64,000 nt of DNA, taken from contig NZ_JAIFXZ010000007.1 in NCBI RefSeq assembly GCF_021033825.1, forward strand, positions 21,756 to 85,755. Direction: 5' to 3'. This DNA comes from Dietzia aurantiaca (lineage in GTDB: Bacteria; Actinomycetota; Actinomycetes; Mycobacteriales; Mycobacteriaceae). The position numbers were made by a program, and so were the translations under genes. How positions within the stretch are numbered: the stretch's first letter is position 1; each line of letters begins with the position of its first letter. Positions 1-64,000 of the stretch are shown piece by piece. The notes under the pieces were generated by a model. That model had not been told where the DNA came from. It saw only the letters and a list, made by a program, of their open reading frames with translations, and ran no database searches.

Positions 1-122
1 TGTGCTGAAGCAAGAGGCGCACCTCCCAGAGCTAGGGCCGAAACGGTACACGCAACTGCCAGGCGTCTTACAACGGTCTTCATCGTCATGCTCCTTATTG
101 GCCCACGCGGGGGATTACATCA

Positions 123-665
123 TCACCAGTCGTACTTGGTATTCACTGCATCGCACAGAGCTGGGTCAGAGATGTATCCCTCATCGCAGCCGTGTTTGGT
201 CTGGATCTCCCCTGAACTGGGATTTGGGTTGCCGTTTGCATCGTGTCCGTAACCGCACCGCGCAGCTGGGCAGTTGCCGCCGTCGGCTACGGGGATTTCA
301 TCCAGATTGAGCGGGGGAATTGCATCGTAGATCGAGGTCCCGTCTTGGAGTCGCAACGGGCCTCCCGCAGATTCGTCACACGACTCCACGTAACTCTTCG
401 ACCCGTCGGACATCTCCGCCGATCCGTCCGCAAGAACACAACGAACAACTGTAACGGCGGGCGGAACCGTCGCCGGGGCAGCGGTGGATGTGATCGGACT
501 TGGCGATACTGCGGTCGACGTGCTCGGCTGCGATGAGGACGTGGCCTTCGCGGAGGGCGCTGACGTGACTGAAACCGGAATCGACTGCTCGTCCGAGTCG
601 GCTCCGCACGCCCCCACCGATGCAACCGCGATCACCGCAAGCGCGGCGGTACCGAATGTCCGCAT
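123..665 (-). CDS. Small exported lipoprotein, Cys-rich C-terminus
   Basis: A 180-residue protein with a clear lipoprotein signal: a short basic start, a hydrophobic stretch and a lipobox (V-G-A-C, lipidated Cys20). Residues 25-75 are a Ser/Thr/Pro-rich linker typical of wall-spanning actinobacterial lipoproteins. The C-terminal half carries several Cys (around NCPAARCGYG and HGCDEG, then ALCDAV) that could form disulfides outside the membrane. I do not recognise a named family. It faces away from the helicase array on its right and shares a roughly 250-bp divergent intergenic region with it. It is probably unrelated to the array, but it may belong to the same accessory island. Confidence 0.75.
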   Translation of the reverse strand: MRTFGTAALAVIAVASVGACGADSDEQSIPVSVTSAPSAKATSSSQPSTSTAVSPSPITSTAAPATVPPAVTVVRCVLADGSAEMSDGSKSYVESCDESAGGPLRLQDGTSIYDAIPPLNLDEIPVADGGNCPAARCGYGHDANGNPNPSSGEIQTKHGCDEGYISDPALCDAVNTKYDW

Positions 666-913
666 AACGACCTTCCCGTGTGCAACGACCCTGACGAGGC
701 CGCCGGCCCAGTACGGGTTAACATTAGAACACGTTAAACATCGCCTGGTCTCGGGGTAGGCGGCGAACTCCCAGCCGTAGGGCTCATTACGCCTCTTGGA
801 TGGGGCGTCATCAACTGTGTCGTAGGCGGATACTAAGTTCCTCCTAAACCCGAGCGCCCCTCAACCAGCGCTCAGCACCTCACGAGATTCACCCTCAAGA
901 ACGGACAACCACG

Positions 914-2677
914 GTGACCAAGACGGTCGTTTTCCTCCATGGCGTCGGTGACGGCGATCCTCACAAGAACTGGCTGGCTGGTCTGAATCGTGGATTTCCC
1001 GCGGCCGGCTCGCCTCAGATCGACTCGTCACAGGTCATCAGCCCCGACTCCTCCCTGATCCTCGGCATGGCTGGCGGCAAAGCCAAGCATCCCCAGGTGA
1101 CGTACAACGTCAAGGACGACCGCGCGGATCGGCGGGCGTTCGTTCGGCGCCAGGCACGCATCGAAAGGCTACTGGAGCAGTCAGAGCTGGCGACCGGGTT
1201 CGGACTACGGCGAGTTCCGGATGCTGTGGTCACGCCACTCCAAAAGATCGGCATCCAAGCCGGGTCACTACCCCAGGTGCGGAACTACATGACGGACGAA
1301 AGACTCCGCGCCGTTGTTCTATCGACGATCCTCAAGGCACTACCGGATTCCGGTGACATCGTTTTGATCGGCCACAGCCTCGGAAGCATCATTGCCATCG
1401 ACCTCTTGGACCACCTCCCGGAGGACCTGCACGTCTCACGATTCATCACCATCGGCAGCCCTGGGGCAGCGCGGATCCTGCACGAGAAGCATGAGCGCAT
1501 CCTCAAGCGTTTTCCGTATGCCCGGGTGGATGACTGGAGCAACTTCTTCGTTCCGCACGATCCCGTCACCGCGGGTCGCGGAATCGCATCGATCTTCCCG
1601 GGCGCACAGGATTTTCGCATCCAGGTGCCCGTTACCAAGAGCAATCAGCTCGCTCACAATGCCGCGCAGTATCTCGAGCACCCGGCAGTCGGAATGCTTG
1701 TCGCGGACGCCTTGTCGCCTACAGAAGACGTTTTGGCTACGGGAACAGAGGTTGCGATTCGTCTTGACGAGACGAGCTTCGACGCCCTTTTCACGCTTGC
1801 CTACGCAACGCGGGTCTCCACCGAAATTTCGAAGAAGGAAGTCGCGACTCGTTACGCCGACACGCTCAAGGTCCTCGGCGATGAATTCGTCGACGGCGTG
1901 CGGCAACGGCTCCCCGAAGGATCCGCTCTTCCCGTCGAGGTAGAGGCGCTCTCCCACGGCCAGCGTCCACGCGTCCCTCGACGCCTCGAACTCGACGACG
2001 CAGTTCGACTGGTGGTGACGATGGCCTTCGCCAACGTGATCCAGCCTTACGAGATCTCTGTAGGTGACGCGCAAGTCGAGGCAATCCCCGAGTTCTTCGC
2101 CGAAATGGGTTTCTCCACCGGAGTCGGACGCGCGGTGCGGAAGGCAATCGTGGACGTGCAAAAGGTCTTGTCCGAGAGTGGCGGCTTCCCCACCGGACGT
2201 CTTGCGCTCGCCGCTGCAGGGCTCGCGCTCATCGCGGCTGGGCCGATCGGGATAGCCACCATGGGGACTGCGGCAGGAGCCGCCGCCATCACGAGCGGAC
2301 TCGCAGCGTTCGGCCCGGGCGGTATGGCCGGCGGTTTGGCCCTGCTCAGCGGCCTCGCATCCACCGGAGCGATGGTCACCACGGCTGCTGCCACGCTAAA
2401 GACGGGAGAGTCTTCTGGGGGCAGCGACCCCGCGAGTCTCGCAATTCGGGTGGCATCGTCGCACGCGCTGATGAGAGTCGGCGAGCAACCGGACGCGAGC
2501 CTGTGGTCATCGCTGACGGTCGCGGAGAGTGTGGTGGCTGGTCACATCAATAAGCTCGCGGAGTACAGCGACCCGAAGGCGCCCCAGCTCACGCAGCTAA
2601 TGCAGACCCGGGACATAATTAATCGCCTCATGACATTCGCGCATGACAATGGTCTAGGACGGACTGCCCTCGCCTAG
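914..2677 (+). CDS. Alpha/beta hydrolase with hydrophobic Gly/Ala-rich helices (possible membrane-acting effector)
   Basis: 587 residues from a GTG start. The N-terminal ~270 residues are an alpha/beta hydrolase: oxyanion-hole segment FLHGVGDGD (7-15), nucleophile elbow GHSLG with Ser155, and plausible acid and base partners Asp216 (FVPHDPVTAG) and His248 (LAHNAAQYL). After a charged helical middle, residues ~430-500 are a long Gly/Ala-rich hydrophobic stretch that looks able to enter a membrane. The gene lies 176 bp upstream of the SNF2 helicase gene on the same strand, so it may have its own promoter while belonging to the same island. A lipase or esterase next to a defence operon would fit a cell-killing effector, but that is inference; substrate and partner are unknown. 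Confidence 0.8.
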   Translation: MTKTVVFLHGVGDGDPHKNWLAGLNRGFPAAGSPQIDSSQVISPDSSLILGMAGGKAKHPQVTYNVKDDRADRRAFVRRQARIERLLEQSELATGFGLRRVPDAVVTPLQKIGIQAGSLPQVRNYMTDERLRAVVLSTILKALPDSGDIVLIGHSLGSIIAIDLLDHLPEDLHVSRFITIGSPGAARILHEKHERILKRFPYARVDDWSNFFVPHDPVTAGRGIASIFPGAQDFRIQVPVTKSNQLAHNAAQYLEHPAVGMLVADALSPTEDVLATGTEVAIRLDETSFDALFTLAYATRVSTEISKKEVATRYADTLKVLGDEFVDGVRQRLPEGSALPVEVEALSHGQRPRVPRRLELDDAVRLVVTMAFANVIQPYEISVGDAQVEAIPEFFAEMGFSTGVGRAVRKAIVDVQKVLSESGGFPTGRLALAAAGLALIAAGPIGIATMGTAAGAAAITSGLAAFGPGGMAGGLALLSGLASTGAMVTTAAATLKTGESSGGSDPASLAIRVASSHALMRVGEQPDASLWSSLTVAESVVAGHINKLAEYSDPKAPQLTQLMQTRDIINRLMTFAHDNGLGRTALA

Positions 2678-2853
2678 AGCGCACCGATAACACGTAGCCC
2701 CGCACCCGGCGAACGTGACTCGTTCGGTAACCCGTCACGCGTCCGGAGGCCTCGCCTTTCTGACAACTGTCCAGATTCTCGTGCGGAGCTTTGTGAGCGC
2801 CGCTAACCTCGACAATTCGACGACTGAGCGATCAACAAGAAGGACATCGCCCT

Positions 2854-5799
2854 GTGAGCAGTACCACCACCATCCAGCCGACTGATGCAAGTCAAGTCCC
2901 GTTCGCTCCGGGCGTCACGGTGGAGGTCCGTGACGAGGAATGGCTCGTCACCGCGGTGGAACGGGCGGCGAGCTCGCCCTCGACCGGGGGCGACGCATAC
3001 CTGCTCAAGGTCCGGGGGGTGAGTCCGTACGTCCGCGACACCACGGCCACGTTCTATACGGACCTGGACGAGGTGAAGCCGCTGGACCCGAGCGAGTCCA
3101 CGGTCGTGGCGGATCCCTCCCCCGGCTATCGCCGCTCACGCCTGTGGCTGGAGTCGACGCTGCGCCGTACGCCCGTACCACTGTACGACGAGTCGCTGGT
3201 GGTCTCCACGCAGATGCTGGCAGACCATCTCGAATACCAGCTCAGCGCGGTGCGCAAGGCGTTGTCCAACGAAATGTTGCGGCCTCGCCTACTCATCGCC
3301 GACGCGGTGGGACTGGGTAAGACGCTGGAGATCGGGATGATCCTGGCTGAGCTCATCCGCCGCGGCCGCGGCGAGCGCATTCTGGTGGTCACTCCTCGGC
3401 ACGTATTGGAGCAGATGCAGCAGGAGCTGTGGACCCGCTTCGCGATCCCGCTGGTCCGCTTGGACTCGATGGGCATCCAGAAGGTGCGCCGTACATTGCC
3501 CGCCACGCGTAACCCGTTCACGTTCTTCCCCCGCGTGATCGTCTCGATCGACACGCTCAAGTCCGCCAAGTACCGCGCCCAGTTGGAACGCGTGCGTTGG
3601 GACGCCGTGGTGATCGACGAGGTGCACAACGCAACCAACTCGGCCACTCAGAACAACGAGCTCGCCCGCCTCCTCGCCCCCACCACGGAGGCGCTCATCC
3701 TGGCCTCGGCCACGCCGCACAACGGGCGTGCGGAGAGCTTCGCAGAGCTGATTCGCCTACTGGATCCCACGGCGGTCGGCCCGGACGGCGCCATCAACCC
3801 CCGCGATCTGGCGCCGCTCATCATCCGCCGTCACCGGCACAGCCCGGAGGTGGACGACGAGGTGGGTTCGCAGTGGGCCGTGCGCGCCGAGCCGAACAAC
3901 ATCCTCGTACCGGCGTCGAAGCAAGAGACAGCACTGGCGGGCGAGCTCCGCGACACGTGGACCCGCCCGGGCGTCCAGCCGCCGTCGGGCGACAACCGTC
4001 TTTTCCCATGGACCCTGGCCAAGGCGTACCTCTCCTCCCCCGCAGCGTTGATCGAGTCGGTCACCAACCGTCGCAAGAACGCCTCGGGCCCCGCCGAGGT
4101 GGCCGCCCTGGACCGGCTACATGAGTTGGCCGAGCAGGTGACGCCCGCCGTCAGCGCCAAGTACCAGAGCCTGCTGGCGTACCTGCGCGAGATCGGGATC
4201 TCCCCGCGCAGCGAGCAGCGGGTGGTGATCTTCTCCGAGCGCGTGCGGACCCTGCACTGGCTGGCGGAGAACCTGGCCAAAGACCTCAAGCTCAAGTCGG
4301 ACGCGGTGGCGGTGATGCACGGCGGGCTGTCCGACCAGGAGCAGATGGACCTGGTGGACGGCTTCAAACGCGCATCGAGCCCGCTGCGGGTGCTGGTGAC
4401 GGGCGACGTTGCCTCGGAAGGCGTCAACCTGCACACCCAGTGCCACCATCTGGTGCACTACGACATCCCGTGGTCGCTCATCCGCATCCAGCAGCGCAAC
4501 GGCCGCGTGGACCGCTACGGGCAGCGCACACCCCCGGTCATCACCACGCTCCTGCTGGATCCTCCGGAGGACGCCGCACCGGGCGACCTGCAGGTGCTCA
4601 CCCGGCTGATGGAGCGTGAGTATGAGGCCCATACGCAGTTGGGTGACGTCGCCTCCCTGATGGGCGAGCACTCGGAGGCCCGCGAGGAGGACACCATCCG
4701 TCAGGTGCTCGCGGGGGGCAAGAAGTTTGATGACGTCGTGCGCCGTCCGGAGGACGTCCTGGCCACCGTGGGTGAGCTTGGTGACGACGACATCGACGAC
4801 GGTGACGATATCGACGCATTCCTCGAGCAGATCGCCATGGGCGGCTCTGAGGAGGTCGTCGACTCCGGCGCGGCGGCGCAGGCCCGTCGTTTCAGTGTCT
4901 ACGAATCTGAGGTGGACTATCTCGAGGACGCTCTGACCGAGGCTTTCCACGGGGAGCCCCAGTTCCCCAAAGGGCGGGGCGGAGTCGCGTGGAGGCGAAA
5001 CGCCAACCAGACTGCCCAGCTGGAGCCGACGGATGACCTGGCCCGCCGGCTGGACCTGCTGCCCGAGGACTACGTGCGGGCGCGCCGGGTCCGAGAGGAA
5101 CTCATCCTCGCGACTTCCACCAACCGGGGCAAACTGTCTCTCGAGGAGGCCCGCGAGGGCGCCTCGGAGACAACCTGGCCGATCGCCCACTTCCTCGGCC
5201 CGCTGCACCCGGTGTCGGACTGGGCTGCGGACCGGGCGCTAGCCTCGATGGCCCGGCAGGAGGTCCCGGCGGTGCGCGGCCGGGTCGATTCACCGACTGT
5301 GCTGGTGATGGGCACGCTCATGAACCGCCGCGGGCAGGTCGTCACCCGCGCCTTCTCGACGGTCGAATTCCCGATGCCGGACCTGGCCACCGCCGAGCCC
5401 GTGGACGACCCGTACACCTGGCTCGAGGGTATTGGCCTGAGCGCCGGGGCCACCAACCCGGGCCCTGTGGCGGGCGCCTACGAGCTTTCCCACCTCATCC
5501 CGCGGGCGGTCAAGGCAACGTCAGGCAGTTTGGAAGCAGTGTTCGCCCAGGCCAGCGCCGAGGCCGATCGCAGAGTCACCGCATGGCGCGAACGTTCCCA
5601 CGAGTGGGAACACCAGACAGAGGAACTGATCAGCAGCGCCCGCCTCACGAAACTCTCCCGGCGCGTGAGAGAGGAGGCAGAGCTCGCCGAGCAGCTCCGG
5701 CCGGAGCAGCGGCTGGTGAGGCCCCTCCTCGTCGTCGTCCCCACCGATCACCCCATCGCGGAGACCTCCGCGCCTACCACCTCGCAGGAGAACAGCTGA
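2854..5799 (+). CDS. SNF2-family helicase, DrmD-like
   Basis: 981 residues, GTG start with AGAAGGA about 10 bp upstream. After an N-terminal beta-rich module (about 1-85) comes a two-lobed SF2/SNF2 motor: motif I DAVGLGKT (150-157), motif II DEVH (255-258), motif III SATPHNGR, and motif VI QRNGRVDRYGQ (about 547-557) with arginine fingers. A long acidic and helical C-terminal region follows. SNF2 motors translocate on duplex DNA. In class 1 DISARM the gene drmD encodes this type of protein next to an adenine methylase, as here. It is the first gene of a tight operon: only 1 bp separates its stop from the methylase start. Orthology to DrmD is inferred from architecture and context. Confidence 0.88.
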   Translation: MSSTTTIQPTDASQVPFAPGVTVEVRDEEWLVTAVERAASSPSTGGDAYLLKVRGVSPYVRDTTATFYTDLDEVKPLDPSESTVVADPSPGYRRSRLWLESTLRRTPVPLYDESLVVSTQMLADHLEYQLSAVRKALSNEMLRPRLLIADAVGLGKTLEIGMILAELIRRGRGERILVVTPRHVLEQMQQELWTRFAIPLVRLDSMGIQKVRRTLPATRNPFTFFPRVIVSIDTLKSAKYRAQLERVRWDAVVIDEVHNATNSATQNNELARLLAPTTEALILASATPHNGRAESFAELIRLLDPTAVGPDGAINPRDLAPLIIRRHRHSPEVDDEVGSQWAVRAEPNNILVPASKQETALAGELRDTWTRPGVQPPSGDNRLFPWTLAKAYLSSPAALIESVTNRRKNASGPAEVAALDRLHELAEQVTPAVSAKYQSLLAYLREIGISPRSEQRVVIFSERVRTLHWLAENLAKDLKLKSDAVAVMHGGLSDQEQMDLVDGFKRASSPLRVLVTGDVASEGVNLHTQCHHLVHYDIPWSLIRIQQRNGRVDRYGQRTPPVITTLLLDPPEDAAPGDLQVLTRLMEREYEAHTQLGDVASLMGEHSEAREEDTIRQVLAGGKKFDDVVRRPEDVLATVGELGDDDIDDGDDIDAFLEQIAMGGSEEVVDSGAAAQARRFSVYESEVDYLEDALTEAFHGEPQFPKGRGGVAWRRNANQTAQLEPTDDLARRLDLLPEDYVRARRVREELILATSTNRGKLSLEEAREGASETTWPIAHFLGPLHPVSDWAADRALASMARQEVPAVRGRVDSPTVLVMGTLMNRRGQVVTRAFSTVEFPMPDLATAEPVDDPYTWLEGIGLSAGATNPGPVAGAYELSHLIPRAVKATSGSLEAVFAQASAEADRRVTAWRERSHEWEHQTEELISSARLTKLSRRVREEAELAEQLRPEQRLVRPLLVVVPTDHPIAETSAPTTSQENS

Positions 5800-5800
5800 C

Positions 5801-8800
5801 ATGGCCGCCGACAGCGCGATCGTCAACGTCGACGAGTGGATCAGCGAGCACTACCTCACCACCGAGGAGACCAAGCAGTCCTACCTTGCCCGGGTGCGGG
5901 CACTGGTCAAGAGCTGGAAGCAGGACGCCGGCGAGGGTGCCATCTCGCCGTTGAAGAGGCTGACCACGGCGCGGCAGGCGCTGTTGGTGTCCCTGTCGCA
6001 GCTCTCCGGTAACAGCGATGGTGAACAGGCCCGCCCGGCGCCGGAGGAGGAACGCGCGGAGCTGAGGAAGGCCCTGGGATACGGCGCTCCCGGCGATCAC
6101 TCGTGGACGCGTGGGGAGTCCACGTGGCACGCCCAGGCCTGGGCCAGAGACGGTGTGGTGATGCTGGAGGCCTCCCCTGTGGACACCGTGGAGGACCTTC
6201 GCTCAGCAGTGGTGCTCGGAGAGGTGTTCGCGGACGGCAAGCCCGCCGACGCAACGGTCGGCAAGGTGGTCGGTGAGCTGTTCGTGTCCGACGCTCCGCC
6301 GGCGTTCGTCGCGGTGTTGGCTGGCCGGTGGTTCCTGCTGGCCGAGCGAGAGTCGTGGCCGTTGGGCCGGTTCCTCGCGGTGGACCTGCTGTTGGCGCTC
6401 GAACGTGGCGACACCCGCTCGGGTGGGGAGATTGAGCGGGTGGTGGCGGCAGTCTGCCGCGAGTCCCTCGAGCGCCGGGCCGACGGCACGGTGTGGTGGA
6501 CCGAGACGCTGGAGGATTCGCGTCAGCACTCGGTCAAGGTCTCCGAGTCCCTTCGCGGAGCGGTGCGTGAGTCAATCGAGATTATCGCCAACGACGTGCT
6601 GGAACGTCGTCGGGTGCGGGGGCTGTCGGTGGGCCAGGTCGACGGCCAGGATCTTGCCCGGCAGTCGCTGCGGTATCTGTACCGAATCTTGTTCCTATTG
6701 TTCGCCGAGGCGTCACCGGAGCTGCGGATCCTGCCGGTCGGATCGACCGAGTACGACGACGGCTACGGGCTTACCCGACTCCGGGATCAGATCCTCACCC
6801 CGCCGGCCACCCCTCGCGAGGAGCAGGGAACCTATCTCTACGATTCGTTGGCGTTGTTGTTCCGTCTGGTCGACGGCGGCCATCACCCAGCGGACGAGCC
6901 GGGCGTGGCTCCGGGCCTGGAGTTCAATGAGCTTTCGGCGGATCTGTTCTCGCCAGCGGCAACCTCTCTGATCGACGAGGTACAGCTGTCCAACATGGCG
7001 CTGTACCGGGTCCTGGGCAACCTCCTTCTCACGCTGGAGCAGCCGGGTAGGGACCGTGGGTTCATCTCCTACGCAACGCTGGGTGTCACCGAGCTCGGTC
7101 AGGTATACGAAGGCTTGATGTCCTACACCGGGTTCATCGCCTCCGAGGACCTGTGGGAGGTCGCCCGCGGTGGCGACGACTCCAAGGGCTCGTGGGTGGT
7201 GGGCCACGCTGACTCGTTGGAAGTCTCCGCCGGCGATCGAGTGATGCGTCGCAACCCCGTCACAGGTGAGGACGAGTGGGTGCGGCACCCGCGCGGATCG
7301 TTCGTGTTCCGCCAGTCCTCGCGCGACCGTGAGCGGTCCGCCTCGTTCTACACGCCGCAGGTGCTGAGCGAGTTCGTGGTGGGCCAAGCCATCGAGGAGC
7401 TGGATGCCACGGGGCGGATCGACACCGCCGAGGCCATCTTGACGCTCTCGATCTGTGAGCCTGCGATGGGTTCGGGGGCGTTCGCCGTGGAGGCGGTGCG
7501 ACAGCTCGCCGAGCTGTACCTGGAGCGTCGTCAGCAGGAGCTGGGCCAGGAGATCGACCCCGAATCGCGTACGGCGGAGCTGCAGAAGGTCAAGGCCTAC
7601 CTCGCCCTGCACAACGTGTACGGGGTGGACCTCAACGCCACGGCCGTAGAGCTGGCCGAGATCGCCCTGTGGCTGGACACCATGACGCCCGGGCTCCAGG
7701 CCCCGTGGTTTGGCCTGCGCCTGCGTCGCGGCAATTCGCTGATCGGTGCCCGAAGGGCCACCTATTCCCCCACGCAGGTCGAGAAGAAGCAATGGCTCGG
7801 CGCCGAGCCGCAGGATGCGCCAGTGGCGACGCTGGCTGCTGCAGTCGATGACGAGACGGGGTTCGATCCGTCAGTGCGCGGTCGCATCCATCACTTCCTG
7901 CTCCCCGCCGCTGAGTGGGGGTCGGCGGCCGACGCCAAGGAGCTCAAAAACTACGTGGGGCAGGCGCAGGCCGACCTCAAGCAGTGGCGCAAGTCGGTCA
8001 CTTCCAAGCCCAGCAAGACGCAGGTACGCCGACTGACGGACCTGGCCGAGCGCACGGAGAGGCTGTGGCAGATCGCCCTGGTGCGATTGCGTATTGCCGA
8101 GGATCAGGCGCGGCGGCGCATTGATGTCTACGGCGCGGATGTGGCCACTCCCGCCAACCCGGTGCCGCGGGCGGTGATCGAGGAGTCGTTTGCCGATCCG
8201 GGGAGCGCGTTCCAGCGGCTGCGACGGGCGATGGACGCCTGGTGTGCCCTGTGGTTCTGGCCCCTCACCGGGGCCAGGTTGGTTGTCGACGACGAGGCCG
8301 TCACTCCCCCGACCCTGGACCAGTGGATCAACGGGCTCGAGGCGCTGCTGGGTAAGGCGTATTCCGATGCGCCCAAGGCCCGCGGCCGCTATGGCGCGAG
8401 CGAGGGACAATACCGGCTCGGCGACGACCTGACGTGGGAAGAGATCAACAGCGCCGAGGACATCGACCGCGCACTCGCCCAGGAGGCCCGCATAGAGACC
8501 GTGCTCCGCGAGCATCCGTGGATGGTCGTCTGCGAACGCGTGGCCGGAAGCAGCGGCTTCTTCCACTGGGAGCTGGACTTCTCGCCGGTGTTTGCGCGCG
8601 GTGGGTTTGACCTACAGGTGGGTAACCCGCCGTGGGTGCGGCCACGCACGGACGAGGACGCGCTGTGGGGCGAGTCGGATCCGTGGTGGATCCTGGTGCA
8701 CAAGCCGACGCAGGCCGCCAAGGCGAAGCGACGCGAACTCACCGTCACCCGACCGGGTGCCCTGGACATTTTTGCCGACGGCATCGCCGAGACGGTGGTG

Positions 8801-10432
8801 ACGTCCAAGTTCCTCAACGACGCCACCCAGTATCCACTGCTCGTCGGTCAGCAGCCCGATCTCTACCGGGCCTTCATGCAGCGCACGTGGCGCTCTGCGG
8901 GCGACGACGGCATCGTTACCCTGATCCACCCGGAATCGCACTTCACGGAGAAGAAGGCCGCACCACTCCGCCGAGAGACCTATATGCGACTGCGTCGACA
9001 TTGGCAATTCATTAATACACTGAAACTATTCGATATTGCCCATTTATTCGTATGGGGGATCCACTGTTACGGCCCTAAGCGAAACAGCCCTTCATTTTTA
9101 TCTGCAACCAATCTGTACCACCCCACTACCGTCATCGATTCGCTGATTCACAATGGAACCGGCCCTCTCCCTGGGCTAAAGAACGACGACGATTACTGGG
9201 ATCTGCGCCCACACTCCGACCGCATCAACCATGTCGACCGAGAAACGCTCGAACTGTGGAAGTCGATTCTTGAAGATGAGGACACTCCGACACTCGATTC
9301 GCGGATGGTGTACTCGGTCACTCGCGAGGCCGAGGGCGTGCTCCGCAAGCTCGCTGCGGCACCGCGAATCAAGGAACTCGGCCTCCAGTACTCCGCCGGC
9401 TGGCACGAGACGGCCGACAAGAAGAAGGGCTACTTCGACACCCAGTGGGCCGTGCCGGCCTCATGGGACGACGTTATTCTCCAGGGGCCGCACTTCAGCG
9501 TGGCTAATCCGTTTGCCAAGCAGCCGAATCCAACGCTTCGCAGTACCGGTGACTGGACTGCGATCGACCTCGAGGCGATGCCGCCGGACTTCATCCCGGC
9601 CACGGCCTACCAGCCCAACCGCGCCGACCCCTCCCTCAACTACGACGCCGGCTACCGCCTCATCACCCAGCAAGACGCGGAGCCAGTATCGGCACGTTCC
9701 GTTATCCGAGTGGGCTGGCGGCGCATGGCCGCCATGACGGGATTCAGAACCATGTACCCGGCACTCATTCCGTCAGGCGCGGCCCACGTGCATATGGTCG
9801 AGTCGGCGGCTTCATCCACCCAGTCCGATCGCACCGATCTCTTGATTGCTGGATCGTCACTCAGTTCCTTGCTGATTGATTTCCTGTTGCGATCAACCGG
9901 TGGAGGAGACATCCACGGGTCCACCGTCGAGGGTCTGCCTCATGGACCGAGGTCCGTCCTGATGGACGCCGCTGTCGCAAGATTCCTCGAAATCAACTGC
10001 TTGACGTCCGTCTACTCCCCTCTCTGGGAGGAAGTCACCGGAACCGGGTGGACTCCTGAAATCCCGCTGCGGAAGGCCGAAGAGCGTCGGCAGGCTCAGG
10101 TGGAAATCGATGCCCTGGTCGCTTTGTCTCTCGGCGTGACTGCAGACGAGTTGTGCATGATCTACCGCACCCAGTTCCCGGTGATGCGCAAGTACGACTC
10201 ACAGGACCTGTTCGACGCCAACGGCCGCAAGGTGGCCGACGACGTGGCCAAGCTGCACCGCAAACTTAAGCCCGGTCAGGAGCTCAGCGAGGAAGAGCGC
10301 ACCTGGACGCATCCGCAGTCCGGCGCGACGTATGTATTCGAGTACCCATTCCGAATCCTCGACCGCGAGGCTGACATGCGGGCCGCATACGAGCGATTCG
10401 AGCGTGAACTAGCAGAAGGAACCTTGGCATGA
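5801..10432 (+). CDS. Large N6-adenine DNA methyltransferase, Eco57I/PglX/DrmMI-like
   Basis: 1543 residues, ATG with AGGAGA 11 bp upstream. SAM-binding motif I is EPAMGSGAF (553-561) and the catalytic motif is NPPW (942-945), so it is an N6-adenine class enzyme. The two motifs are about 380 residues apart, far more than in simple methylases, with a helical, Arg-rich insertion between them. The region after ~1060 is the likely target-recognition part; its start is unusually AT-rich. In DISARM and BREX such enzymes mark host DNA as self. It overlaps the next helicase gene by 4 bp (ATGA). No nuclease domain is visible in this protein, so cutting, if any, must come from another subunit. Confidence 0.9.
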   Translation: MAADSAIVNVDEWISEHYLTTEETKQSYLARVRALVKSWKQDAGEGAISPLKRLTTARQALLVSLSQLSGNSDGEQARPAPEEERAELRKALGYGAPGDHSWTRGESTWHAQAWARDGVVMLEASPVDTVEDLRSAVVLGEVFADGKPADATVGKVVGELFVSDAPPAFVAVLAGRWFLLAERESWPLGRFLAVDLLLALERGDTRSGGEIERVVAAVCRESLERRADGTVWWTETLEDSRQHSVKVSESLRGAVRESIEIIANDVLERRRVRGLSVGQVDGQDLARQSLRYLYRILFLLFAEASPELRILPVGSTEYDDGYGLTRLRDQILTPPATPREEQGTYLYDSLALLFRLVDGGHHPADEPGVAPGLEFNELSADLFSPAATSLIDEVQLSNMALYRVLGNLLLTLEQPGRDRGFISYATLGVTELGQVYEGLMSYTGFIASEDLWEVARGGDDSKGSWVVGHADSLEVSAGDRVMRRNPVTGEDEWVRHPRGSFVFRQSSRDRERSASFYTPQVLSEFVVGQAIEELDATGRIDTAEAILTLSICEPAMGSGAFAVEAVRQLAELYLERRQQELGQEIDPESRTAELQKVKAYLALHNVYGVDLNATAVELAEIALWLDTMTPGLQAPWFGLRLRRGNSLIGARRATYSPTQVEKKQWLGAEPQDAPVATLAAAVDDETGFDPSVRGRIHHFLLPAAEWGSAADAKELKNYVGQAQADLKQWRKSVTSKPSKTQVRRLTDLAERTERLWQIALVRLRIAEDQARRRIDVYGADVATPANPVPRAVIEESFADPGSAFQRLRRAMDAWCALWFWPLTGARLVVDDEAVTPPTLDQWINGLEALLGKAYSDAPKARGRYGASEGQYRLGDDLTWEEINSAEDIDRALAQEARIETVLREHPWMVVCERVAGSSGFFHWELDFSPVFARGGFDLQVGNPPWVRPRTDEDALWGESDPWWILVHKPTQAAKAKRRELTVTRPGALDIFADGIAETVVTSKFLNDATQYPLLVGQQPDLYRAFMQRTWRSAGDDGIVTLIHPESHFTEKKAAPLRRETYMRLRRHWQFINTLKLFDIAHLFVWGIHCYGPKRNSPSFLSATNLYHPTTVIDSLIHNGTGPLPGLKNDDDYWDLRPHSDRINHVDRETLELWKSILEDEDTPTLDSRMVYSVTREAEGVLRKLAAAPRIKELGLQYSAGWHETADKKKGYFDTQWAVPASWDDVILQGPHFSVANPFAKQPNPTLRSTGDWTAIDLEAMPPDFIPATAYQPNRADPSLNYDAGYRLITQQDAEPVSARSVIRVGWRRMAAMTGFRTMYPALIPSGAAHVHMVESAASSTQSDRTDLLIAGSSLSSLLIDFLLRSTGGGDIHGSTVEGLPHGPRSVLMDAAVARFLEINCLTSVYSPLWEEVTGTGWTPEIPLRKAEERRQAQVEIDALVALSLGVTADELCMIYRTQFPVMRKYDSQDLFDANGRKVADDVAKLHRKLKPGQELSEEERTWTHPQSGATYVFEYPFRILDREADMRAAYERFERELAEGTLA

Positions 10433-13400
10433 GTGCCCTACTGCCACTGCAGGCCGCCGAGCAGCTCAAGGACGGCATCTCAGAGTTCCTGTCGACCACA
10501 TTCGCGCTGTCGGACGGAGCCGCCCTCTCGGCACTGACCGAATTCGTGAGCAGCCCCGGCACGGGTATTTTCCACGGGCCCTACGTGCGAACGCGCATGC
10601 CCTTCACGCCCGCCGTCGACGGTGCATCCGAGGTGCTGGACTGGACGCCCACCACCTTCCCGTTTCGGCCCTACGTCCACCAGGCGCAGGCCTTTGCCCG
10701 CCTGTCCAGTAAGCCCGCGGCCGATTCGACCGAACCGTGGCGGCGTCCGGATCCCACCCTCGTGGTGACCGGCACCGGCTCCGGCAAGACCGAGTCCTTT
10801 CTCTACCCCGTGCTCGACCACGCACGCCGAGCCCGCGCCCAGGGCGTCCGCGGGGTCAAGGCCCTCCTGCTGTACCCGATGAACGCCCTGGCCACCGACC
10901 AGGCCGAACGCCTCACCCAACTGCTGACCACAGAGCCAGCGCTCTCGGGCATCACCGCCGGCCTCTACACCGGCGAAGCCTCCGGCACGGGACGCACGAC
11001 CGTGAGCGAGGCCGGACTCATCACCGACCGCGCCACCATGCGCGAGGACCCGCCAGACCTCCTGCTCACCAACTACAAGATGCTCGACCAACTGCTCCTG
11101 CGCTCCGAGGACACCGACATCTGGCGCATCTCCGCTGCCGGGCTGCAATACGTGGTGCTGGATGAGTTCCACACCTACGACGGAGCACAGGGCACCGACG
11201 TCGCACTTCTGCTGCGACGGCTTGGTCTGGTCGTAAATGCCCACCTCGAGAGCAACACCACCTCCCCCGTCGCCCGGACCGAAGCCAACCGCGCCCGACC
11301 CCTGGGGCGGATCACTCCCGTTGCCACCTCGGCCACCCTCGGAGACGACGGCGATACGACCGCCGTCCGGACGTTCGCCACCACCGTGTTCGGCGAAGAA
11401 TTCCCGCCCGAATCCGTCCTCACCGAGTCCCGCGTGACCGTCGACGAGTGGACCGGCCGCACCGCCGACGAGCGCATCCCGGTGGAGACCGCAGTCTCCC
11501 GATCAGTCATGGCCGATCTCAACACCGCGATACTCCAGGGCATTGAGGCGGGAGCCGACCCGGCCGAAGCCACATACGCCGAGGTCGCCACTCGGGTATG
11601 GGACATTTCTCCCACACCCGAAATGGGCGACGCCGTGGAGGCCGTCAAGCGTCACGACCTCACCGCCCGCATCCTCACCCACTCGTCCCGGGCGGTGAGC
11701 ATCAGCGACCTCGCCGCCGCGGTACTCCCCGTGGACCACGGGCGCAGCCCCGCCGACACCGAGACGTTCCTCGTCCACGTCCTGGGCGCGCTGAGCCACC
11801 TGCGCGCCACCGTCACCGCAGCAGATTCCAACGCCGGTAGACGGCTCCCCAGCATCGAGGCTCACCTCTGGGTGCGTGAACTGCCCCGCCTCGACCGCGC
11901 CGTGCAGACCACCGTCGACTACCACTGGCATGATGACGGCCCCGACCTCGCGATAGACGGCGTCATCGACGGCACCGGCCCCGGCGACCGCGACTACCTG
12001 CCGGCCATCTTCTGCCGCCACTGCGGACGTGCCGGATGGATGACCACCTTCGAGCACGGGACCGAAAAGCCCACGTTCGAACCCTCCGCCATCCGCCGAC
12101 AGTCCGTGACTGAGCCGACACAGACGCGGGCCCTCATCGCCGCCGACCAGGAAGTCCGCGCGGCCCACGAAGCCGCCGTGCCGCTTTCTCAAGTGAGATC
12201 CTCCCGCGACTCGGGCACGTCACTCATGTGGCTCGAGCCCGCCCAGTCCACGCTGCACGCGGCCGACGCGTACGGGGCCTCTGAGCAGGACGACCGCATT
12301 GTCCCCGTGCTGCTCCACACCGGCATGGCCGCGAAGGAGAACTCCGAGCGTCAGACATGCCCGGCCTGCGGCACGCGAGATTCCATCCGCTACATCGGCT
12401 CGGCCGTGGCCACCCTGCTCTCCGTGGCCCTGTCCAACCTCTTCGGACTGCGGGGACTGGATACCGCCGACAAGCGCACCCTGGTGTTCAGTGACTCCGT
12501 CCAGGACGCCTCCCACCGGGCCGGGTTCGTCCAGGCCCGGTCGCATGCCTTCGCACTGCGCACCGCGATCACCACCGCCCTGGACGGTGGCGACGCCTTC
12601 CTCGACGACCTCACCCGCGAGGTCGTAGGCGGAGCCACCACTCCTGTCGAGCGCTACCACCTGCTGCACCCGGCGATCGTGGAGCGAACCAACTTCATCC
12701 CGTTCTGGGACGCCTCCGCCAGCGCCGAGAAGCGCCGTGCTGCGTCCCGCCGGGTCCGCGAGCGGCTGCTGTTCGACCTGTGCCTGGAGTTCGGTCTGCG
12801 CTCGACCGTCGGCCGCACGCTGCCCCTGACCGGCACGGCCATACCCAGCGTGAGCATTCCTGCCGCAGCGCTGCGCACCACCGCCCGTCGGGCCTGGGAG
12901 TCCCTGGCTGTCCAAACCACCCTCACAGAAGCCGAACCCGATGATTCCGCGCTCGAGGCGTGGGCCCGCATCGTCGTGGAACGCATCCGTCAACGCGGCG
13001 GCATCAACCACGCGTGGCTCGCCAAGTACCTCGCCACGGACGGCAACACCTTCCACCTGACCAACCGGCGAGCCCGCGCCCGCGGCGTTCCGGGCTTCCC
13101 GGTAGGCGGATGGCCTACGTTCCCGCGTGTCGGTTCGACCCTGGCCAAGGACCGCTACCGGGACGGCACCGATGTGGTGGCCAGCAACCGCTCCTGGTAC
13201 GCCCGCTGGACCGCGCGTCAGCTCGGGGTCACCCCGGACACGGCCCAGAAGCTGGTGGCCACCCTCATGGCGGATCTGGCGGCCGAAGCCCACCTCGACG
13301 CCGTGACCACAGAGTCCGGGGCGACCATCTACGCTCTGGATCCCGGCACCATCCTGGTGACTGCGGAGGCTGCTCCCGCCGAGCTGCGCTGCGACGTCTG

Positions 13401-16400
13401 CCATAACGCCACCCCCGCAGCCGCACCCATCCGCGACGTGGTGGCCGGCGCCCCGTGCCTGACGGTGGACTGCTCCGGCCGCCTACAGGTGGAAGGAATC
13501 GACACCGACAACTACTACCGGCGTCTCTACCATTCGCGGGATAGCCGATCGGTTATCGCCCGCGAGCACACCGGGCTTTTGCAGCCCGCTGAACGGGCCG
13601 AGATCGAGACCCAGTTCAAGTCCGCCTCCGAGGCCCCCGGAGCGCCCAACGTTCTGGTGGCCACCCCGACTCTGGAGATGGGCATCGACATCGGGGACCT
13701 GTCCTCGGTCATGCTCTCCTCCCTGCCCTCGTCCGTGGCCAGCTACGTGCAGCGCGTGGGCCGCGCGGGCCGACTCACCGGCAACTCGCTCGTCGTGGCC
13801 CTGGTCCAGGGCCGGGGAGCAGCCCTACCGGTGGTTCACGATCCGCTCTCGCTCATCAACGGCAGCGTGCAGCCCCCGGCCGCGTTCCTCTCGGCTGCCG
13901 AGATCCTGCGCCGGCAGTTCATCGCCCACGCGATCGACATGCTGCTCATCGAGGGCATCCACCCGTCCAGCACCAGAGCACGCGAGGTGTTCTCCACCCA
14001 CCCGGGATCGTTCCTCGACACCCTGCGGGCCGAGTTGCCGCAGCGCGTTCCGGGCATGCTCGACCGCTTTCTCTCCAGCCTCGGGCCCCACGTGGGCGAG
14101 GCTGCCGCGCTCGATCTGCGCGCGTGGGCCACCGGCGTCACCGCCGAGGGCGAACCCTCACGACACAACCTGGACTCCAGCCTCAAGCTGGCCGCCGACC
14201 GCTGGCGGACCGACTATGCGGAACTCCTCAACCGGCTGGATGCCCTCGACGTGGTGTTGGTCGAGTTGCGCGAGCGGGCCGAGAGCCCCGGTGCGGTCGA
14301 GCAGGACCAAGACGATCTCCGCGCCGCCGAGGCTTCCCGCAAGGCCACCGTGGTCCAGAAGAACACCCAGCAACGCGAATACTGGATCAACGCGCTCGAA
14401 CGCTACGGTCTGCTGCCCGGCTACCAGCTGCTCGACGACACCGTGGACCTGCAGGCCTCCATCGCCACCTACGACCCGGACACAGCGGAATTCGACGCCA
14501 CGTCCGCGACATTCACCCGGTCCGTCGCTTCGGCGCTCACCGAGCTCGCGCCCGGAAACTCCTTCTATGCCGACCGGATGCGCATCGAGATCTCCGCCGT
14601 GGACGTGGGCGCCGACGGCGACGCCGTGGAACGCTGGCGGGTCTGCCCCACCTGCAGCTACGGCCACACCGAGCTCGCCGGGGCACCGCCCGACGCCTGC
14701 CCGGCCTGCGGCGCGGCCGGGTTCGCCGACACCGATCAATTGCTGGACGTGGTGCCTCTCCAGAAGGTGTCCGCGCAGGTCATGCGTGACTCGGCCACGG
14801 TGGATGAACGGCATGACGAGCGTCGTCGTCGTCGTTATACCGTGGCGCGCACACTCGCCTGGAACCCCACCGACGCCGCCCCCGCCTGGTTCGTGGACAA
14901 CAACGGCTTCGGCGCCCGGTACCTGCGCCGCGCTGACATCCGGTGGATCAACCTCGGCACGGGACCCGGCGCCACCCGGCTGATCGGCGGCACCCAGCCC
15001 GCCGCACCCCGCTTCCGGGTCTGCCGCTACTGCGGCCACCTCGACTCCGAAGCCGGCGCCAACAATCGCCGCGACCACCGCCCCTGGTGCCCGCACACCA
15101 CCGCCGACGAGGAGCCCAGCATCCACGTGGCCCTGGGACGCGCGCTGTCCACCGAGGGCGTGCTGCTCTACCTCCCGCCCGCGGTCTCCACCTACGACAC
15201 CATGGTGCTGCCCAGCCTCACCGCCGCACTGCGGCTCGGTTTCCGGCACGTCCTGGGCGGCGACCCCGACCACCTGGACGTGGCCACCGTGACCGTTCTT
15301 CAGGTGGGCGCGCCCGCTCCCGCACTCCTCCTGCACGACACCGTGCCCGGCGGCACCGGGTACCTGGCCGACTTCACCACCCCCGAGCGCGTCTGGGACC
15401 TCCTGCACACCGCCTACGTGGCCGTGCGCGACTGCTCCTGCGCCGACGAGAACAGAATGGCCTGTCCCCGCTGCCTGCTGGCCCACGCCAGCGGCGGCGA
15501 GGCCGACCGCACCTCGCGTGCAGCCGCCGAAAGCGCACTACTCGCCCTGCTGCGTGGCGCTGACCGAAGCGATGACGCCGAACCGACCCGCGAGGACTGG
15601 ACAGTGGTCACCACCCAGACCATCGACCCCGAAGGTGACTCGCAGCTGGAGGTCCGATTCCGCCACGGACTGACGCGGATCCTCGAGGACGAAGGCGCCA
15701 CCATCACCACCGTGCCCGACGGCAAATACACCGCCCTGCGGATCCGGATGCCCGGCTCCCAGCTCACCTGGATGCTGCGCGCCCAGAACCACATCCACGA
15801 GGCGGGCACCACACCCGACTACATCCTGCAGGCCGACGACCCGCACCAGATGAAGTTCGCCATCTACGCCGACGGGTACAAGTACCACGCCAGCCCCCTG
15901 CACAACCGGATCGACGACGACACCGACAAACGTGCCGCCCTCCGGGACCTGGGCTGGATCCCGTGGGCCGTCACCCACGCCGACCTCGACGAAGTCGAAT
16001 CGGCCGTGCCACCTATCACGTGGGAGCAGCAGAACTTCGTCAAAGCCTTCGGCTCCGCACTGGGGATCGCCCCCGCGCGCCTCAACACCGCCGCCGGAGA
16101 CCCCGTGACCCTCCTCGCGCGGATCCTCGCCGACCCCAATCCCGACGTGTGGCAGAAGGTCGGCCACGCCAGCGCCGCATACTGGCTGGCCACCGGAGAC
16201 CGCGTCAAGGCCCGGTCCGAACACGCACGGCTGTTCGCCCGACTAGTGGTGCAGGGGCACCCCCGTCAGCCCGCCTCACTCAACGCCGAACTGATGATCG
16301 ACGATTCAGCGGCAGCCGTGGCCGACGAGGACTTCCGCGCTGACTGGCAGTGGTGGCTGCGAACCTCCAACCTGCTGTCACTGCGGGGGCAGAACACCAC

Positions 16401-16899
16401 GATCGGCACTCGGCGCGACATGGCGGCGACCGGCGACGTGGACGCCGAGCTGGCGGCCATGGTCGCCGAGGCCGAGACCGGTGCGGACTCCGATGAGCGC
16501 GTGGCTGCCGTCGCGGGCTCTGTTGCTGACGATGCGCATGATTCGGGCGGCAGCCCGGTGTCCGTTGGGGACGCATTACCAGAGCCCTGGCGGGAACTGG
16601 TCGAGGAGATCGATCCCGACGACGCCGACGCGGCAGCCGAGAACACGCTACTGCGAGCGCTGGCCGATCTCGACGTGCCGCTACCGGACTACGGGGAGGA
16701 GGTCCACGGCGTGATCGCCAACGTGTCCTGGCCCGATGCGCGCATCGCGGTGTTCGTGTCGCAGTCGTCCGATAGGTTGCGGCCGATCGCTGACGCGGGG
16801 TGGACCGTCATCAACTCCACCACCGGCGACGGTGACCCGCAGACCATGGCCGCAGCGGTGAAGAACGCACTTGCAGAACGCCGCGGAGAGAGGGCTTGA
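10429..16899 (+). CDS. Giant DEAD-box helicase with DUF1998/MZB region and Vsr-like nuclease-type C-terminus
   Basis: 2156 residues. SF2 helicase core: TGTGSGKTE (114-122), DEFH (245-248), SAT near 298, and motif VI QRVGRAGR near 1109-1116. Several Cys pairs (CRHCG ~530, CPACG ~644, CDVCH ~987) suggest zinc sites between the lobes. The DUF1998/MZB signature follows: HDTVPGGTGY (~1637) and CSC...CPRC (~1669-1682), as in MrfA/YprA, DruE and the DrmA+DrmB pair of DISARM. Residues ~1780-1870 resemble the Vsr/MTES_1575 nuclease fold: PDYIL with Asp1797, then DGYKYH (1815-1820) and a DDTDKR helix. It is coupled to the methylase (ATGA overlap) and to the UvrD-like gene (start 2 bp after the stop). 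Helicase calls are firm; nuclease activity is inference. Confidence 0.88.
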   Translation: MSALLPLQAAEQLKDGISEFLSTTFALSDGAALSALTEFVSSPGTGIFHGPYVRTRMPFTPAVDGASEVLDWTPTTFPFRPYVHQAQAFARLSSKPAADSTEPWRRPDPTLVVTGTGSGKTESFLYPVLDHARRARAQGVRGVKALLLYPMNALATDQAERLTQLLTTEPALSGITAGLYTGEASGTGRTTVSEAGLITDRATMREDPPDLLLTNYKMLDQLLLRSEDTDIWRISAAGLQYVVLDEFHTYDGAQGTDVALLLRRLGLVVNAHLESNTTSPVARTEANRARPLGRITPVATSATLGDDGDTTAVRTFATTVFGEEFPPESVLTESRVTVDEWTGRTADERIPVETAVSRSVMADLNTAILQGIEAGADPAEATYAEVATRVWDISPTPEMGDAVEAVKRHDLTARILTHSSRAVSISDLAAAVLPVDHGRSPADTETFLVHVLGALSHLRATVTAADSNAGRRLPSIEAHLWVRELPRLDRAVQTTVDYHWHDDGPDLAIDGVIDGTGPGDRDYLPAIFCRHCGRAGWMTTFEHGTEKPTFEPSAIRRQSVTEPTQTRALIAADQEVRAAHEAAVPLSQVRSSRDSGTSLMWLEPAQSTLHAADAYGASEQDDRIVPVLLHTGMAAKENSERQTCPACGTRDSIRYIGSAVATLLSVALSNLFGLRGLDTADKRTLVFSDSVQDASHRAGFVQARSHAFALRTAITTALDGGDAFLDDLTREVVGGATTPVERYHLLHPAIVERTNFIPFWDASASAEKRRAASRRVRERLLFDLCLEFGLRSTVGRTLPLTGTAIPSVSIPAAALRTTARRAWESLAVQTTLTEAEPDDSALEAWARIVVERIRQRGGINHAWLAKYLATDGNTFHLTNRRARARGVPGFPVGGWPTFPRVGSTLAKDRYRDGTDVVASNRSWYARWTARQLGVTPDTAQKLVATLMADLAAEAHLDAVTTESGATIYALDPGTILVTAEAAPAELRCDVCHNATPAAAPIRDVVAGAPCLTVDCSGRLQVEGIDTDNYYRRLYHSRDSRSVIAREHTGLLQPAERAEIETQFKSASEAPGAPNVLVATPTLEMGIDIGDLSSVMLSSLPSSVASYVQRVGRAGRLTGNSLVVALVQGRGAALPVVHDPLSLINGSVQPPAAFLSAAEILRRQFIAHAIDMLLIEGIHPSSTRAREVFSTHPGSFLDTLRAELPQRVPGMLDRFLSSLGPHVGEAAALDLRAWATGVTAEGEPSRHNLDSSLKLAADRWRTDYAELLNRLDALDVVLVELRERAESPGAVEQDQDDLRAAEASRKATVVQKNTQQREYWINALERYGLLPGYQLLDDTVDLQASIATYDPDTAEFDATSATFTRSVASALTELAPGNSFYADRMRIEISAVDVGADGDAVERWRVCPTCSYGHTELAGAPPDACPACGAAGFADTDQLLDVVPLQKVSAQVMRDSATVDERHDERRRRRYTVARTLAWNPTDAAPAWFVDNNGFGARYLRRADIRWINLGTGPGATRLIGGTQPAAPRFRVCRYCGHLDSEAGANNRRDHRPWCPHTTADEEPSIHVALGRALSTEGVLLYLPPAVSTYDTMVLPSLTAALRLGFRHVLGGDPDHLDVATVTVLQVGAPAPALLLHDTVPGGTGYLADFTTPERVWDLLHTAYVAVRDCSCADENRMACPRCLLAHASGGEADRTSRAAAESALLALLRGADRSDDAEPTREDWTVVTTQTIDPEGDSQLEVRFRHGLTRILEDEGATITTVPDGKYTALRIRMPGSQLTWMLRAQNHIHEAGTTPDYILQADDPHQMKFAIYADGYKYHASPLHNRIDDDTDKRAALRDLGWIPWAVTHADLDEVESAVPPITWEQQNFVKAFGSALGIAPARLNTAAGDPVTLLARILADPNPDVWQKVGHASAAYWLATGDRVKARSEHARLFARLVVQGHPRQPASLNAELMIDDSAAAVADEDFRADWQWWLRTSNLLSLRGQNTTIGTRRDMAATGDVDAELAAMVAEAETGADSDERVAAVAGSVADDAHDSGGSPVSVGDALPEPWRELVEEIDPDDADAAAENTLLRALADLDVPLPDYGEEVHGVIANVSWPDARIAVFVSQSSDRLRPIADAGWTVINSTTGDGDPQTMAAAVKNALAERRGERA

Positions 16900-16900
16900 G

Positions 16901-19273
16901 ATGGCAACAATCACGCTGATCAACAAGAAGGAGAACCTCGACGGTTCTCTACGCAAGCGCGTCTTTGACATGCTCTCCAAGCTGCAGGCCGACGACACCT
17001 CGGTGGGCGCGCACGTGGAGCCCGTCAAGAACGCGGTGGACGAGCGAATCCGGTCGGTGCGGGTCAACGACAAGTTCCGGGCGTTGGTCTTCCGGATCGA
17101 CGGCGGGGCCGAGACTCACTACGTCTACGTTGGCACCTTTCCGCACGACGACGCCTACGACGCCGCGGCGACTATGCAACTCCGGGTCAACCCGGTCAAC
17201 GGCGTTCTCACCCTGGTCCGCGAGCAGGCCGCCGCACTCGATGCCAAGGTGGCCGCCGAGCAGGCCAAGCAGGTCGCGGCCGAGGAAGCGGCGGCCAAGG
17301 CGGAGCAGGCCACAGCCGGCGGGGTCGAGGAGGAAGCAGTCGTCGAGGGCGGGACGGCGGTGGTCCCCGAGGCGACGTCGGCCGCCGCCCCGGCAGTCGT
17401 GGACGACCCGATGCCCGCATTTTCGAGCAGCGGGATCAACGCCGACGTTCTCTCGCGCGAGCTGGGTATCGATCCCGTTGTCTCCGAGCCCGCGCTGTCC
17501 GCCAACACGCTTTCCGAGCTGGAGGCCGCGCTTGATTCCGCCGCGCCCTGGGAACGCGACGCCCTCCTGGGGCTGGCGATCGGATACTCGATCGACAATG
17601 TCCGCGAAGAATTGCGCCTGGGTGACGCGGCGGCGGACGAGCAGGCCGACGAGTTCGTCCGCGCGGTCACCGCTCCCGCCTCCCGGATGCAGTTCACCTT
17701 CCTCGGAAGCGGCGGGGACTCGGTCGATGTCATGCGCGAGATCATCGAGAACGGTGACTTCGAAGCGTGGACGACGTTCCTCCACCCGACTCAGCAAGTG
17801 CTGGCGACCCGCTACCGCAACGGCGCCTTCCGGGTGTCCGGTGGCGCGGGAACGGGTAAGACCGTCGTGGCCCTCCACCGCACCCGCGCCCTGGCCACCC
17901 GGGCGCTGACCGAGGCCCCGGCCGACTACTCGTCGGACCCCACTACTCCTCGGGTTCTCTTGACCACCTTCACCCGAGTACTGGCGGGATCGCTGTCCAC
18001 CCCGCTCAGAGTTCTCGATGCCGAGCTACCCCGTGCTGCTGCTACCGGGGATGCCGGCGTCAGCGTGGCCGGTATCGACCAGACCACCATGACGGTGCTC
18101 AACCGGGCCACGCCCTCGCAACTCGCAGCGTCCGCCCCTACCGTCGTGGGCCAGTCCCTGTCCTCTGTCCCGTCCCCGCTGAGCGATCATGACGACCGTG
18201 AGTTGTGGTTCGAGGCAGTCGAGCGCGCGGCCACGCAGCCCGAGGGCGGCACCTCCACCCCGGAGTTCCTGCGCGGCGAGCTGGAGACAGTCGTTCTGGC
18301 CCAAGGGATCACCACCAAGGCCGGCTATCTCAAAGCCGACCGCAGTGGCCGGGGCACGGCCCTCAATCGCAAGGCTCGTACCGCAGTGTGGTCGGTGATC
18401 GAGTCCTATCTCGCCATTGCCCGGCGCGAGAACAAGCAGACTTTCCCAGTGCTCGGCTGCCTGGCTGCCGCAGTGCTGGACGGGATCGCAGACTCCGGCG
18501 GAGGGCGGCTGCTCGATCACGTGGTGGTGGACGAGGCCCAGGATTTCCACGTGGGGCATTGGCGTCTCCTACGCGCTCTTGTCGCGGAAGGCCCCAACGA
18601 CCTGTTCATCGCCGAGGACGGACACCAGCGGATCTATGGCCGCCCCACCGTGCTGTCCCACTACGGGATCAACATCCGAGGCCGGGCATCGCGGTTGACA
18701 CTCAACTACCGGACCACCGACGAGAATCTTCGCTACGCCATGGGCATTCTCGCCGGTGAGACATTCGTCGACACCGACGGACAGTCGGAGAACCTCACCG
18801 GCTACCGCTCGGCGCGCAGCGGGCCGATCCCGCGCGTGGGCCACGCTGACACGCTCGCCGGTGAGCTCGACATCGCTGAGGAACACATCCGAGCCTGGCT
18901 CGCCGACAACCCCGGGGCGTCGATCGGAGTGCTCACCCACAATCGCCGCGACGTGGATCGCATCATCGACGGCCTGGAGGCCCGCGGCATAGACATCACG
19001 TCCGGCGGGGGCGCAGGCGTGCACGTCACCACCATGCACTCGTCCAAGGGGATGGAGTTCACCCACGTCGTGCTCGCCCGAGTAAGTGAGGGGAACGTTC
19101 CCGCTCCGGCGCGGCAGGGCCTGACCGAGGATGACCTCGACCATCTCCGGCGACGTGAGCGGTCGCTGCTCTATGTGGCAGCTTCCCGCGCGCGAGACCA
19201 GCTGGTCGTCACCACCGGTGCAGAGCCGTCCACTCTCCTACCTCGCATCACCACGGAGGTCACCACATCGTGA
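16901..19273 (+). CDS. UvrD/Rep-type helicase with RelE/ParE-like N-terminal domain
   Basis: 790 residues from the ATG just after the upstream stop, preceded by a GAGAGAGGG ribosome site; an in-frame start 30 bp upstream lies inside the previous gene and is less likely. Residues 1-105 look like a RelE/ParE-type toxin fold (IRSVRVNDKFRALVF, then YVYVGTFPHDDAY). An Ala/Glu-rich linker follows (~110-175). The SF1 motor has GGAGTGKT (314-321), DEAQD (544-548), the QRIYG segment of motif III, LNYRTT (motif IV), TTMHSSKGMEF (motif V) and YVAASRARDQL (motif VI). Such proteins unwind or strip DNA or RNA 3' to 5'. The same fusion type occurs in other actinobacterial helicases as far as I recall. It overlaps the next gene by 4 bp (GTGA), so it is part of the same machine. 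Confidence 0.85.
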   Translation: MATITLINKKENLDGSLRKRVFDMLSKLQADDTSVGAHVEPVKNAVDERIRSVRVNDKFRALVFRIDGGAETHYVYVGTFPHDDAYDAAATMQLRVNPVNGVLTLVREQAAALDAKVAAEQAKQVAAEEAAAKAEQATAGGVEEEAVVEGGTAVVPEATSAAAPAVVDDPMPAFSSSGINADVLSRELGIDPVVSEPALSANTLSELEAALDSAAPWERDALLGLAIGYSIDNVREELRLGDAAADEQADEFVRAVTAPASRMQFTFLGSGGDSVDVMREIIENGDFEAWTTFLHPTQQVLATRYRNGAFRVSGGAGTGKTVVALHRTRALATRALTEAPADYSSDPTTPRVLLTTFTRVLAGSLSTPLRVLDAELPRAAATGDAGVSVAGIDQTTMTVLNRATPSQLAASAPTVVGQSLSSVPSPLSDHDDRELWFEAVERAATQPEGGTSTPEFLRGELETVVLAQGITTKAGYLKADRSGRGTALNRKARTAVWSVIESYLAIARRENKQTFPVLGCLAAAVLDGIADSGGGRLLDHVVVDEAQDFHVGHWRLLRALVAEGPNDLFIAEDGHQRIYGRPTVLSHYGINIRGRASRLTLNYRTTDENLRYAMGILAGETFVDTDGQSENLTGYRSARSGPIPRVGHADTLAGELDIAEEHIRAWLADNPGASIGVLTHNRRDVDRIIDGLEARGIDITSGGGAGVHVTTMHSSKGMEFTHVVLARVSEGNVPAPARQGLTEDDLDHLRRRERSLLYVAASRARDQLVVTTGAEPSTLLPRITTEVTTS

Positions 19274-22200
19274 CAGGCGCAAGCCACACATCTGCGACCA
19301 CGTGGAGGCTCGCCTTCCCGTTCTGGGATCAGGTCGCAGAGCAGGTGCCCGTCTCGGGTGAGACGCTTATCAGCGACACCTCGGCGGAGGACCGCGTCGA
19401 GACAGTTCTTGAACTCGCGTCCGCGTTCCGCGTGACCGGCGATCCCGCACTGGGTGAGCTCTACCCCCTGATTCCCGCCCAGTTCGGTCTCGTTCTCGGC
19501 GCCGGGCAAGACCCGGTGACGTTTGCGGCGCTGGCCATCCGTTCGTCCGCAGACGTGACCACGCCTATGTCGCGCGCAGATGGACGTCGGCTCCACCGGA
19601 CTCTGGCGCAGGTCAATGCTGCCGCGGGCGCGGTGCCCGACGCCTCGTGGCCCCGGGACCCAGTCCTGCGCGCAGTGAGCAGTGCGGTGTTCGCGCTCGC
19701 GCCCGAGCGGTTCTACGCCCTCATCGACATTCGTTTGAAGGGCGGCAACGTCGAGACGGCGAACAACTATGTCAGCCGCGAATTCCAGGACGATTTCGAC
19801 ACCATCCTCGAGGCTGCAGTCGCCGAAGCGCGGCACGGCGCCGACTCGCCGGAGATGCAGCACTGGCTCGACACGCTCATCTCGCGCGACGGCGAAGATG
19901 CGCTGTCCACGCATCCGCAGCTGCGCAGGCCCCTGGGACTTCTCGACGTCACCCTGGCGCAGGCCGCTACGCTGCTCATGCCCGAGGTCGGCGATCTCTC
20001 CGGAGACAACGCAACGAGCACGGTCAGTCTTCCGCACTCGGCGGACACCACTCTTATCGACCAGGACGCCACCGTCCGGGAAGCCCCGGTCGACAGCGCG
20101 GACTCGGACGCGGTTCCCCTGTCCGACACGTCGGCGGTGGACACCGAATCACACGCCGACGAGGCGAGCCCGAGCGCTCAGACAGAGACAAACAGTTCAG
20201 AAGTCGGCGGCATCAAAGCCGACGAACTCCGTCCAGGAATCGGGCTGACTTCAGACGATGACATCGACGCGTGGGAGAACGCTCTTCGCCGACGGCTGAC
20301 CGAAGCCACCCTGGCTATCGATACGGATCTGTCTGGCCTGGAACTCGACGTGCTCTTTGACGTGTACGGAAACCGGTACCGTCTGTCCCGCGGACGGGGC
20401 ACCACGGTCAAGCAGATCGCCCACCACTTCCCCGCCGCCACGCTCATGTCGATGGTGGGCATGGCTTCGGTCGGGCTGGAAGACAATGCCTACTGGGACC
20501 AGTTCTGGGACCGGCTGCGGACCGAGCGAAACCACACCGACGAGAACGCACTCCGACAGCTCATCATCCCGCTCCTGCGACAGTTCGACCTCGATCCGAT
20601 CGCGGGCTTGTCCACGTCACTGCACGTGCAGCGGCTCGCGGTACACGCTGGCATCCCGGCGTCCAGCGCGAGTCGGCTCGTCGAGGTGCTCACCATCTAC
20701 ATCGGGTCCGTCTCCTCCCGCGACACCCAACCCTTCAGTGAATGGGTGCGACAGCCGGGTCAGGAGCACGTCTTTGATCAACTGGACTATCCCACCCGCG
20801 ACTTCGTCCGATACAGCGGTGAACGTGGGACCGAGCTGCTGGACGAGATGGCCCGCATCGTGGCCGAGATCGCAGAAAACCCTGCCGTCGATGCCACCGC
20901 TCTCACCGCTGCACAGACGTTCCTCCCGCAACTACTCATCGAACCTCTCAGGCACGCGCTACACAGCGCAGACGTCTCCGACTCGGTTCGCGCGCAACGC
21001 CGACGCGCACGCCTGACGCCAACCCTCCACCTGGAGGCCGACGACTCCATGGTGGTGCGCATCCCGGCCCCATCGAGCCACACCTCGGCACCGTGGACCA
21101 TCACCCTGGACACCCACGTGGTGCGAGTCGCCGCCGAGAAATTCAGCAGCGACCAATCCGTAGAGGTGCCCATCGAGCACCCCACCAGGCGAGTAGTCGT
21201 GACCCACCCGTCCCTGGCGCATCCGATCGAGCTACGTCTCTACGACACTGGTAAACCACTCATCCTGTTCACCGCGCAGGGCGAGCACATCCCGGACACC
21301 GCGCGACTGCCCAGATCAGAGGTGCTCGCGGTGATGCCTGGGGACCTCACTGTCCTGGGCGAGCATCCTTTCGCCCCACGGGTCATCGCGAACTACGGCA
21401 CCCCGCTGGGCTGGGACGGATGGGAGATCAACCAGTGGGATCTCACCGAGACCACATCTCTGCGAACCCGGACCGCCCAGGATGAGGTGCGGGACCATCC
21501 GGTGGGAAGCCAAGCTCTGCCCAGCTTGTTCGACGAGCCCGACGACCCGCTTCCCGTTCTCCCCGGCGTCTTCAGCGAAAAGCTGCCCGTTCTTCACTCC
21601 CGTCCGTGGCTCGACCTGCCGGCCCTCGGACCCGACTCCGCAGCCACCTGGACCATCCAATACCGGCGTGCCGGCGCCCGGGAATGGACTATTCAGGGCG
21701 ACTACGCGGCACCGGAGCAGGGAGCGGCCCCGTTGTTCGATGACGAGCCCGAGCAGCTCGGCCGCTTCGACGTGCGTGTCACAGGACCTTTCGGAGCGAG
21801 GTTCGAGACCAGCATCGTTGTGGCTGAAGGTCTGCAGATCGAGTACGACGACTCGTTGCGCATTCCGGAGGACGACGGTCTGACCGAAGTCACCGCCGAG
21901 GTCTGGTCCGACGACCCCGCGCTCGTCATCCTGGACCCTCAGCTGCACTTCGGGCCCCAGGTTTCTAAACGGCCACTCCGCATCCGCCGGGGCGCTGCCT
22001 CGGAGATGGTCACCGTCCGCCCCCCGCGGATGGAATTCCGGATGACGCCGGTCGGCGGCGTTCCGTCGTGGAGCGACCGGCAGATCGGTCGACGTCCCGA
22101 TGACTTCACCGGGGCGGTTCTCGCCGTCCGAGGGGTGCCCGAGGACATCCCCATCGTGGCGGAAATCCATGACCACACCGGTTCGGTCCGAGCGAAGGAA

Positions 22201-23664
22201 CCACTGGTCTCACGCTCGCGCGGCGGCGTGCTCACCCTGACCGCAGACCGTCTCGCGGGTGCCGCACGCGAGACGCAGTCAGGACTGGTCATCCTTCTCC
22301 TCGCCTACCCCGACCGCACCTACACGGCTCCCATCATCCGGTTCAACACCGTCGGCGCCGACGTCAGGATCGCTGTCGACGGGGACGAGATTCACGTCCG
22401 CGGCCGTCACCTCCACTCGGACACCACCGTCCACATCTGGAAGGTCGCCCGCCCATGGAGCCCGGTGCTCACCGTCCCGCTCGTCCGAGGCCGGGCCACG
22501 CTGCCCGCTTCGGCGTTGGAGGCCGGAGACCTCCGAATCGCCCCCGTGGTGCAGGACGACTGGGACCCGGTTCCCCCATCGCCCCTTCCGACCCGGGACA
22601 GTGTCCGCATCAGCCGCCCGGGCACCTTCACCGACCCCGCGACCGCCGTTCTGTCCCAGTTCCTCCTCGGTCACACCGGCCCGGACGGAATCGATCCCAC
22701 GCTCCCCGAAGTATGGTCCGCACTCGCTCTCCTCTCCCGAGGCCTTGAAGACGGAGACGACGAGCGGTTCGACCAATTGTCCCGTCTGATGGGGAACGCG
22801 CCCCGCCGCGCTGCGCTCTCCCTGGCTGCGGCCCCACTGGAGACCGCCGACAAACTAGCTCTCTTCATCCGCTCCGGGCTGGTCTTCCACTCGTTCCGAC
22901 CCTACGGTCGAGACGATCTCCTTTCCCGCGCACAGAACACCGCACTCTCCTCCGAGCCCTGGCTGGACGTGCTCATCACCATCGCCAATATCCCCGCAGC
23001 CAGCGTGGAAGATCGCATAGCGTTGCGGGATCGACTACGTGGCGTTGGCGGGCATGCTCTCGTCGACATTCTCAAAACCGGAAGCGACCCACTAGCGATC
23101 TCGGCGTCTCTCGACGCAGCGTTAGTTCTCCGCAGCGACCACCCTGACGCGGTATCTGCCTTCCTCGATGCAAAGCGACTCGTCCCCGGTGGGCTCACCG
23201 ACGCTGCCGCCCGATACGAGGCCTACCGGGCTCTCTTCCGGAACAAGGACTCTGAAACGGAGAAACTGCGTGAGTTCTACGGGGTTCTCCTCGAAGGGCG
23301 CTTCCAGCCCCTCAATGAAGTCAGGCGCTTTGGAGTCCTGTGGCGGGCGGTAACGGCACGGGCCAGGAAGCTGGGCAACGTTACCAACCAGCACCCGTGG
23401 GCTAACGCCCCCTTCGCCAGCTTGACCTTCTGCCTCTACGCCCGTCTGGCTGCGGTGGATGAGATCCGGTTGGATCCGCCCCAAGGGCTCGATTCAGCGT
23501 GGGCATGGTTTGCCGCCCGCGAGCCCGAGCAGACCATGATCGACCTACTCGTGGCCGAGGCGCTGGTCACCCGTATGACCCTGCCCGACCGCAAGCGCAA
23601 CCCCTACTCCGCATTCGACTCGATGACCGATGAGGACATCGTGGACCTGATCGTCACCATCTAG
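19270..23664 (+). CDS. 1464-residue protein of unknown function in helicase array
   Basis: The start is a GTG overlapping the upstream stop (GTGA). I recognise no enzyme motif, P-loop or zinc site. Residues 1-260 are mostly helical. Residues ~260-320 are an acidic, Ser/Thr-rich linker. Residues ~320-570 are again helical and hold a segment around LAVHAGIP (~456-463) followed by a WVR...F...Y...G pattern. Residues ~590-1130 are beta-rich with many Trp, Tyr and Asp, resembling repeated Ig-like or beta-sandwich modules, and the C-terminus (~1140-1464) is helical. This layout suggests a scaffold that brings the helicases together or senses substrate. It is locked into the operon by overlaps at its start and a 7-bp gap after its stop. 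Confidence 0.7.
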   Translation: MTGASHTSATTWRLAFPFWDQVAEQVPVSGETLISDTSAEDRVETVLELASAFRVTGDPALGELYPLIPAQFGLVLGAGQDPVTFAALAIRSSADVTTPMSRADGRRLHRTLAQVNAAAGAVPDASWPRDPVLRAVSSAVFALAPERFYALIDIRLKGGNVETANNYVSREFQDDFDTILEAAVAEARHGADSPEMQHWLDTLISRDGEDALSTHPQLRRPLGLLDVTLAQAATLLMPEVGDLSGDNATSTVSLPHSADTTLIDQDATVREAPVDSADSDAVPLSDTSAVDTESHADEASPSAQTETNSSEVGGIKADELRPGIGLTSDDDIDAWENALRRRLTEATLAIDTDLSGLELDVLFDVYGNRYRLSRGRGTTVKQIAHHFPAATLMSMVGMASVGLEDNAYWDQFWDRLRTERNHTDENALRQLIIPLLRQFDLDPIAGLSTSLHVQRLAVHAGIPASSASRLVEVLTIYIGSVSSRDTQPFSEWVRQPGQEHVFDQLDYPTRDFVRYSGERGTELLDEMARIVAEIAENPAVDATALTAAQTFLPQLLIEPLRHALHSADVSDSVRAQRRRARLTPTLHLEADDSMVVRIPAPSSHTSAPWTITLDTHVVRVAAEKFSSDQSVEVPIEHPTRRVVVTHPSLAHPIELRLYDTGKPLILFTAQGEHIPDTARLPRSEVLAVMPGDLTVLGEHPFAPRVIANYGTPLGWDGWEINQWDLTETTSLRTRTAQDEVRDHPVGSQALPSLFDEPDDPLPVLPGVFSEKLPVLHSRPWLDLPALGPDSAATWTIQYRRAGAREWTIQGDYAAPEQGAAPLFDDEPEQLGRFDVRVTGPFGARFETSIVVAEGLQIEYDDSLRIPEDDGLTEVTAEVWSDDPALVILDPQLHFGPQVSKRPLRIRRGAASEMVTVRPPRMEFRMTPVGGVPSWSDRQIGRRPDDFTGAVLAVRGVPEDIPIVAEIHDHTGSVRAKEPLVSRSRGGVLTLTADRLAGAARETQSGLVILLLAYPDRTYTAPIIRFNTVGADVRIAVDGDEIHVRGRHLHSDTTVHIWKVARPWSPVLTVPLVRGRATLPASALEAGDLRIAPVVQDDWDPVPPSPLPTRDSVRISRPGTFTDPATAVLSQFLLGHTGPDGIDPTLPEVWSALALLSRGLEDGDDERFDQLSRLMGNAPRRAALSLAAAPLETADKLALFIRSGLVFHSFRPYGRDDLLSRAQNTALSSEPWLDVLITIANIPAASVEDRIALRDRLRGVGGHALVDILKTGSDPLAISASLDAALVLRSDHPDAVSAFLDAKRLVPGGLTDAAARYEAYRALFRNKDSETEKLREFYGVLLEGRFQPLNEVRRFGVLWRAVTARARKLGNVTNQHPWANAPFASLTFCLYARLAAVDEIRLDPPQGLDSAWAWFAAREPEQTMIDLLVAEALVTRMTLPDRKRNPYSAFDSMTDEDIVDLIVTI

Positions 23665-23671
23665 GAGCACC

Positions 23672-26600
23672 GTGACTGACATCCTCGATCCGCTGATCAC
23701 CGCCCGAAACATCGAGACGACGTACAAGCGGTACCTCACCACAATCCTCCACCCGAAGGAGGCGAGTCTTCGCAACGAGTTCGTAGGTGAGGTGGGTAGA
23801 TCTCGCGATCTCACCAAGGGTCCACTGCTCGAGACAACGCCGCCCTACGCCGCGGGCCAGTCGCTGAACGATCTCATTGACGAGGGAGTGCTGGAGCCCT
23901 CATTCGCGCGGCTCTCCAGCCCCGCCCTCCCCTTGGAGAGGCCGCTGTACGCGCACCAGGAGAACGCGATCCGCAAGGTGGTGGCCGGCCGCAACGTAGT
24001 GGTGACAACCGGCACCGGCTCGGGCAAGACGGAGAGCTTCCTGCTGCCGATCTTCAACCACCTCATGGCCGAACGCGCGGCGGGCACCTTGGGCCCAGGT
24101 GTCCGAGCACTGCTGCTATACCCGATGAACGCTCTCGCCAACGACCAACTCAAGCGGCTCCGAACACTCCTGGCCGACGTCCCCGAGATCACCTTCGGGC
24201 GCTACACCGGGGAGACCAAGCACACCACAAAAGACGCCCAGCGGCACTTCAAGTCCCTCCATCCCGGTGAGCCACTGCTGCCCAACGAGAAGCTCAGCCG
24301 CGAGGAGATGCAGGCGGACCCGCCCCATATCCTCCTCACCAACTACGCCATGCTCGAATACCTCCTCTTGCGTCCTCGGGACATCGAGCTCTTCGCATCC
24401 CACGGTTCCCAGACCTGGCGTTTCGTCGCGCTCGATGAGGCCCACGTGTACGACGGAGCCCAAGCGGCCGAGGTCGGGATGCTGCTGCGCCGCCTCAAGG
24501 ACCGGGTAGCCCCCTACGAGCGTCTGCAGTACGTCGCCACCTCGGCGTCTCTGGATGGTGAGCCCTCCGAGGTCACCTCCTTCGCCTCGGAGCTGTTCAA
24601 CGCAGACTTCGAGTACTCTTCAGACCCCGCCCGGCAGGACGTGGTCCACGCGGTGAAGATCACCTCCCCGGACGCAGCCACCTGGCAGCTCACCCCGGAG
24701 CAGCTTCTCGAAATCGTCGCGGGTCCCACGGACGATTGGGGCGTGCAGGAGGCAGATGCAGGCCCCGATTCCGCGCGCTTGGTACAGCTCTCCGGAATGG
24801 CCTCCGCCGGCGAGGCCTTGGACCACGAGCACCACATCATCGCCTTGCGCGCCGCGCTCGCCGACGGCCCTGTAGACATTCGCGTCCTCGCCGAGCAGAT
24901 CTGGCCAGGACGGGAGGACGCCGACCGCCTGCTCGAAACCCTCGTTCGTCTGGGCGGCCGCGTATCAGCCGGCAATGGCCACCCGGTGCTGTCCGCGCGC
25001 TATCACTTTTTCGTCCGCGCCACTGAAGGCGCCTTCGCCTGCCTGTCCGAAACCGGACCCCACGTGGCCCTGGCCCGCCACGAGGAATGCCCCACCTGCG
25101 ATGCGGCGATGTTCGAGTTCGCTACCTGCACCTCGTGCGGAACCGTGCATCTCGCCGGCCAGGTCGAGGACGACCGTTTGATCCCCGTCACCGGACGCTC
25201 CGACAAGGCGAAGTGGTATGCACTGTTGGATACTGCTGATGTCGTGGTGGACGAGGACGACACGGTTCTGGCCTCGGACGACGACGTCGTCGTCACCACC
25301 CCCACTTGGCTGTGCACAGGCTGCGGCGACCTCTCGGAGAGCCCCGTCACCACCTGCCATTCCGGGTGCGGCAAGGGCACCATCCGGCCCATCTTCGCGC
25401 TCCACACCAGCAAGGCGGGCCTGTCGACCTGCATCCACTGTGGAGCGCGAAAGAACCACCTCATCCGCCGACTCGACCTGGGCAGCGACGCTCCCGCCGC
25501 GGTCGTCACCACGTCCCTCTACCAGCAGCTTCCCATCGCCAAGGATGAGTCGCGCGATCTGGTCGGGCAGGGACGCAAGCTCCTCATGTTCAGCGACTCG
25601 CGGCAGGCCGCCGCGTACGCCGCGCCCTACCTCAACGGAACCTACTCCCGTCTGGTCCAGCGTCGCCTACTCACCCAGACCATCGACTCTCCGTACTACC
25701 GAAACGAGCCGGCCACCATCGATGACCTGGTGGCCGACGCCGTCCCCGTGGGCCGAAAGGCCCACCTCTTCGAAGCGACAGACTCCAAGCGCCACACCGA
25801 CCGGGCCGTAGCCACATGGCTCATGTCCGATCTCATCGGCACAGACACCCGCCAATCCCTGGAAGGCCTGGGCTTGCTCCACGTGAGCATGCGTCTGCCG
25901 GCGGACGCCACGCTTCCTCCGCCCCTCGTCAAAGCACTCGATACCGATGGCGCGCGAGCCGTCCTGCAGCAGCTGGCGGCGATGGTCCGACGCCAGGGTG
26001 CAGTAACCATGCCCGACGGTGTTGACGCCACCGACGAACTGTTCGCCCCGCGCAATGTTGTGATCTCTATGCGCTCGGATGGTTCCGACCGTCGGCGCAA
26101 GCAACTGTCCTGGGCTCCCACCCGCGGCACAAACAAGCGGCTCAACTACCTCGAACGGGTCCTGGAGAAGGTCGGCAAGCGTGACCAGGCCCGCGAGTAT
26201 CTCGACAGGCTGTGGATGGTTCTCGGAGCGGGCGGAAGCCGGGGAAACGGACTCGGTTGGCTCAAAGACAACACGCCTACCGTGGGGACAAGCCAGCTCG
26301 ACCACCGGATGATCGAGCTTCGGCCCGGTATCACGGCACAGTGGTGGCGGTGCTCGGTCTGCCGGTCCCGTACCGCCCACAACGCGCTCGACGTGTGCCC
26401 AACGCTGAACTGCGACGGGGCACTGGAACTGGCCCCGATCCCGTCACTCCTCGAGGAAGAGAACCACTACCGGCATCTGTACCGGTCCATGGCGCTCGCC
26501 CCCATGTCCGCCAGCGAACACACCGCGCAATGGACTGCAGAAGAGGCGCTGGAGATTCAGAACCGCTTCATCCGGGGCGACATCAACGTGCTGTCCTGCT

Positions 26601-28366
26601 CCACCACCTTCGAGCTGGGTGTGGACGTGGGTGACCTCCAGGCAGTGGTCATGCGCAATATGCCTCCGCGAACCGCCAACTACGTTCAGCGTGCCGGGCG
26701 GGCAGGCCGACGTTCGGACTCTGCAGCATTCGTCACCACCTACGCCCAGCGTCGACCGCGGGATCTCGCCCGCTTCCAAGACCCCACCGGCATGATCAGC
26801 GGCGTCATGCGCGTTCCCTGGGTGCCGATTGACAACGAGCGGATCGCCAGGCGACATATCCACTCGATCGTTGTGGCCGAGTTCCTACGGAGCCAGTACG
26901 AGGATTTCGGTCGCGAGTTCCCCCGTGTGGCCGACCTTTTGTCCGCGGACAACCCAGCGGATGAAGCATGGCGGAAGATCGAACCATTCCTCACGCCAGT
27001 TCCGTCACACATCGCCGATGCGGTGGCGCGGGTCGTGCCCGAGGAGCTCCACGATGAGCTCGATGTGGCCGAACACGGCTGGGTCCGCCACCTGATCGAG
27101 CGGTTCGAGTCCGTAGCCGAAGAACTCCGTCTGGAAAGGGCACAACTCACCGAGCTGCAGGACAACGCTGCGGCCGAGAAGAACTACAAGTTCGCCAGCT
27201 TATTGGAGCGGACCCTGCGGACAGTCGAGGGCCGCCAGATGCTCGCCGTACTGGCCCAGAAGAACATCCTCCCCAAGTACGGATTCCCGGTCGACACAGT
27301 TGGCTTGCGCACCAACCATTCACCTGACCCCGCCGGTCAGAAGCTCGAACTCGACCGTGATCTTGCGCTGGCCATCCTCGACTACGCACCTGGAAACCAA
27401 GTTGTAGCCGCCGGGAAACTGTGGACGTCGCGGGCAGTGGCAAAGAAGCCTGGCAAGGCGTTCGTTCGACACGAGTACCGCGTCTGCACCGACTGCGGCG
27501 CGTTCCAAACTGCGCTCTCTCTAGAAAACGCCGAACCAACCTGCCCCGTATGTGAAACGGAATTCAGCAGCAGATCAATCAAACGCTTCATCATCCCCGA
27601 GTGGGGTTTTGTCGCTGAACCGCAGCCCGAGCCCGTAGGGTCGGCCCCGCCATCTCGGGGGACTGTCGGTTCCTCCTTCGTTGAGTACCCTGGGGACTCG
27701 ATCTCCCAGGTAGAACTTGTTGGCGGCACCACAACCACAACCGCGACCTCGGGTGTCCGTGCTCAGATGGTGGTTCTCTCCGAGGGGATGGGGGCCGGCT
27801 ACCGAATCTGTAGTAACTGCGGATGGGCCAAGCCGCACTCGGGAGACCGATCCGCCGCCCACACGAACCCTCTCACCGGAGCGGACTGTCGAGGCAGCTT
27901 TGAGCTTGTCGCGCTGGGCCACCGCTATCAGACCGACACCGCGGAAATCGTTCCTCGAGGGCTCGTCGATGCGAACCCGAACGCCATGCTCTCCCTGATG
28001 TATGCCCTGCTTGAGGGGGCATCAGAAGGGCTGGAGATCTCTCGGGACGACATCGATGCCACGCTTTCGTGGTCAAAACGGACACGGTCGATCGTTCTCT
28101 ACGACACCGTCCCGGCCGGCGCCGGCGCAGCCCGGAAGATCACCGAGAACATCACCACGGTGCTCGACGAAGCACACCGCAGGGTCGATAACTGCGACTG
28201 TGGTCTCGAGACGAGCTGCTTCGGCTGCCTCCGCAACGCGTTCAACGACCGACACCACGAAGTGCTAAAGCGCGAGGACGCATTGCGACTGCTCGATCAG
28301 ATGCGCTCATACAAGTCGGACATAAACTTCGAACCCCTCGCCACAACAGCTTCCCCGCGACCGTGA
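23672..28366 (+). CDS. Second DEAH-box/DUF1998 helicase (MrfA/DrmA-DrmB-like)
   Basis: 1564 residues, GTG start with an AGGAG site overlapping the previous stop. Helicase motifs: TGTGSGKT (113-120), LYPMNAL (motif Ia), DEAH (255-258), SAS at ~291 in place of SAT, CSTTFELGVDVG (~975) and QRAGRAGRR (~1006-1014). Cys pairs near 473-490 (CPTC...CTSCG), 549 and 591 are likely zinc sites. The DUF1998/MZB end carries YDTVPAGAG (~1477) and CDCGLETSCFGC (~1509-1520). MrfA-type helicases move 3' to 5' on single-stranded DNA; in DISARM the helicase and DUF1998 parts are split between DrmA and DrmB. Unlike the first DUF1998 helicase in this operon, it stops soon after the zinc module and has no nuclease-like tail. 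Confidence 0.88.
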   Translation: MTDILDPLITARNIETTYKRYLTTILHPKEASLRNEFVGEVGRSRDLTKGPLLETTPPYAAGQSLNDLIDEGVLEPSFARLSSPALPLERPLYAHQENAIRKVVAGRNVVVTTGTGSGKTESFLLPIFNHLMAERAAGTLGPGVRALLLYPMNALANDQLKRLRTLLADVPEITFGRYTGETKHTTKDAQRHFKSLHPGEPLLPNEKLSREEMQADPPHILLTNYAMLEYLLLRPRDIELFASHGSQTWRFVALDEAHVYDGAQAAEVGMLLRRLKDRVAPYERLQYVATSASLDGEPSEVTSFASELFNADFEYSSDPARQDVVHAVKITSPDAATWQLTPEQLLEIVAGPTDDWGVQEADAGPDSARLVQLSGMASAGEALDHEHHIIALRAALADGPVDIRVLAEQIWPGREDADRLLETLVRLGGRVSAGNGHPVLSARYHFFVRATEGAFACLSETGPHVALARHEECPTCDAAMFEFATCTSCGTVHLAGQVEDDRLIPVTGRSDKAKWYALLDTADVVVDEDDTVLASDDDVVVTTPTWLCTGCGDLSESPVTTCHSGCGKGTIRPIFALHTSKAGLSTCIHCGARKNHLIRRLDLGSDAPAAVVTTSLYQQLPIAKDESRDLVGQGRKLLMFSDSRQAAAYAAPYLNGTYSRLVQRRLLTQTIDSPYYRNEPATIDDLVADAVPVGRKAHLFEATDSKRHTDRAVATWLMSDLIGTDTRQSLEGLGLLHVSMRLPADATLPPPLVKALDTDGARAVLQQLAAMVRRQGAVTMPDGVDATDELFAPRNVVISMRSDGSDRRRKQLSWAPTRGTNKRLNYLERVLEKVGKRDQAREYLDRLWMVLGAGGSRGNGLGWLKDNTPTVGTSQLDHRMIELRPGITAQWWRCSVCRSRTAHNALDVCPTLNCDGALELAPIPSLLEEENHYRHLYRSMALAPMSASEHTAQWTAEEALEIQNRFIRGDINVLSCSTTFELGVDVGDLQAVVMRNMPPRTANYVQRAGRAGRRSDSAAFVTTYAQRRPRDLARFQDPTGMISGVMRVPWVPIDNERIARRHIHSIVVAEFLRSQYEDFGREFPRVADLLSADNPADEAWRKIEPFLTPVPSHIADAVARVVPEELHDELDVAEHGWVRHLIERFESVAEELRLERAQLTELQDNAAAEKNYKFASLLERTLRTVEGRQMLAVLAQKNILPKYGFPVDTVGLRTNHSPDPAGQKLELDRDLALAILDYAPGNQVVAAGKLWTSRAVAKKPGKAFVRHEYRVCTDCGAFQTALSLENAEPTCPVCETEFSSRSIKRFIIPEWGFVAEPQPEPVGSAPPSRGTVGSSFVEYPGDSISQVELVGGTTTTTATSGVRAQMVVLSEGMGAGYRICSNCGWAKPHSGDRSAAHTNPLTGADCRGSFELVALGHRYQTDTAEIVPRGLVDANPNAMLSLMYALLEGASEGLEISRDDIDATLSWSKRTRSIVLYDTVPAGAGAARKITENITTVLDEAHRRVDNCDCGLETSCFGCLRNAFNDRHHEVLKREDALRLLDQMRSYKSDINFEPLATTASPRP

Positions 28367-28500
28367 CACACAGTGCAAGCGAGGCTTTCTCAAGCAAACT
28401 CTTCGAGCACCCCCAAAAACGGCAACGTGCACGGTAAAGTAGAGCTCTCCGACGGTCACCAAAATGACCTATCAACCCCGTACTGAAACTGAGGGAATAA

Positions 28501-29964
28501 GTGAAAGAACTTATCCAAATAGACTCATTCGGAGCAATCGACGCAGACGCCGACGAATTGCTTCGAGACTGCTTCGAGGACCATCCTGCATACCTACAGA
28601 TAAGAGCACAGCAGCGATTCCTAGTACTGGGCCGAAAGGGCGCTGGCAAAACTGCCATTTACAAGCGTCTCGTTACCGAGCAGTCCTTTGACCAGTTTGC
28701 ATTCGGGTACTCTTTTGACGATTACCCATGGGCACATCACAAGCTGCAAGAAGAGACGGGAGTCCCTGTCGAAAGGAGATACATACACAGTTGGAAGTAT
28801 CTAATCTTAATCGCCTTAGCAAAAATACTCCTCAATCAAGATCAAAGTCAACCTTGGAGCGACGACGCTCATGAAGCACTCAGTCGACTCGAAGCATTTA
28901 TGGTCGATTCATATGGGTCGCGCAACCCAGACATGACACAATTATTCTCCCCCGAGCGCATACTTCAACTAAAGGGGCGCCTTAACCTTGGTGCGATCGC
29001 GGGCGACCTTAACAGCATTCGTGTCCGCGATCTCCCTATCCATATCCAAGATGTTAACCGAATGCTCGCGTCCACAGTAATGAGCACGCTCAACCCATCA
29101 ATTTCTTATTTCATCTGCTTTGACCAATTGGATCTGGGGTTTGACCCAGAAGATTCATCTTATTCAGCGAGGCTATCCGGCCTAATAATGGCAGCCCGGG
29201 ATCTCTTCATCCAAGCCCGCGATGAAAACAAGAACTTTTGCCCCGCAATTTTTCTCCGAGACGACATTTTTGAGGACTTGAAATTTGAAGACAAAAATAA
29301 GATAGCCGAGAACTACTCAACCCGAGTAATTTGGTCTGACACGGGCAGTAGCCCAACCCTCAAAGAACTCATGGAAAAGCGGTTCACTATCGCTCTTTCA
29401 GAGACTGAACACAGCGATCACGTTCATTGGAATGACGTCTTCGACGAAACGAAGGAGATGCCCAGCAGGCAGAACAAATATAAGCATATCTGTGACCGAA
29501 CATTTCTCCGACCAAGGGACATGATCAAGTTCTGCAACACAGTTCTAACCGCACACAAGGCCGGCCCACCCGAGAGCCAGTTCAATAACTCAAGCATCCA
29601 TGAAGCGCGCGAAGAGTACTCCGATTACCTACTTCGAGAGCTTGACGACGAAGTCGCAAAACACTCCCCCAACTTTAGTGTTTATCTCGAAGTACTGAAG
29701 TCAATAGGCACTGAGCAGTTTTCGTTGGAACAGTTCGAGTCAAATCTCGAGCTACGCACTCTGGCGGTTGACGAATCCACGAGCTCAGCGATGGCGACAC
29801 TGTTCGAGTTTTCAGTCGTAAGCTATCTCAAACCGGGTGGGCGCGGCGGTGGATCAGCGTGGATCTGGCGGTACAAGGACCCGAGGGCACGTTTCGATCC
29901 ATCTTCTAGCTCGTTCCGCGTACATCCGGGCCTTAAAGAGGCCCTGGACCTTGCCCGCGGATAG
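28501..29964 (+). CDS. P-loop ATPase (resembles Sll1717 family), AT-rich
   Basis: 487 residues, GTG start with GAGGG 5 bp upstream. Walker A is GRKGAGKT (44-51); a Walker B-like strand is FICFDQLD (~200). The rest is helical with a C-terminal part that could be a winged helix. The layout fits the P-loop ATPases annotated as the Sll1717 family, often found beside defence genes; this is a resemblance, not a search result. The gene is strikingly AT-rich compared with all neighbours (23 G/C of 60 bases in 28801-28860) and uses rare TTA and ATA codons, so it was probably gained separately. It lies 134 bp after the helicase operon on the same strand and 48 bp before the tRNA gene, likely with its own promoter. 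Confidence 0.72.
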   Translation: MKELIQIDSFGAIDADADELLRDCFEDHPAYLQIRAQQRFLVLGRKGAGKTAIYKRLVTEQSFDQFAFGYSFDDYPWAHHKLQEETGVPVERRYIHSWKYLILIALAKILLNQDQSQPWSDDAHEALSRLEAFMVDSYGSRNPDMTQLFSPERILQLKGRLNLGAIAGDLNSIRVRDLPIHIQDVNRMLASTVMSTLNPSISYFICFDQLDLGFDPEDSSYSARLSGLIMAARDLFIQARDENKNFCPAIFLRDDIFEDLKFEDKNKIAENYSTRVIWSDTGSSPTLKELMEKRFTIALSETEHSDHVHWNDVFDETKEMPSRQNKYKHICDRTFLRPRDMIKFCNTVLTAHKAGPPESQFNNSSIHEAREEYSDYLLRELDDEVAKHSPNFSVYLEVLKSIGTEQFSLEQFESNLELRTLAVDESTSSAMATLFEFSVVSYLKPGGRGGGSAWIWRYKDPRARFDPSSSSFRVHPGLKEALDLARG

Positions 29965-30012
29965 GCACTCTCTCCGTGTGTTCACGCCTCCGTAGATCAA
30001 GTGAAGCCTCGG

Positions 30013-30086
30013 TGCCCCCAGTCGGACTCGAACCGACACTGAAACGGTTTTAAGCCGTCTGCCTCTGCCAATTGGGCTATGGGGGC
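30013..30086 (-). tRNA. tRNA with UAA anticodon (tRNA-Leu), short variable loop
   Basis: A full cloverleaf on the minus strand: acceptor GCCCCCA/TGGGGGC with A73, D arm GCC/GGC, anticodon arm GACGG-CTTAAAA-CCGTT, and T arm GTCGG-TTCGAGT-CCGAC. The anticodon is UAA, which reads the leucine codon UUA. The variable loop is only about 5 bases, whereas bacterial leucine tRNAs normally carry a long variable arm, so the identity rests on the anticodon. CCA is not encoded. The 3' end points at the accessory island, 48 bp from the ATPase gene. Confidence 0.88.
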
Positions 30087-30139
30087 CTGGCCCACACCGG
30101 GTGTGGACCGGGTGGGCACGCAGAGCGCCCGGGCCGGCG

Positions 30140-31144
30140 TCAGCCGGCCAGGCTGGTCAACACCGACATCGCGATGCCGTCCAGAATGTCCTTCTCACTC
30201 ACCGTGATCTTGGAAATCCCTGCCCTGTCCGACATCACATCACACAGCGCAGAAGCCACCAGCGCCCCGCCCCCGATCACATCCGCGCGACCCGGGTGCA
30301 TCGGCCCCAAGCCGCGGCGCTCCGCGACCGTCGATTCCACCAGCCGGGCGCACACCTCGCGCATCTGCTCGAGCGAGATCACCGAATTGTGCAGGGCGGC
30401 GGAGTCGTACTCGGCCATCCCCTGCGCCACCGCAGACAGCGTGGTGAAGGTGCCGGCCACGCCCACAAAGCGCTTCGCCCGGCCCAGTGGCAGCCCCGAC
30501 GCCGACTCGAGAGCCTCCGCGATCACGCGACGGGCCTCCGAGACCTCCCCGCTGCTCGGCGGGTCCGAGTGCAGCGTCCGCTCCGTGATGCGCACACAGC
30601 CGATGTCCAGGCTCTGGGCACCGAGAATGCGGAGCTCGCCGTCGTCGTCGTACTCCCCCACCACAATCTCCGTCGACCCGCCGCCCAGGTCCGCCACCAC
30701 GAACGGCCCCTTACGCGGATCCAGATCCACGACCCCGCCGGCGAACGTCAGCTGCGCCTCCGTTTGACCGCTGATCACCTCGGCGGCCGCACCCGGAAAG
30801 TGCTCGCCCAGCACGTCGGCGGTCATGTCGAAGAACTCGGCCTTGTTGGCGGCGTCGCGGTTGGCCGAGGTGGCCACCATGCGCAGGGCCTGCACGCCGA
30901 GCTCAGCCATCGTGGCCGTGTAGTCCGTCAGAGCGGTGCGGCAGCGGGCGATCGCGCCCTCGGAGATGCGCCCGGTGGCGTCCACGCCCTCGCCCAGGCG
31001 GATGATCCGCATCTCGCGCGTGACGTCGGTGAGCCCGGGACGGCCGGAGATGCCCTCGGCGACGAGGAGCCTGATGGAGTTGGTGCCGCAATCCACGGCT
31101 CCGACGCGCACAGGGGCGGCGCCGGCGAAGTCGGGAGAGGTCAC
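30140..31144 (-). CDS. ppx2: Exopolyphosphatase / Ppx-GppA family phosphatase
   Basis: About 334 residues when started at the GTG that overlaps the stop of the upstream DUF501 gene (GTGA); a longer in-frame extension exists but runs inside that gene. The N-terminal ASKHA phosphate-binding loop is DCGTNSIRLLVAE and the second loop is VADLGGGSTEI, both diagnostic for Ppx/GppA. These enzymes hydrolyse polyphosphate or the pentaphosphate alarmone in the cytosol. The size and position (next to DUF501, FtsB/DivIC-like and eno genes) match Rv1026 (ppx2) of M. tuberculosis. Translation is probably coupled to the upstream gene. Confidence 0.92.
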   Translation of the reverse strand: MTSPDFAGAAPVRVGAVDCGTNSIRLLVAEGISGRPGLTDVTREMRIIRLGEGVDATGRISEGAIARCRTALTDYTATMAELGVQALRMVATSANRDAANKAEFFDMTADVLGEHFPGAAAEVISGQTEAQLTFAGGVVDLDPRKGPFVVADLGGGSTEIVVGEYDDDGELRILGAQSLDIGCVRITERTLHSDPPSSGEVSEARRVIAEALESASGLPLGRAKRFVGVAGTFTTLSAVAQGMAEYDSAALHNSVISLEQMREVCARLVESTVAERRGLGPMHPGRADVIGGGALVASALCDVMSDRAGISKITVSEKDILDGIAMSVLTSLAG

Positions 31145-31692
31145 GCCCGATCCTCGTCGCGGTAGTCGGGGATCCCCAGCTCCTCGGGGGTGGGCCAGTC
31201 GGCGGGCAGGGCGGTGCCACGCAGCCCGGCCTCGCACGCCAACGCCACCGACTCATCCCCCAGCCGCACCACGCCCGGCCCCTCAGCCAGCGCATACGCC
31301 ATGAGCACGTGCAGGCACTTGACCCGCTCGGGCATGCCGCCGCCGGTAAAATCCGTGCCCAGGTCCTCGATCTGGTTCCGCTGCGCCAGGTACCGCTCGT
31401 GCGCGGCCTGGTAGTTCGCGGCCATCTCCGGATCCTCGGCCAACCTCGCCGTCATCCCCCGCATGATCCCCGCCGACTCCTGCCGACTCGCCTCGGCGGT
31501 GAGCCGCGGATCGGTCAGGTAGTACAGCGTGGGGAACGGGGTGCCGTCCTCGAGCCGCGGCGCCGTCTTGACCACGCCGGGCTTGCCGTCCGGACTGCGG
31601 TACGACACCTCCAGCACGCCACGCGGCGGCCGGCCGAGCTGGGCGGCGATGGCGTCGAGATCGTCCTGGGAAACGCGTGCTTCAGCGCTCAC
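31141..31692 (-). CDS. DUF501 family protein
   Basis: 183 residues from a GTG start with a strong AGGAGG site. Conserved DUF501 features are visible: PRGVLEVSYRSPDGKPGVV near the start, PTLYYLTDP in the middle, and CLHVLMAYALAEGPGVVRLGD near the C-terminus. Its biochemical role is not established. It sits between the septum-initiator gene and ppx2, as Rv1025 does in mycobacteria, and its stop overlaps the ppx2 start by 4 bp, so the two are co-translated. Confidence 0.9.
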   Translation of the reverse strand: MSAEARVSQDDLDAIAAQLGRPPRGVLEVSYRSPDGKPGVVKTAPRLEDGTPFPTLYYLTDPRLTAEASRQESAGIMRGMTARLAEDPEMAANYQAAHERYLAQRNQIEDLGTDFTGGGMPERVKCLHVLMAYALAEGPGVVRLGDESVALACEAGLRGTALPADWPTPEELGIPDYRDEDRA

Positions 31693-31715
31693 GCTGGGGG
31701 TCCTCCTGTGACAAG

Positions 31716-32594
31716 TTACGGCGCGGGTTCGGCGCCGGGTTCGGCCGCGTCAGGCTGGCCGGGGTTCTGCTGAGCCGGGTCGGTGACACCGTCGGGGTGG
31801 GGCATCACCGGGGTGGGCGGGGTGTCGGGGCCGCCGGGGATCGACGTGCCGTCGAGGATCGACTCCTCCGGCATGACCGGATCGGCCGGCACGGAAATCG
31901 AGTTCCACAGGCGCGTCTGCCAGGGCAACGCCGCGATCTCCGCCGCCCGCTTCTCGGCCGCCGCCTCCTCCACGGGGTCGACCGTGCTCACGCGGTACGG
32001 GGTCTCCCCCGGCTTGACCGCGCCGAACCGGATGCGGGCCTGCTGCTCGATGAACGCCGGGTCGGACAGCATCTCCTGCTCGGCCTCGAGCTCGGCGATC
32101 GTCGCCTCGATCGCGGCCCGCTCCTGCATGACCGCCTTCTCATCGCGGAGGAACTGGTAGTGATTGCGCAGCGGGAACGAGACGGTGATGAGCAGGATGA
32201 TGGCGACGACGGCGAGGAGTCCGATCCGCCGGGGCGTGTAGTTCTTCGGCCCCAGGACCGTCGAGGACAGATCCGTGCGGGTGGTGAGGCGATGAGCCTC
32301 CGGATGCGCGGTGGTGCCGACCCGGCTGGACCTGGCTGAGGCCGGCACGGGCCGATCCCGTTCGCGAGAAGGCGTGCGCCGCTGCGGCGCGCTCCGGCGG
32401 GTGAGGTCGGCTCCTGAGGCGGGGCCGGCCTCGGCGTCGCCGGCAGTGCTGCTGCCCGACCCGGTGGTGCGGTCGGTGCCGCGGCGGTCGGAACTGCGGC
32501 GCCGGATAGGACCCGACGCCTCCCCGGGCCGCCGGGACGACGCGCGTTCGCGTCCGTCACCCCGGCGGTCCGAGGGGCGCGGTGGGCGGGCCAT
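31716..32594 (-). CDS. Septum formation initiator family protein (FtsB/DivIC-like)
   Basis: 292 residues. Residues 1-120 are a basic, disordered cytosolic tail rich in Arg, Ser and Pro. One membrane segment (about 124-141, GLLAVVAIILLITVSF) is followed by a coiled coil (~148-180) and the FEQQARIRFGAVKPGE-like end of the FtsB/DivIC family (here from FIEQQARIRF). FtsB/DivIC proteins connect the early and late divisome with FtsL and FtsQ. The long Arg-rich tail is common in actinobacterial members. A Pro/Ala/Glu-rich tail follows outside. The position downstream of eno matches Rv1024. Confidence 0.9.
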   Translation of the reverse strand: MARPPRPSDRRGDGRERASSRRPGEASGPIRRRSSDRRGTDRTTGSGSSTAGDAEAGPASGADLTRRSAPQRRTPSRERDRPVPASARSSRVGTTAHPEAHRLTTRTDLSSTVLGPKNYTPRRIGLLAVVAIILLITVSFPLRNHYQFLRDEKAVMQERAAIEATIAELEAEQEMLSDPAFIEQQARIRFGAVKPGETPYRVSTVDPVEEAAAEKRAAEIAALPWQTRLWNSISVPADPVMPEESILDGTSIPGGPDTPPTPVMPHPDGVTDPAQQNPGQPDAAEPGAEPAP

Positions 32595-32659
32595 CAGCCC
32601 TCCTCTCGACTACCTGTCCTTATAGCCGTGACTTCTACTGTCAGGCCTTACTGCGTTGA

Positions 32660-34180
<1,521 letters not shown>

Positions 34181-34230
34181 TCAGCGCCCGGCCGACTCGG
34201 CCCACTCCCGCGGCCGCCAGCCGCCCTGAC

Positions 34231-34589
34231 TCAGCTCCAGTCCTTGCCCGGGTCGATGTGGCGGCCGACATCCATCGCGTCGTGAAGTACTCGGCCGATG
34301 ACAAGAACGTCCCCGTCAAATCGGCACATCAGAAAATTCCGCGGGCGACTGACACGCCCACCGGTCGACCGGAATCGGCTGTTCGACAGGTGCCACGTAA
34401 CGACCCGCTCCCCGAGCTCAGGGCGCTCGACCAGGCGGGGATCACGGAAGCAGCGGCAGCGTCCCTTAGTGCAGCGATGATCAGCTCTTGATATCGCTGT
34501 CGAGCTTGTTCACCGAACTGCTGGTACGACCACGCGAGAATCGAAGCGATATCGTCCCGCGCACTGTGAGTGAGTCGGACCTCCGCCAT
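34231..34589 (-). pseudogene. ParE-type toxin, frameshifted
   Basis: The N-terminal half reads MAEVRLTHSARDDIASILAW...RYQELIIAALRDAAAA in one frame, typical of ParE/RelE-family toxins. Near 34444 the frame breaks: the original frame runs into unrelated sequence ending at 34329, while the neighbouring frame continues with RDPRLVERPELGERVVTWHL, then PRNFLMCRF and IGRVLHDAMDVGRHIDP, ending at a stop at 34231. That second part is the classic ParE C-terminus. One base lost or gained explains it. The start overlaps the stop of the antitoxin gene. The toxin is probably dead unless the shift is a sequencing error or is programmed. Confidence 0.85.
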
Positions 34590-34879
34590 CAGCCAGCTGA
34601 CCGACCGTCAGCCACAGCTCGCGCGCCGATGTCCGCGATGACGTCGTCCAGGTCCGCAGGGTCAATGTCCATGTAGCGACCCGCTGCAACGTCGGCCCAC
34701 CCTCGATCTGCAGCAGCACGTAGCGCGGCGAGCCTTGCCGCATCCTCCGCCTCGCGCTGTTCCAACAGCCGAAGCCCTTCCCGCAATACCTCGCTCGCGT
34801 TCTGATACCGCCCCGATGCCACCAGAGCATCGACGAGCTCGTGCTGCTGCTGACCTAGAACCACATTTCGCGTCGGCAT
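34589..34879 (-). CDS. ParD-type antitoxin (ribbon-helix-helix)
   Basis: 96 residues from ATG (a GTG 9 bp upstream is possible). The N-terminal half is a ribbon-helix-helix: MPTRNVVLGQQQHELVDALV followed by SGRYQNASEVLREGLRLLEQ, the standard ParD pattern. The C-terminal part would wrap the toxin. Its stop shares a base with the start of the ParE gene, the usual parDE layout. With the toxin frameshifted, the antitoxin survives as a possible DNA-binding orphan. Confidence 0.9.
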   Translation of the reverse strand: MPTRNVVLGQQQHELVDALVASGRYQNASEVLREGLRLLEQREAEDAARLAALRAAADRGWADVAAGRYMDIDPADLDDVIADIGARAVADGRSAG

Positions 34880-34959
34880 TCCGATCACCCCAATTGGCAG
34901 AATATGCCAACGATGCGCCTCTGGCTAGACGCCCGTGAGCACCCGTGTAGGCCCTTGGC

Positions 34960-34998
34960 CCTTGACCTTGTCACAGTGTCAAGGTTCATGATCAGGGC
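34960..34998 (+). promoter_or_regulatory. MerR-type operator-promoter, leaderless start
   Basis: CCTTGAC (34960-34966) and GTCAAGG (34978-34984) form an inverted repeat; the wider element ACCTTGTCAC...GTGTCAAGGT is nearly palindromic. A -35 TTGACC (34962-34967) and a -10 CATGAT (34987-34992) are 19 bp apart, the overlong spacing that MerR regulators correct by twisting DNA. The start codon at 34999 lies just 6 bp after the -10, so the transcript would be nearly leaderless. Confidence 0.7.
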
Positions 34999-35859
34999 AT
35001 GAGAATCGGTGAGGTCGCCCAGATCGTCGGGATCAGCGCACGCAGCATCCGGCACTACCACCGCCTGGGCGTCATGGCCGAGCCCGCGCGCACGACCGGC
35101 GGGTACCGCGAGTACGACGTCGCCGACCTGGCTCGCATCGCCCGAATCGCATTCCTGTCCAGCTGCGGCGTACCGCTGCGCGAGGTCGCCGCGCTCCTCG
35201 AGGCGGAGACCGGCGGGGCCAGCACCAGCGGCAGCAACGGAGGCGATCCAGCACCGCACGAGCCCGCCGCCGACGCTGCAGCCGACCTGGCCGCCATCCG
35301 CGACGGAATCGATGAGCAGATCGCGCAGCTCACCCGGCAGCGGGACCGACTGGACGTGATCGCCCAGCGAGCCGCAGCCGGATTGCCGCCCGGGCTCCTG
35401 CCCGAGCCCGTGGCCCGCGCCCTCGAGACATGCAGAGCCGAGGCCGCCGCCGACCCCGAGCTGGCCGCCCTGCTCGACAGCGAACGCGATCTTCTCGACC
35501 TGGTCGCCCTTCACGGAGACTTCCCCGGTGCGCTGGCCGCGAGCTATGGGGCCATCGGCGCCGACGCGGGCCGTCGCCGCGCCTACCTCGACCTGCTCGC
35601 CGGATTCCAGCGCATCGAGGGTCGTCGACCGGCCGACGTGGAGCCCGAGATCACCCGGCTTGTCGACGCCCTCCTCAGCGACGCCGACCTCCGGGCGCTC
35701 GTCGCCGGCCCTACGCCCGCGGCCGACTCGCCGACACCGTCCAGCGAACCGAACCGGCCCGCCGATCGAACCGGACCCACGCTCGACCAGCTCCTCCCCG
35801 ACCCCGCCCAGCGCGAGGTGCTGCGCCGCACGCTCACTGCACTGGGCGTGCTGTCGTGA
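34999..35859 (+). CDS. MerR-family transcriptional regulator
   Basis: 286 residues. Residues 1-70 are a MerR winged helix-turn-helix: MRIGEVAQIVGISARSIRHYHRLG, then GGYREYDVADLARI. A coiled-coil dimer helix follows (~100-125, IDEQIAQLTRQRDRLDVIA). The C-terminal ~160 residues are helical with no metal-binding Cys pattern, so the signal may be a small organic molecule. It overlaps the downstream membrane-protein gene by 4 bp (GTGA), implying that the pair works together, and it likely controls its own promoter, which has a MerR-type operator. Confidence 0.9.
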   Translation: MRIGEVAQIVGISARSIRHYHRLGVMAEPARTTGGYREYDVADLARIARIAFLSSCGVPLREVAALLEAETGGASTSGSNGGDPAPHEPAADAAADLAAIRDGIDEQIAQLTRQRDRLDVIAQRAAAGLPPGLLPEPVARALETCRAEAAADPELAALLDSERDLLDLVALHGDFPGALAASYGAIGADAGRRRAYLDLLAGFQRIEGRRPADVEPEITRLVDALLSDADLRALVAGPTPAADSPTPSSEPNRPADRTGPTLDQLLPDPAQREVLRRTLTALGVLS

Positions 35860-36686
35860 CGGGCAGGCTGCTGCCGGCTGTGGCGGTTGTCGTCGTCGTC
35901 ATCGATGCGGCCCTCCTCGCGACCGGCACGATCACGCCCGCGGTGGCGCTCGCACTGTTCCTGGTCGTGGAGGTCCCGCTCGGAGCGGTCTCGGTGTCCG
36001 GATACGTCCGCCGGTACCGCGGCCACCGCCGCGGATCGGAATCACGGTGGGATGCCCTGCGCGCGCTCGCCGCCGACGACCCCTACCTGCGAATGATGGC
36101 CGCCGAGGCCCGCACGTTCGCCTCGCTCGGCCGCTGGATCGCGCGGCGACCGGACGTACCCTCCGGCGCGGTGGCGATCGGCTACTCCCGCGGCACACTC
36201 GGCATCCCGATAGCGCTCTCGGTCGCAGCCGGGATCGAGCTGGTGGCCGCCCATCTGCTCATCCCGTGGCCCACCGTGCGGCTGATCCTCGACCTCCTCG
36301 GGATCTACGCGCTACTCATGATCCTGGGGTTGCTCGCCGGGCGGATCGTGCGGCCGCACCTGATCGTCGGCGGCGAACTCGTACTCCGCAGCGGTCCGCA
36401 CGTCTGCGCCCGGGTGCCACTCTCCGACGTGACCGAGGTGCGCCGGGATCGCAGGCTCTCCCCCACCTCCGCGGCGGTCGACACCGACGGCGACCGCGAC
36501 ATCCTCGCCCTCCCCGGGCCGGACGGGACCAGCCTGACCGTGATTCTCGCGCGGCCGGTCGAGGCGGCGGTGCCGGGGATGCCGTGGGGCAGGCCCGAAA
36601 CGCGGGAGGTCAGCGAGGTGCGGCTGCATGTCGACGACGACGACGTCGCGGCCCAGCTACTCCGCGAGGCGGTGCCGGCAGCGTGA
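35856..36686 (+). CDS. Membrane protein coupled to MerR regulator
   Basis: 276 residues from a GTG that overlaps the MerR stop. Four membrane segments are visible: two near the N-terminus (about 4-22 and 26-45) and a pair around 105-160. A soluble beta-rich C-terminal half carries LIVGGELVLRSGPHVCARVPLSDV, similar to PH-like domains of small membrane proteins. I do not recognise a named family. Because it is translationally coupled to the regulator it is probably the regulator's main target. Confidence 0.75.
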   Translation: MTGRLLPAVAVVVVVIDAALLATGTITPAVALALFLVVEVPLGAVSVSGYVRRYRGHRRGSESRWDALRALAADDPYLRMMAAEARTFASLGRWIARRPDVPSGAVAIGYSRGTLGIPIALSVAAGIELVAAHLLIPWPTVRLILDLLGIYALLMILGLLAGRIVRPHLIVGGELVLRSGPHVCARVPLSDVTEVRRDRRLSPTSAAVDTDGDRDILALPGPDGTSLTVILARPVEAAVPGMPWGRPETREVSEVRLHVDDDDVAAQLLREAVPAA

Positions 36687-36827
36687 ACCGGACGGCGTCC
36701 TGACCGAGTACCCGGCCAACGGACCATTCAGAGTTCGAGAATCGTTGACGCCATGGGACCCGGGTCCTAGCGTGGGGCGCAAGATTCGCTGCACCGACCC
36801 GGGGCAGCACGAGGGAGGGTGGCCATC

Positions 36828-36989
36828 ATGGACTCGATCGGAGACGTCGCCGGAAGCGCGATCATCGGAGTGGGGGGCGTCATCAACATGATGTTGGCCG
36901 CCGTGGGTTCGGGCGGGCTCGCGGGATCCCTGTCCGAGAACGTCTACCTCCCGCTCCTGGGCTCGGTCGCGCCGGGCTTCACGTTCTGA
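36828..36989 (+). CDS. 53-residue hydrophobic small protein
   Basis: ATG with a strong GAGGGAGG site 9 bases upstream. It has no charged signal peptide; residues 9-30 are Gly/Ala/Val-rich and would form a hydrophobic or amphipathic helix (AIIGVGGVINMMLAAVGSGG), ending NVYLPLLGSVAPGFTF. Small, signal-less hydrophobic proteins of this size include the PorA/PorH cell-wall channels of mycolic-acid bacteria, and that is one possibility; a phenol-soluble-type or bacteriocin-like peptide is another. No neighbour clarifies its job. Confidence 0.6.
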   Translation: MDSIGDVAGSAIIGVGGVINMMLAAVGSGGLAGSLSENVYLPLLGSVAPGFTF

Positions 36990-37073
36990 CCGCGGGCGCG
37001 GAGGCGGACACCCCGCGCGCCGAGCTCACCAAGCCCAGCACACCCAGGCCCAGCTTGTCAGGGAGATCGCCGC

Positions 37074-38141
37074 TCACGCCAGCGACACCACACACTTACC
37101 TGTCGTCCGCCCGGAGAGCATGTCCACCACCGCCTCTGGCGCGGCCTCCAGTCCCTCGTACCGCGCCAGGTCCAACTTCAGTTGGCCGGACTCCCACAGC
37201 TCCGCGAGGTTCTTTCGCACCTCGGGGAGTCGATCCGCGTACGTCCCCGCCCGGAAGCCCCTGAGGTTGAGGTCCTTACTTGTCGCCGCGAAGAGATTCT
37301 CCGGGGCCTGCGGTGGCCGGCCGTCATATCCGGCGATCGCGCCGCACAAAGCGACCCGGCCATACGGGCGCAGATGGTCGAGCGCGGCTCGCAGGTGGTC
37401 GCCGCCCACATTGTCGAAGTAGACGTCGATCCCGTCGGGTGCCAGCTCCGCCAGCGGTTCGTCCAGGCCGTCGCGCCAGTTGAACGCCCCGTCGAGGCCG
37501 AGCGAATCCGCGAGGTAAGCGACCTTGTCCGCACTCCCCGCGCTGCCGACCACCCGGCACCCGTGCGCCTTGGCGAGCTGCGCCGCCACACTGCCTACCG
37601 CGCCGGCGGCCGCGGAGATCCACACCACGTCGTCTGGCTTCAGAGACGCCACCTCGAACAATCCCGCCCACGCGGTCAGGCCTGTCATCCCGAGCAGACC
37701 CACATGCAGCTCCGGCGGGCCCAGCTCGCGGTCCAGCCTGGTCAACGCTCCGGCCACGCCAAGCGCCTGGTTGCCAGGGTCGACCAGCGCGTAGTCGCGG
37801 TAGCCGAGGTCGTGGTGGACCAGATCCCCCGGGGTGAAGCCCTCCACGTCGGATTCGACCACCTCGCCGATCACCATCCCCGCGAGCGCCTCCCCCGGCT
37901 TGAGGGCCGGCAGGTACCCGGGAGGCGAGACGGGATCGAGCCGCAGGCGGGTAGCCGCGTCCACCGAGAGCAGCAGGTTTCGGATGAGGACGTGCCCTGG
38001 GGCCATGACGGGCATCTCCGTGGGGACAACCTCGAGATCGCCCACCGCGAGCGCACCGTCGGGGTGCCGCACCAGGCGGACCTCGCGATTGACGCGTTCC
38101 GCGGTACCGATTGTCGTGCCGTGCGTTGCCGTGCTGGTCAT
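37074..38141 (-). CDS. NADP-dependent oxidoreductase, zinc-independent MDR family (LTB4DH/CurA-like)
   Basis: 355 residues from the inner ATG; upstream in-frame codons lie in the promoter. It belongs to the medium-chain dehydrogenase superfamily without zinc. The N-terminal substrate domain has VLIRNLLLSVDAATRLRL, close to the NxxxSVDPYMR pattern of leukotriene-B4 dehydrogenase/prostaglandin reductase proteins. The Rossmann part has SAAAGAVGSVAAQLAKAHG and VYFDNVGGDHL, as in CurA-type 2-alkenal reductases. These enzymes reduce activated C=C bonds with NADPH. It stands alone, with an inverted repeat upstream that may be an operator. Confidence 0.9.
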   Translation of the reverse strand: MTSTATHGTTIGTAERVNREVRLVRHPDGALAVGDLEVVPTEMPVMAPGHVLIRNLLLSVDAATRLRLDPVSPPGYLPALKPGEALAGMVIGEVVESDVEGFTPGDLVHHDLGYRDYALVDPGNQALGVAGALTRLDRELGPPELHVGLLGMTGLTAWAGLFEVASLKPDDVVWISAAAGAVGSVAAQLAKAHGCRVVGSAGSADKVAYLADSLGLDGAFNWRDGLDEPLAELAPDGIDVYFDNVGGDHLRAALDHLRPYGRVALCGAIAGYDGRPPQAPENLFAATSKDLNLRGFRAGTYADRLPEVRKNLAELWESGQLKLDLARYEGLEAAPEAVVDMLSGRTTGKCVVSLA

Positions 38142-38216
38142 CAAAGACCCGCCTTCCGTCGTGTGAGTCAGCCCTGGCCGGCCCACCCCGTGTGGGGCAG
38201 CTCACACAACCCTAAA

Positions 38217-38229
38217 TGAACCGAGTTCA
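38217..38229. promoter_or_regulatory. Inverted repeat TGAAC-N3-GTTCA upstream of the MDR oxidoreductase gene
   Basis: Perfect 5-bp arms with a 3-bp centre, about 75 bp upstream of the oxidoreductase start. A second inverted repeat, GTGTGAG (38161-38167) with CTCACAC (38201-38207), encloses a CCCC-GTGT-GGGG hairpin and sits between it and the gene. Either could bind a regulator; the regulator is not in the immediate neighbourhood. Confidence 0.45.
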
Positions 38230-38284
38230 ATTGAGGAGAGTTTTGGCGAGACTCGTCAGACACCTCCAGGCAGTGCTTACCCGC

Positions 38285-40048
38285 CTAGCCCCCGAACCAC
38301 GCCCGGCCGAGCTCGGCGTAGCGGCCGCCGGCCCGCAGGAGTTCCTCGTGCGTGCCGGCCTCCACGATCCGCCCGCGCTCCATCACCAGTACGCGGTCGG
38401 CCGTGACCGCCTGGCTCAGCCGATGCGCCACCACGAGCCCGGCGCGACCCTTCAACACTGCAGCGGCCGCGGTGTCGAGCCGCCGAGCCCCGGCGGAGCC
38501 GGCCTCGGCGGTGGCCTCGTCGAGGATCACCACGTCCGGGTCGGCCAGCTCCACGCGGGCCAGCGCGATCATCTGGGCCTGCATCGGATCGAGCGGATGG
38601 CCGCCCTCGCCGACCACCGTGTCGATCCCGTCGGGCAGGTCGTCCACCCAGTCGGCGCCGACGGTCCGCAGGGCGGCGCGCACGTCGTCGTCGCCGGCCT
38701 CGGGGCGGGGCGCCCGCACGTTCTCGGCCACGGTCGTGGCAAAGGTGTGCACCTCCTGCGAGACCATTGTGATGTGCTCGCGCAGCGCGACCGGGTCGAC
38801 ATCGGCGATCGGCACCCCGCCCAGGCTGACGGCGCCGCGGGACGGCACCACCGAGCCGGCGGCGACCAGCGCGAGCGTGCTCTTGCCGGCGCCGGTGGAG
38901 CCGACCACGGCCACCACCTCGCCGGGAGCGAGCGAGAAGTCGATGTCCACCAGCGCGGGGATGTCCCCGCCGTAGGAATGCGAGACTCCGGACAGTTGGA
39001 GCGGGCCGGGCTTCGGAACGGCGGTCCGCTCGGGCACCGGCATGGTGATCACCCCGACCATCCGCACCAGCGAGGCGCCGGCGGACTGGACCTGATCGGC
39101 CATCCCCACCAGCGCACCGATCGGGTTGAACAGCCGGTGGAACAGCAGCGCGGCGGTGGTCACGGCGCCGGCGGTGATCATCCCCGCATCCACGAGGAAG
39201 AACCCCACGACCAGTAGCAACGCCAGCACCGTCGCCTCGGCGCGGTTGTTCCGGCTGAAGGCCCGGGTGACGAAGTAGAACACCCGGATCGACAGGTCGC
39301 GGGCCAGACCCGAGGCGGCGGTGATCCGTTCGAGCTCGGAGTCCTGGGCGTCGTAGGCGTGCAGGGTCCGCGAGCCGGAGATCCCGCCGAGGAGACGGCT
39401 GGCCCGCGTGCCGAACGCGGCGCGCTCCTCCGCGTAGATCGGGCCGGACCGCGGCAGGTACCAGCGCAGCGTCGTCCAGTACATGGGCAGCGCCACCAGC
39501 CCCACCAGCCCGAGCCGCCAGTCCACGGCAACCAGCCCCACGCCGGAGACGACAACCGTGAACAGCGACTGCACCACCAGCGGGATCACCGTGGTGGCGG
39601 CCTGGCTGATCTCGCGGGCGTCCTCCGCCACGCGGGAGACCAGGTCGCCGGTCTCGGTCCGTTCCATCTGCGCCGCCCCGAGTCGCAGCGACCGGTCCAT
39701 CACCATCTCGCGCAGCCGCGCCACCGTCGGCTCGGTCAGCCGGGCGAGCCAGGTCTGCCCGGCCCACGTGCACAGCGCGCCCACGACACCGGCCACCGCG
39801 ATCGCCCCGGCGCCCACCAGCACCACGGCGCCGTCGCTGGCATCGGGAAGGACGTCGACCAGCCAGCCGATCACCCACGGCGCCACCAATCCGGCGACGG
39901 AGCCGACCAGCCCGGCCAGGCCCACGAGCAGCAGGAAACCGCGGCGTTCCCGCAGCAGCGGCCAGAGCAACGCCAGTGATTCGCGCGCGCTGGCCAGGGG
40001 CAGCGCCTCGGTTGCGGCCGGGGCCTCCTGTACAGATGTAGTGCTCAT
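38285..40048 (-). CDS. ABC exporter-type half-transporter B, degenerate signature
   Basis: 587 residues: a six-helix type IV membrane domain (~30-310) and a C-terminal ATPase domain. Walker A is intact (GSTGAGKST, 383-391) and Walker B is VVILDEA with the catalytic Glu, but the LSGGQ signature is replaced by HPLDPMQAQ (about 483-491). It overlaps the partner gene by 4 bp. The pair would form one working and one dead ATP site: this subunit's Walker motifs pair with the partner's intact LSGGQ. An iron box lies upstream of the operon, so the cargo may be a siderophore or haem-related compound. Confidence 0.9.
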   Translation of the reverse strand: MSTTSVQEAPAATEALPLASARESLALLWPLLRERRGFLLLVGLAGLVGSVAGLVAPWVIGWLVDVLPDASDGAVVLVGAGAIAVAGVVGALCTWAGQTWLARLTEPTVARLREMVMDRSLRLGAAQMERTETGDLVSRVAEDAREISQAATTVIPLVVQSLFTVVVSGVGLVAVDWRLGLVGLVALPMYWTTLRWYLPRSGPIYAEERAAFGTRASRLLGGISGSRTLHAYDAQDSELERITAASGLARDLSIRVFYFVTRAFSRNNRAEATVLALLLVVGFFLVDAGMITAGAVTTAALLFHRLFNPIGALVGMADQVQSAGASLVRMVGVITMPVPERTAVPKPGPLQLSGVSHSYGGDIPALVDIDFSLAPGEVVAVVGSTGAGKSTLALVAAGSVVPSRGAVSLGGVPIADVDPVALREHITMVSQEVHTFATTVAENVRAPRPEAGDDDVRAALRTVGADWVDDLPDGIDTVVGEGGHPLDPMQAQMIALARVELADPDVVILDEATAEAGSAGARRLDTAAAAVLKGRAGLVVAHRLSQAVTADRVLVMERGRIVEAGTHEELLRAGGRYAELGRAWFGG

Positions 40049-41790
40049 CGATCGACCGCCGTCCGGTAGGTGGCCGAGTCGGCGCGCAGCTCGGCGTGGG
40101 TGCCCGATCGCGGCTCACCGTGGGCGGGAAGGTGGACCACCCTGTCGGCTGTCGCGAGGAGAGGGGGCGACGACGACACGATCAACGTGGCCTGCCCCGA
40201 CCGGCGCGTCCGCATGTCCCGCACGGCCTGCGCGATCTCCCACTCGGTCACGGCATCCACGGCGCTGGTCGGCTCGTGCAGCACCAGCACGTCCGGGTCC
40301 GCGTGCAGGGCCCGGGCCAGCGCGATCCGCTGCCGCTGACCACCCGACAGATTGCGCCCACCCTCCTGCACGACGTGGTCCAGCCCGTCCGGCAGATGCT
40401 CCACGATCTCGGCGACCGCCGACGCGTGGACGACGTCGTCGTCGACCTCTACCCCGTCGTCGGCCCCGACCTTCCCGTGCCGCAGGGCGATGTTGGACCG
40501 GATCGTCCCCACGAACAGATCGACGCGGTGCGGGGCCACCACCAGGTGGCCTGCCAGTTCCGGCACCAGGGCGCTGCGGCGGTGCCCGCCGACCAGGACC
40601 GCGTCGGTGTGCTCGCCGTGGCCCGCGATCGCCAGGGTCACCGCGTCGGCGGCGGCCGGCTGCTCGGCCACCAAGGCCACCACCTCGCCGCGCGCCACCT
40701 CCAGGTCCAGCGCGCGGCCGTCGGGCAGGGGGAGGCCACGCAGCTCCAGGCGGGATCCCTCCGGGACCTCGGTACCCGACTCGTCCACCGGCGCCGAACC
40801 CTGCAGGTCCACCAGGCGCTGCGCGGCGCCGTGGGATCGCGCGAACACGCTGACCATCATGGTGATCATCCGCACCGGCTCCTCGAAGAACACCGCCACG
40901 CCCACCACCGAGACGAGCGTGCCGATCTCCATCTCACCCGCCACGACGCGGTACCCGGCGGCCACCAGGACCATCACCAGCACCGCGGCCATGCCGAGCG
41001 ACCCGATCCCCGCGACCCGCCCCGACCGCTCGGCGGTGACGATGCCGGCCTCTGCCGCGCCCTGCGAGGCCACGCGGTACTGCTCGGCCGCCCAGCGCTC
41101 GCCGCCGCCCGCCTTGAGGACGCGCAGTCCGGTCATGATGTCGGTCGCGCGGCTGCTCGCCTCGCCGATCGCGGCCTGCTGCGCGGTGCTGTGGCGCGAG
41201 ATCGCCCGGCTCGGCAGCGCGACCAGCACCAGACTCAGCGGCACGCCGACCAGCACGATCAGCCCCACGATCAGGTCGGTCCACAGCAGGTACACCGAGA
41301 TCCCCACGATGCTGATCACCGCCGACCCGCCCAGCGCGACCTGCCGGAAGATCAGCGCGGCCACGTCGGCGTCGGCCGAGCACACCGACAGCACCCCGCC
41401 CGAGCTCGCCCCCTCCATCGCGCGGCGCCGGGCCAGTGGGACGCGCGTGGCCTCGACGCGCAGGTCGTGGGCCTCCTCGTTCAGCGCCCGATTGCTCATC
41501 CGCGCGCCGAAGCGGTAGCTGAAGCTGAGCACCGTGAACAGCGCGACGAGCCCCACGACCGACCACAGCATCGCCTGCCGGTCGAGCGGGATGATCGCGG
41601 CGTCGACGATCCAGCCGATCGCAATAGGCACCAGCGCCTCGGACAGTTGCCACATCGTCATGAGGAGCAGGCCGGGCACCACGAGGCGCCAGCGCCGGGA
41701 GATCGCACGCCACAGGAGCCCGTTCGCCGTGGCGGGCGCGGGCGCGGTGTCGTGCGCCGTCGCCTCGCGCGTCACTGTGGGTACCGCCAT
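40045..41790 (-). CDS. ABC exporter-type half-transporter A, lost Walker A
   Basis: 581 residues, first gene of the pair. Six-helix membrane domain followed by an ATPase domain in which Walker A is destroyed: after VVALVA comes EQPAAADAVTLA instead of GxxGxGKS/T (~367-381). Walker B is LVLHEP, with His in place of Asp before the Glu. The signature is canonical, NLSGGQRQR (LSGGQ at ~481-485). This is the mirror image of its partner's defect, so only the composite site made of partner Walker A/B and this LSGGQ can hydrolyse ATP. The upstream DtxR/IdeR-type box predicts repression when iron is plentiful, comparable to the exporter-fold siderophore importer IrtAB. Confidence 0.9.
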   Translation of the reverse strand: MAVPTVTREATAHDTAPAPATANGLLWRAISRRWRLVVPGLLLMTMWQLSEALVPIAIGWIVDAAIIPLDRQAMLWSVVGLVALFTVLSFSYRFGARMSNRALNEEAHDLRVEATRVPLARRRAMEGASSGGVLSVCSADADVAALIFRQVALGGSAVISIVGISVYLLWTDLIVGLIVLVGVPLSLVLVALPSRAISRHSTAQQAAIGEASSRATDIMTGLRVLKAGGGERWAAEQYRVASQGAAEAGIVTAERSGRVAGIGSLGMAAVLVMVLVAAGYRVVAGEMEIGTLVSVVGVAVFFEEPVRMITMMVSVFARSHGAAQRLVDLQGSAPVDESGTEVPEGSRLELRGLPLPDGRALDLEVARGEVVALVAEQPAAADAVTLAIAGHGEHTDAVLVGGHRRSALVPELAGHLVVAPHRVDLFVGTIRSNIALRHGKVGADDGVEVDDDVVHASAVAEIVEHLPDGLDHVVQEGGRNLSGGQRQRIALARALHADPDVLVLHEPTSAVDAVTEWEIAQAVRDMRTRRSGQATLIVSSSPPLLATADRVVHLPAHGEPRSGTHAELRADSATYRTAVDR

Positions 41791-41842
41791 GTGTGTCAGC
41801 TCCCGCCGCCGGTGGTGTCGACGACCGGGCGTCGCCGCCCCA

Positions 41843-41861
41843 GTAGGTTAGTGTGACCTAA
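41843..41861 (-). promoter_or_regulatory. DtxR/IdeR-type iron box
   Basis: On the minus strand it reads TTAGGTCACACTAACCTAC, matching the 19-bp consensus TTAGGTTAGGCTAACCTAA at 15 positions, including both half-sites. It lies about 52 bp upstream of the first ABC half-transporter gene, where it would cover the promoter. Confidence 0.75.
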
Positions 41862-41963
41862 TCTCGCAGCGCCATACCGGGCTTGCCACAGCGCCAACTG
41901 TGGATGATCGGGAGCGGCGAATCGGCGAGGTCTCCCGGGCGGCCGGGACCGGCGCTCGGGCGC

Positions 41964-42509
41964 TCAGCGGGGCTGCCGACCGAGAAAGGCGATGAGTCGC
42001 TCACCGGTGGTGGCGCCGGCCGGGGCGGGGACCTCCGGACCGCAGACCCCGTCCATCCGCAGCGCGTCGCCGTTGGAGCGCGCGACCTCCAGATAGTGGG
42101 CGGCATCGGCGTCGTCCAGCGCTTCGTGCTCGGTCGCGCCGGCGGCACGGGCGATGTCCCAGCGGTGCACGAGGAGGTCCGTGCCGTAGAAGCGGTCGAT
42201 CACCTCGGCGACGGTGGTCGGCCCGAAGTAGCCCTCGAACTCGGTCTCGCCCCGCCCGTCTCGCAGGACCTCCTGGGTGAGCGTGCGCACGGACTCCCAG
42301 TCCGCGCGCAGGTCACCGGTCGCGGGATCGAGCTCGACGTGGCGGCCCAGGAAGTCGCGGTTCGTGTCCACGACGTGCTGCAGCACGTCCCGGACGTCCC
42401 AGCCCTCGCACGGCGTGGCCGCCGTCCACGCGCCGTCAGGGACGTCGTCGAGCATCTCGGAGAACTGGCGGGACAGGCGCTCATAACGCTCGCTGATCGT
42501 GTCGTTCAT
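41964..42509 (-). CDS. DinB/mycothiol-dependent isomerase-fold protein (TIGR03086-like)
   Basis: 181 residues from ATG with GAGGAC just upstream. The pattern WTAATPCEGWDVRDVLQHVVDTNRDFLG is the N-terminal signature of the TIGR03086/MDMPI family, with metal-ligand His in DVLQHVVD and a second metal-ligand candidate in DLLVHRWDIA. These four-helix DinB-fold proteins often act with mycothiol in actinobacteria; the reaction here is unknown. It overlaps the upstream AraC-type regulator gene by 4 bp, so the two form an operon. Confidence 0.85.
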   Translation of the reverse strand: MNDTISERYERLSRQFSEMLDDVPDGAWTAATPCEGWDVRDVLQHVVDTNRDFLGRHVELDPATGDLRADWESVRTLTQEVLRDGRGETEFEGYFGPTTVAEVIDRFYGTDLLVHRWDIARAAGATEHEALDDADAAHYLEVARSNGDALRMDGVCGPEVPAPAGATTGERLIAFLGRQPR

Positions 42510-43315
42510 GTCCTCATCGAAGCACCGAACCGCCGCCCGCTCTTGTACGGATCGGACATATCCGGAAACGTCGAGAAGTACTCGGACAACATTGCGGCCG
42601 GAGCCTTCCCGGTGATCCGCCGACACTCGCGGCCGAGATGCGCCTGGTCGACGTAGCCCGAGTCCGCCGCCAACCCCGCGAGCGTCGGTCGTTGCTCGGT
42701 GGCCGCCAGCGCGAGGAACCGCTGCAGCCTGAGCAGGCGCGCCAGGGTGGACGGCGCGTAGCCGAACAGGCGCAGGCATCGCCGGTGCAGGGTCCGCGGG
42801 TGCGTGGACAGGGCCGCCGCCAGCTCGGTGACGTCGTCGTGGGGCGCGGCAGCCAGTCGGGCGAGAATCGCCTCGGCGAACGGATCGGGATGCTCCGCGG
42901 CGTATCGGTCGGACACGAGGCCGCACAGTATGTCTCGTCTCGAGTCGAGGCTGCCCGCGGCGGCGATCTGCCCGGACCAGCCCGCCGCCGTCTCCTCGCC
43001 GAGGATCTCCGCGGCCTCCACTCGCGCCTCGCGGTACTGCGACAGATCGAGGCCGAACAGGGCGGCCGGAACGCCTGGGCGAAAGCGGATGCCGACCGCG
43101 GTGGTACCCGGCGGCAGTTCGAACGACCACGCCGTGGTCTCTGGACCGCAGAACAGCAGGCGCCCCGACGAGAGCCACAGCAGGTCGCAGCACGCGTCGG
43201 GGACCAGCAGATGCCGCCCCCTGGGCACGGCCGTCCACGCGCACAGCAGCAGGTGCAGGCACTCGTCGGGGGGTTCGACCGGGACGTACCAGCCGGTGCG
43301 CAGCATGAGAGCCAT
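42506..43315 (-). CDS. AraC-family transcriptional regulator
   Basis: 269 residues from the first ATG (an ATG 9 bp later is also possible). The N-terminal half (~1-140) is a ligand-sensing domain with a cupin-like VPDACCDLLWLSSGRLLFCGPE stretch (here split as VPDACCDLLWL and RLLFCGPET). The C-terminal half has two helix-turn-helix units: DVTELAAALSTHPRTLHRRC and PTLAGLAADSGYVDQAHLGR, the AraC signature. It is co-translated with the DinB-fold protein, its probable target. Confidence 0.88.
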   Translation of the reverse strand: MALMLRTGWYVPVEPPDECLHLLLCAWTAVPRGRHLLVPDACCDLLWLSSGRLLFCGPETTAWSFELPPGTTAVGIRFRPGVPAALFGLDLSQYREARVEAAEILGEETAAGWSGQIAAAGSLDSRRDILCGLVSDRYAAEHPDPFAEAILARLAAAPHDDVTELAAALSTHPRTLHRRCLRLFGYAPSTLARLLRLQRFLALAATEQRPTLAGLAADSGYVDQAHLGRECRRITGKAPAAMLSEYFSTFPDMSDPYKSGRRFGASMRT

Positions 43316-43367
43316 CGTAGGCGGGCGCGGCCGGGGGGCCCGGGGGTTACGGCGCCTGGGTTCCGGG

Positions 43368-44126
43368 CTACGGCGCCGTGGTCCCCACCGAATACGCCGC
43401 GGCCGCGTCCCGCACCTGCATGACGTACTCCTGCGAGGCGTTGTAGGCCAGGATCGCCCGCTGCCAGTTCTCGGCCACCGAGAGGTCGCCCCCGTTCTCG
43501 CACAACAGACGGGCGGCGGCGATCGCGGCGTCGTCGATCTGGTTGGGGTCGGCCCGCCCGTCGCCGTTGGCGTCGCGCCCGTACTTGCGCCACGACTCGG
43601 GGATGAACTGCATCGGGCCCACGGCACGGTCGTGTTCGGTGTCGCCGTCCCACTCACCGCCGTCGGTGTCGGGGATCTCGGCGAATCCCGGGGAGCCGTC
43701 GAGCTTGATGCCGATGATCGGCGGGAGCGCGTAGCCGTCGTCGTTCAGGGACGCCCCCCGGTACCGACCGTGACGAGTCTCCACATGCCCGATCCCCGCC
43801 AGCGTCGTCCAGGCGAGATTGCACTCGGGCCGGGTCTGGCGCATCGTCTCGGCGGCGTTGCCGTAGGCGGCGAGCGCGGCGAGCGGGATGTTCATCTGCA
43901 TGTTGATGCCCTCGGCCCACGGCCGCAGCTGGTCGGACGTGCGGCCGGGCGCGTGGATGTCCACGGCCGGCACGGGGGCGCCGGCGCCGGGCGGGATCCC
44001 AGGCGGGATGGGCGTGGGCGCCTCGCGGGTGGGGCCGTAGGAGCACGACGACGACAACACCGCCAGCACCAACAGTCCCGCAGTCGCTGTGGTGGCGCGG
44101 TGAGCGCGAGTGAATCGAGTGGACAT
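43368..44126 (-). CDS. lpqU: Lytic transglycosylase lipoprotein, LpqU-like
   Basis: 252 residues. The signal peptide ends at LSSSC (Cys28), a loose lipobox, followed by a Pro-rich linker. The SLT/MltB-like fold carries the catalytic-type segment LAGIGHVETRHGRY (Glu is the acid), then AVGPMQFIPESWRKYG and LAYNASQEYV. It would cleave peptidoglycan glycan strands at the outer face of the membrane. In mycobacteria lpqU (Rv1022) lies between mazG and eno; the order mfd, mazG, lpqU, eno is kept here, but with insertions on both sides. Confidence 0.88.
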   Translation of the reverse strand: MSTRFTRAHRATTATAGLLVLAVLSSSCSYGPTREAPTPIPPGIPPGAGAPVPAVDIHAPGRTSDQLRPWAEGINMQMNIPLAALAAYGNAAETMRQTRPECNLAWTTLAGIGHVETRHGRYRGASLNDDGYALPPIIGIKLDGSPGFAEIPDTDGGEWDGDTEHDRAVGPMQFIPESWRKYGRDANGDGRADPNQIDDAAIAAARLLCENGGDLSVAENWQRAILAYNASQEYVMQVRDAAAAYSVGTTAP

Positions 44127-44208
44127 CGCCGATCAGTCTGCCCGAGCCCGGTCCGGCAGTGCCTCGGGGACTACCCGGATTCCCGGCGGGCCGGGCGTGA
44201 TGTCGGAC

Positions 44209-44805
44209 TCAACTCTTCCGCGCCCCGAACCCGCCGGCCAGCGCACTGAACTCGTCGAGCAGCGCCTCCCGGCTGATCGGCGGCTGGTCAAGCACCCAGC
44301 GCACGGCCACGTTCTCCACGGCCATGACGATCACCCACGCGCGGGCAGCCGGGTCGACCGAGGTCGCGCCCGCGGCGGCGAGGTACACCGCCAACAGTTC
44401 GCGGACCCGGTGCTCGAGCGCGTGCTGCGCGGCCCGGTGACGCACGGCCGGCAGCTCTTCCCACACGATTCGCAGCAGTCCGGCATCGGCCTCGATCGCC
44501 GTGAGCAGTGCGTCGGCGATCGCCCGGACGGTCCCCGGGTCCCGCAAGTCGACGGGACCGGAAGCCGCGAGAGAAGCCGCGACCCGGTCGGAGATCTCCG
44601 CCGACCAGCGGTCCATCACCTCGGTGACCAGCGCCGACTTGTCCGGGAAGTACTGGTATAGCGAGCCCGGACTGACCGCGGCCTCGTCCGCGACACGGTT
44701 GGTGGTGAACGACTCGTAGCCGTCGCGCACGAGCACGACGCGAGCCGCCTCCACGATCCGCTCGACCATTGCGCGGGATCTCGCCTGCTGGGGAACCCTT
44801 CTCAT
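44209..44805 (-). CDS. TetR-family regulator
   Basis: 198 residues from the ATG at 44805; an upstream in-frame extension would cover the operator. The helix-turn-helix is at 16-60: RIVEAARVVLVRDGYESFTT, then NRVADEAAVSPGSLYQYFPDK. The C-terminal ligand domain is helical. It is divergent from the MpaB-type oxygenase gene, and a perfect palindrome between them is the likely shared operator, so it probably represses both genes. Confidence 0.9.
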   Translation of the reverse strand: MRRVPQQARSRAMVERIVEAARVVLVRDGYESFTTNRVADEAAVSPGSLYQYFPDKSALVTEVMDRWSAEISDRVAASLAASGPVDLRDPGTVRAIADALLTAIEADAGLLRIVWEELPAVRHRAAQHALEHRVRELLAVYLAAAGATSVDPAARAWVIVMAVENVAVRWVLDQPPISREALLDEFSALAGGFGARKS

Positions 44806-44820
44806 AGACGCGAATTGTAT

Positions 44821-44836
44821 GCGAGTAAATACTCGC
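44821..44836. promoter_or_regulatory. Palindromic TetR operator
   Basis: GCGAGTA-AA-TACTCGC is a perfect 7-bp inverted repeat with a 2-bp centre. It lies between the divergent TetR gene (start 44805) and the oxygenase gene (start 44852), 15 bp from each. An outer pair, GACGCG (44807) and CGCGTC (44834), adds symmetry. Confidence 0.75.
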
Positions 44837-44851
44837 GTCATAGTTACCTCC

Positions 44852-46063
44852 ATGACCACCACCATGTTTCCGGGCCGTCACCGCGCCGCAGAGAAGCGGT
44901 CTGAGCGAATGGGGCGCACGCTGAAGCGTGTGGCCAAGGTCGAGGACCTCGACGAGGAGTTGATGGACCGACTCGGCCGTGGCTTCACCGAGAAGGACCA
45001 GCTCGGCAGTGGCCTCGCCAAGGCCATGCGCAAGCGCAAGGGTGAGCCGGGTTCGGTGACCCACCGGCAGCTCAGTGAGGCCCTCGAGATCGGGTCCGCG
45101 GGTCTGCGTGAGCGCGACGGCGTGGCGCCGGTCCTCATCGAGTACCTCGAGACGCTCGAGGCCACCCCGGACTGGGTCGACTGGGACCGGATCGCTCGCG
45201 GCCAGAAGGCCTACCTGCGGTTCGGACAGAATGCGGCCGACGTACTGTTGCAGCTGTCGCTCATCGGCGGCTACCGCTTCGGCGGCCCGTCCGACCTGCT
45301 GGTGGCCACCGGCGGCCTGACCGGCGGGACCACGCTGCGCCGCCTCGCCGAGACGCAGCACTGGGCCATGAAGCTCTCGCTGCCCGGTGGTCTGGACCCC
45401 CACGGTGAGGCCTGGCGGCTCACGGGCCACGTCCGGGCCATGCACGCGGTGGTCAATGACTCCATGGAGCCGCGGTGGGACGTCGATCAGTGGGGCCTGC
45501 CCATCAACCAGACGGACCTTGCCTCGACCCTCGGACTCTTCGACGCCGTGGTGCTCCTCGGCGTGCGCGTGCTCGGCGTGCCGGTCAGCAGGCAGGAGTC
45601 AGCCGACATCATGCACGTGTGGCGCTATGTCGGCTGGCTGCTCGGCGTGGACGACGACATGCTGGTCGAGCGCGAGCGCGAGCGGCACCGCATCAACTAC
45701 CACATCCTTCAGGCCCAGGCCGACCTCAGCGAGGCCGGCCCGCAGCTCACGCAGGCGCTGGTGCAGGCACATCGCGACCGCCACCGGGCGGGACCGCTCC
45801 CCCGCGTCCAGGCGTGGTTCGCCTACGAGCGGTTGCTCAGCATGCTCACTGTCTTCCTCGGGCGCGAGTCGATGCGCGAGTTCGGCTTGCCCGTCCGTCC
45901 GCCGTGGGCCCATTTCTACATCGCCGGGCTCAACACGCTGCGCTACCGCACGCCGTTCGGTCGCGCCCGCCTCGAGGACTGGGGCCGGAAGGTCTACGCC
46001 CGCCAGGAGCGTGAGACGTTCGGCAAGGCTAAGGCGGACATCGGACGCCCGAAGACCGACTGA
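44852..46063 (+). CDS. Oxygenase MpaB-family protein (DUF2236, latex-clearing-protein-like)
   Basis: 403 residues from ATG; an earlier in-frame GTG-type start would run through the operator. The DUF2236 pattern is visible: QKAYLRFGQNAADVLLQLSL, then LAETQHWAMKLSLPGG, and RLTGHVRAMHAVVND, whose His is a heme-ligand candidate by comparison with Lcp rubber oxygenase. MpaB-type proteins bind heme b and cleave or oxidise hydrophobic substrates. No signal peptide is visible, so it acts inside the cell. The divergent TetR gene is its likely repressor. Confidence 0.85.
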   Translation: MTTTMFPGRHRAAEKRSERMGRTLKRVAKVEDLDEELMDRLGRGFTEKDQLGSGLAKAMRKRKGEPGSVTHRQLSEALEIGSAGLRERDGVAPVLIEYLETLEATPDWVDWDRIARGQKAYLRFGQNAADVLLQLSLIGGYRFGGPSDLLVATGGLTGGTTLRRLAETQHWAMKLSLPGGLDPHGEAWRLTGHVRAMHAVVNDSMEPRWDVDQWGLPINQTDLASTLGLFDAVVLLGVRVLGVPVSRQESADIMHVWRYVGWLLGVDDDMLVERERERHRINYHILQAQADLSEAGPQLTQALVQAHRDRHRAGPLPRVQAWFAYERLLSMLTVFLGRESMREFGLPVRPPWAHFYIAGLNTLRYRTPFGRARLEDWGRKVYARQERETFGKAKADIGRPKTD

Positions 46064-46175
46064 AGTTCGGGGCGGCGAACGCCACGCCCGGCGCTCCGGC
46101 GACGGGTGCCGTGCGCGTGGAGGGCGGATGCGGGCAGAGGCCTCCGGGCCACAGTTTAAACAATGAGTCGATTTC

Positions 46176-46203
46176 GCCACATTCACAACTATGTGGCTTT
46201 TTC
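46176..46203 (+). terminator. Intrinsic terminator hairpin
   Basis: GCCACAT (46176-46182), an 8-base loop, ATGTGGC (46191-46197), then TTTTT. It lies about 110 bp after the oxygenase stop and 35 bp before the SatD-like start. It can end transcription of the oxygenase gene; being so close to the next gene, it could also serve as an operator or attenuator there. Confidence 0.7.
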
Positions 46204-46237
46204 ACCTCATGTCGGCGATGTGTGGCACGATCACCGC

Positions 46238-46927
46238 ATGTACGTGCTGACGATCGACCAGCGACACAGCCGCACCAGCCGGGACCGCGTGCCGCGGCTC
46301 CTCGAGGTGCTCGCGGAGGCGGACGTGCCGTGCGTCGCCGCGTTCGAGCGCACCGCCGGCGACGAGGTCCAGGGGCTGCTCGACGAGCCGGCCGCCGTCC
46401 GCGCCGCGCTACTCACGACACTGCGTGACGGCGACTGGCACTGCGGGGTCGGGGTGGGAGAGGTCGACGACGACTCGTTCGCCACCGGCACCCGCGCCGG
46501 CCGGGGGCCCGCCTACCTGGCCGCGCGTGAAGCGGTGGAAGCGGCCAAGTCGATGACCGGCTCCGTCGCGGTGCGGGTTCCGGGCGATTCCGGCGAGGAG
46601 GCGACCGCCTGGGCCGCCGATTGCGAAGCCGTGTGGACGCTGGTCGCCGGGCTCGTGCTCGAGCGGACCGAGGCGCAGTGGCGCGCCGTCGACGCGGTCG
46701 ACCGCTCCCCCACCCAGGCCGCGGCCGCCGAGGAGTTGGGCATCACGCCGACCTCCGTCGCCGGGGCCCTACGCCTGGCACACATCCGACAGGAGCGGGC
46801 CGCCTACCCGGCGCTCGACCGGCTTCTGGCAGGCGCCCACGCCGCCGCGACCGGGGCCGGCCCGGGCGACGGCATCCGCGCCCGCGTCGGATCCGATGCC
46901 ACGCCGGGAACAGGAGCCGACCGATGA
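46238..46927 (+). CDS. SatD-like regulatory protein
   Basis: 229 residues from ATG. It begins MYVLTIDQRHSR and continues with VAAFERTAGDEVQGLLDEP and GDWHCGVGVGEVD, the pattern of SatD-family proteins. Near the C-terminus there is a helix-turn-helix (SPTQAAAAEELGITPTSVAG), as in actinobacterial members annotated as MarR-like. The molecular role is not settled. It overlaps the next gene, for a small membrane protein, by 4 bp, as satD-type genes often do. Confidence 0.75.
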   Translation: MYVLTIDQRHSRTSRDRVPRLLEVLAEADVPCVAAFERTAGDEVQGLLDEPAAVRAALLTTLRDGDWHCGVGVGEVDDDSFATGTRAGRGPAYLAAREAVEAAKSMTGSVAVRVPGDSGEEATAWAADCEAVWTLVAGLVLERTEAQWRAVDAVDRSPTQAAAAEELGITPTSVAGALRLAHIRQERAAYPALDRLLAGAHAAATGAGPGDGIRARVGSDATPGTGADR

Positions 46928-47370
46928 GCGCCTGGCCGGACTGGCTCGCGGTGGCCGTGGTGGTGCTGTCGACGCTGGCCGTCTCGGCAGCTATCGGCTC
47001 TCCCATCGCCTCGCTCGTCCTGCGCTCGGCGCGCGTGCCCGAGCCACCCACGGTCGAGATCAGCGGAGACAAGCGCAGCCCCGTGGTGAGCCGACGCGAG
47101 AGCGCACCCTCGGACGGCGAGGTCCGCGAGGTGCTGCGCGGCGGGATGTGGATCGGGATCCTCGAACGCGTGGGCCTGACCGCCGCGATCCTCGCGGGCC
47201 GGTTCGAGCTGGCCGCCGTGGTGGTGGCGATCAAGGCCCTGGGCCGCTACCCCGAGATCAGGGAGAACCCGGCGGTAAGTGAGCGCTTCATCATCGGCAC
47301 CCTCGCCTCCCTGCTGGTGGCGGCCGCCTGCGGGGCCGCGGGCCTGGTCGTTCTGGGCGCTGTGATCTGA
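46924..47370 (+). CDS. Small membrane protein coupled to SatD-like gene
   Basis: 148 residues. One N-terminal membrane segment (about 6-32), a polar loop, a hydrophobic segment with AAILAGRFELAAVVVAIKALGRYPE, and a C-terminal segment (~122-147). The GRFELAAVVVAIKALGR region is shared by small membrane proteins found next to SatD-like genes in actinobacteria, as far as I recall. Function unknown. ATGA overlap with the upstream gene shows co-translation. Confidence 0.75.
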   Translation: MSAWPDWLAVAVVVLSTLAVSAAIGSPIASLVLRSARVPEPPTVEISGDKRSPVVSRRESAPSDGEVREVLRGGMWIGILERVGLTAAILAGRFELAAVVVAIKALGRYPEIRENPAVSERFIIGTLASLLVAAACGAAGLVVLGAVI

Positions 47371-47414
47371 ACCGGTGAGCCCGGGCCGGTCGGGCACGTA
47401 CGCTCGGCCACACC

Positions 47415-48791
47415 ATGCTCACGACGATTCTGGTGCTCCTGCTGGGGATCGTGACGATCCTGGTGATCATCGCGGCCAACGGCTACTTCGTGGGGCAGGA
47501 ATTCTCGTACATGTCCGTCGACCGCAACCGCCTGGCCGCGCAGGCCGAGGCCGGCGACGCCACGGCGGGGCGCGTCCTCAAGATCACCGAACGCACGTCC
47601 TTCATGCTCTCCGGCGCGCAGCTGGGCATCACGGTCACCGGCCTCCTCGTGGGTTTCGTGGCCGAGCCGCTGGTCGGCGAATCGCTGGGGGAACTCCTCG
47701 GCGTGGCGGGCGTGCCCGTGGCGGTGAGCGTCAGCGTCGGCACCGTGCTCGCCCTCGCGGCGTCCACGATCGTGCAGATGATATTCGGCGAGCTGTACCC
47801 CAAGAACCTCGCGATCGCCGCCCCCGAACCGCTCGCCCGCGCGCTCGCCCGCTCGACCAGCATCTACCTGGCCGTGTTCGGCTGGCTGATCATCGTGTTC
47901 GACCGCGCCTCCACCGGCCTGCTCCGGCTGGTCAAGGTCGAGCCCGCGGAGGATCTGGACTCCTCGGCCACGGCGGCGGATCTGGAGCGCATCGTCGCCG
48001 ACTCCCGCGCGAGCGGCGAACTGCCCGAACAGCTCTCGATGCTCATCGACCGGATCCTCGACTTCCCCGACCGCACCGTCGAGCACGCCATGATCCCCCG
48101 CGCCCAGACCAGCACCGTCCCACCGCAACTCACCATGTCCGAGGTCCGCGAACTCATGGCCCGGGGCCACTCCCGCTACCCGGTGGTCGCCGACGACGAG
48201 CCGCTCGGCGTGATCCAGCTGTCCGACCTCCTGCACCATGGCGCCGACCCGGACGCGACCGTCGCCGACCTCATGCGCCCGCCGGTCGTGCTGCCCGCAC
48301 TCATGCCGCTGCCCGACGCGCTGGCCAAGCTCACCGGCGAACGCACGCAGCTGGCGGCGGTGGTCGACGAGTTCGGCGGCTTCGCCGGCGTGCTGACCAT
48401 CGAGGACATGGCCGAGGAGGTGATCGGCGAGCTCACCGACGAGCACGACGAGCGGTTCGACAACGTCATCGTGGCCGACGGCGACAACCGCTGGCGCATC
48501 GACGGCGACGTCCACATCGACGAAGTCGAGCGCGCCCTCGGCCACCAGCTTCCACACGGCGACTTCGAGACCATCGCCGGCCTGACCATCGCCGCCCACC
48601 GCGAGCTCCCTGGGGAGGGCCAGACGATCACCGTCGGGCTGCCGGTCGAGCCGCGCGAGTTCGTCGCCTCCGATCCGCGCCGGTACGCCGTCGAGATCAC
48701 GGTGGCCAGGGTCGAACACCGCGTCCCCGCCGAGGTACTGGTCAGCCTGGTGGAAGTCGACGACGACAACGACGACATCGGCGGTCTGTGA
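47415..48791 (+). CDS. CNNM/CorC-type membrane protein (hemolysin C family)
   Basis: 458 residues. DUF21/CNNM membrane domain with four hydrophobic segments (~3-25, 62-85, 95-122, 145-170), including NGYFVGQEFSYMSVDR and FGELYPKNLAIAAPEP. Two CBS motifs follow (from VEHAMIPRAQT and YPVVADDEPLGVIQLSDLL; then AAVVDEFGGFAGVLTIEDMAEEV), then a CorC_HlyC domain. Such proteins are linked to Mg or other divalent-cation export. It is followed directly by a paralogue whose ATG overlaps its stop by one base. Confidence 0.92.
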   Translation: MLTTILVLLLGIVTILVIIAANGYFVGQEFSYMSVDRNRLAAQAEAGDATAGRVLKITERTSFMLSGAQLGITVTGLLVGFVAEPLVGESLGELLGVAGVPVAVSVSVGTVLALAASTIVQMIFGELYPKNLAIAAPEPLARALARSTSIYLAVFGWLIIVFDRASTGLLRLVKVEPAEDLDSSATAADLERIVADSRASGELPEQLSMLIDRILDFPDRTVEHAMIPRAQTSTVPPQLTMSEVRELMARGHSRYPVVADDEPLGVIQLSDLLHHGADPDATVADLMRPPVVLPALMPLPDALAKLTGERTQLAAVVDEFGGFAGVLTIEDMAEEVIGELTDEHDERFDNVIVADGDNRWRIDGDVHIDEVERALGHQLPHGDFETIAGLTIAAHRELPGEGQTITVGLPVEPREFVASDPRRYAVEITVARVEHRVPAEVLVSLVEVDDDNDDIGGL

Positions 48792-49855
48792 TGAGCAGTC
48801 CCGTTGTCGTCGTCATCACCACTTTCGGCCTGATCGCGGCGAGCGCGTTCTTCGTGATCACCGAGTTCTCCCTCCTCGGCGCACGCCGCCACCGGCTGGA
48901 GGTCGACGCCCCGCGCAGCGCGTCGGCTCGGGCGGCGATCCGCGGCATCGACGAGCTCACCGTGATGCTCGCCGGGGCGCAACTCGGGATCACCGTCTGC
49001 ACGTTCGCGCTCGGCGCCGTGACCAAACCCGCCGTGGACGCCTGGCTCGGGCCCGCGCTCGGCTCGCTCGGGATTCCCGGCGGGGTGGCCGGCGGTGCAT
49101 CGTTCGTGCTGTCGCTGCTGCTGGTGACGTTCCTGCACCTCGTCGTGGGCGAGATGGCTCCCAAGTCGTGGGTGATCGCCGATCCCGAGCGGGCCGCCCG
49201 GCTGGTCGGCGTGCCGGCGCGGGCGTTCACCTGGGTGTTCCGGCCGCTGCTGCTGTGGATCAACCGCATGGCCAACAGGCTGGTGTCCGCCAGCGGGGTC
49301 GAGCCGGTGGACCGCGCGGCCGTGGGCGGGCAGGACGCCGACACCATCCGGCAACTCGTCGAGCACTCGGCGGCGGTTGGCGCGCTGGAGGCGTCCATCC
49401 GCTCCCCGCTGGCCGGCGCCCTCGAACTGGAACACCTCACCGTCGGCGGCCTCGTGGACTCCGGGCGCGCGCCGACCGCGGTGGCCGCCGACGCCACCGT
49501 GGCACAGGTGCAGGACGCCGCCGCCCGCACCGACCACATGCGGATCCTGATCCTCGACGAGCCGGGGCCCGATGGCGGCCGGCGCCGCGATCCGGAGGTG
49601 GTGCATGTGCGCGACACGCTGCTCGAACCCGACGACGCCCCCGCCCGACCACTGGCCCGCACCGCGATGTGCCTGGACCGGGCGACTCCCGTGTACGAGG
49701 CGCTGGCGACAGCGCGGGAGCGCAGCGAGCAACTCATGGTGGTGACCGAGGACCGGACGTTCGTCGGGGTGCTGACCGTGGCCGACATCCTGCGCAGGAT
49801 CCTGCCCGAGCCACGACCCTTCCTCGACTCCGCCGGGCCCGAACGAATATCTTGA
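48791..49855 (+). CDS. CNNM-type membrane protein, short paralogue
   Basis: 354 residues. Same DUF21/CNNM membrane domain as the upstream gene (AASAFFVITEFSLLGARRHR, GEMAPKSWVIADPERAARL), and a CBS pair whose second half reads LMVVTEDRTFVGVLTVADIL. The CorC_HlyC domain is missing. Actinobacteria often carry such a long plus short pair, which probably form a heteromeric complex. Start codon overlaps the stop of the upstream gene by one base. Confidence 0.9.
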   Translation: MSSPVVVVITTFGLIAASAFFVITEFSLLGARRHRLEVDAPRSASARAAIRGIDELTVMLAGAQLGITVCTFALGAVTKPAVDAWLGPALGSLGIPGGVAGGASFVLSLLLVTFLHLVVGEMAPKSWVIADPERAARLVGVPARAFTWVFRPLLLWINRMANRLVSASGVEPVDRAAVGGQDADTIRQLVEHSAAVGALEASIRSPLAGALELEHLTVGGLVDSGRAPTAVAADATVAQVQDAAARTDHMRILILDEPGPDGGRRRDPEVVHVRDTLLEPDDAPARPLARTAMCLDRATPVYEALATARERSEQLMVVTEDRTFVGVLTVADILRRILPEPRPFLDSAGPERIS

Positions 49856-49860
49856 ACCAC

Positions 49861-50457
49861 ATGGTGACCATCCGCCCCGCGACCTCGGCCGACGCGCAGA
49901 CCGTCGCGAAGCTCCTCTCCGAGGCGTTCCGCGACGACCCCGCGTGGGCGATGTCCTACTCCGACCCCGCCACCCGGCCGAAGAAACTCGAGGCGCACTA
50001 TCGTCACCGGGTGCGCCGCCACCCCGAGCTCGCCGACGTGGCCGTGGACGGGAATCAGGTCGTCGGCGCCCTGCTCTGGGAGGCGCCCCGGTCCGAATCG
50101 CGTCCCACTGCCCTCCTGCGCTCGGCATGGCGGGTGGTTCAGCGCATCGTGAGCCGGCTGCCGGGTGCCCGCGGACTCGCCCACACCCTCGCGGTGGAGG
50201 TGTACCGGCCGCTCGAGCCGCACTGGTATCTGCACGACATCGCCGCCGGCCCGCAGGCCCGCGGCAAAGGAGTCGGCTCGGCCCTGCTGACGCACCGGCT
50301 CGCTGAGATAGACGCCTCCGCGACGACACTGGCGGCGCTCGAGGCGACCTCCCCGGGCAGCCGCCGCCTCTACGAGCGCTTCGGTTTCGAGGCCGTCGGC
50401 CGGGTGCCCACCCTGCCCGGTCAGGCGTCGACGGTCATGATCCGCCGCCCGGACTGA
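49861..50457 (+). CDS. GNAT-family N-acetyltransferase
   Basis: 198 residues, ATG 5 bp after the previous stop. It begins MVTIRPATSADAQTVAKLL; the acetyl-CoA-binding motif A is YLHDIAAGPQARGKGVGSALL with the Q/R-x-x-G-x-G/A pattern, followed by LEATSPGSRRLYERFGFEAVG. The substrate cannot be told. It is probably transcribed with the two CNNM genes. Confidence 0.9.
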   Translation: MVTIRPATSADAQTVAKLLSEAFRDDPAWAMSYSDPATRPKKLEAHYRHRVRRHPELADVAVDGNQVVGALLWEAPRSESRPTALLRSAWRVVQRIVSRLPGARGLAHTLAVEVYRPLEPHWYLHDIAAGPQARGKGVGSALLTHRLAEIDASATTLAALEATSPGSRRLYERFGFEAVGRVPTLPGQASTVMIRRPD

Positions 50458-50485
50458 CACGGGGCCCGGGCTGACCGGCCGGCCG

Positions 50486-50562
50486 AAGTTTGTCGACACC
50501 ACTGCGACGGGGCCGCCCATTGGCCGCGCTGGTGCAAACATATTTCGCAACTGTGCCTACAA
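50486..50562. repeat. 77-bp direct repeat, copy 1
   Basis: Begins AAGTTTGTCGACACCACTGC and ends near ACTGTGCCTACAA. It matches the copy at 51051-51127 with about five or six mismatches and no gap. The element contains an imperfect inverted repeat (CACCACTGCG against CGCGCTGGTG) and sits just after the acetyltransferase gene. Confidence 0.9.
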
Positions 50563-50564
50563 AA

Positions 50565-50963
50565 TTAGCCGCCTGCCCCCGGCTTTAGAGTCCCGTCGGG
50601 ATTAAGCGCTCCGGGAGCGACCTCCACCCAGCGGGCCGGGTTAGGCGTGCCCATAAAGGTGCAACGCAGTTTGTTAGGCGACAACTCGCCAATCCTCGAG
50701 TTTGCACAGACATCGCCCGGCTTCGGGTTGAGAGCCGGCGCCGGATACGACGGCGGGGGCGGCATCTGCGGAAGATGGAACTGCCACTCGAACGGGTAGG
50801 GCAATGCCGGAAGCTGCCAGATGGGTATGTCGAAAGGACGCGGAACCACGACCGGTTCAATTACCGACCCGGAAACCGGCTGAGCAGCAGCGGCGGGACT
50901 CAGAGCCAGTGCCATACCGGCGACTAACGGGCTCAGCAGCAACATTCGAGGCAGCGGCTTCAC
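50565..50963 (-). CDS. Secreted proline-rich small protein
   Basis: 132 residues when started at the GTG with AAGGAG six bases upstream; a longer frame exists. A Sec signal peptide runs to about residue 27 (LLLSPLVAGMALALSPAAAA-QPV). The mature part is rich in Pro, Trp and Tyr (PFDIPIWQLPALPYPFEWQF) with a Cys pair in GDVCANSRIGELSPNKLRC. I do not recognise the family. The gene is the only content between two 77-bp direct repeats, as if it moved as a cassette. Confidence 0.75.
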   Translation of the reverse strand: MKPLPRMLLLSPLVAGMALALSPAAAAQPVSGSVIEPVVVPRPFDIPIWQLPALPYPFEWQFHLPQMPPPPSYPAPALNPKPGDVCANSRIGELSPNKLRCTFMGTPNPARWVEVAPGALNPDGTLKPGAGG

Positions 50964-51050
50964 AGAAAACTCCTTGGCGAGATAAACCACGATTAATCCT
51001 CAATGTAGCCTCAGGACCCGCTTCCTGAACGCGATCGGGCCGGCCGTCCA

Positions 51051-51127
51051 AAGTTTGTCGACACCACTGCGACGGGACCGCCCGTTAGCCGCGCTGGTGC
51101 AAACACATTTCGCAACTGTGCCGACAA
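51051..51127. repeat. 77-bp direct repeat, copy 2
   Basis: Same orientation and length as the copy at 50486-50562, 565 bp downstream. Together the repeats bracket the secreted-protein gene. No transposase is seen nearby. Confidence 0.9.
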
Positions 51128-51164
51128 TACGAAGAGAACCGGAGCCCCAGGCGTCGGAGAACAA

Positions 51165-51204
51165 GGGCCGGGCTGCGCAACCCCGTGGTCGCGCAGCCCG
51201 GCCC
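51165..51204 (-). terminator. GC-rich hairpin terminator of the symporter operon
   Basis: A perfect 14-bp stem (GGGCCGGGCTGCGC / GCGCAGCCCGGCCC) with a 12-base loop, 53 bp after the stop of the symporter small-subunit gene. There is no U-tract, as is common for actinobacterial terminators. Confidence 0.7.
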
Positions 51205-51256
51205 CTGCCGGAGACCCGCCCGTCCGCCTGTCAGCAGCGAGACGCCGGTGTCCGTC

Positions 51257-51388
51257 CTAGATGATCGGCACGCCCTCTTCCTTCGCCTCGAGCGCCTCCT
51301 TCGCGAAGCCCCGCACGATCACGGCGAGCGTGCCGGCCACGATCACGGGCCAGATGAGTACATAGATCGTCAGCAGAATCGGTGACAT
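51257..51388 (-). CDS. Symporter small accessory subunit, 43 residues
   Basis: The inner ATG gives MSPILLTIYVLIWPVIVAGT as a single membrane helix, followed by a short charged tail (FAKEALEAKEEGVPII). This matches the tiny accessory subunits encoded beside sodium-coupled symporters (MetS-like). It lies 22 bp after the symporter stop and is surely co-transcribed with it. Confidence 0.85.
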   Translation of the reverse strand: MSPILLTIYVLIWPVIVAGTLAVIVRGFAKEALEAKEEGVPII

Positions 51389-51410
51389 GAGTAGTCCGCC
51401 TTCCTTTCCT

Positions 51411-53159
51411 TTAGACGTGGATTTTGTCGTCGTCGTCATCATCCGACCGGCGCGCATCGCGCCCGGCCGACACCGCCTCTGAGTGCTCCTCGGCCTCCTC
51501 TTCGAGGGCCTCGGCCACCTCCTCGGTGTCGTAGTCGGCGGTGCGACGGGCGATCTTGGCGAAGTCGAAGTCCATCGAGCTCCGCACTGACATCGCGAAA
51601 CAGACGATCGTGCTCACCGCGTACGCCACGAGCGACGCCGTCAGCGTGTCGTAGTCGCGCAGGAAGCCGAACACGAACGGCGCACTGACCACCGCGGCGA
51701 TTCCGCCGATGATGAGCGCGGCGCGTGTGCCGAAGAAACCGAACACCATCAGGCCCAACACCACGCCGACACCGACGACGGCCAGCGCCTCGATGATCCA
51801 CGGCGCCACACCCGTGTCCGGGATGAGCCCGAAGCGCGTGGGCAGGAAGACCGCCAGCGCCACCAGCACGGACACCGTGAACGCCGAGTTGGTGACCTTC
51901 TTCCAGTAGAAGCTCGCGATCACCGGGAACACCAACGCGCCCCAGAGCGCACCGACGAAGACCAACAGGTCCAGGATGTTGAACCGGATGTTGGCGAACA
52001 CCAGCGCGGCGACCGTCGCGAGGATCATCGTGATGCGGCCGATCGTGAGCATCGTGCGCGGGTTCGGGATCCGGCCCCGGCTGCGCATGCTCTGGCCGTA
52101 GACGTCCGTCATCGCGATCGACGACATGGCCGCCAGATCCGAGTCCGCGGTCGACGAGAGCGAACCGATGATCATGATGAAGAACACCGCGACCAGCACG
52201 CCCGGCAGATACTCGGCCGCCACCTGCGGCAACAGGTTGTTCGGGTCGCCGTCCGACGGCGAGATGCCCGCGTACAGTGCCAGCACACCGACCATGCCGA
52301 TGCCGATGATCGTCGCGCCGTAGCCGATCGTCGCCGTGATGAACGTCGGCTTGATGAGATCCTCGCGCACCGCGAACAGTCGCTGCGCGATGGTCTGGTT
52401 ACCGATCGCGTACGCCAGGACGGCGGCGATGTACGGGGCGCCCTGGTTGAGGAACGCGTCAGAGGAGAAGAACGACTGCTGCTGCGGCGTCAGGTTCTGG
52501 GCGCCGGAGGAGAACAACTCGACTCCGCCCAGGAAGAAGAAGATCGACGGCACGATGATGATTACCGCACCCAGCATCGCCAGCACCTGCGCGAAGTCCG
52601 TCAGCACCGAGGCGCGGAAACCCGACCACAGCGTGTACAGCAGCACACCGCCGGCGATCACGATGACGCCCTGGATGAAGCTGAACGGACTGAGCATCGC
52701 GATCAGTGCGCCGCCGGCGATGAAGTTCGACGTCAACGAGATGACGGAACCGAGGATGTTGGATCCGGCCAGCATGAGCTGGGAGGACCGGCCGTGGCGG
52801 GCGAACATGACCTCTGCGAGCGTGTGTGCCTGCGGCGCGACCTTCCGGATCCGCCGACCGAAGGGGTAGATGAACAGGATCATCAGGGCACCCCAGAGCC
52901 CGTAATGAATCGGACCGGACACCCCGTAGAGGTAGCCCGAGTTGACCGAGGCGTACATGGATGACGCCCAGATCCAGGTAGCGGTCATCGACGCCGCCGA
53001 GATACCGAACCCGATCTTGTGACCAGCAGTCATGTAGCTGTCCGCGTTCTCGTCTCGACGCGCGATCCGCATCGACATGAACATCGTCCCGCCATAGAAC
53101 AACAGCAGGAGAAGAACGACAGCCGTAGCGCTCAATGCAGTTGTGCTGAGCAAACCCAT
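51411..53159 (-). CDS. Sodium:solute symporter (SSS family)
   Basis: 582 residues with 13-14 membrane segments. SSS hallmarks: YMTAGHKIGFGISAASMTAT near helix 1-2, the helix-8 sodium-site region IIGSLSSTADSDLAAMSSIA, then MTDVYGQS. The ATWIWASSMYAS segment resembles the DUR3/PutP branch, so urea, proline or a small carboxylate are candidate substrates. The C-terminus is cytosolic and very acidic (Glu/Asp-rich to DDDDDDKIHV). The minus-strand promoter likely has a -10 TATAAC at 53183-53188 with a weak -35 TTCACT 16 bp further up, and GAGGGAAAGG as ribosome site. Confidence 0.9.
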   Translation of the reverse strand: MGLLSTTALSATAVVLLLLLFYGGTMFMSMRIARRDENADSYMTAGHKIGFGISAASMTATWIWASSMYASVNSGYLYGVSGPIHYGLWGALMILFIYPFGRRIRKVAPQAHTLAEVMFARHGRSSQLMLAGSNILGSVISLTSNFIAGGALIAMLSPFSFIQGVIVIAGGVLLYTLWSGFRASVLTDFAQVLAMLGAVIIIVPSIFFFLGGVELFSSGAQNLTPQQQSFFSSDAFLNQGAPYIAAVLAYAIGNQTIAQRLFAVREDLIKPTFITATIGYGATIIGIGMVGVLALYAGISPSDGDPNNLLPQVAAEYLPGVLVAVFFIMIIGSLSSTADSDLAAMSSIAMTDVYGQSMRSRGRIPNPRTMLTIGRITMILATVAALVFANIRFNILDLLVFVGALWGALVFPVIASFYWKKVTNSAFTVSVLVALAVFLPTRFGLIPDTGVAPWIIEALAVVGVGVVLGLMVFGFFGTRAALIIGGIAAVVSAPFVFGFLRDYDTLTASLVAYAVSTIVCFAMSVRSSMDFDFAKIARRTADYDTEEVAEALEEEAEEHSEAVSAGRDARRSDDDDDDKIHV

Positions 53160-53481
53160 CTGCCCCTTTCCCTCTTAATTTGTTATACGAACGCTCAGAG
53201 CATAGTGAAACCTGGGGACAAACTGAGAACCGTACTGGTCAGACCGCTTTGTCGGAATCTACAAACGCGGCTTCCCGGCCCCGCGCCGCTCGCGACATCT
53301 GGACTGCAGCGCACAGACTTTTTTTCCGGATTCGCTGGTGGGGCGACTCCGCCGGCGCCTCGACCGTCTTGGCCGATTCCACAACGCGCCTCCCGCGGGC
53401 AGGCATGTGTGCAATGGCAGGTCAGGCACGTGGTCCGCGCTTCACGCGAGCGCTTCAAGCGACTGCGCCAGGCAGGGCTCG
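53160..53481. other. 322-bp intergenic region between symporter and mazG
   Basis: It holds the minus-strand symporter promoter at its left end and the downstream region of mazG at its right end. A T7 run lies near 53321. I see no convincing gene, repeat or hairpin in the rest. Confidence 0.5.
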
Positions 53482-54294
53482 TCAGGCGGGCCAGGCGGCG
53501 CGCCAGTCGGCCGGGGTGGCCTGGGCGGCAGGCACGCGGAGCGCGGCCTCGGCGGCACGAACGGTGTCGGCGAAGGCGCGGACGACCTGCCGGTAGGAGA
53601 CCTCGGCGGAGCCCGATTCGTGGAAGACGCCCACCGGGTCCACGCGGACGACCCCCATCGCCTCGGGGATCAGATCGTCGGGGAGGCCGGCCGAGCGGAC
53701 GCGGCCCAGCACCTTCTGCCCCAGGGCGAGCGCGGGCTGATCCCACGAGATGCCGTCCACCACCGAGCGGGGCGGGTGGCCGGCGCGCTCGGAGGCGCGC
53801 TTCTCCGCCTGTTTGGCCTCCTGCCACAACCGGTCCTGTTCGGCGGAGTCGAGGCTGTCCGACTGGTACGTACTGTCACCGTCCGCGTCGGTGAACCAGT
53901 AGGGCGCCCGACGACGAAGCTTGTCGAGCAGTGTTCCGGCCACGTCCTGAACGTCGAACGCGCCCTCGGCCCGCTCCGCTCCGATCGCGGCGTGGAACAG
54001 CACCTGCAGCAGCAGGTCGCCGAGCTCGGAGACCAGCTCGTCGCGATCGCCGTCGGCCACCGCGTCGACCAGCTCCCAGGACTCCTCGATGAGGTACGGC
54101 AGCAGCGAGGCATGCGTCTGGGACGACTCCCACTCCCCCTCGCGACGGATCCGGGTCATGAGGGCCACCGCCTCGGCCAGCCGGTCGTGCTCCTCGTTGC
54201 GATCCCCCGCCGTCGAGAAGAGAGTTTCGACCACATCGGCCGAGTGATTCTGCGCGAAACTCTCTTCTCGATGGTCGGCGGGCTCGTGGCTCAT
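53482..54294 (-). CDS. mazG: Nucleoside triphosphate pyrophosphohydrolase MazG
   Basis: 270 residues. The metal site is [29 protein letters not shown] (written here as EESWE plus ELGDLL), the EExxE...ExxD pattern of all-alpha NTP-PPases. It hydrolyses nucleoside triphosphates to monophosphates and pyrophosphate, cleaning oxidised nucleotides and affecting the stringent response. Its ATG overlaps the mfd stop by 4 bp, the conserved mfd-mazG pairing (Rv1020-Rv1021). Confidence 0.95.
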
Positions 54295-57200
54295 CGCGCC
54301 CCGGGCCCCGACGCCCTGGCCGACGTCGCCCCGGGCCCCGACGCCCCGGCCGACGTCGCCATCGGCGCGGTCTCCGGCTGGACGACCGGGTTGGAGCCCT
54401 CCGGGTCGCCGGCCATGGCGGTCAGGAAGTCGGCGGCGTATTGCAGCATCTCGTCGTCGCGCGCCTTCTCGCCCCCCGCACCCGCGCGCGCGCCCGCCGC
54501 CTTGGGCAGCGGCAGGAGCACGGTCTTCTGCGTGGCCCGGTACTGCGCGGCCGGATACATGCGCTTGAGCCGCATCTGCTGGGAATCGAGCAGGTCGAGC
54601 GGGCCGACACGCAGCCGGGAACCGGCGATCACGATCTCGCGGACCCGGTACTTCTGCGCCACGAGCCGCAGCCGCGCCACGGACACCACGCGCCGCGCCT
54701 CGACGGGCAGCGGGCCGTACCGGTCGACGAGCTCCTCGACCACCGCGTCGATGTCGCCCGGCTCACGCGCCTGCGAGAGCTTGCGGTACGCCTCGAGCCG
54801 GAGCCGGTCGCCGTCCACGTACTCGGGCGGGATGAACGCGTCGACGGGCAACTCGATGCGGATCTCGCCGAGCTCCTCCTCCACCTCGACCTTCTCGCCG
54901 TCCGCGATCGCGCGGTACGCCTCCACCGCCTCGCCGACCAGACGGATGTAGAGGTCGAAGCCGACGCCCGCGATGTGCCCGGACTGCTCGGCGCCCAGCA
55001 CGTTGCCGGCCCCGCGCAGCTCGAGGTCCTTCATGGCCACGGCCATGCCGGCGCCGAGATCGTTGTTCTGGGCGATCGTGGCCAGCCGGTCGTAGGCGGT
55101 CTCGGTGAGGGTCTTCTCCGGGTCGTAGAGGAAGTAGGCGTAGCCGCGCTCGCGCGACCGGCCCACGCGCCCGCGCAGCTGGTGCATCTGCGACAACCCC
55201 AGCTGGTCGGAGCGGTCCACGATCAGGGTGTTGGCGTTGGAGATGTCCAGCCCGGTCTCGACGATGGTCGTACACACCAGCACGTCGTACTCGCGGTTCC
55301 AGAAGCCGCCGACCGTCTGCTCGAGCTGCTCCTCCCCCATCTGCCCGTGCGCCACCACCACGCGCGCCTCGGGCACGAGGTCCCGGATCCGGGCGGCCGT
55401 GGAGTCGATGGTCCGCACGCGGTTGTGCACGTAGAACACCTGCCCCTCGCGCAGGAGCTCACGGCGGATCGCAGCGGCGACGTGCTTGTCCGAGTAGGCG
55501 CCCACGTACGTCAGCACGGGCAGCCGCTCCTCGGGCGGGGTGAGGATCTGGCTCATCTCACGGATCCCGGCCAGCGACATCTCCAGCGTGCGCGGGATCG
55601 GGGTGGCGGACATGGTCAGCACGTCCACGTGGGTGCGCAGGGAGGTGATGTGCTCCTTGTGCTCCACGCCGAAGCGCTGCTCCTCGTCCACGATCACCAG
55701 GCCGAGGTTCTTCCAGCGCACACCCGTCGCGAGCAGACGGTGCGTTCCGATCACCACGTCGACCGTCCCGTCGGCGAGCCCGGCGAGGACCTCCTTGGCC
55801 TCGGCGTCCGAGGTGAAGCGGCTCAGGCCACGAATGGTCACGGGGAAGCCGGTCATCCGCTCGGTGAACGTGGCCAGGTGCTGCTGCGCGAGCAGCGTGG
55901 TGGGCACCAGCACCGCCACCTGGGTGCCGTCCTGCACAGCCTTGAACGCCGCCCGCACCGCGACCTCGGTCTTGCCGTAGCCCACATCGCCCACCACCAC
56001 GCGATCCATCGGCGCGGGCTTCTGCATATCCCCCTTGACCTCCTCGATCGCACTGAGCTGATCGATGGTCTCGGTGAACGGGAACGCGTCCTCCATCTCC
56101 CGCTGCCACGGGGTGTCCGGCCCGAACGCGCGCCCGGGCGCGGACTGCCGCTTGGCGTAGAGCTGGACGAGCTCGGTGGCGATCTCACGGACGGCCTTGC
56201 GGGCCTTGCGCTTGGTGTTCTGCCAGTCCGCGCCCCCCATCTTGGACAGCGTCGGCGCCTCACCGCCGACATAGCGGCTGAGCTGGCCGAGCGACTCCAT
56301 GGGCACGTACAGACGGTCCCCGGCGGCGCCGCGTTTGCCGGGCGCGTACTCGATCACCAGGTACTCGCGCCGCGACGAGCCGTCACCGCCGCGCACCTGC
56401 CGCTCGACCATCTCCACGAACCGGCCGATGCCGTGCTGGTCGTGGACCACCAGGTCCCCGGCCTTGAGCGCGAGAGGATCGACCTGGTTGCGGCGCTTGG
56501 AGTGTCGCGCCTTGGGACGTGCGGTGGCGCCGAGCCGGTTGCCGGTGAGGTCCGTCTCGGAGACGACGACGAGACCGTCACCGCCCGCGGCACCCTCACC
56601 GCCGATGAGCGCGAAGCCGGCGTGCAGGACCGCCTCGTAGATCGTCACCAACCCGGCGGCTGGCTCAGCGCCGGCCTCGACCGCGGTGGCCGGAACCTCC
56701 GCCTCGGCCAGGCGCTCCTTGACGCGGGCGACGGTGCCGTGGCCCGGGACCACGACCGCCGCCCGGCCCCCGCTGCCGACGAGCGCGCGCAGCCGGGTGA
56801 ACATGGCCTCCATCTCGGAGTCCTTGCCACGCGGTGAGGGCGGGTCGCCCGCCTCGACGGTGATGGTCAGGCCGTCCTCCGCCTCGGTGAGGAAGCCGCT
56901 CGGCACGAGCTGCCACCACGGCACGCCCGCCTCCTGCGCCTCCTCGCGGATCGCCGAGAACGTGCGGTACCCGGAGCCGGACAGATCCAGCGTCTCGCTG
57001 TCCACGGGGGCGTCGCCCCCCATGGTGGCCGCGGTCCACGAGGCCTCGAGGAACTCCCGGCCGGCGGCCGCCAGGTCACCTGCGCGACGGCGGACCTTGT
57101 CCGGGTCGCACACCACGACCCGGGTGCCCTCGGCCATGAGCATCGGCAGCGTGGCCATCTCGCCCGGCACCAGCACCGAGGTCAGCGCCTCCATACCGTC

Positions 57201-58040
57201 GCGCGGGATGCCCTCGGCCAGCGAATCGAGCAGCTCGACCAGCGTCGGATTGGCGTCGTGCTCGGTGGCCAGCTCGCGGGCCCGGGCGCGCACGCCCTCG
57301 TCCAGCAGCAGCTCGCGGCACGGGTAGAGCGTGGCCGATTCCTTCTCGCCCTCCGGCAGCGAGCGTTGGTCGGCCACCGAGAACTCGCGGATCTCGGCGA
57401 TCGTGTCGCCCTCGAACTCGATGCGCAGCGGATGATCCGCCGTCGTGGGGAACACGTCCACGATGCCGCCGCGCACCGCCACATCCCCGCGACTGGCCAC
57501 CATGTCCTCGCGCACATACGCGAACTCCGTCAGCTCCGTCAGCAGGTCCGTCGGATCGAGCTCCGCCCCCGTGACCAACCGGACCGGCTTCCGGCGGGCC
57601 GCCCCCGGCGAGATGGGCTGCACCACCGATCGCGCCGCCGCCACCACGACCCGCGGCGCGTGACCGGACATCACGGCGCTGAGCACCCTCAGGCGGCGAC
57701 CGATCGTGTCAGCCGCGGGCGAGAGACGTTCATGGGGCAGGGTCTCCCAGCTCGGGAACTGGGCCACCTCGTCGTCGTCATAAATCCCCGCCAGCTCGTC
57801 GGCCAGCTCCTCACACTCGCGCTCGGTGGCGGTGACCACCAGCAGCGGCGCCTCCTGCGCCAACGCCGTCACCAGGAACGGCCGCAGCGACTCCGGCGAG
57901 CGCACCACCGCCGCGTCCCGGTCCAGCCCGTCACGCAGGTCGGCCAGCGCCGGGTTCGCGAGAACAGCACCCGCCAGACCGGCGAGGGCTGCGGGAGCGC
58001 CCGCGGCGGGGATGTTCGTGGCGGTGGCGGTGGTGGTCAC
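54291..58040 (-). CDS. mfd: Transcription-repair coupling factor Mfd
   Basis: 1249 residues from GTG with CGGAGG upstream; a longer frame runs into the divergent promoter. Order: UvrB-homology N-terminal modules ([14 protein letters not shown]), the RNA-polymerase-binding domain with [13 protein letters not shown], the RecG-like motor with [11 protein letters not shown] (Walker A, ~680) and [13 protein letters not shown] (~782), QLRGRVGRS (motif VI) and a TRCF C-terminal domain. Mfd removes stalled RNA polymerase and recruits UvrA. The last ~22 residues come from a 30-bp tandem duplication (54301-54360) giving [10 protein letters not shown] / [10 protein letters not shown]. Confidence 0.97.
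54301..54360. repeat. 30-bp tandem duplication in the 3' end of mfd
   Basis: Two units of 30 bp with one mismatch, in frame, adding a second ten-residue Ala/Ser/Gly/Pro unit to the Mfd C-terminus. Confidence 0.9.
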
Positions 58041-58131
58041 GCGTGTTCTGCCTCCGGGTGAGAAACGGTGCGCCGAGACCGACGCACGATCTCTCAGTCT
58101 AGAGGCGGCGGCGCGCCGGTACCCTGTGCCT

Positions 58132-58833
58132 ATGCGCGAGACCACAGACGCCGAGCACGTCGACCCCGCCGACGAGCCGGCCGGCCCGGTGACCATCGCC
58201 CCGATCGCCACCGACGAGGCGCCGGTCGACCGGGGCGACGTGGGCTCGCGACTGTTCACCGACCGGTGGATCGGCGTGCTGCTGGCCATCGGCTCCGCCC
58301 TCGCGCTGCTCGCGTCGTTCCAGCTGAGTCTCGACAAGATCCGGCTGCTGGAGAACCCGGACTACACACCGGCCTGCAACTTCTCCATCCTGATGAGCTG
58401 CAAGAGCGTCATCAACTCCGAGCAGGGCGCGGCGTTCGGGTTCCCCAACCCGTTCATCGGGCTGATCGGCTACGGCATCGTGATCGCGATCGGTGTGGCC
58501 GCCGCGTCCGGCGTGCGGTTCCCGCGCTGGTACTGGGTGGGCGCGCTGCTCGGCCTGACGTTCGCCGCCGGGTTCGTGCACTGGCTGGCGTTCCAGTCGA
58601 TCTTCGAGATCCAGGTGCTGTGCCCGTGGTGCATGGTCGTGTGGGCCACCACCATCCCCATGTTCTGGTACACGCTGCTGCACGTGCTGGGCAAACTCAC
58701 CCGCGCCGGCTGGGTCCGGGCGCTGCAGAGCTGGCACCTCGTGCCCGTCGTGATCTGGTATCTGTCCGTCGCCGGGATCATCCTGTGGGCATTCTGGGAC
58801 TTCTACTGGGCGGACTTCTTCGCCAACCTCTGA
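58132..58833 (+). CDS. Vitamin K epoxide reductase (VKOR) family protein
   Basis: 233 residues with five membrane helices. The active-site pair is in [10 protein letters not shown] (CxxC), and the shuttle Cys pair in [13 protein letters not shown]. Actinobacterial VKOR reoxidises the DsbA-type thiol oxidase using menaquinone, driving disulfide formation outside the membrane. It is divergent from mfd. Confidence 0.93.
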
Positions 58834-58993
58834 GCCGGCGGCCTCGCCCTGCGCTCCCGCCGGCGTCGGCGGCCACCCGCAGGCACCGGCGCGCGCTGCC
58901 GACACCCGCGGACACCGGCGGATACCTACTAGAGTCCAATGCCTCACAGTGGACTGCCGTAGATCCGAATTGCGGGCATGATCACTAGGCGTA

Positions 58994-59008
58994 CGGGCTG
59001 AGAGCCCG
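58994..59008 (+). promoter_or_regulatory. Small hairpin in leader of the HdeD-like gene
   Basis: CGGGCT-GAG-AGCCCG lies 20 bp before the start codon, next to the ribosome site GAGAGG. It could affect translation or be an operator; no T-run follows. Confidence 0.35.
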
Positions 59009-59028
59009 CTGACAGAGAGGTGGAAGCA

Positions 59029-59598
59029 ATGATCACGTCCCTCACCCGTAACTGGTGGGTCCAGCTGATCCGCGGTGTCCTGGCGCTCGTCCTCGGCATC
59101 ACCGCGCTGGTCGCCCCCGGCTCGAGCCTCACGCTCGCCGTGTTCCTCGTGGCGGCGTTCGCGATCGCCGACGGCGCCATGACCATCACCACGGGCCTGG
59201 GGCTGCGCGGGCACAGTGGCTCCTCGAACCTGTTCATCGGGGGCGGCGCACTCTTCATCGTGCTCGGCCTCGTGGTGCTGTTCTGGCCGTCCATCACCGT
59301 GACCGCGCTGGTCCTGCTCTTCGCGATCTGGCTGATCGCCTCCGGTGCGCTGCTGGCCTACGGCGCGTCCACCCTCCGGACGGTCGTCGCCAACGCGTGG
59401 ATCATGGGCGCGGTCGGCGTTGTGATCGCCGTGGTGGGACTCGGCCTGGCACTGTTCGGCCCGTCGACCATCGAGAACTTCCTGCCGTTCGCCGGCTGGT
59501 TCGGCGTGATCGTCGGTCTGATCATGATCGCGGTCTCGCTCCGCCTGCGCAGCGACGCCGCCAAGCTTCCGAGCGCCCCGGTGGCCGACGAGGTCTGA
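59029..59598 (+). CDS. HdeD/DUF308-family membrane protein
   Basis: 189 residues from ATG with AGAGAGG 9 bp upstream (a GTG 9 bp earlier is less well placed). Six membrane helices in three pairs: WVQLIRGVLALVLGITALV, FAIADGAMTITTG, FIGGGALFIVLGLVVLFWPS, VLLFAIWLIASGALLAYGA, IMGAVGVVIAVVGLGLALFG and a last helix. This is the repeat pattern of HdeD (acid-resistance) and DUF308 proteins. The exact role in actinobacteria is unknown. Confidence 0.9.
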   Translation: MITSLTRNWWVQLIRGVLALVLGITALVAPGSSLTLAVFLVAAFAIADGAMTITTGLGLRGHSGSSNLFIGGGALFIVLGLVVLFWPSITVTALVLLFAIWLIASGALLAYGASTLRTVVANAWIMGAVGVVIAVVGLGLALFGPSTIENFLPFAGWFGVIVGLIMIAVSLRLRSDAAKLPSAPVADEV

Positions 59599-59623
59599 GT
59601 TCCGTCTACTGCGGGCGTCCTTG

Positions 59624-59803
59624 TCAGTGCTGGATCACCGGGCGGCCGTCCGGGCCCAGCAACGCGGTCAGGCCCCCCGAGTTTCCGCCGGAGCGCCACA
59701 TGTAGCAGACGCCGGTCTGGACATCGCGGAAGATCTCGACGGTGTCCATGAAGCTCATCTTCTCCGAGTGGACCTTCTCAAACCGCTTCTCGTTCTTGGT
59801 CAT
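59624..59803 (-). CDS. DUF6440-like small protein, 59 residues
   Basis: ATG at 59803 reads MTKNEKRFEKVHSEKMSF, then EIFRDVQTGVCYMWRSGGN and GGLTALLGPDGRPVIQH. The pattern KRFEKV...DVQTGVCY...GGLTALLGPDGRPVI fits the DUF6440 family, usually found as short proteins with a regulatory or unknown role. It is convergent with the HdeD-like gene, 25 bp away. Confidence 0.8.
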   Translation of the reverse strand: MTKNEKRFEKVHSEKMSFMDTVEIFRDVQTGVCYMWRSGGNSGGLTALLGPDGRPVIQH

Positions 59804-59885
59804 GGGTCGATCGTGTCATCCGTCGAGTCGTACGAAGGAGTTTTGACGACGACGAGGTCCGGGCTCGCGATTCACTGCCGACTTT

Positions 59886-59952
59886 GTCGTCACCACTGCG
59901 GTGACACCGCGTGTCCGCCGCAGTGGTGACGACCAAGATCGCAGTAGTGACG
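59886..59952. repeat. Inverted repeat (16-bp perfect arms) plus partial third copy
   Basis: GTCGTCACCACTGCGG (59886-59901) and CCGCAGTGGTGACGAC (59918-59933) are perfect complements with a 16-base loop. A further half-copy, CGCAGTAGTGACGAC, follows at 59938-59952. The flank TTTGTCG-CACCACTGCG resembles the start of the 77-bp repeats near 50486. It lies upstream of the DUF4287 gene and may be a repeat element or a regulatory hairpin. Confidence 0.8.
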
Positions 59953-60031
59953 ACCAACCGAGGTCGGTCGTCCCGGAACTGCGTGATAATCGACGGCACA
60001 CCGCCGGTCCAGTCACCACTCACGGAATCGC

Positions 60032-60322
60032 ATGTCCTTCCAGGCGTACCTCGACACCATCGAGAAGAAGACCGGGCTCACGCCGCGCGAGCTCGTGGAC
60101 AAGGCGTCGGAGAAGGGCTTCGGTCCAGGAACGAAGGCCGGACCGATCCTGGCCTGGCTCAAGGAGGACTTCGACCTCGGGCGCGGCCACGGCATGGCCC
60201 TGGTCCACGTGATCACCAAGGGACCCGAGATCAGCGATAAGCACGTCGGCACCGGTGGCTCGCACGCGGACGCCTCCGCCACGCTCTGGCTCGACGGCGC
60301 GGCCACCAACCCGGATCGCTGA
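60032..60322 (+). CDS. DUF4287-family protein
   Basis: 96 residues. It begins MSFQAYLDTIEKKTGLTPRE, then FGPGTKAGPILAWLKEDFDLGRGHGMALVHVI (shown as GPGTKAGPILAWL and LGRGHGMALVHV), the DUF4287 pattern. Members are small, soluble and helical, possibly nucleic-acid or ligand binding; function unknown. It stands alone after the inverted-repeat region. Confidence 0.88.
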   Translation: MSFQAYLDTIEKKTGLTPRELVDKASEKGFGPGTKAGPILAWLKEDFDLGRGHGMALVHVITKGPEISDKHVGTGGSHADASATLWLDGAATNPDR

Positions 60323-60346
60323 CCGGGTGACCACGCTGCGCGACCG

Positions 60347-61021
60347 TCACACGATCCGCATCCGGGTGTGGGATCGGGACAGCTCGTAGGTCTTGACAAG
60401 CCAGAAAGTGGCAAACGCGAAGAGCGTCGCCGATTCGACGACGAACAACGCGGCGGTGGACTCCCACAACCACGCCATGAGCAGTGCGGCAGCCGGAAGC
60501 ACGAGAAGCAGGACCACCAACGTCCGGTAGGTCACGCGGTACCTCTGCTGCACACCGGGATCGGGAAGAGAGCTGATGGTCTCGGACCCGTAGAAGACGA
60601 TCGACAGTGCTGCCAGGACGAAAAACGCCACTGCGGCCACCGCGTGGATGACGCTCACCGGACTCAGCCCCGGTAGCGCCGGATCCACGGTCGGAAACAG
60701 GGCCACGACAATAGCGAGAGTGCCTGCGGCATTGAGCAGCCGGTTCTCACCGCGCGTATATCCGCGGTACGCCACCAGCGCCACACCGATCGCCACCAGC
60801 GTTCCCACGACAAGCCCGCTCGCCGGCGTGTAGTAGAAGGCGCTGATCGAATCCCTCATGGCCAGGTCGGGGTCGAGAGCCACCCAGGCGAGAAGCGCGA
60901 CCGGGAGGGCGATCGCGCCGCCGGCGATGACCATCCGGAGGACGAAGTACGTCTCGACCACGTAGTCCGCCGGTGCCTCACAGAAGGTGGCGGAGTCGCC
61001 TTGAACCTCGCGTCCGCTCAT
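60347..61021 (-). CDS. Six-helix membrane protein of unknown function
   Basis: 224 residues. Six hydrophobic segments (about 28-48, 66-90, 97-114, 125-145, 163-185 and 190-210). The sequence between helices 1 and 2, DSISAFYYTPASGLVVGTLV, recurs in actinobacterial membrane proteins that I cannot name. A short tail (SRSHTRMRIV) is cytosolic. It is convergent with the DUF4287 gene. Confidence 0.8.
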   Translation of the reverse strand: MSGREVQGDSATFCEAPADYVVETYFVLRMVIAGGAIALPVALLAWVALDPDLAMRDSISAFYYTPASGLVVGTLVAIGVALVAYRGYTRGENRLLNAAGTLAIVVALFPTVDPALPGLSPVSVIHAVAAVAFFVLAALSIVFYGSETISSLPDPGVQQRYRVTYRTLVVLLLVLPAAALLMAWLWESTAALFVVESATLFAFATFWLVKTYELSRSHTRMRIV

Positions 61022-61045
61022 GGGCCCGCATCCCTTCCAGGGCGC

Positions 61046-61759
61046 TCAGGGCTGGGCCGGCCCCGGGCGCAGATCGCGCCCGGCCGAGTCGCCGGCCGGA
61101 TGACTGTGGCCCGAGTACTTCTCCATGACCCCGGACTCGAGCGACGGCGCGGGGTCCAGATGAGTCAGGCCGTTGTAGCAGAGATTGACGATATGCGCGG
61201 CCACCTCCTCCTTGGACGGAGTGCGCTCATCAAGCCACCATTGCGCGGTGCCGGACACCATGCCGACCAGGGCCTGGGCATAGACGTTCGTAGTGATCGG
61301 ATCGAACCCGCGGGCCACGAACTCCTCCTCGAGGATGTAGGTGACACTGGCCGTGGCGTCGTTTAGCAGCGTCGAGTACGAGCCGCCGTTGTTCAGCGAC
61401 GAATCACGCACCAGGATCCGGAACCCGTCGGTGCGCTCCTCCACGTAGCGCAGCAGTGCCATCGCGGCGCGCTCGATGCGGCGGCGCGACCCCTCGCCCT
61501 CCAACGCCTCGGTGATCTCGGCACCCAGATAGGCCAGCTCGCGGTCGCACACCACCGCGTACAGGCCCTCCTTACCGCCGAAGTGCTCGTAGACGACCGG
61601 CTTGGACACGCCCGCGACCGACGCGATCTCCTCCACGGTGGCCGCGTCGTAGCCGTACTCGGCGAAGATCCGGCGGCCCACCTCGACCAACTGCTGGCGG
61701 CGCTTTGCCGCTGACATCCTGGTACGCGGCGCCGGCGTCATTTCCGACTGACCTGTCAT
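61046..61759 (-). CDS. TetR-family regulator (Rv1019-like)
   Basis: 237 residues. The helix-turn-helix (~18-65) reads QQLVEVGRRIFAEYGYDAAT, then VEEIASVAGVSKPVVYEHFGGKEGLY. The C-terminal domain has the TetR ligand-pocket helices and a Pro/Gly-rich tail. In M. tuberculosis a TetR gene (Rv1019) precedes mfd, so this is the core-genome copy. Target unknown. Confidence 0.9.
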   Translation of the reverse strand: MTGQSEMTPAPRTRMSAAKRRQQLVEVGRRIFAEYGYDAATVEEIASVAGVSKPVVYEHFGGKEGLYAVVCDRELAYLGAEITEALEGEGSRRRIERAAMALLRYVEERTDGFRILVRDSSLNNGGSYSTLLNDATASVTYILEEEFVARGFDPITTNVYAQALVGMVSGTAQWWLDERTPSKEEVAAHIVNLCYNGLTHLDPAPSLESGVMEKYSGHSHPAGDSAGRDLRPGPAQP

Positions 61760-61929
61760 GTGGTGTGGCCTCCCTCGACACGGAAAAGCCTAGTCGGAGC
61801 ATCGGGCGTGGCCGACCGATCGGTGGCCGGACTACCCCGTGTGAGCCTGGCCACCCACCCCGCAAACAGGCACGCGGCGGTGGGGCCGTGCTCGTATGCC
61901 AGACTGGTGCTGGCCCGCTCGCGGGCCGT

Positions 61930-62001
61930 TCCCCCGTGGTGTAATCGGCAACACTCCTGATTTTGGTTCAGGCATTTCAGGTTCGAGTCCTGGCGGGGGA
62001 G
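61930..62001 (+). tRNA. tRNA-Gln (UUG)
   Basis: Acceptor TCCCCCG/CGGGGGA with G73, anticodon arm CCTGA-TTTTGGT-TCAGG with anticodon UUG, and T arm CAGGTTCGAGTCCTG. 72 bases; CCA is not encoded. Confidence 0.95.
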
Positions 62002-62050
62002 CACAAACTTAGTGGCCGCGCCTTTCCCAACCGCCGACGCCGCCGAGCCG

Positions 62051-62272
62051 TCAGAAGATCCCGCCGAAGATCCCCACCGCGAGCACCAGCAGCACGATGC
62101 CGATGATCGCCAGGACCGCCAGCACGGGCTGCCGGCCGCGGCGCGGGGTCCGTTCGACCTCCGCGTCGGGCCCGAAGCCGGCGTGCTCGTCCTGACGGAA
62201 GTTCGGATCCGGTCCGGGGCGGAAGTCCGGTTCGCGGCCGCCGTTTCCACCGGGCGTGTTCGGTGCGCTCAT
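62051..62272 (-). CDS. Small tail-anchored membrane protein
   Basis: 73 residues. A polar, Gly/Pro/Asp-rich N-terminus (NTPGGNGGREPDFRPGPDPN) is followed by a basic patch and a single C-terminal helix (QPVLAVLAIIGIVLLVLAVG). Similar small proteins are common in mycolic-acid bacteria, with unknown role. The start overlaps the stop of the poxB-type gene by 3 bases, so they are co-translated. Confidence 0.75.
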   Translation of the reverse strand: MSAPNTPGGNGGREPDFRPGPDPNFRQDEHAGFGPDAEVERTPRRGRQPVLAVLAIIGIVLLVLAVGIFGGIF

Positions 62273-64000
62273 ATGAACCGCTCCTCTTCCATCCGTGCGT
62301 AGGTCTCCAGCAGTTCCAGCGCGTGGGACCCCGCCTCACCCTCGGCCCGCAGGCCCGTCCGCATGCTCTCCAGCATCTCGCGTCCGTGCGGGAACGGCGG
62401 GAGAAGCGGGATATCCGGATCGGTGACGGCATCGATCACCGTGGGCCGGTCCGCCGAGAACGCCGCCTCCAGCGCCGGCGCCAGGTCCTCGGCCATCTCC
62501 ACCCGTACCCCGCGCAGCCCGAGCAGTTCGGCATAACCGGCCATGTCGAAACCGGGCACCTCCTGGGACCGCGCGAACCGGGGCTGGGCCTCGGACTCGC
62601 GCTGCTCCCAGCTCACCTCCGCCAGATCGCGGTTACTCAGCACCACCACGACCATCACCGGGTCCTCCCACCCGGGCCAGGACTCGGCCACCGTGATGAG
62701 CTCGTTGATCCCCAGCATCTGCATGGCGCCGTCACCTGCCAGCAGCGCCACGGGCCGGCCCGGAGCCCCGGCCTTGGCGGCCAGCGCGTAGGGCACCCCG
62801 CAACCCATCGACGCCAGCGTGCTGGACAGGTGCGCGGGCACCGAGGTGGGCAGGTCCATCTGCCGCGCGTAGTGATAGACGGAGCTGCCCACGTCCACCG
62901 ACAGGCGGGCATCGTGCGGCAGGCACTCGGCCAGCCGCCGCGCCACCAGTTCGGGGTTCAACCCTCGCGCTGCCACCTCGGCGCGCTGGCGCGAGATCTC
63001 CCGCCACTGCCCCACCCACGTCACGACATCCGAACGCCAGGTGGAGCGATCCCGACTCGCGACCCGTTCGGTCAGCGCCCGCAGCGCATGCGCCGCCTCT
63101 CCGACCATCCCCACCTCGACCGGATAACGGTTGGCCAGATTCGCCGGATCCAGATCGATCTGCACCGCCCGCGCCTGACCCGGGCGCGGATAGAACTCGG
63201 TCCACGGATCGTTCGAACCGACGATCAGCAGGGTGTCGCAGTTCTGGAGGATCCGCGCACTCGCCGTCGTCCCCAGATGCCCCATGGTGCCGCCCACCAG
63301 CGGCGACGATTCGTCGACGTAGGGTTTGCCGAGCAGGCTCATCGTCACGCCCGCGTCCAGGCGCTCGGCCAGCTCCATGAGTTCGTCGCGCGCCCCGGCC
63401 ACCCCGCGCCCGGCCAGGATCGCGATCCGCTCCCCCGCGTCCAGGACTTCTACGGCGCGGGCCACGTCGTCGTCGCGTGGGGTCACCACGCCGTGCGTCC
63501 ACTCGGGCGCGGTCACCACCACGCCGTGCTCCTGGTCGAGCTCGTCGCCGAGCTCCGGCGCCGGCAGGTTCTGCACGTCGTGGGGAAGGACCACCACCAC
63601 GGGCGTGCGGTAGGTCAGCGCGGCGCGGAACGCACGGTCGAGGACCATCGGCACCTGCTCGGCCGACGCCACGGTCTGCATGTACGGCCCGGCGACGTCC
63701 GCGAACACGGCGGCCAGGTCGATCTCCTGCTGGTATCCGGAGCCGAGCACGCTCGTGTGCTGCTGCGCGACCAGCGCTACCACGGGGACGCTGTCGAGTT
63801 TGGCGTCGTAGAGGCCGTTGAGCAGGTGGGCGGCACCCGGCCCCTGGGTGGAGCAGACCACGCCCGCCTGGCCGGAGTACTTGGCGTCGCCCACCGCCAT
63901 GAACGCGGCCGCCTCCTCGTGGCGGGCGCGCATGAAGCGCGGGCCGACGCCGGATCGGCGCAGCGCGCCGAGCAGGGGGTTGTTGCCGTCCCCCGCGTAG
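62269..64000 (-). CDS. poxB: Pyruvate oxidase/dehydrogenase, ThDP-dependent (PoxB type), 5' end beyond window
   Basis: At least 577 codons, continuing past the right edge. The N-terminal ThDP domain shows GDGNNPLLGALRRSG, the RHEEAAAFMAVGDAK catalytic-Glu region and STQGPGAAHLLNGL; the C-terminal ThDP domain has LAGDGAMQMLGINELI with a later NRD, fitting the GDG-N pattern. The C-terminal helix (from ~GLRAEGEAGSHALELLETYA) resembles the membrane-binding end of PoxB/pyruvate:quinone oxidoreductase. It would oxidise pyruvate to acetate and CO2, feeding electrons to menaquinone. Confidence 0.88.
   Translation of the reverse strand, partial: YAGDGNNPLLGALRRSGVGPRFMRARHEEAAAFMAVGDAKYSGQAGVVCSTQGPGAAHLLNGLYDAKLDSVPVVALVAQQHTSVLGSGYQQEIDLAAVFADVAGPYMQTVASAEQVPMVLDRAFRAALTYRTPVVVVLPHDVQNLPAPELGDELDQEHGVVVTAPEWTHGVVTPRDDDVARAVEVLDAGERIAILAGRGVAGARDELMELAERLDAGVTMSLLGKPYVDESSPLVGGTMGHLGTTASARILQNCDTLLIVGSNDPWTEFYPRPGQARAVQIDLDPANLANRYPVEVGMVGEAAHALRALTERVASRDRSTWRSDVVTWVGQWREISRQRAEVAARGLNPELVARRLAECLPHDARLSVDVGSSVYHYARQMDLPTSVPAHLSSTLASMGCGVPYALAAKAGAPGRPVALLAGDGAMQMLGINELITVAESWPGWEDPVMVVVVLSNRDLAEVSWEQRESEAQPRFARSQEVPGFDMAGYAELLGLRGVRVEMAEDLAPALEAAFSADRPTVIDAVTDPDIPLLPPFPHGREMLESMRTGLRAEGEAGSHALELLETYARMEEERFI

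Follow-up and report, generated by a model that had tools for sequence, protein, structure and literature searches.

What kind of defence locus is formed by the six closely packed genes of this Dietzia aurantiaca sequence, and do they make up one system or two? The genes lie within a 64,000-nucleotide stretch, referred to here as the window. A sequence-only reading had described them as a DISARM-related helicase and methylase array with unusual parts, in which, as set out below, two systems had been read as one. On the homologies, we consider it likely that the locus is a composite array, in which a single operon combines ARMADA type II with a DruH-DruE pair of the Druantia III-B type that lacks a nuclease, and which works in the manner proposed below.

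All eight ORFs in Table 1 were recovered at their coordinates and strands by an ORF check of the window. The six core genes (2854-28366) are indeed locked together, as had been read: ArmA-ArmB are separated by 1 bp, ArmB-ArmC overlap by 4 bp, ArmC-ArmD are 1 bp apart, ArmD-DruH overlap by 4 bp (GTGA) and DruH-DruE are 7 bp apart. The ArmC-ArmD gap holds for the ArmD ATG start at 16901, while the listed TTG at 16871 gives a 29-bp overlap. Synteny comparison found the same genes in the same order in three more genomes (G011, which we take as Dietzia cinnamea NBRC 102147, G013 and G318), and chance is thereby excluded as the source of the six-gene array; in D. cinnamea the ArmD-DruH overlap is also 4 bp. 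Of the domain assignments of the first reading, Pfam confirmed the SNF2 helicase, the methylase (as an Eco57I/MmeI type), the two DUF1998 (MZB) helicases and the UvrD-type helicase. A sigma-70 scan of positions 2600-2900 gave no promoter, a result of little meaning in this phylum.

Table 1. Features of the array and its flanks, with positions in the window and the basis of each assignment.
Feature	Position	Strand	Basis
Alpha/beta-hydrolase-like protein, probably island cargo	914..2677	+	Pfam matches below threshold only
ArmA, SNF2/RapA (BrxHII/DrmD-like) helicase, 981 aa	2854..5799	+	Pfam SNF2 and Helicase_C; E. coli ArmA alignment; motifs
ArmB, PglX-like adenine DNA methyltransferase, 1543 aa	5801..10432	+	Eco57I and MmeI matches; E. 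coli ArmB alignment; motifs
ArmC, YprA-family helicase, DUF1998/MZB, C-terminal Vsr-like tail, 2156 aa	10429..16899	+	Pfam DEAD, Helicase_C, MZB, weak MTES_1575
ArmD, UvrD/GajB-like helicase, N-terminal RelE-like region, 790 aa from ATG 16901	16901..19273	+	Pfam UvrD; E. coli ArmD alignment
DruH-like protein, 1464 aa	19270..23664	+	Family alignment; profile match to E. coli-type DruH; position upstream of DruE
DruH N-terminal domain, ~240 residues, array-specific	19270..19989	+	HMM from 4 array members
DruH linker, ~95 aa, poorly conserved	19990..20274	+	Alignment with D. cinnamea
DruH core: helical part, Ig-like beta domain run, helical end	20275..23661	+	AlphaFold2 model
DruE-like YprA-family helicase, DUF1998/MZB, no nuclease tail, 1564 aa	23672..28366	+	Pfam DEAD, Helicase_C, MZB; PADLOC DruE models
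Sll1717-family P-loop ATPase, probably island cargo	28501..29964	+	NF047389, 328 bits vs cut-off 75
tRNA-Leu(taa), right boundary of variable region holding the array	30011..30086	-	ARAGORN; Dietzia genome matches

The guess that the locus might belong to ARMADA was borne out for genes 1-4, which by homology are ARMADA type II: ArmA-D align with those of E. coli ATCC 8739 in the same gene order, at 29-35% identity over most of their length. ArmA shares 300/861 identities and has intact DEVH and QRNGRVDR motifs, ArmB shares 458/1400 (EPAMGSG at residue 553, NPPW at 942), ArmC shares 590/2026, and ArmD shares 243/782, N-terminal region included, with GGAGTGKT and DEAQ motifs. In the helicase tree ArmC pairs with E. 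coli ArmC, these being the only two ArmC included, on long branches. Its tail has a MTES_1575 Pfam match below the cut-off, with tail residues common to six aligned ArmC, E. coli included. The RelE-like head of ArmD has no Pfam match; it rests on alignment with the same end of E. coli ArmD, a RelE fusion according to the ARMADA paper (PMC12458937). Among the features of type II, those present are ArmA and ArmB as the first two genes, a DUF1998-fused YprA helicase as ArmC and a GajB-like UvrD helicase, ArmD, as the fourth gene. As far as tested, the proteins, order and domain plan are the same as those that the 2025 preprint gives for E. coli NCTC 12900 and ATCC 8739 (PMC12458937).

Gene 2 alone might be an ordinary type IIG restriction-modification enzyme, with the other genes as passengers, given that the PADLOC model REase_MTase_IIG (PDLC03611) spans it end to end at 1866 bits. 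However, the model name is an annotation only, and Dietzia and E. coli have the ArmA-B-C-D order in common, with every one of the four reported to be essential in E. coli (PMC12458937); we regard this explanation as very improbable. The DISARM reading also has some matches in its favour, as the window shares with class 1 DISARM a DrmD-like helicase (ArmA matches DrmD models at 309.9 bits in PADLOC and 323 bits in NCBIfam) and a DrmMI-like methylase (ArmB matches DrmMI models). The 323 bits, however, fall short of the NCBIfam cut-off of 610; both YprA helicases are DUF1998-fused, match DruE far better than DrmA and belong to the Druantia/ARMADA branch; and neither a separate DrmB nor the PLD nuclease DrmC was found among the eight proteins scanned. 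DISARM membership was rejected on the missing DrmB and DrmC and the low DrmD score, and with the colinear ARMADA II match contradicting it as well, a class 1 variant has a negligible chance of being correct. What had looked unusual for DISARM has another place: the helicase-DUF1998 fusion and the missing PLD nuclease are both normal for ARMADA and nuclease-less Druantia III-B, the second DUF1998 helicase is DruE, and of the "two extra giant subunits" one is ArmD, which ARMADA II has as standard, and the other is DruH.

The assignment of gene 6 to DruE comes from the PADLOC models DruE1 (4.6e-186) and DruE3 (1.2e-175). As in Druantia III, it is a DUF1998 YprA-family protein with DruH, by profile homology, directly upstream. 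It ends 45 aa past the last Cys pair, after the MZB domain, and the two C-terminal PLD domains of the E. coli type (III-A) are absent. The pair was filed as nuclease-less Druantia III-B-like, the nuclease being most often absent from type III-B DruE according to the ARMADA preprint (PMC12458937); a nuclease-less DruE is common to the window, type III-B and the mycobacterial type III of M. smegmatis MSMEG_1253-1254 (PMC13316683). In nuclease-less relatives the called DruE is mostly ~1540-1740 aa long and the DruH in front of it mostly 1100-1250 aa. Compared by published letter and number, K119, A292 and C1516 of the window DruE correspond to three of the six positions at which M. smegmatis DruE was mutated, a fixed-offset comparison (best row 5/6) that is only suggestive and has no chance baseline; the same fixed-offset comparison of the mutated M. 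smegmatis DruH residues with family members was uninformative. E. coli Druantia III (DruH 1119 aa and DruE 2104 aa in ATCC 8739; mechanism in PMC13192584) has the same DruH-DruE order, a homologous DruH core by profile and a YprA and DUF1998 DruE. The window differs in its shorter DruE without the PLD domains, which is 26-27% identical in two pieces, and in its longer DruH with an extra N-terminal domain and no BLAST match. Among the eight proteins scanned there was neither a Zorya protein, as found in the E. coli island, nor a partner gene of Druantia types I or II.

Gene 5, previously a "1464-residue unknown", is a DruH-like protein whose homology is clear by profile comparison. Its family matched seven E. 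coli-type DruH with a profile-profile probability of 93.7, an E value of 1.9e-7 and a score of 77.0 over 377 columns, while 11 control profiles were all negative, scoring at most 24.6. The decisive profile was built from alignment A4, of DruE-linked loci only, which replaced A1, an alignment that included seven proteins from DruE-less loci and gave a probability of 70 and an E value of 3.9e-5; compared with just one E. coli DruH, the A1 profile gave no match. For gene 5 itself, no DruH call came from PADLOC, Pfam, NCBIfam or BLAST, PADLOC 2.0 matched none of 21 family members, and there was no match in plasmids or in a first scan of genome contigs with gene 5 alone. The AlphaFold2 model of the core (mean pLDDT 83.1, pTM 0.74, 44 sequences) is helical, then a string of Ig domains, then helical, the layout described for DruH in the published account (PMC13192584). 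Fold searches gave generic Ig/FN3 rows, and the 50 rows listed contain no DruH structure, not even the solved one (PDB 9tud), which a library reaching to 2026-04-08 may lack. Could gene 5 then have no relation to DruH and be an Ig-rich DruE partner that took its place? The missing BLAST and PADLOC matches to DruH and the commonness of Ig strings, with their generic fold-search rows, would fit; the profile match with clean controls, the similar core length, the same place before druE and the same helical-Ig-helical plan speak against it, and we find it improbable. Ranked by similarity to the window DruE, the best 80 of 556 confirmed relatives make up the named loci; at 77 of these 80 the gene 5 protein has a relative upstream of DruE, in two cases 4.6 kb away. 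DruH-like proteins also occur without a DruE within 1.5 kb, at 10 loci in 10 genomes. The neighbours of five such loci that were scanned include smc, dnaG, a DNA polymerase III alpha gene with threonine dehydratase, PEP carboxylase and a sugar transporter.

The ~240 extra N-terminal residues of DruH were found, with an HMM of the four array members, in 4/4 ArmABCD-DruHE arrays; every other DruH examined, those of the mycobacterial DruH-DruE pairs among them, lacks these residues. The HMM had no match downstream of 19 other ARMADA loci, and the idea that the domain is a separate ARMADA protein was rejected on these flanks, in 18 of which ArmD itself is visible (the exception is G287). Since the four arrays form one clade in the DruE tree, the fused order and the N-terminal domain probably arose once.

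The island that holds the array ends at a tRNA-Leu gene, which also marks the edge of variable DNA elsewhere in Dietzia: in 16 of 22 further genomes of the genus the long right-flank match starts at window position 30009-30012. As to att repeats, the tRNA-Leu region shares no exact direct repeat of at least 13 bp with the 52 kb to its left. The hydrolase and ATPase that had been read as flanking the operon are present in the window, but neither they nor homologues were found in the visible flanks (0.2 to ~8 kb) of the other three arrays; they were rejected as array subunits and are probably island cargo. In Klenkia (L062), DruHE has a hydrolase homologue ~7 kb away.

The same two systems are adjacent and tRNA-associated in the Zorya II-Druantia III-ARMADA II island of E. 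coli, where ARMADA II beside Druantia III, with synergy, has already been described in a preprint (PMC12458937; order from ATCC 8739). Whether an existing definition already covers exactly this gene set is answered in part: ARMADA II plus Druantia III is a known E. coli array, but in that island, which also has Zorya, DruH-DruE is followed by a 223-bp gap and then ArmA-D, and here ArmA-D comes first and overlaps a DruH-DruE pair of a distant branch. The one-operon fusion in the order opposite to that of E. coli, the 4-bp ArmD-DruH overlap, the DruH N-terminal addition and the repeated adjacency were not found in the printed sources as cited.

ARMADA genes lie beside DruHE in 20 of the 80 named loci (again the best 80 of 556), in four orientations, which suggests a partnership that goes beyond an accident in E. 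coli; 19/20 lie within 1.3 kb, and with the ORFs as called 18/20 gaps do not exceed 248 bp. This count omits six loci whose ArmA/ArmD-like matches are weak (28-37%), and some of the linked loci are partial (L104 and L171 show only ArmD-like genes, and L150 is without ArmB and ArmC). On the DruE tree, built quickly under LG+G4, flagged for long branches and letter composition, and with E. coli DruE counted as 'none' despite its ARMADA linkage, the linked or unlinked state needs 10 changes, at least 8 of them forced by starred branches. Among 397 genomes of the order, an ArmB-like gene occurs in 11/19 DruE carriers and in 43/397 overall (Fisher p 2.7e-7, becoming 1.5e-6 when the window's genome is left out, relatedness ignored; the ArmB-like matches include weaker ones, maybe not type II). 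Clustering of defence genes is general anyway. Two independent defence systems could have been stacked in a hotspot and co-transcribed with no functional coupling: no ARMADA was in view at 60 of the same 80 loci (wide flanks visible for 37 of the 60), DruH was absent downstream of other ARMADA loci in 19/19 flanks, the array sits in a tRNA-Leu hotspot, and the synergy in E. coli is reported for a phage subset (PMC12458937). Such stacking is a possibility to be taken seriously, if one that falls short of probable, and against it are the four-orientation adjacency with its short gaps, the overlap of ArmD and DruH, and the confinement of the DruH N-terminal domain to the fused order.

The present analysis itself shows which genes these are, their order and overlaps, the confinement of the DruH N-terminal domain to the arrays and the recurring adjacency. 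Work by others on E. coli or Mycolicibacterium homologues has reported anti-phage activity, a need for all four Arm genes, synergy and a DruH nuclease activity; how the window operon itself would act is inferred. Methylation by ArmB would give host DNA its self-mark, and ArmA, ArmC and ArmD would translocate along and cut unmarked or phage-specific DNA by means of the Vsr-like ArmC tail, giving a direct, non-abortive block. DruH, by means of its Ig-like string, would sense either a DNA intermediate or a structural protein of the phage and in turn activate DruE, a helicase presumed to load on single-stranded DNA. As the window DruE has no nuclease, either DruH itself or ArmC would have to do the cutting. 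A probable role of the extra N-terminal domain and the linker of DruH is to hold the DruH-DruE pair to one of the ARMADA proteins as a tether. We put forward tentatively, as a reading with a fair amount of doubt attached, that in Dietzia and a relative the composite array has become a single six-subunit machine, in which the N-terminal domain docks an Ig sensor and a nuclease-less DruE to ARMADA, whose nuclease executes what DruH senses, with the four-orientation pairing across Actinomycetota as the evolutionary trace.

Gene 5 reveals an annotation gap, and such DruH-DruE pairs are probably under-counted, given the PADLOC 2.0 blank for its whole sampled family. The synergy of ARMADA II and Druantia III in E. 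coli is reported, in the sections cited, without a physical explanation, and a one-operon lineage with a domain of its own offers a direct handle on it. The ARMADA-Druantia operon and its array-only domain suggest that the two systems work together.

Six genes on one strand, between 2854 and 28366, follow one another with junctions that are gaps or overlaps of 1–7 bp; the window holding them spans positions 21756–85755 of a 168-kb contig in a genome of 3.77 Mb. Judged by protein comparison, the first four genes are an ARMADA type II system. Type II is defined by ArmA, ArmB, ArmC and ArmD in strict order, where ArmA is BrxHII/RapA-like, ArmB is PglX-like, ArmC is YprA-like with a Vsr-type tail and ArmD is a GajB-like UvrD protein with a RelE-like head (PMC12458937, bioRxiv preprint 2025). 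Helicase and methylase motifs were found in the window's ArmA–D, and BLASTP against the genes located in E. coli ATCC 8739 gave 300/861 identities for ArmA, 458/1400 for ArmB, 590/2026 for ArmC and 243/782 for ArmD.

Genes 5 and 6 form a pair of the Druantia III type. Gene 6 encodes a YprA helicase with a fused DUF1998 (top PADLOC models DruE1 and DruE3) that ends 45 residues past the final Cys pair and lacks the PLD domains that E. coli DruE carries; in the Druantia III-like branch III-B the nuclease is reported as most often absent (PMC12458937). For gene 5, Pfam, PADLOC and NCBIfam gave no family match at the chosen thresholds. A search of named genomes with a DruE alignment confirmed 556 loci, of which the best 80 were retrieved; a gene-5 relative lies upstream of DruE in 77 of these 80 (two at 4.6 kb), or in 75 under a stricter rule, and none was found upstream in L126, L148 and L156. 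The DruH to DruE spacing in L106 and L131 (Streptosporangium and Microbispora) is ~4.6 kb. A profile of 44 DruE-linked members, the window's included, matched a profile of seven E. coli-type DruH proteins with a probability of 93.7 (E 1.9e-7, 377 columns) and a score of 77.0, against at most 24.6 in 11 controls (two reversed, eight block-shuffled and one of DruE versus DruH). The AlphaFold2 model of the gene-5 core (pLDDT 83.1) runs from a helical part through beta strands at about core residues 250–780 to a helical end, and published DruH is described with Ig-like domains at 257–748 and helical ends (PMC13192584). Because the profile match has clean controls and the core is laid out like published DruH, gene 5 is best read as the DruH of a branch overlooked by PADLOC 2.0 models, which detected 0/21 family members.

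Relatives of gene 5 occur in 21/397 genomes of the order, its own counted, and in 3/22 other Dietzia genomes, one of which (G012) is without DruE. DruH-like proteins with no DruE nearby were seen in 10 genomes (L060, L061, L014, L064, L068–L072); neighbours at five scanned loci include smc, dnaG, a gene for DNA polymerase III alpha, PEP carboxylase or a sugar transporter. These are perhaps domesticated DruH relatives, or a separate family.

In E. coli ATCC 8739 the order is DruH-DruE, a 223-bp gap, then ArmA–D, whereas in the window ArmA–D precede DruH-DruE and the ArmD stop codon overlaps the DruH start codon. The same six-gene array occurs in D. cinnamea NBRC 102147, G013 and G318, and the four DruE proteins form one clade (100*). 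All four DruH proteins carry ~240 additional N-terminal residues, followed by a linker of low conservation; an HMM of these regions had no other match at E 0.01 among the loci compared, and none in the downstream flanks of 19 other ARMADA loci. In G013 and G318 (L003, L057), inspection by eye suggests a winged-helix-like stretch after the N-terminal domain, at about residues 270–320; it is not evident in the window's DruH, which has a weak IclR-HTH match elsewhere, at 444–475. The text consulted of PMC12458937, PMC13192584 and PMC13316683 does not describe this fusion of the two systems, the extra domain of DruH or the orientations seen in actinobacteria, though supplements could list such loci; a review also names these systems (PMC12904381).

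Clear ARMADA genes adjoin DruH-DruE in 20 of the best 80 of 556 loci, within 1.3 kb in 19 and at 2.2 kb in one, in four orientations. Most linked loci show a partial ARMADA system because flanks of named loci stop at 10 kb, and in convergent loci L104 and L171 an ArmD-like gene alone is visible. The other 60 had no ARMADA in view, 37 of them with wide flanks.

Orientation of ARMADA genes and DruH-DruE (DruHE) in the linked loci
Arrangement	Linked loci	Found in
ArmA-D then DruHE (window order)	1/20	D. cinnamea
DruHE then ArmA	6/20	Pseudonocardia, three Mycobacterium/Mycolicibacterium, Herbiconiux, Curtobacterium
Divergent	8/20	Skermania, Tomitella, two Rhodococcus, Prescottella, Rhodococcoides, Pedococcus, Salinibacterium
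Convergent	5/20	Nocardia

On the DruE tree, linkage requires 10 changes, at least eight of them forced by starred branches, and orientation 6 among linked rows. An ArmB-like gene is present in 11/19 DruE carriers versus 43/397 genomes of the order sample, with kinship ignored. M. xanthum (L150, 6684–21380) has DruHE then ArmA and ArmD, with neither ArmB nor ArmC between these two or up to the contig end; this combination, reduced or hybrid, is also the one of L067 and L087. In Nocardia loci L102, L127, L139, L083 and L084, ArmC is surrounded by two or three ArmD-like genes, and N. rosealba (G342) has ArmA-ArmB ~45 kb from DruE on one contig.

The right edge of the variable region is tRNA-Leu (30011–30086), as the long right-flank match starts at 30009–30012 in 16/22 other Dietzia genomes. 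When 5–20 kb stretches to its left in nine genomes were compared with 52 kb of the window contig, eight had the tRNA alone in common; the ninth, G013, has its own array copy ~1 kb away from this tRNA. Comparison of the tRNA-Leu region with the 52 kb to its left gave no att repeat (exact direct repeats of at least 13 bp). In Dietzia this tRNA-Leu(taa) resembles a hotspot for integration. Left of the array, the contig encodes an oligopeptide transporter as well as an AMP-binding enzyme. At 28501–29964 is a Sll1717-family P-loop ATPase, weakly similar to anti-phage protein model NF053860, which may be a separate defence gene.

ARMADA II in E. coli is reported to be direct and non-abortive and to need all four genes (PMC12458937); in contrast, a section heading on M. 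smegmatis Druantia names abortive infection, and there DruH-DruE stops phage DNA circularisation and replication, with DruH toxic by itself but not with DruE present (PMC13316683). E. coli DruH is described as a likely sensor whose nuclease activity depends on its dimer, and DruE as engaging 3'-tailed DNA (PMC13192584). A stable DruH-DruE complex is disputed between PMC13316683 and PMC13192584, one Druantia paper reporting a pull-down with a DruE homologue and the other no stable interaction. In the window, methylation would mark self, ARMADA would attack incoming DNA, DruH would sense infection and DruE would process exposed single strands; cutting would fall to DruH or ArmC, since this DruE is without a nuclease. 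We hypothesise that the DruH N-terminal domain is a docking module.
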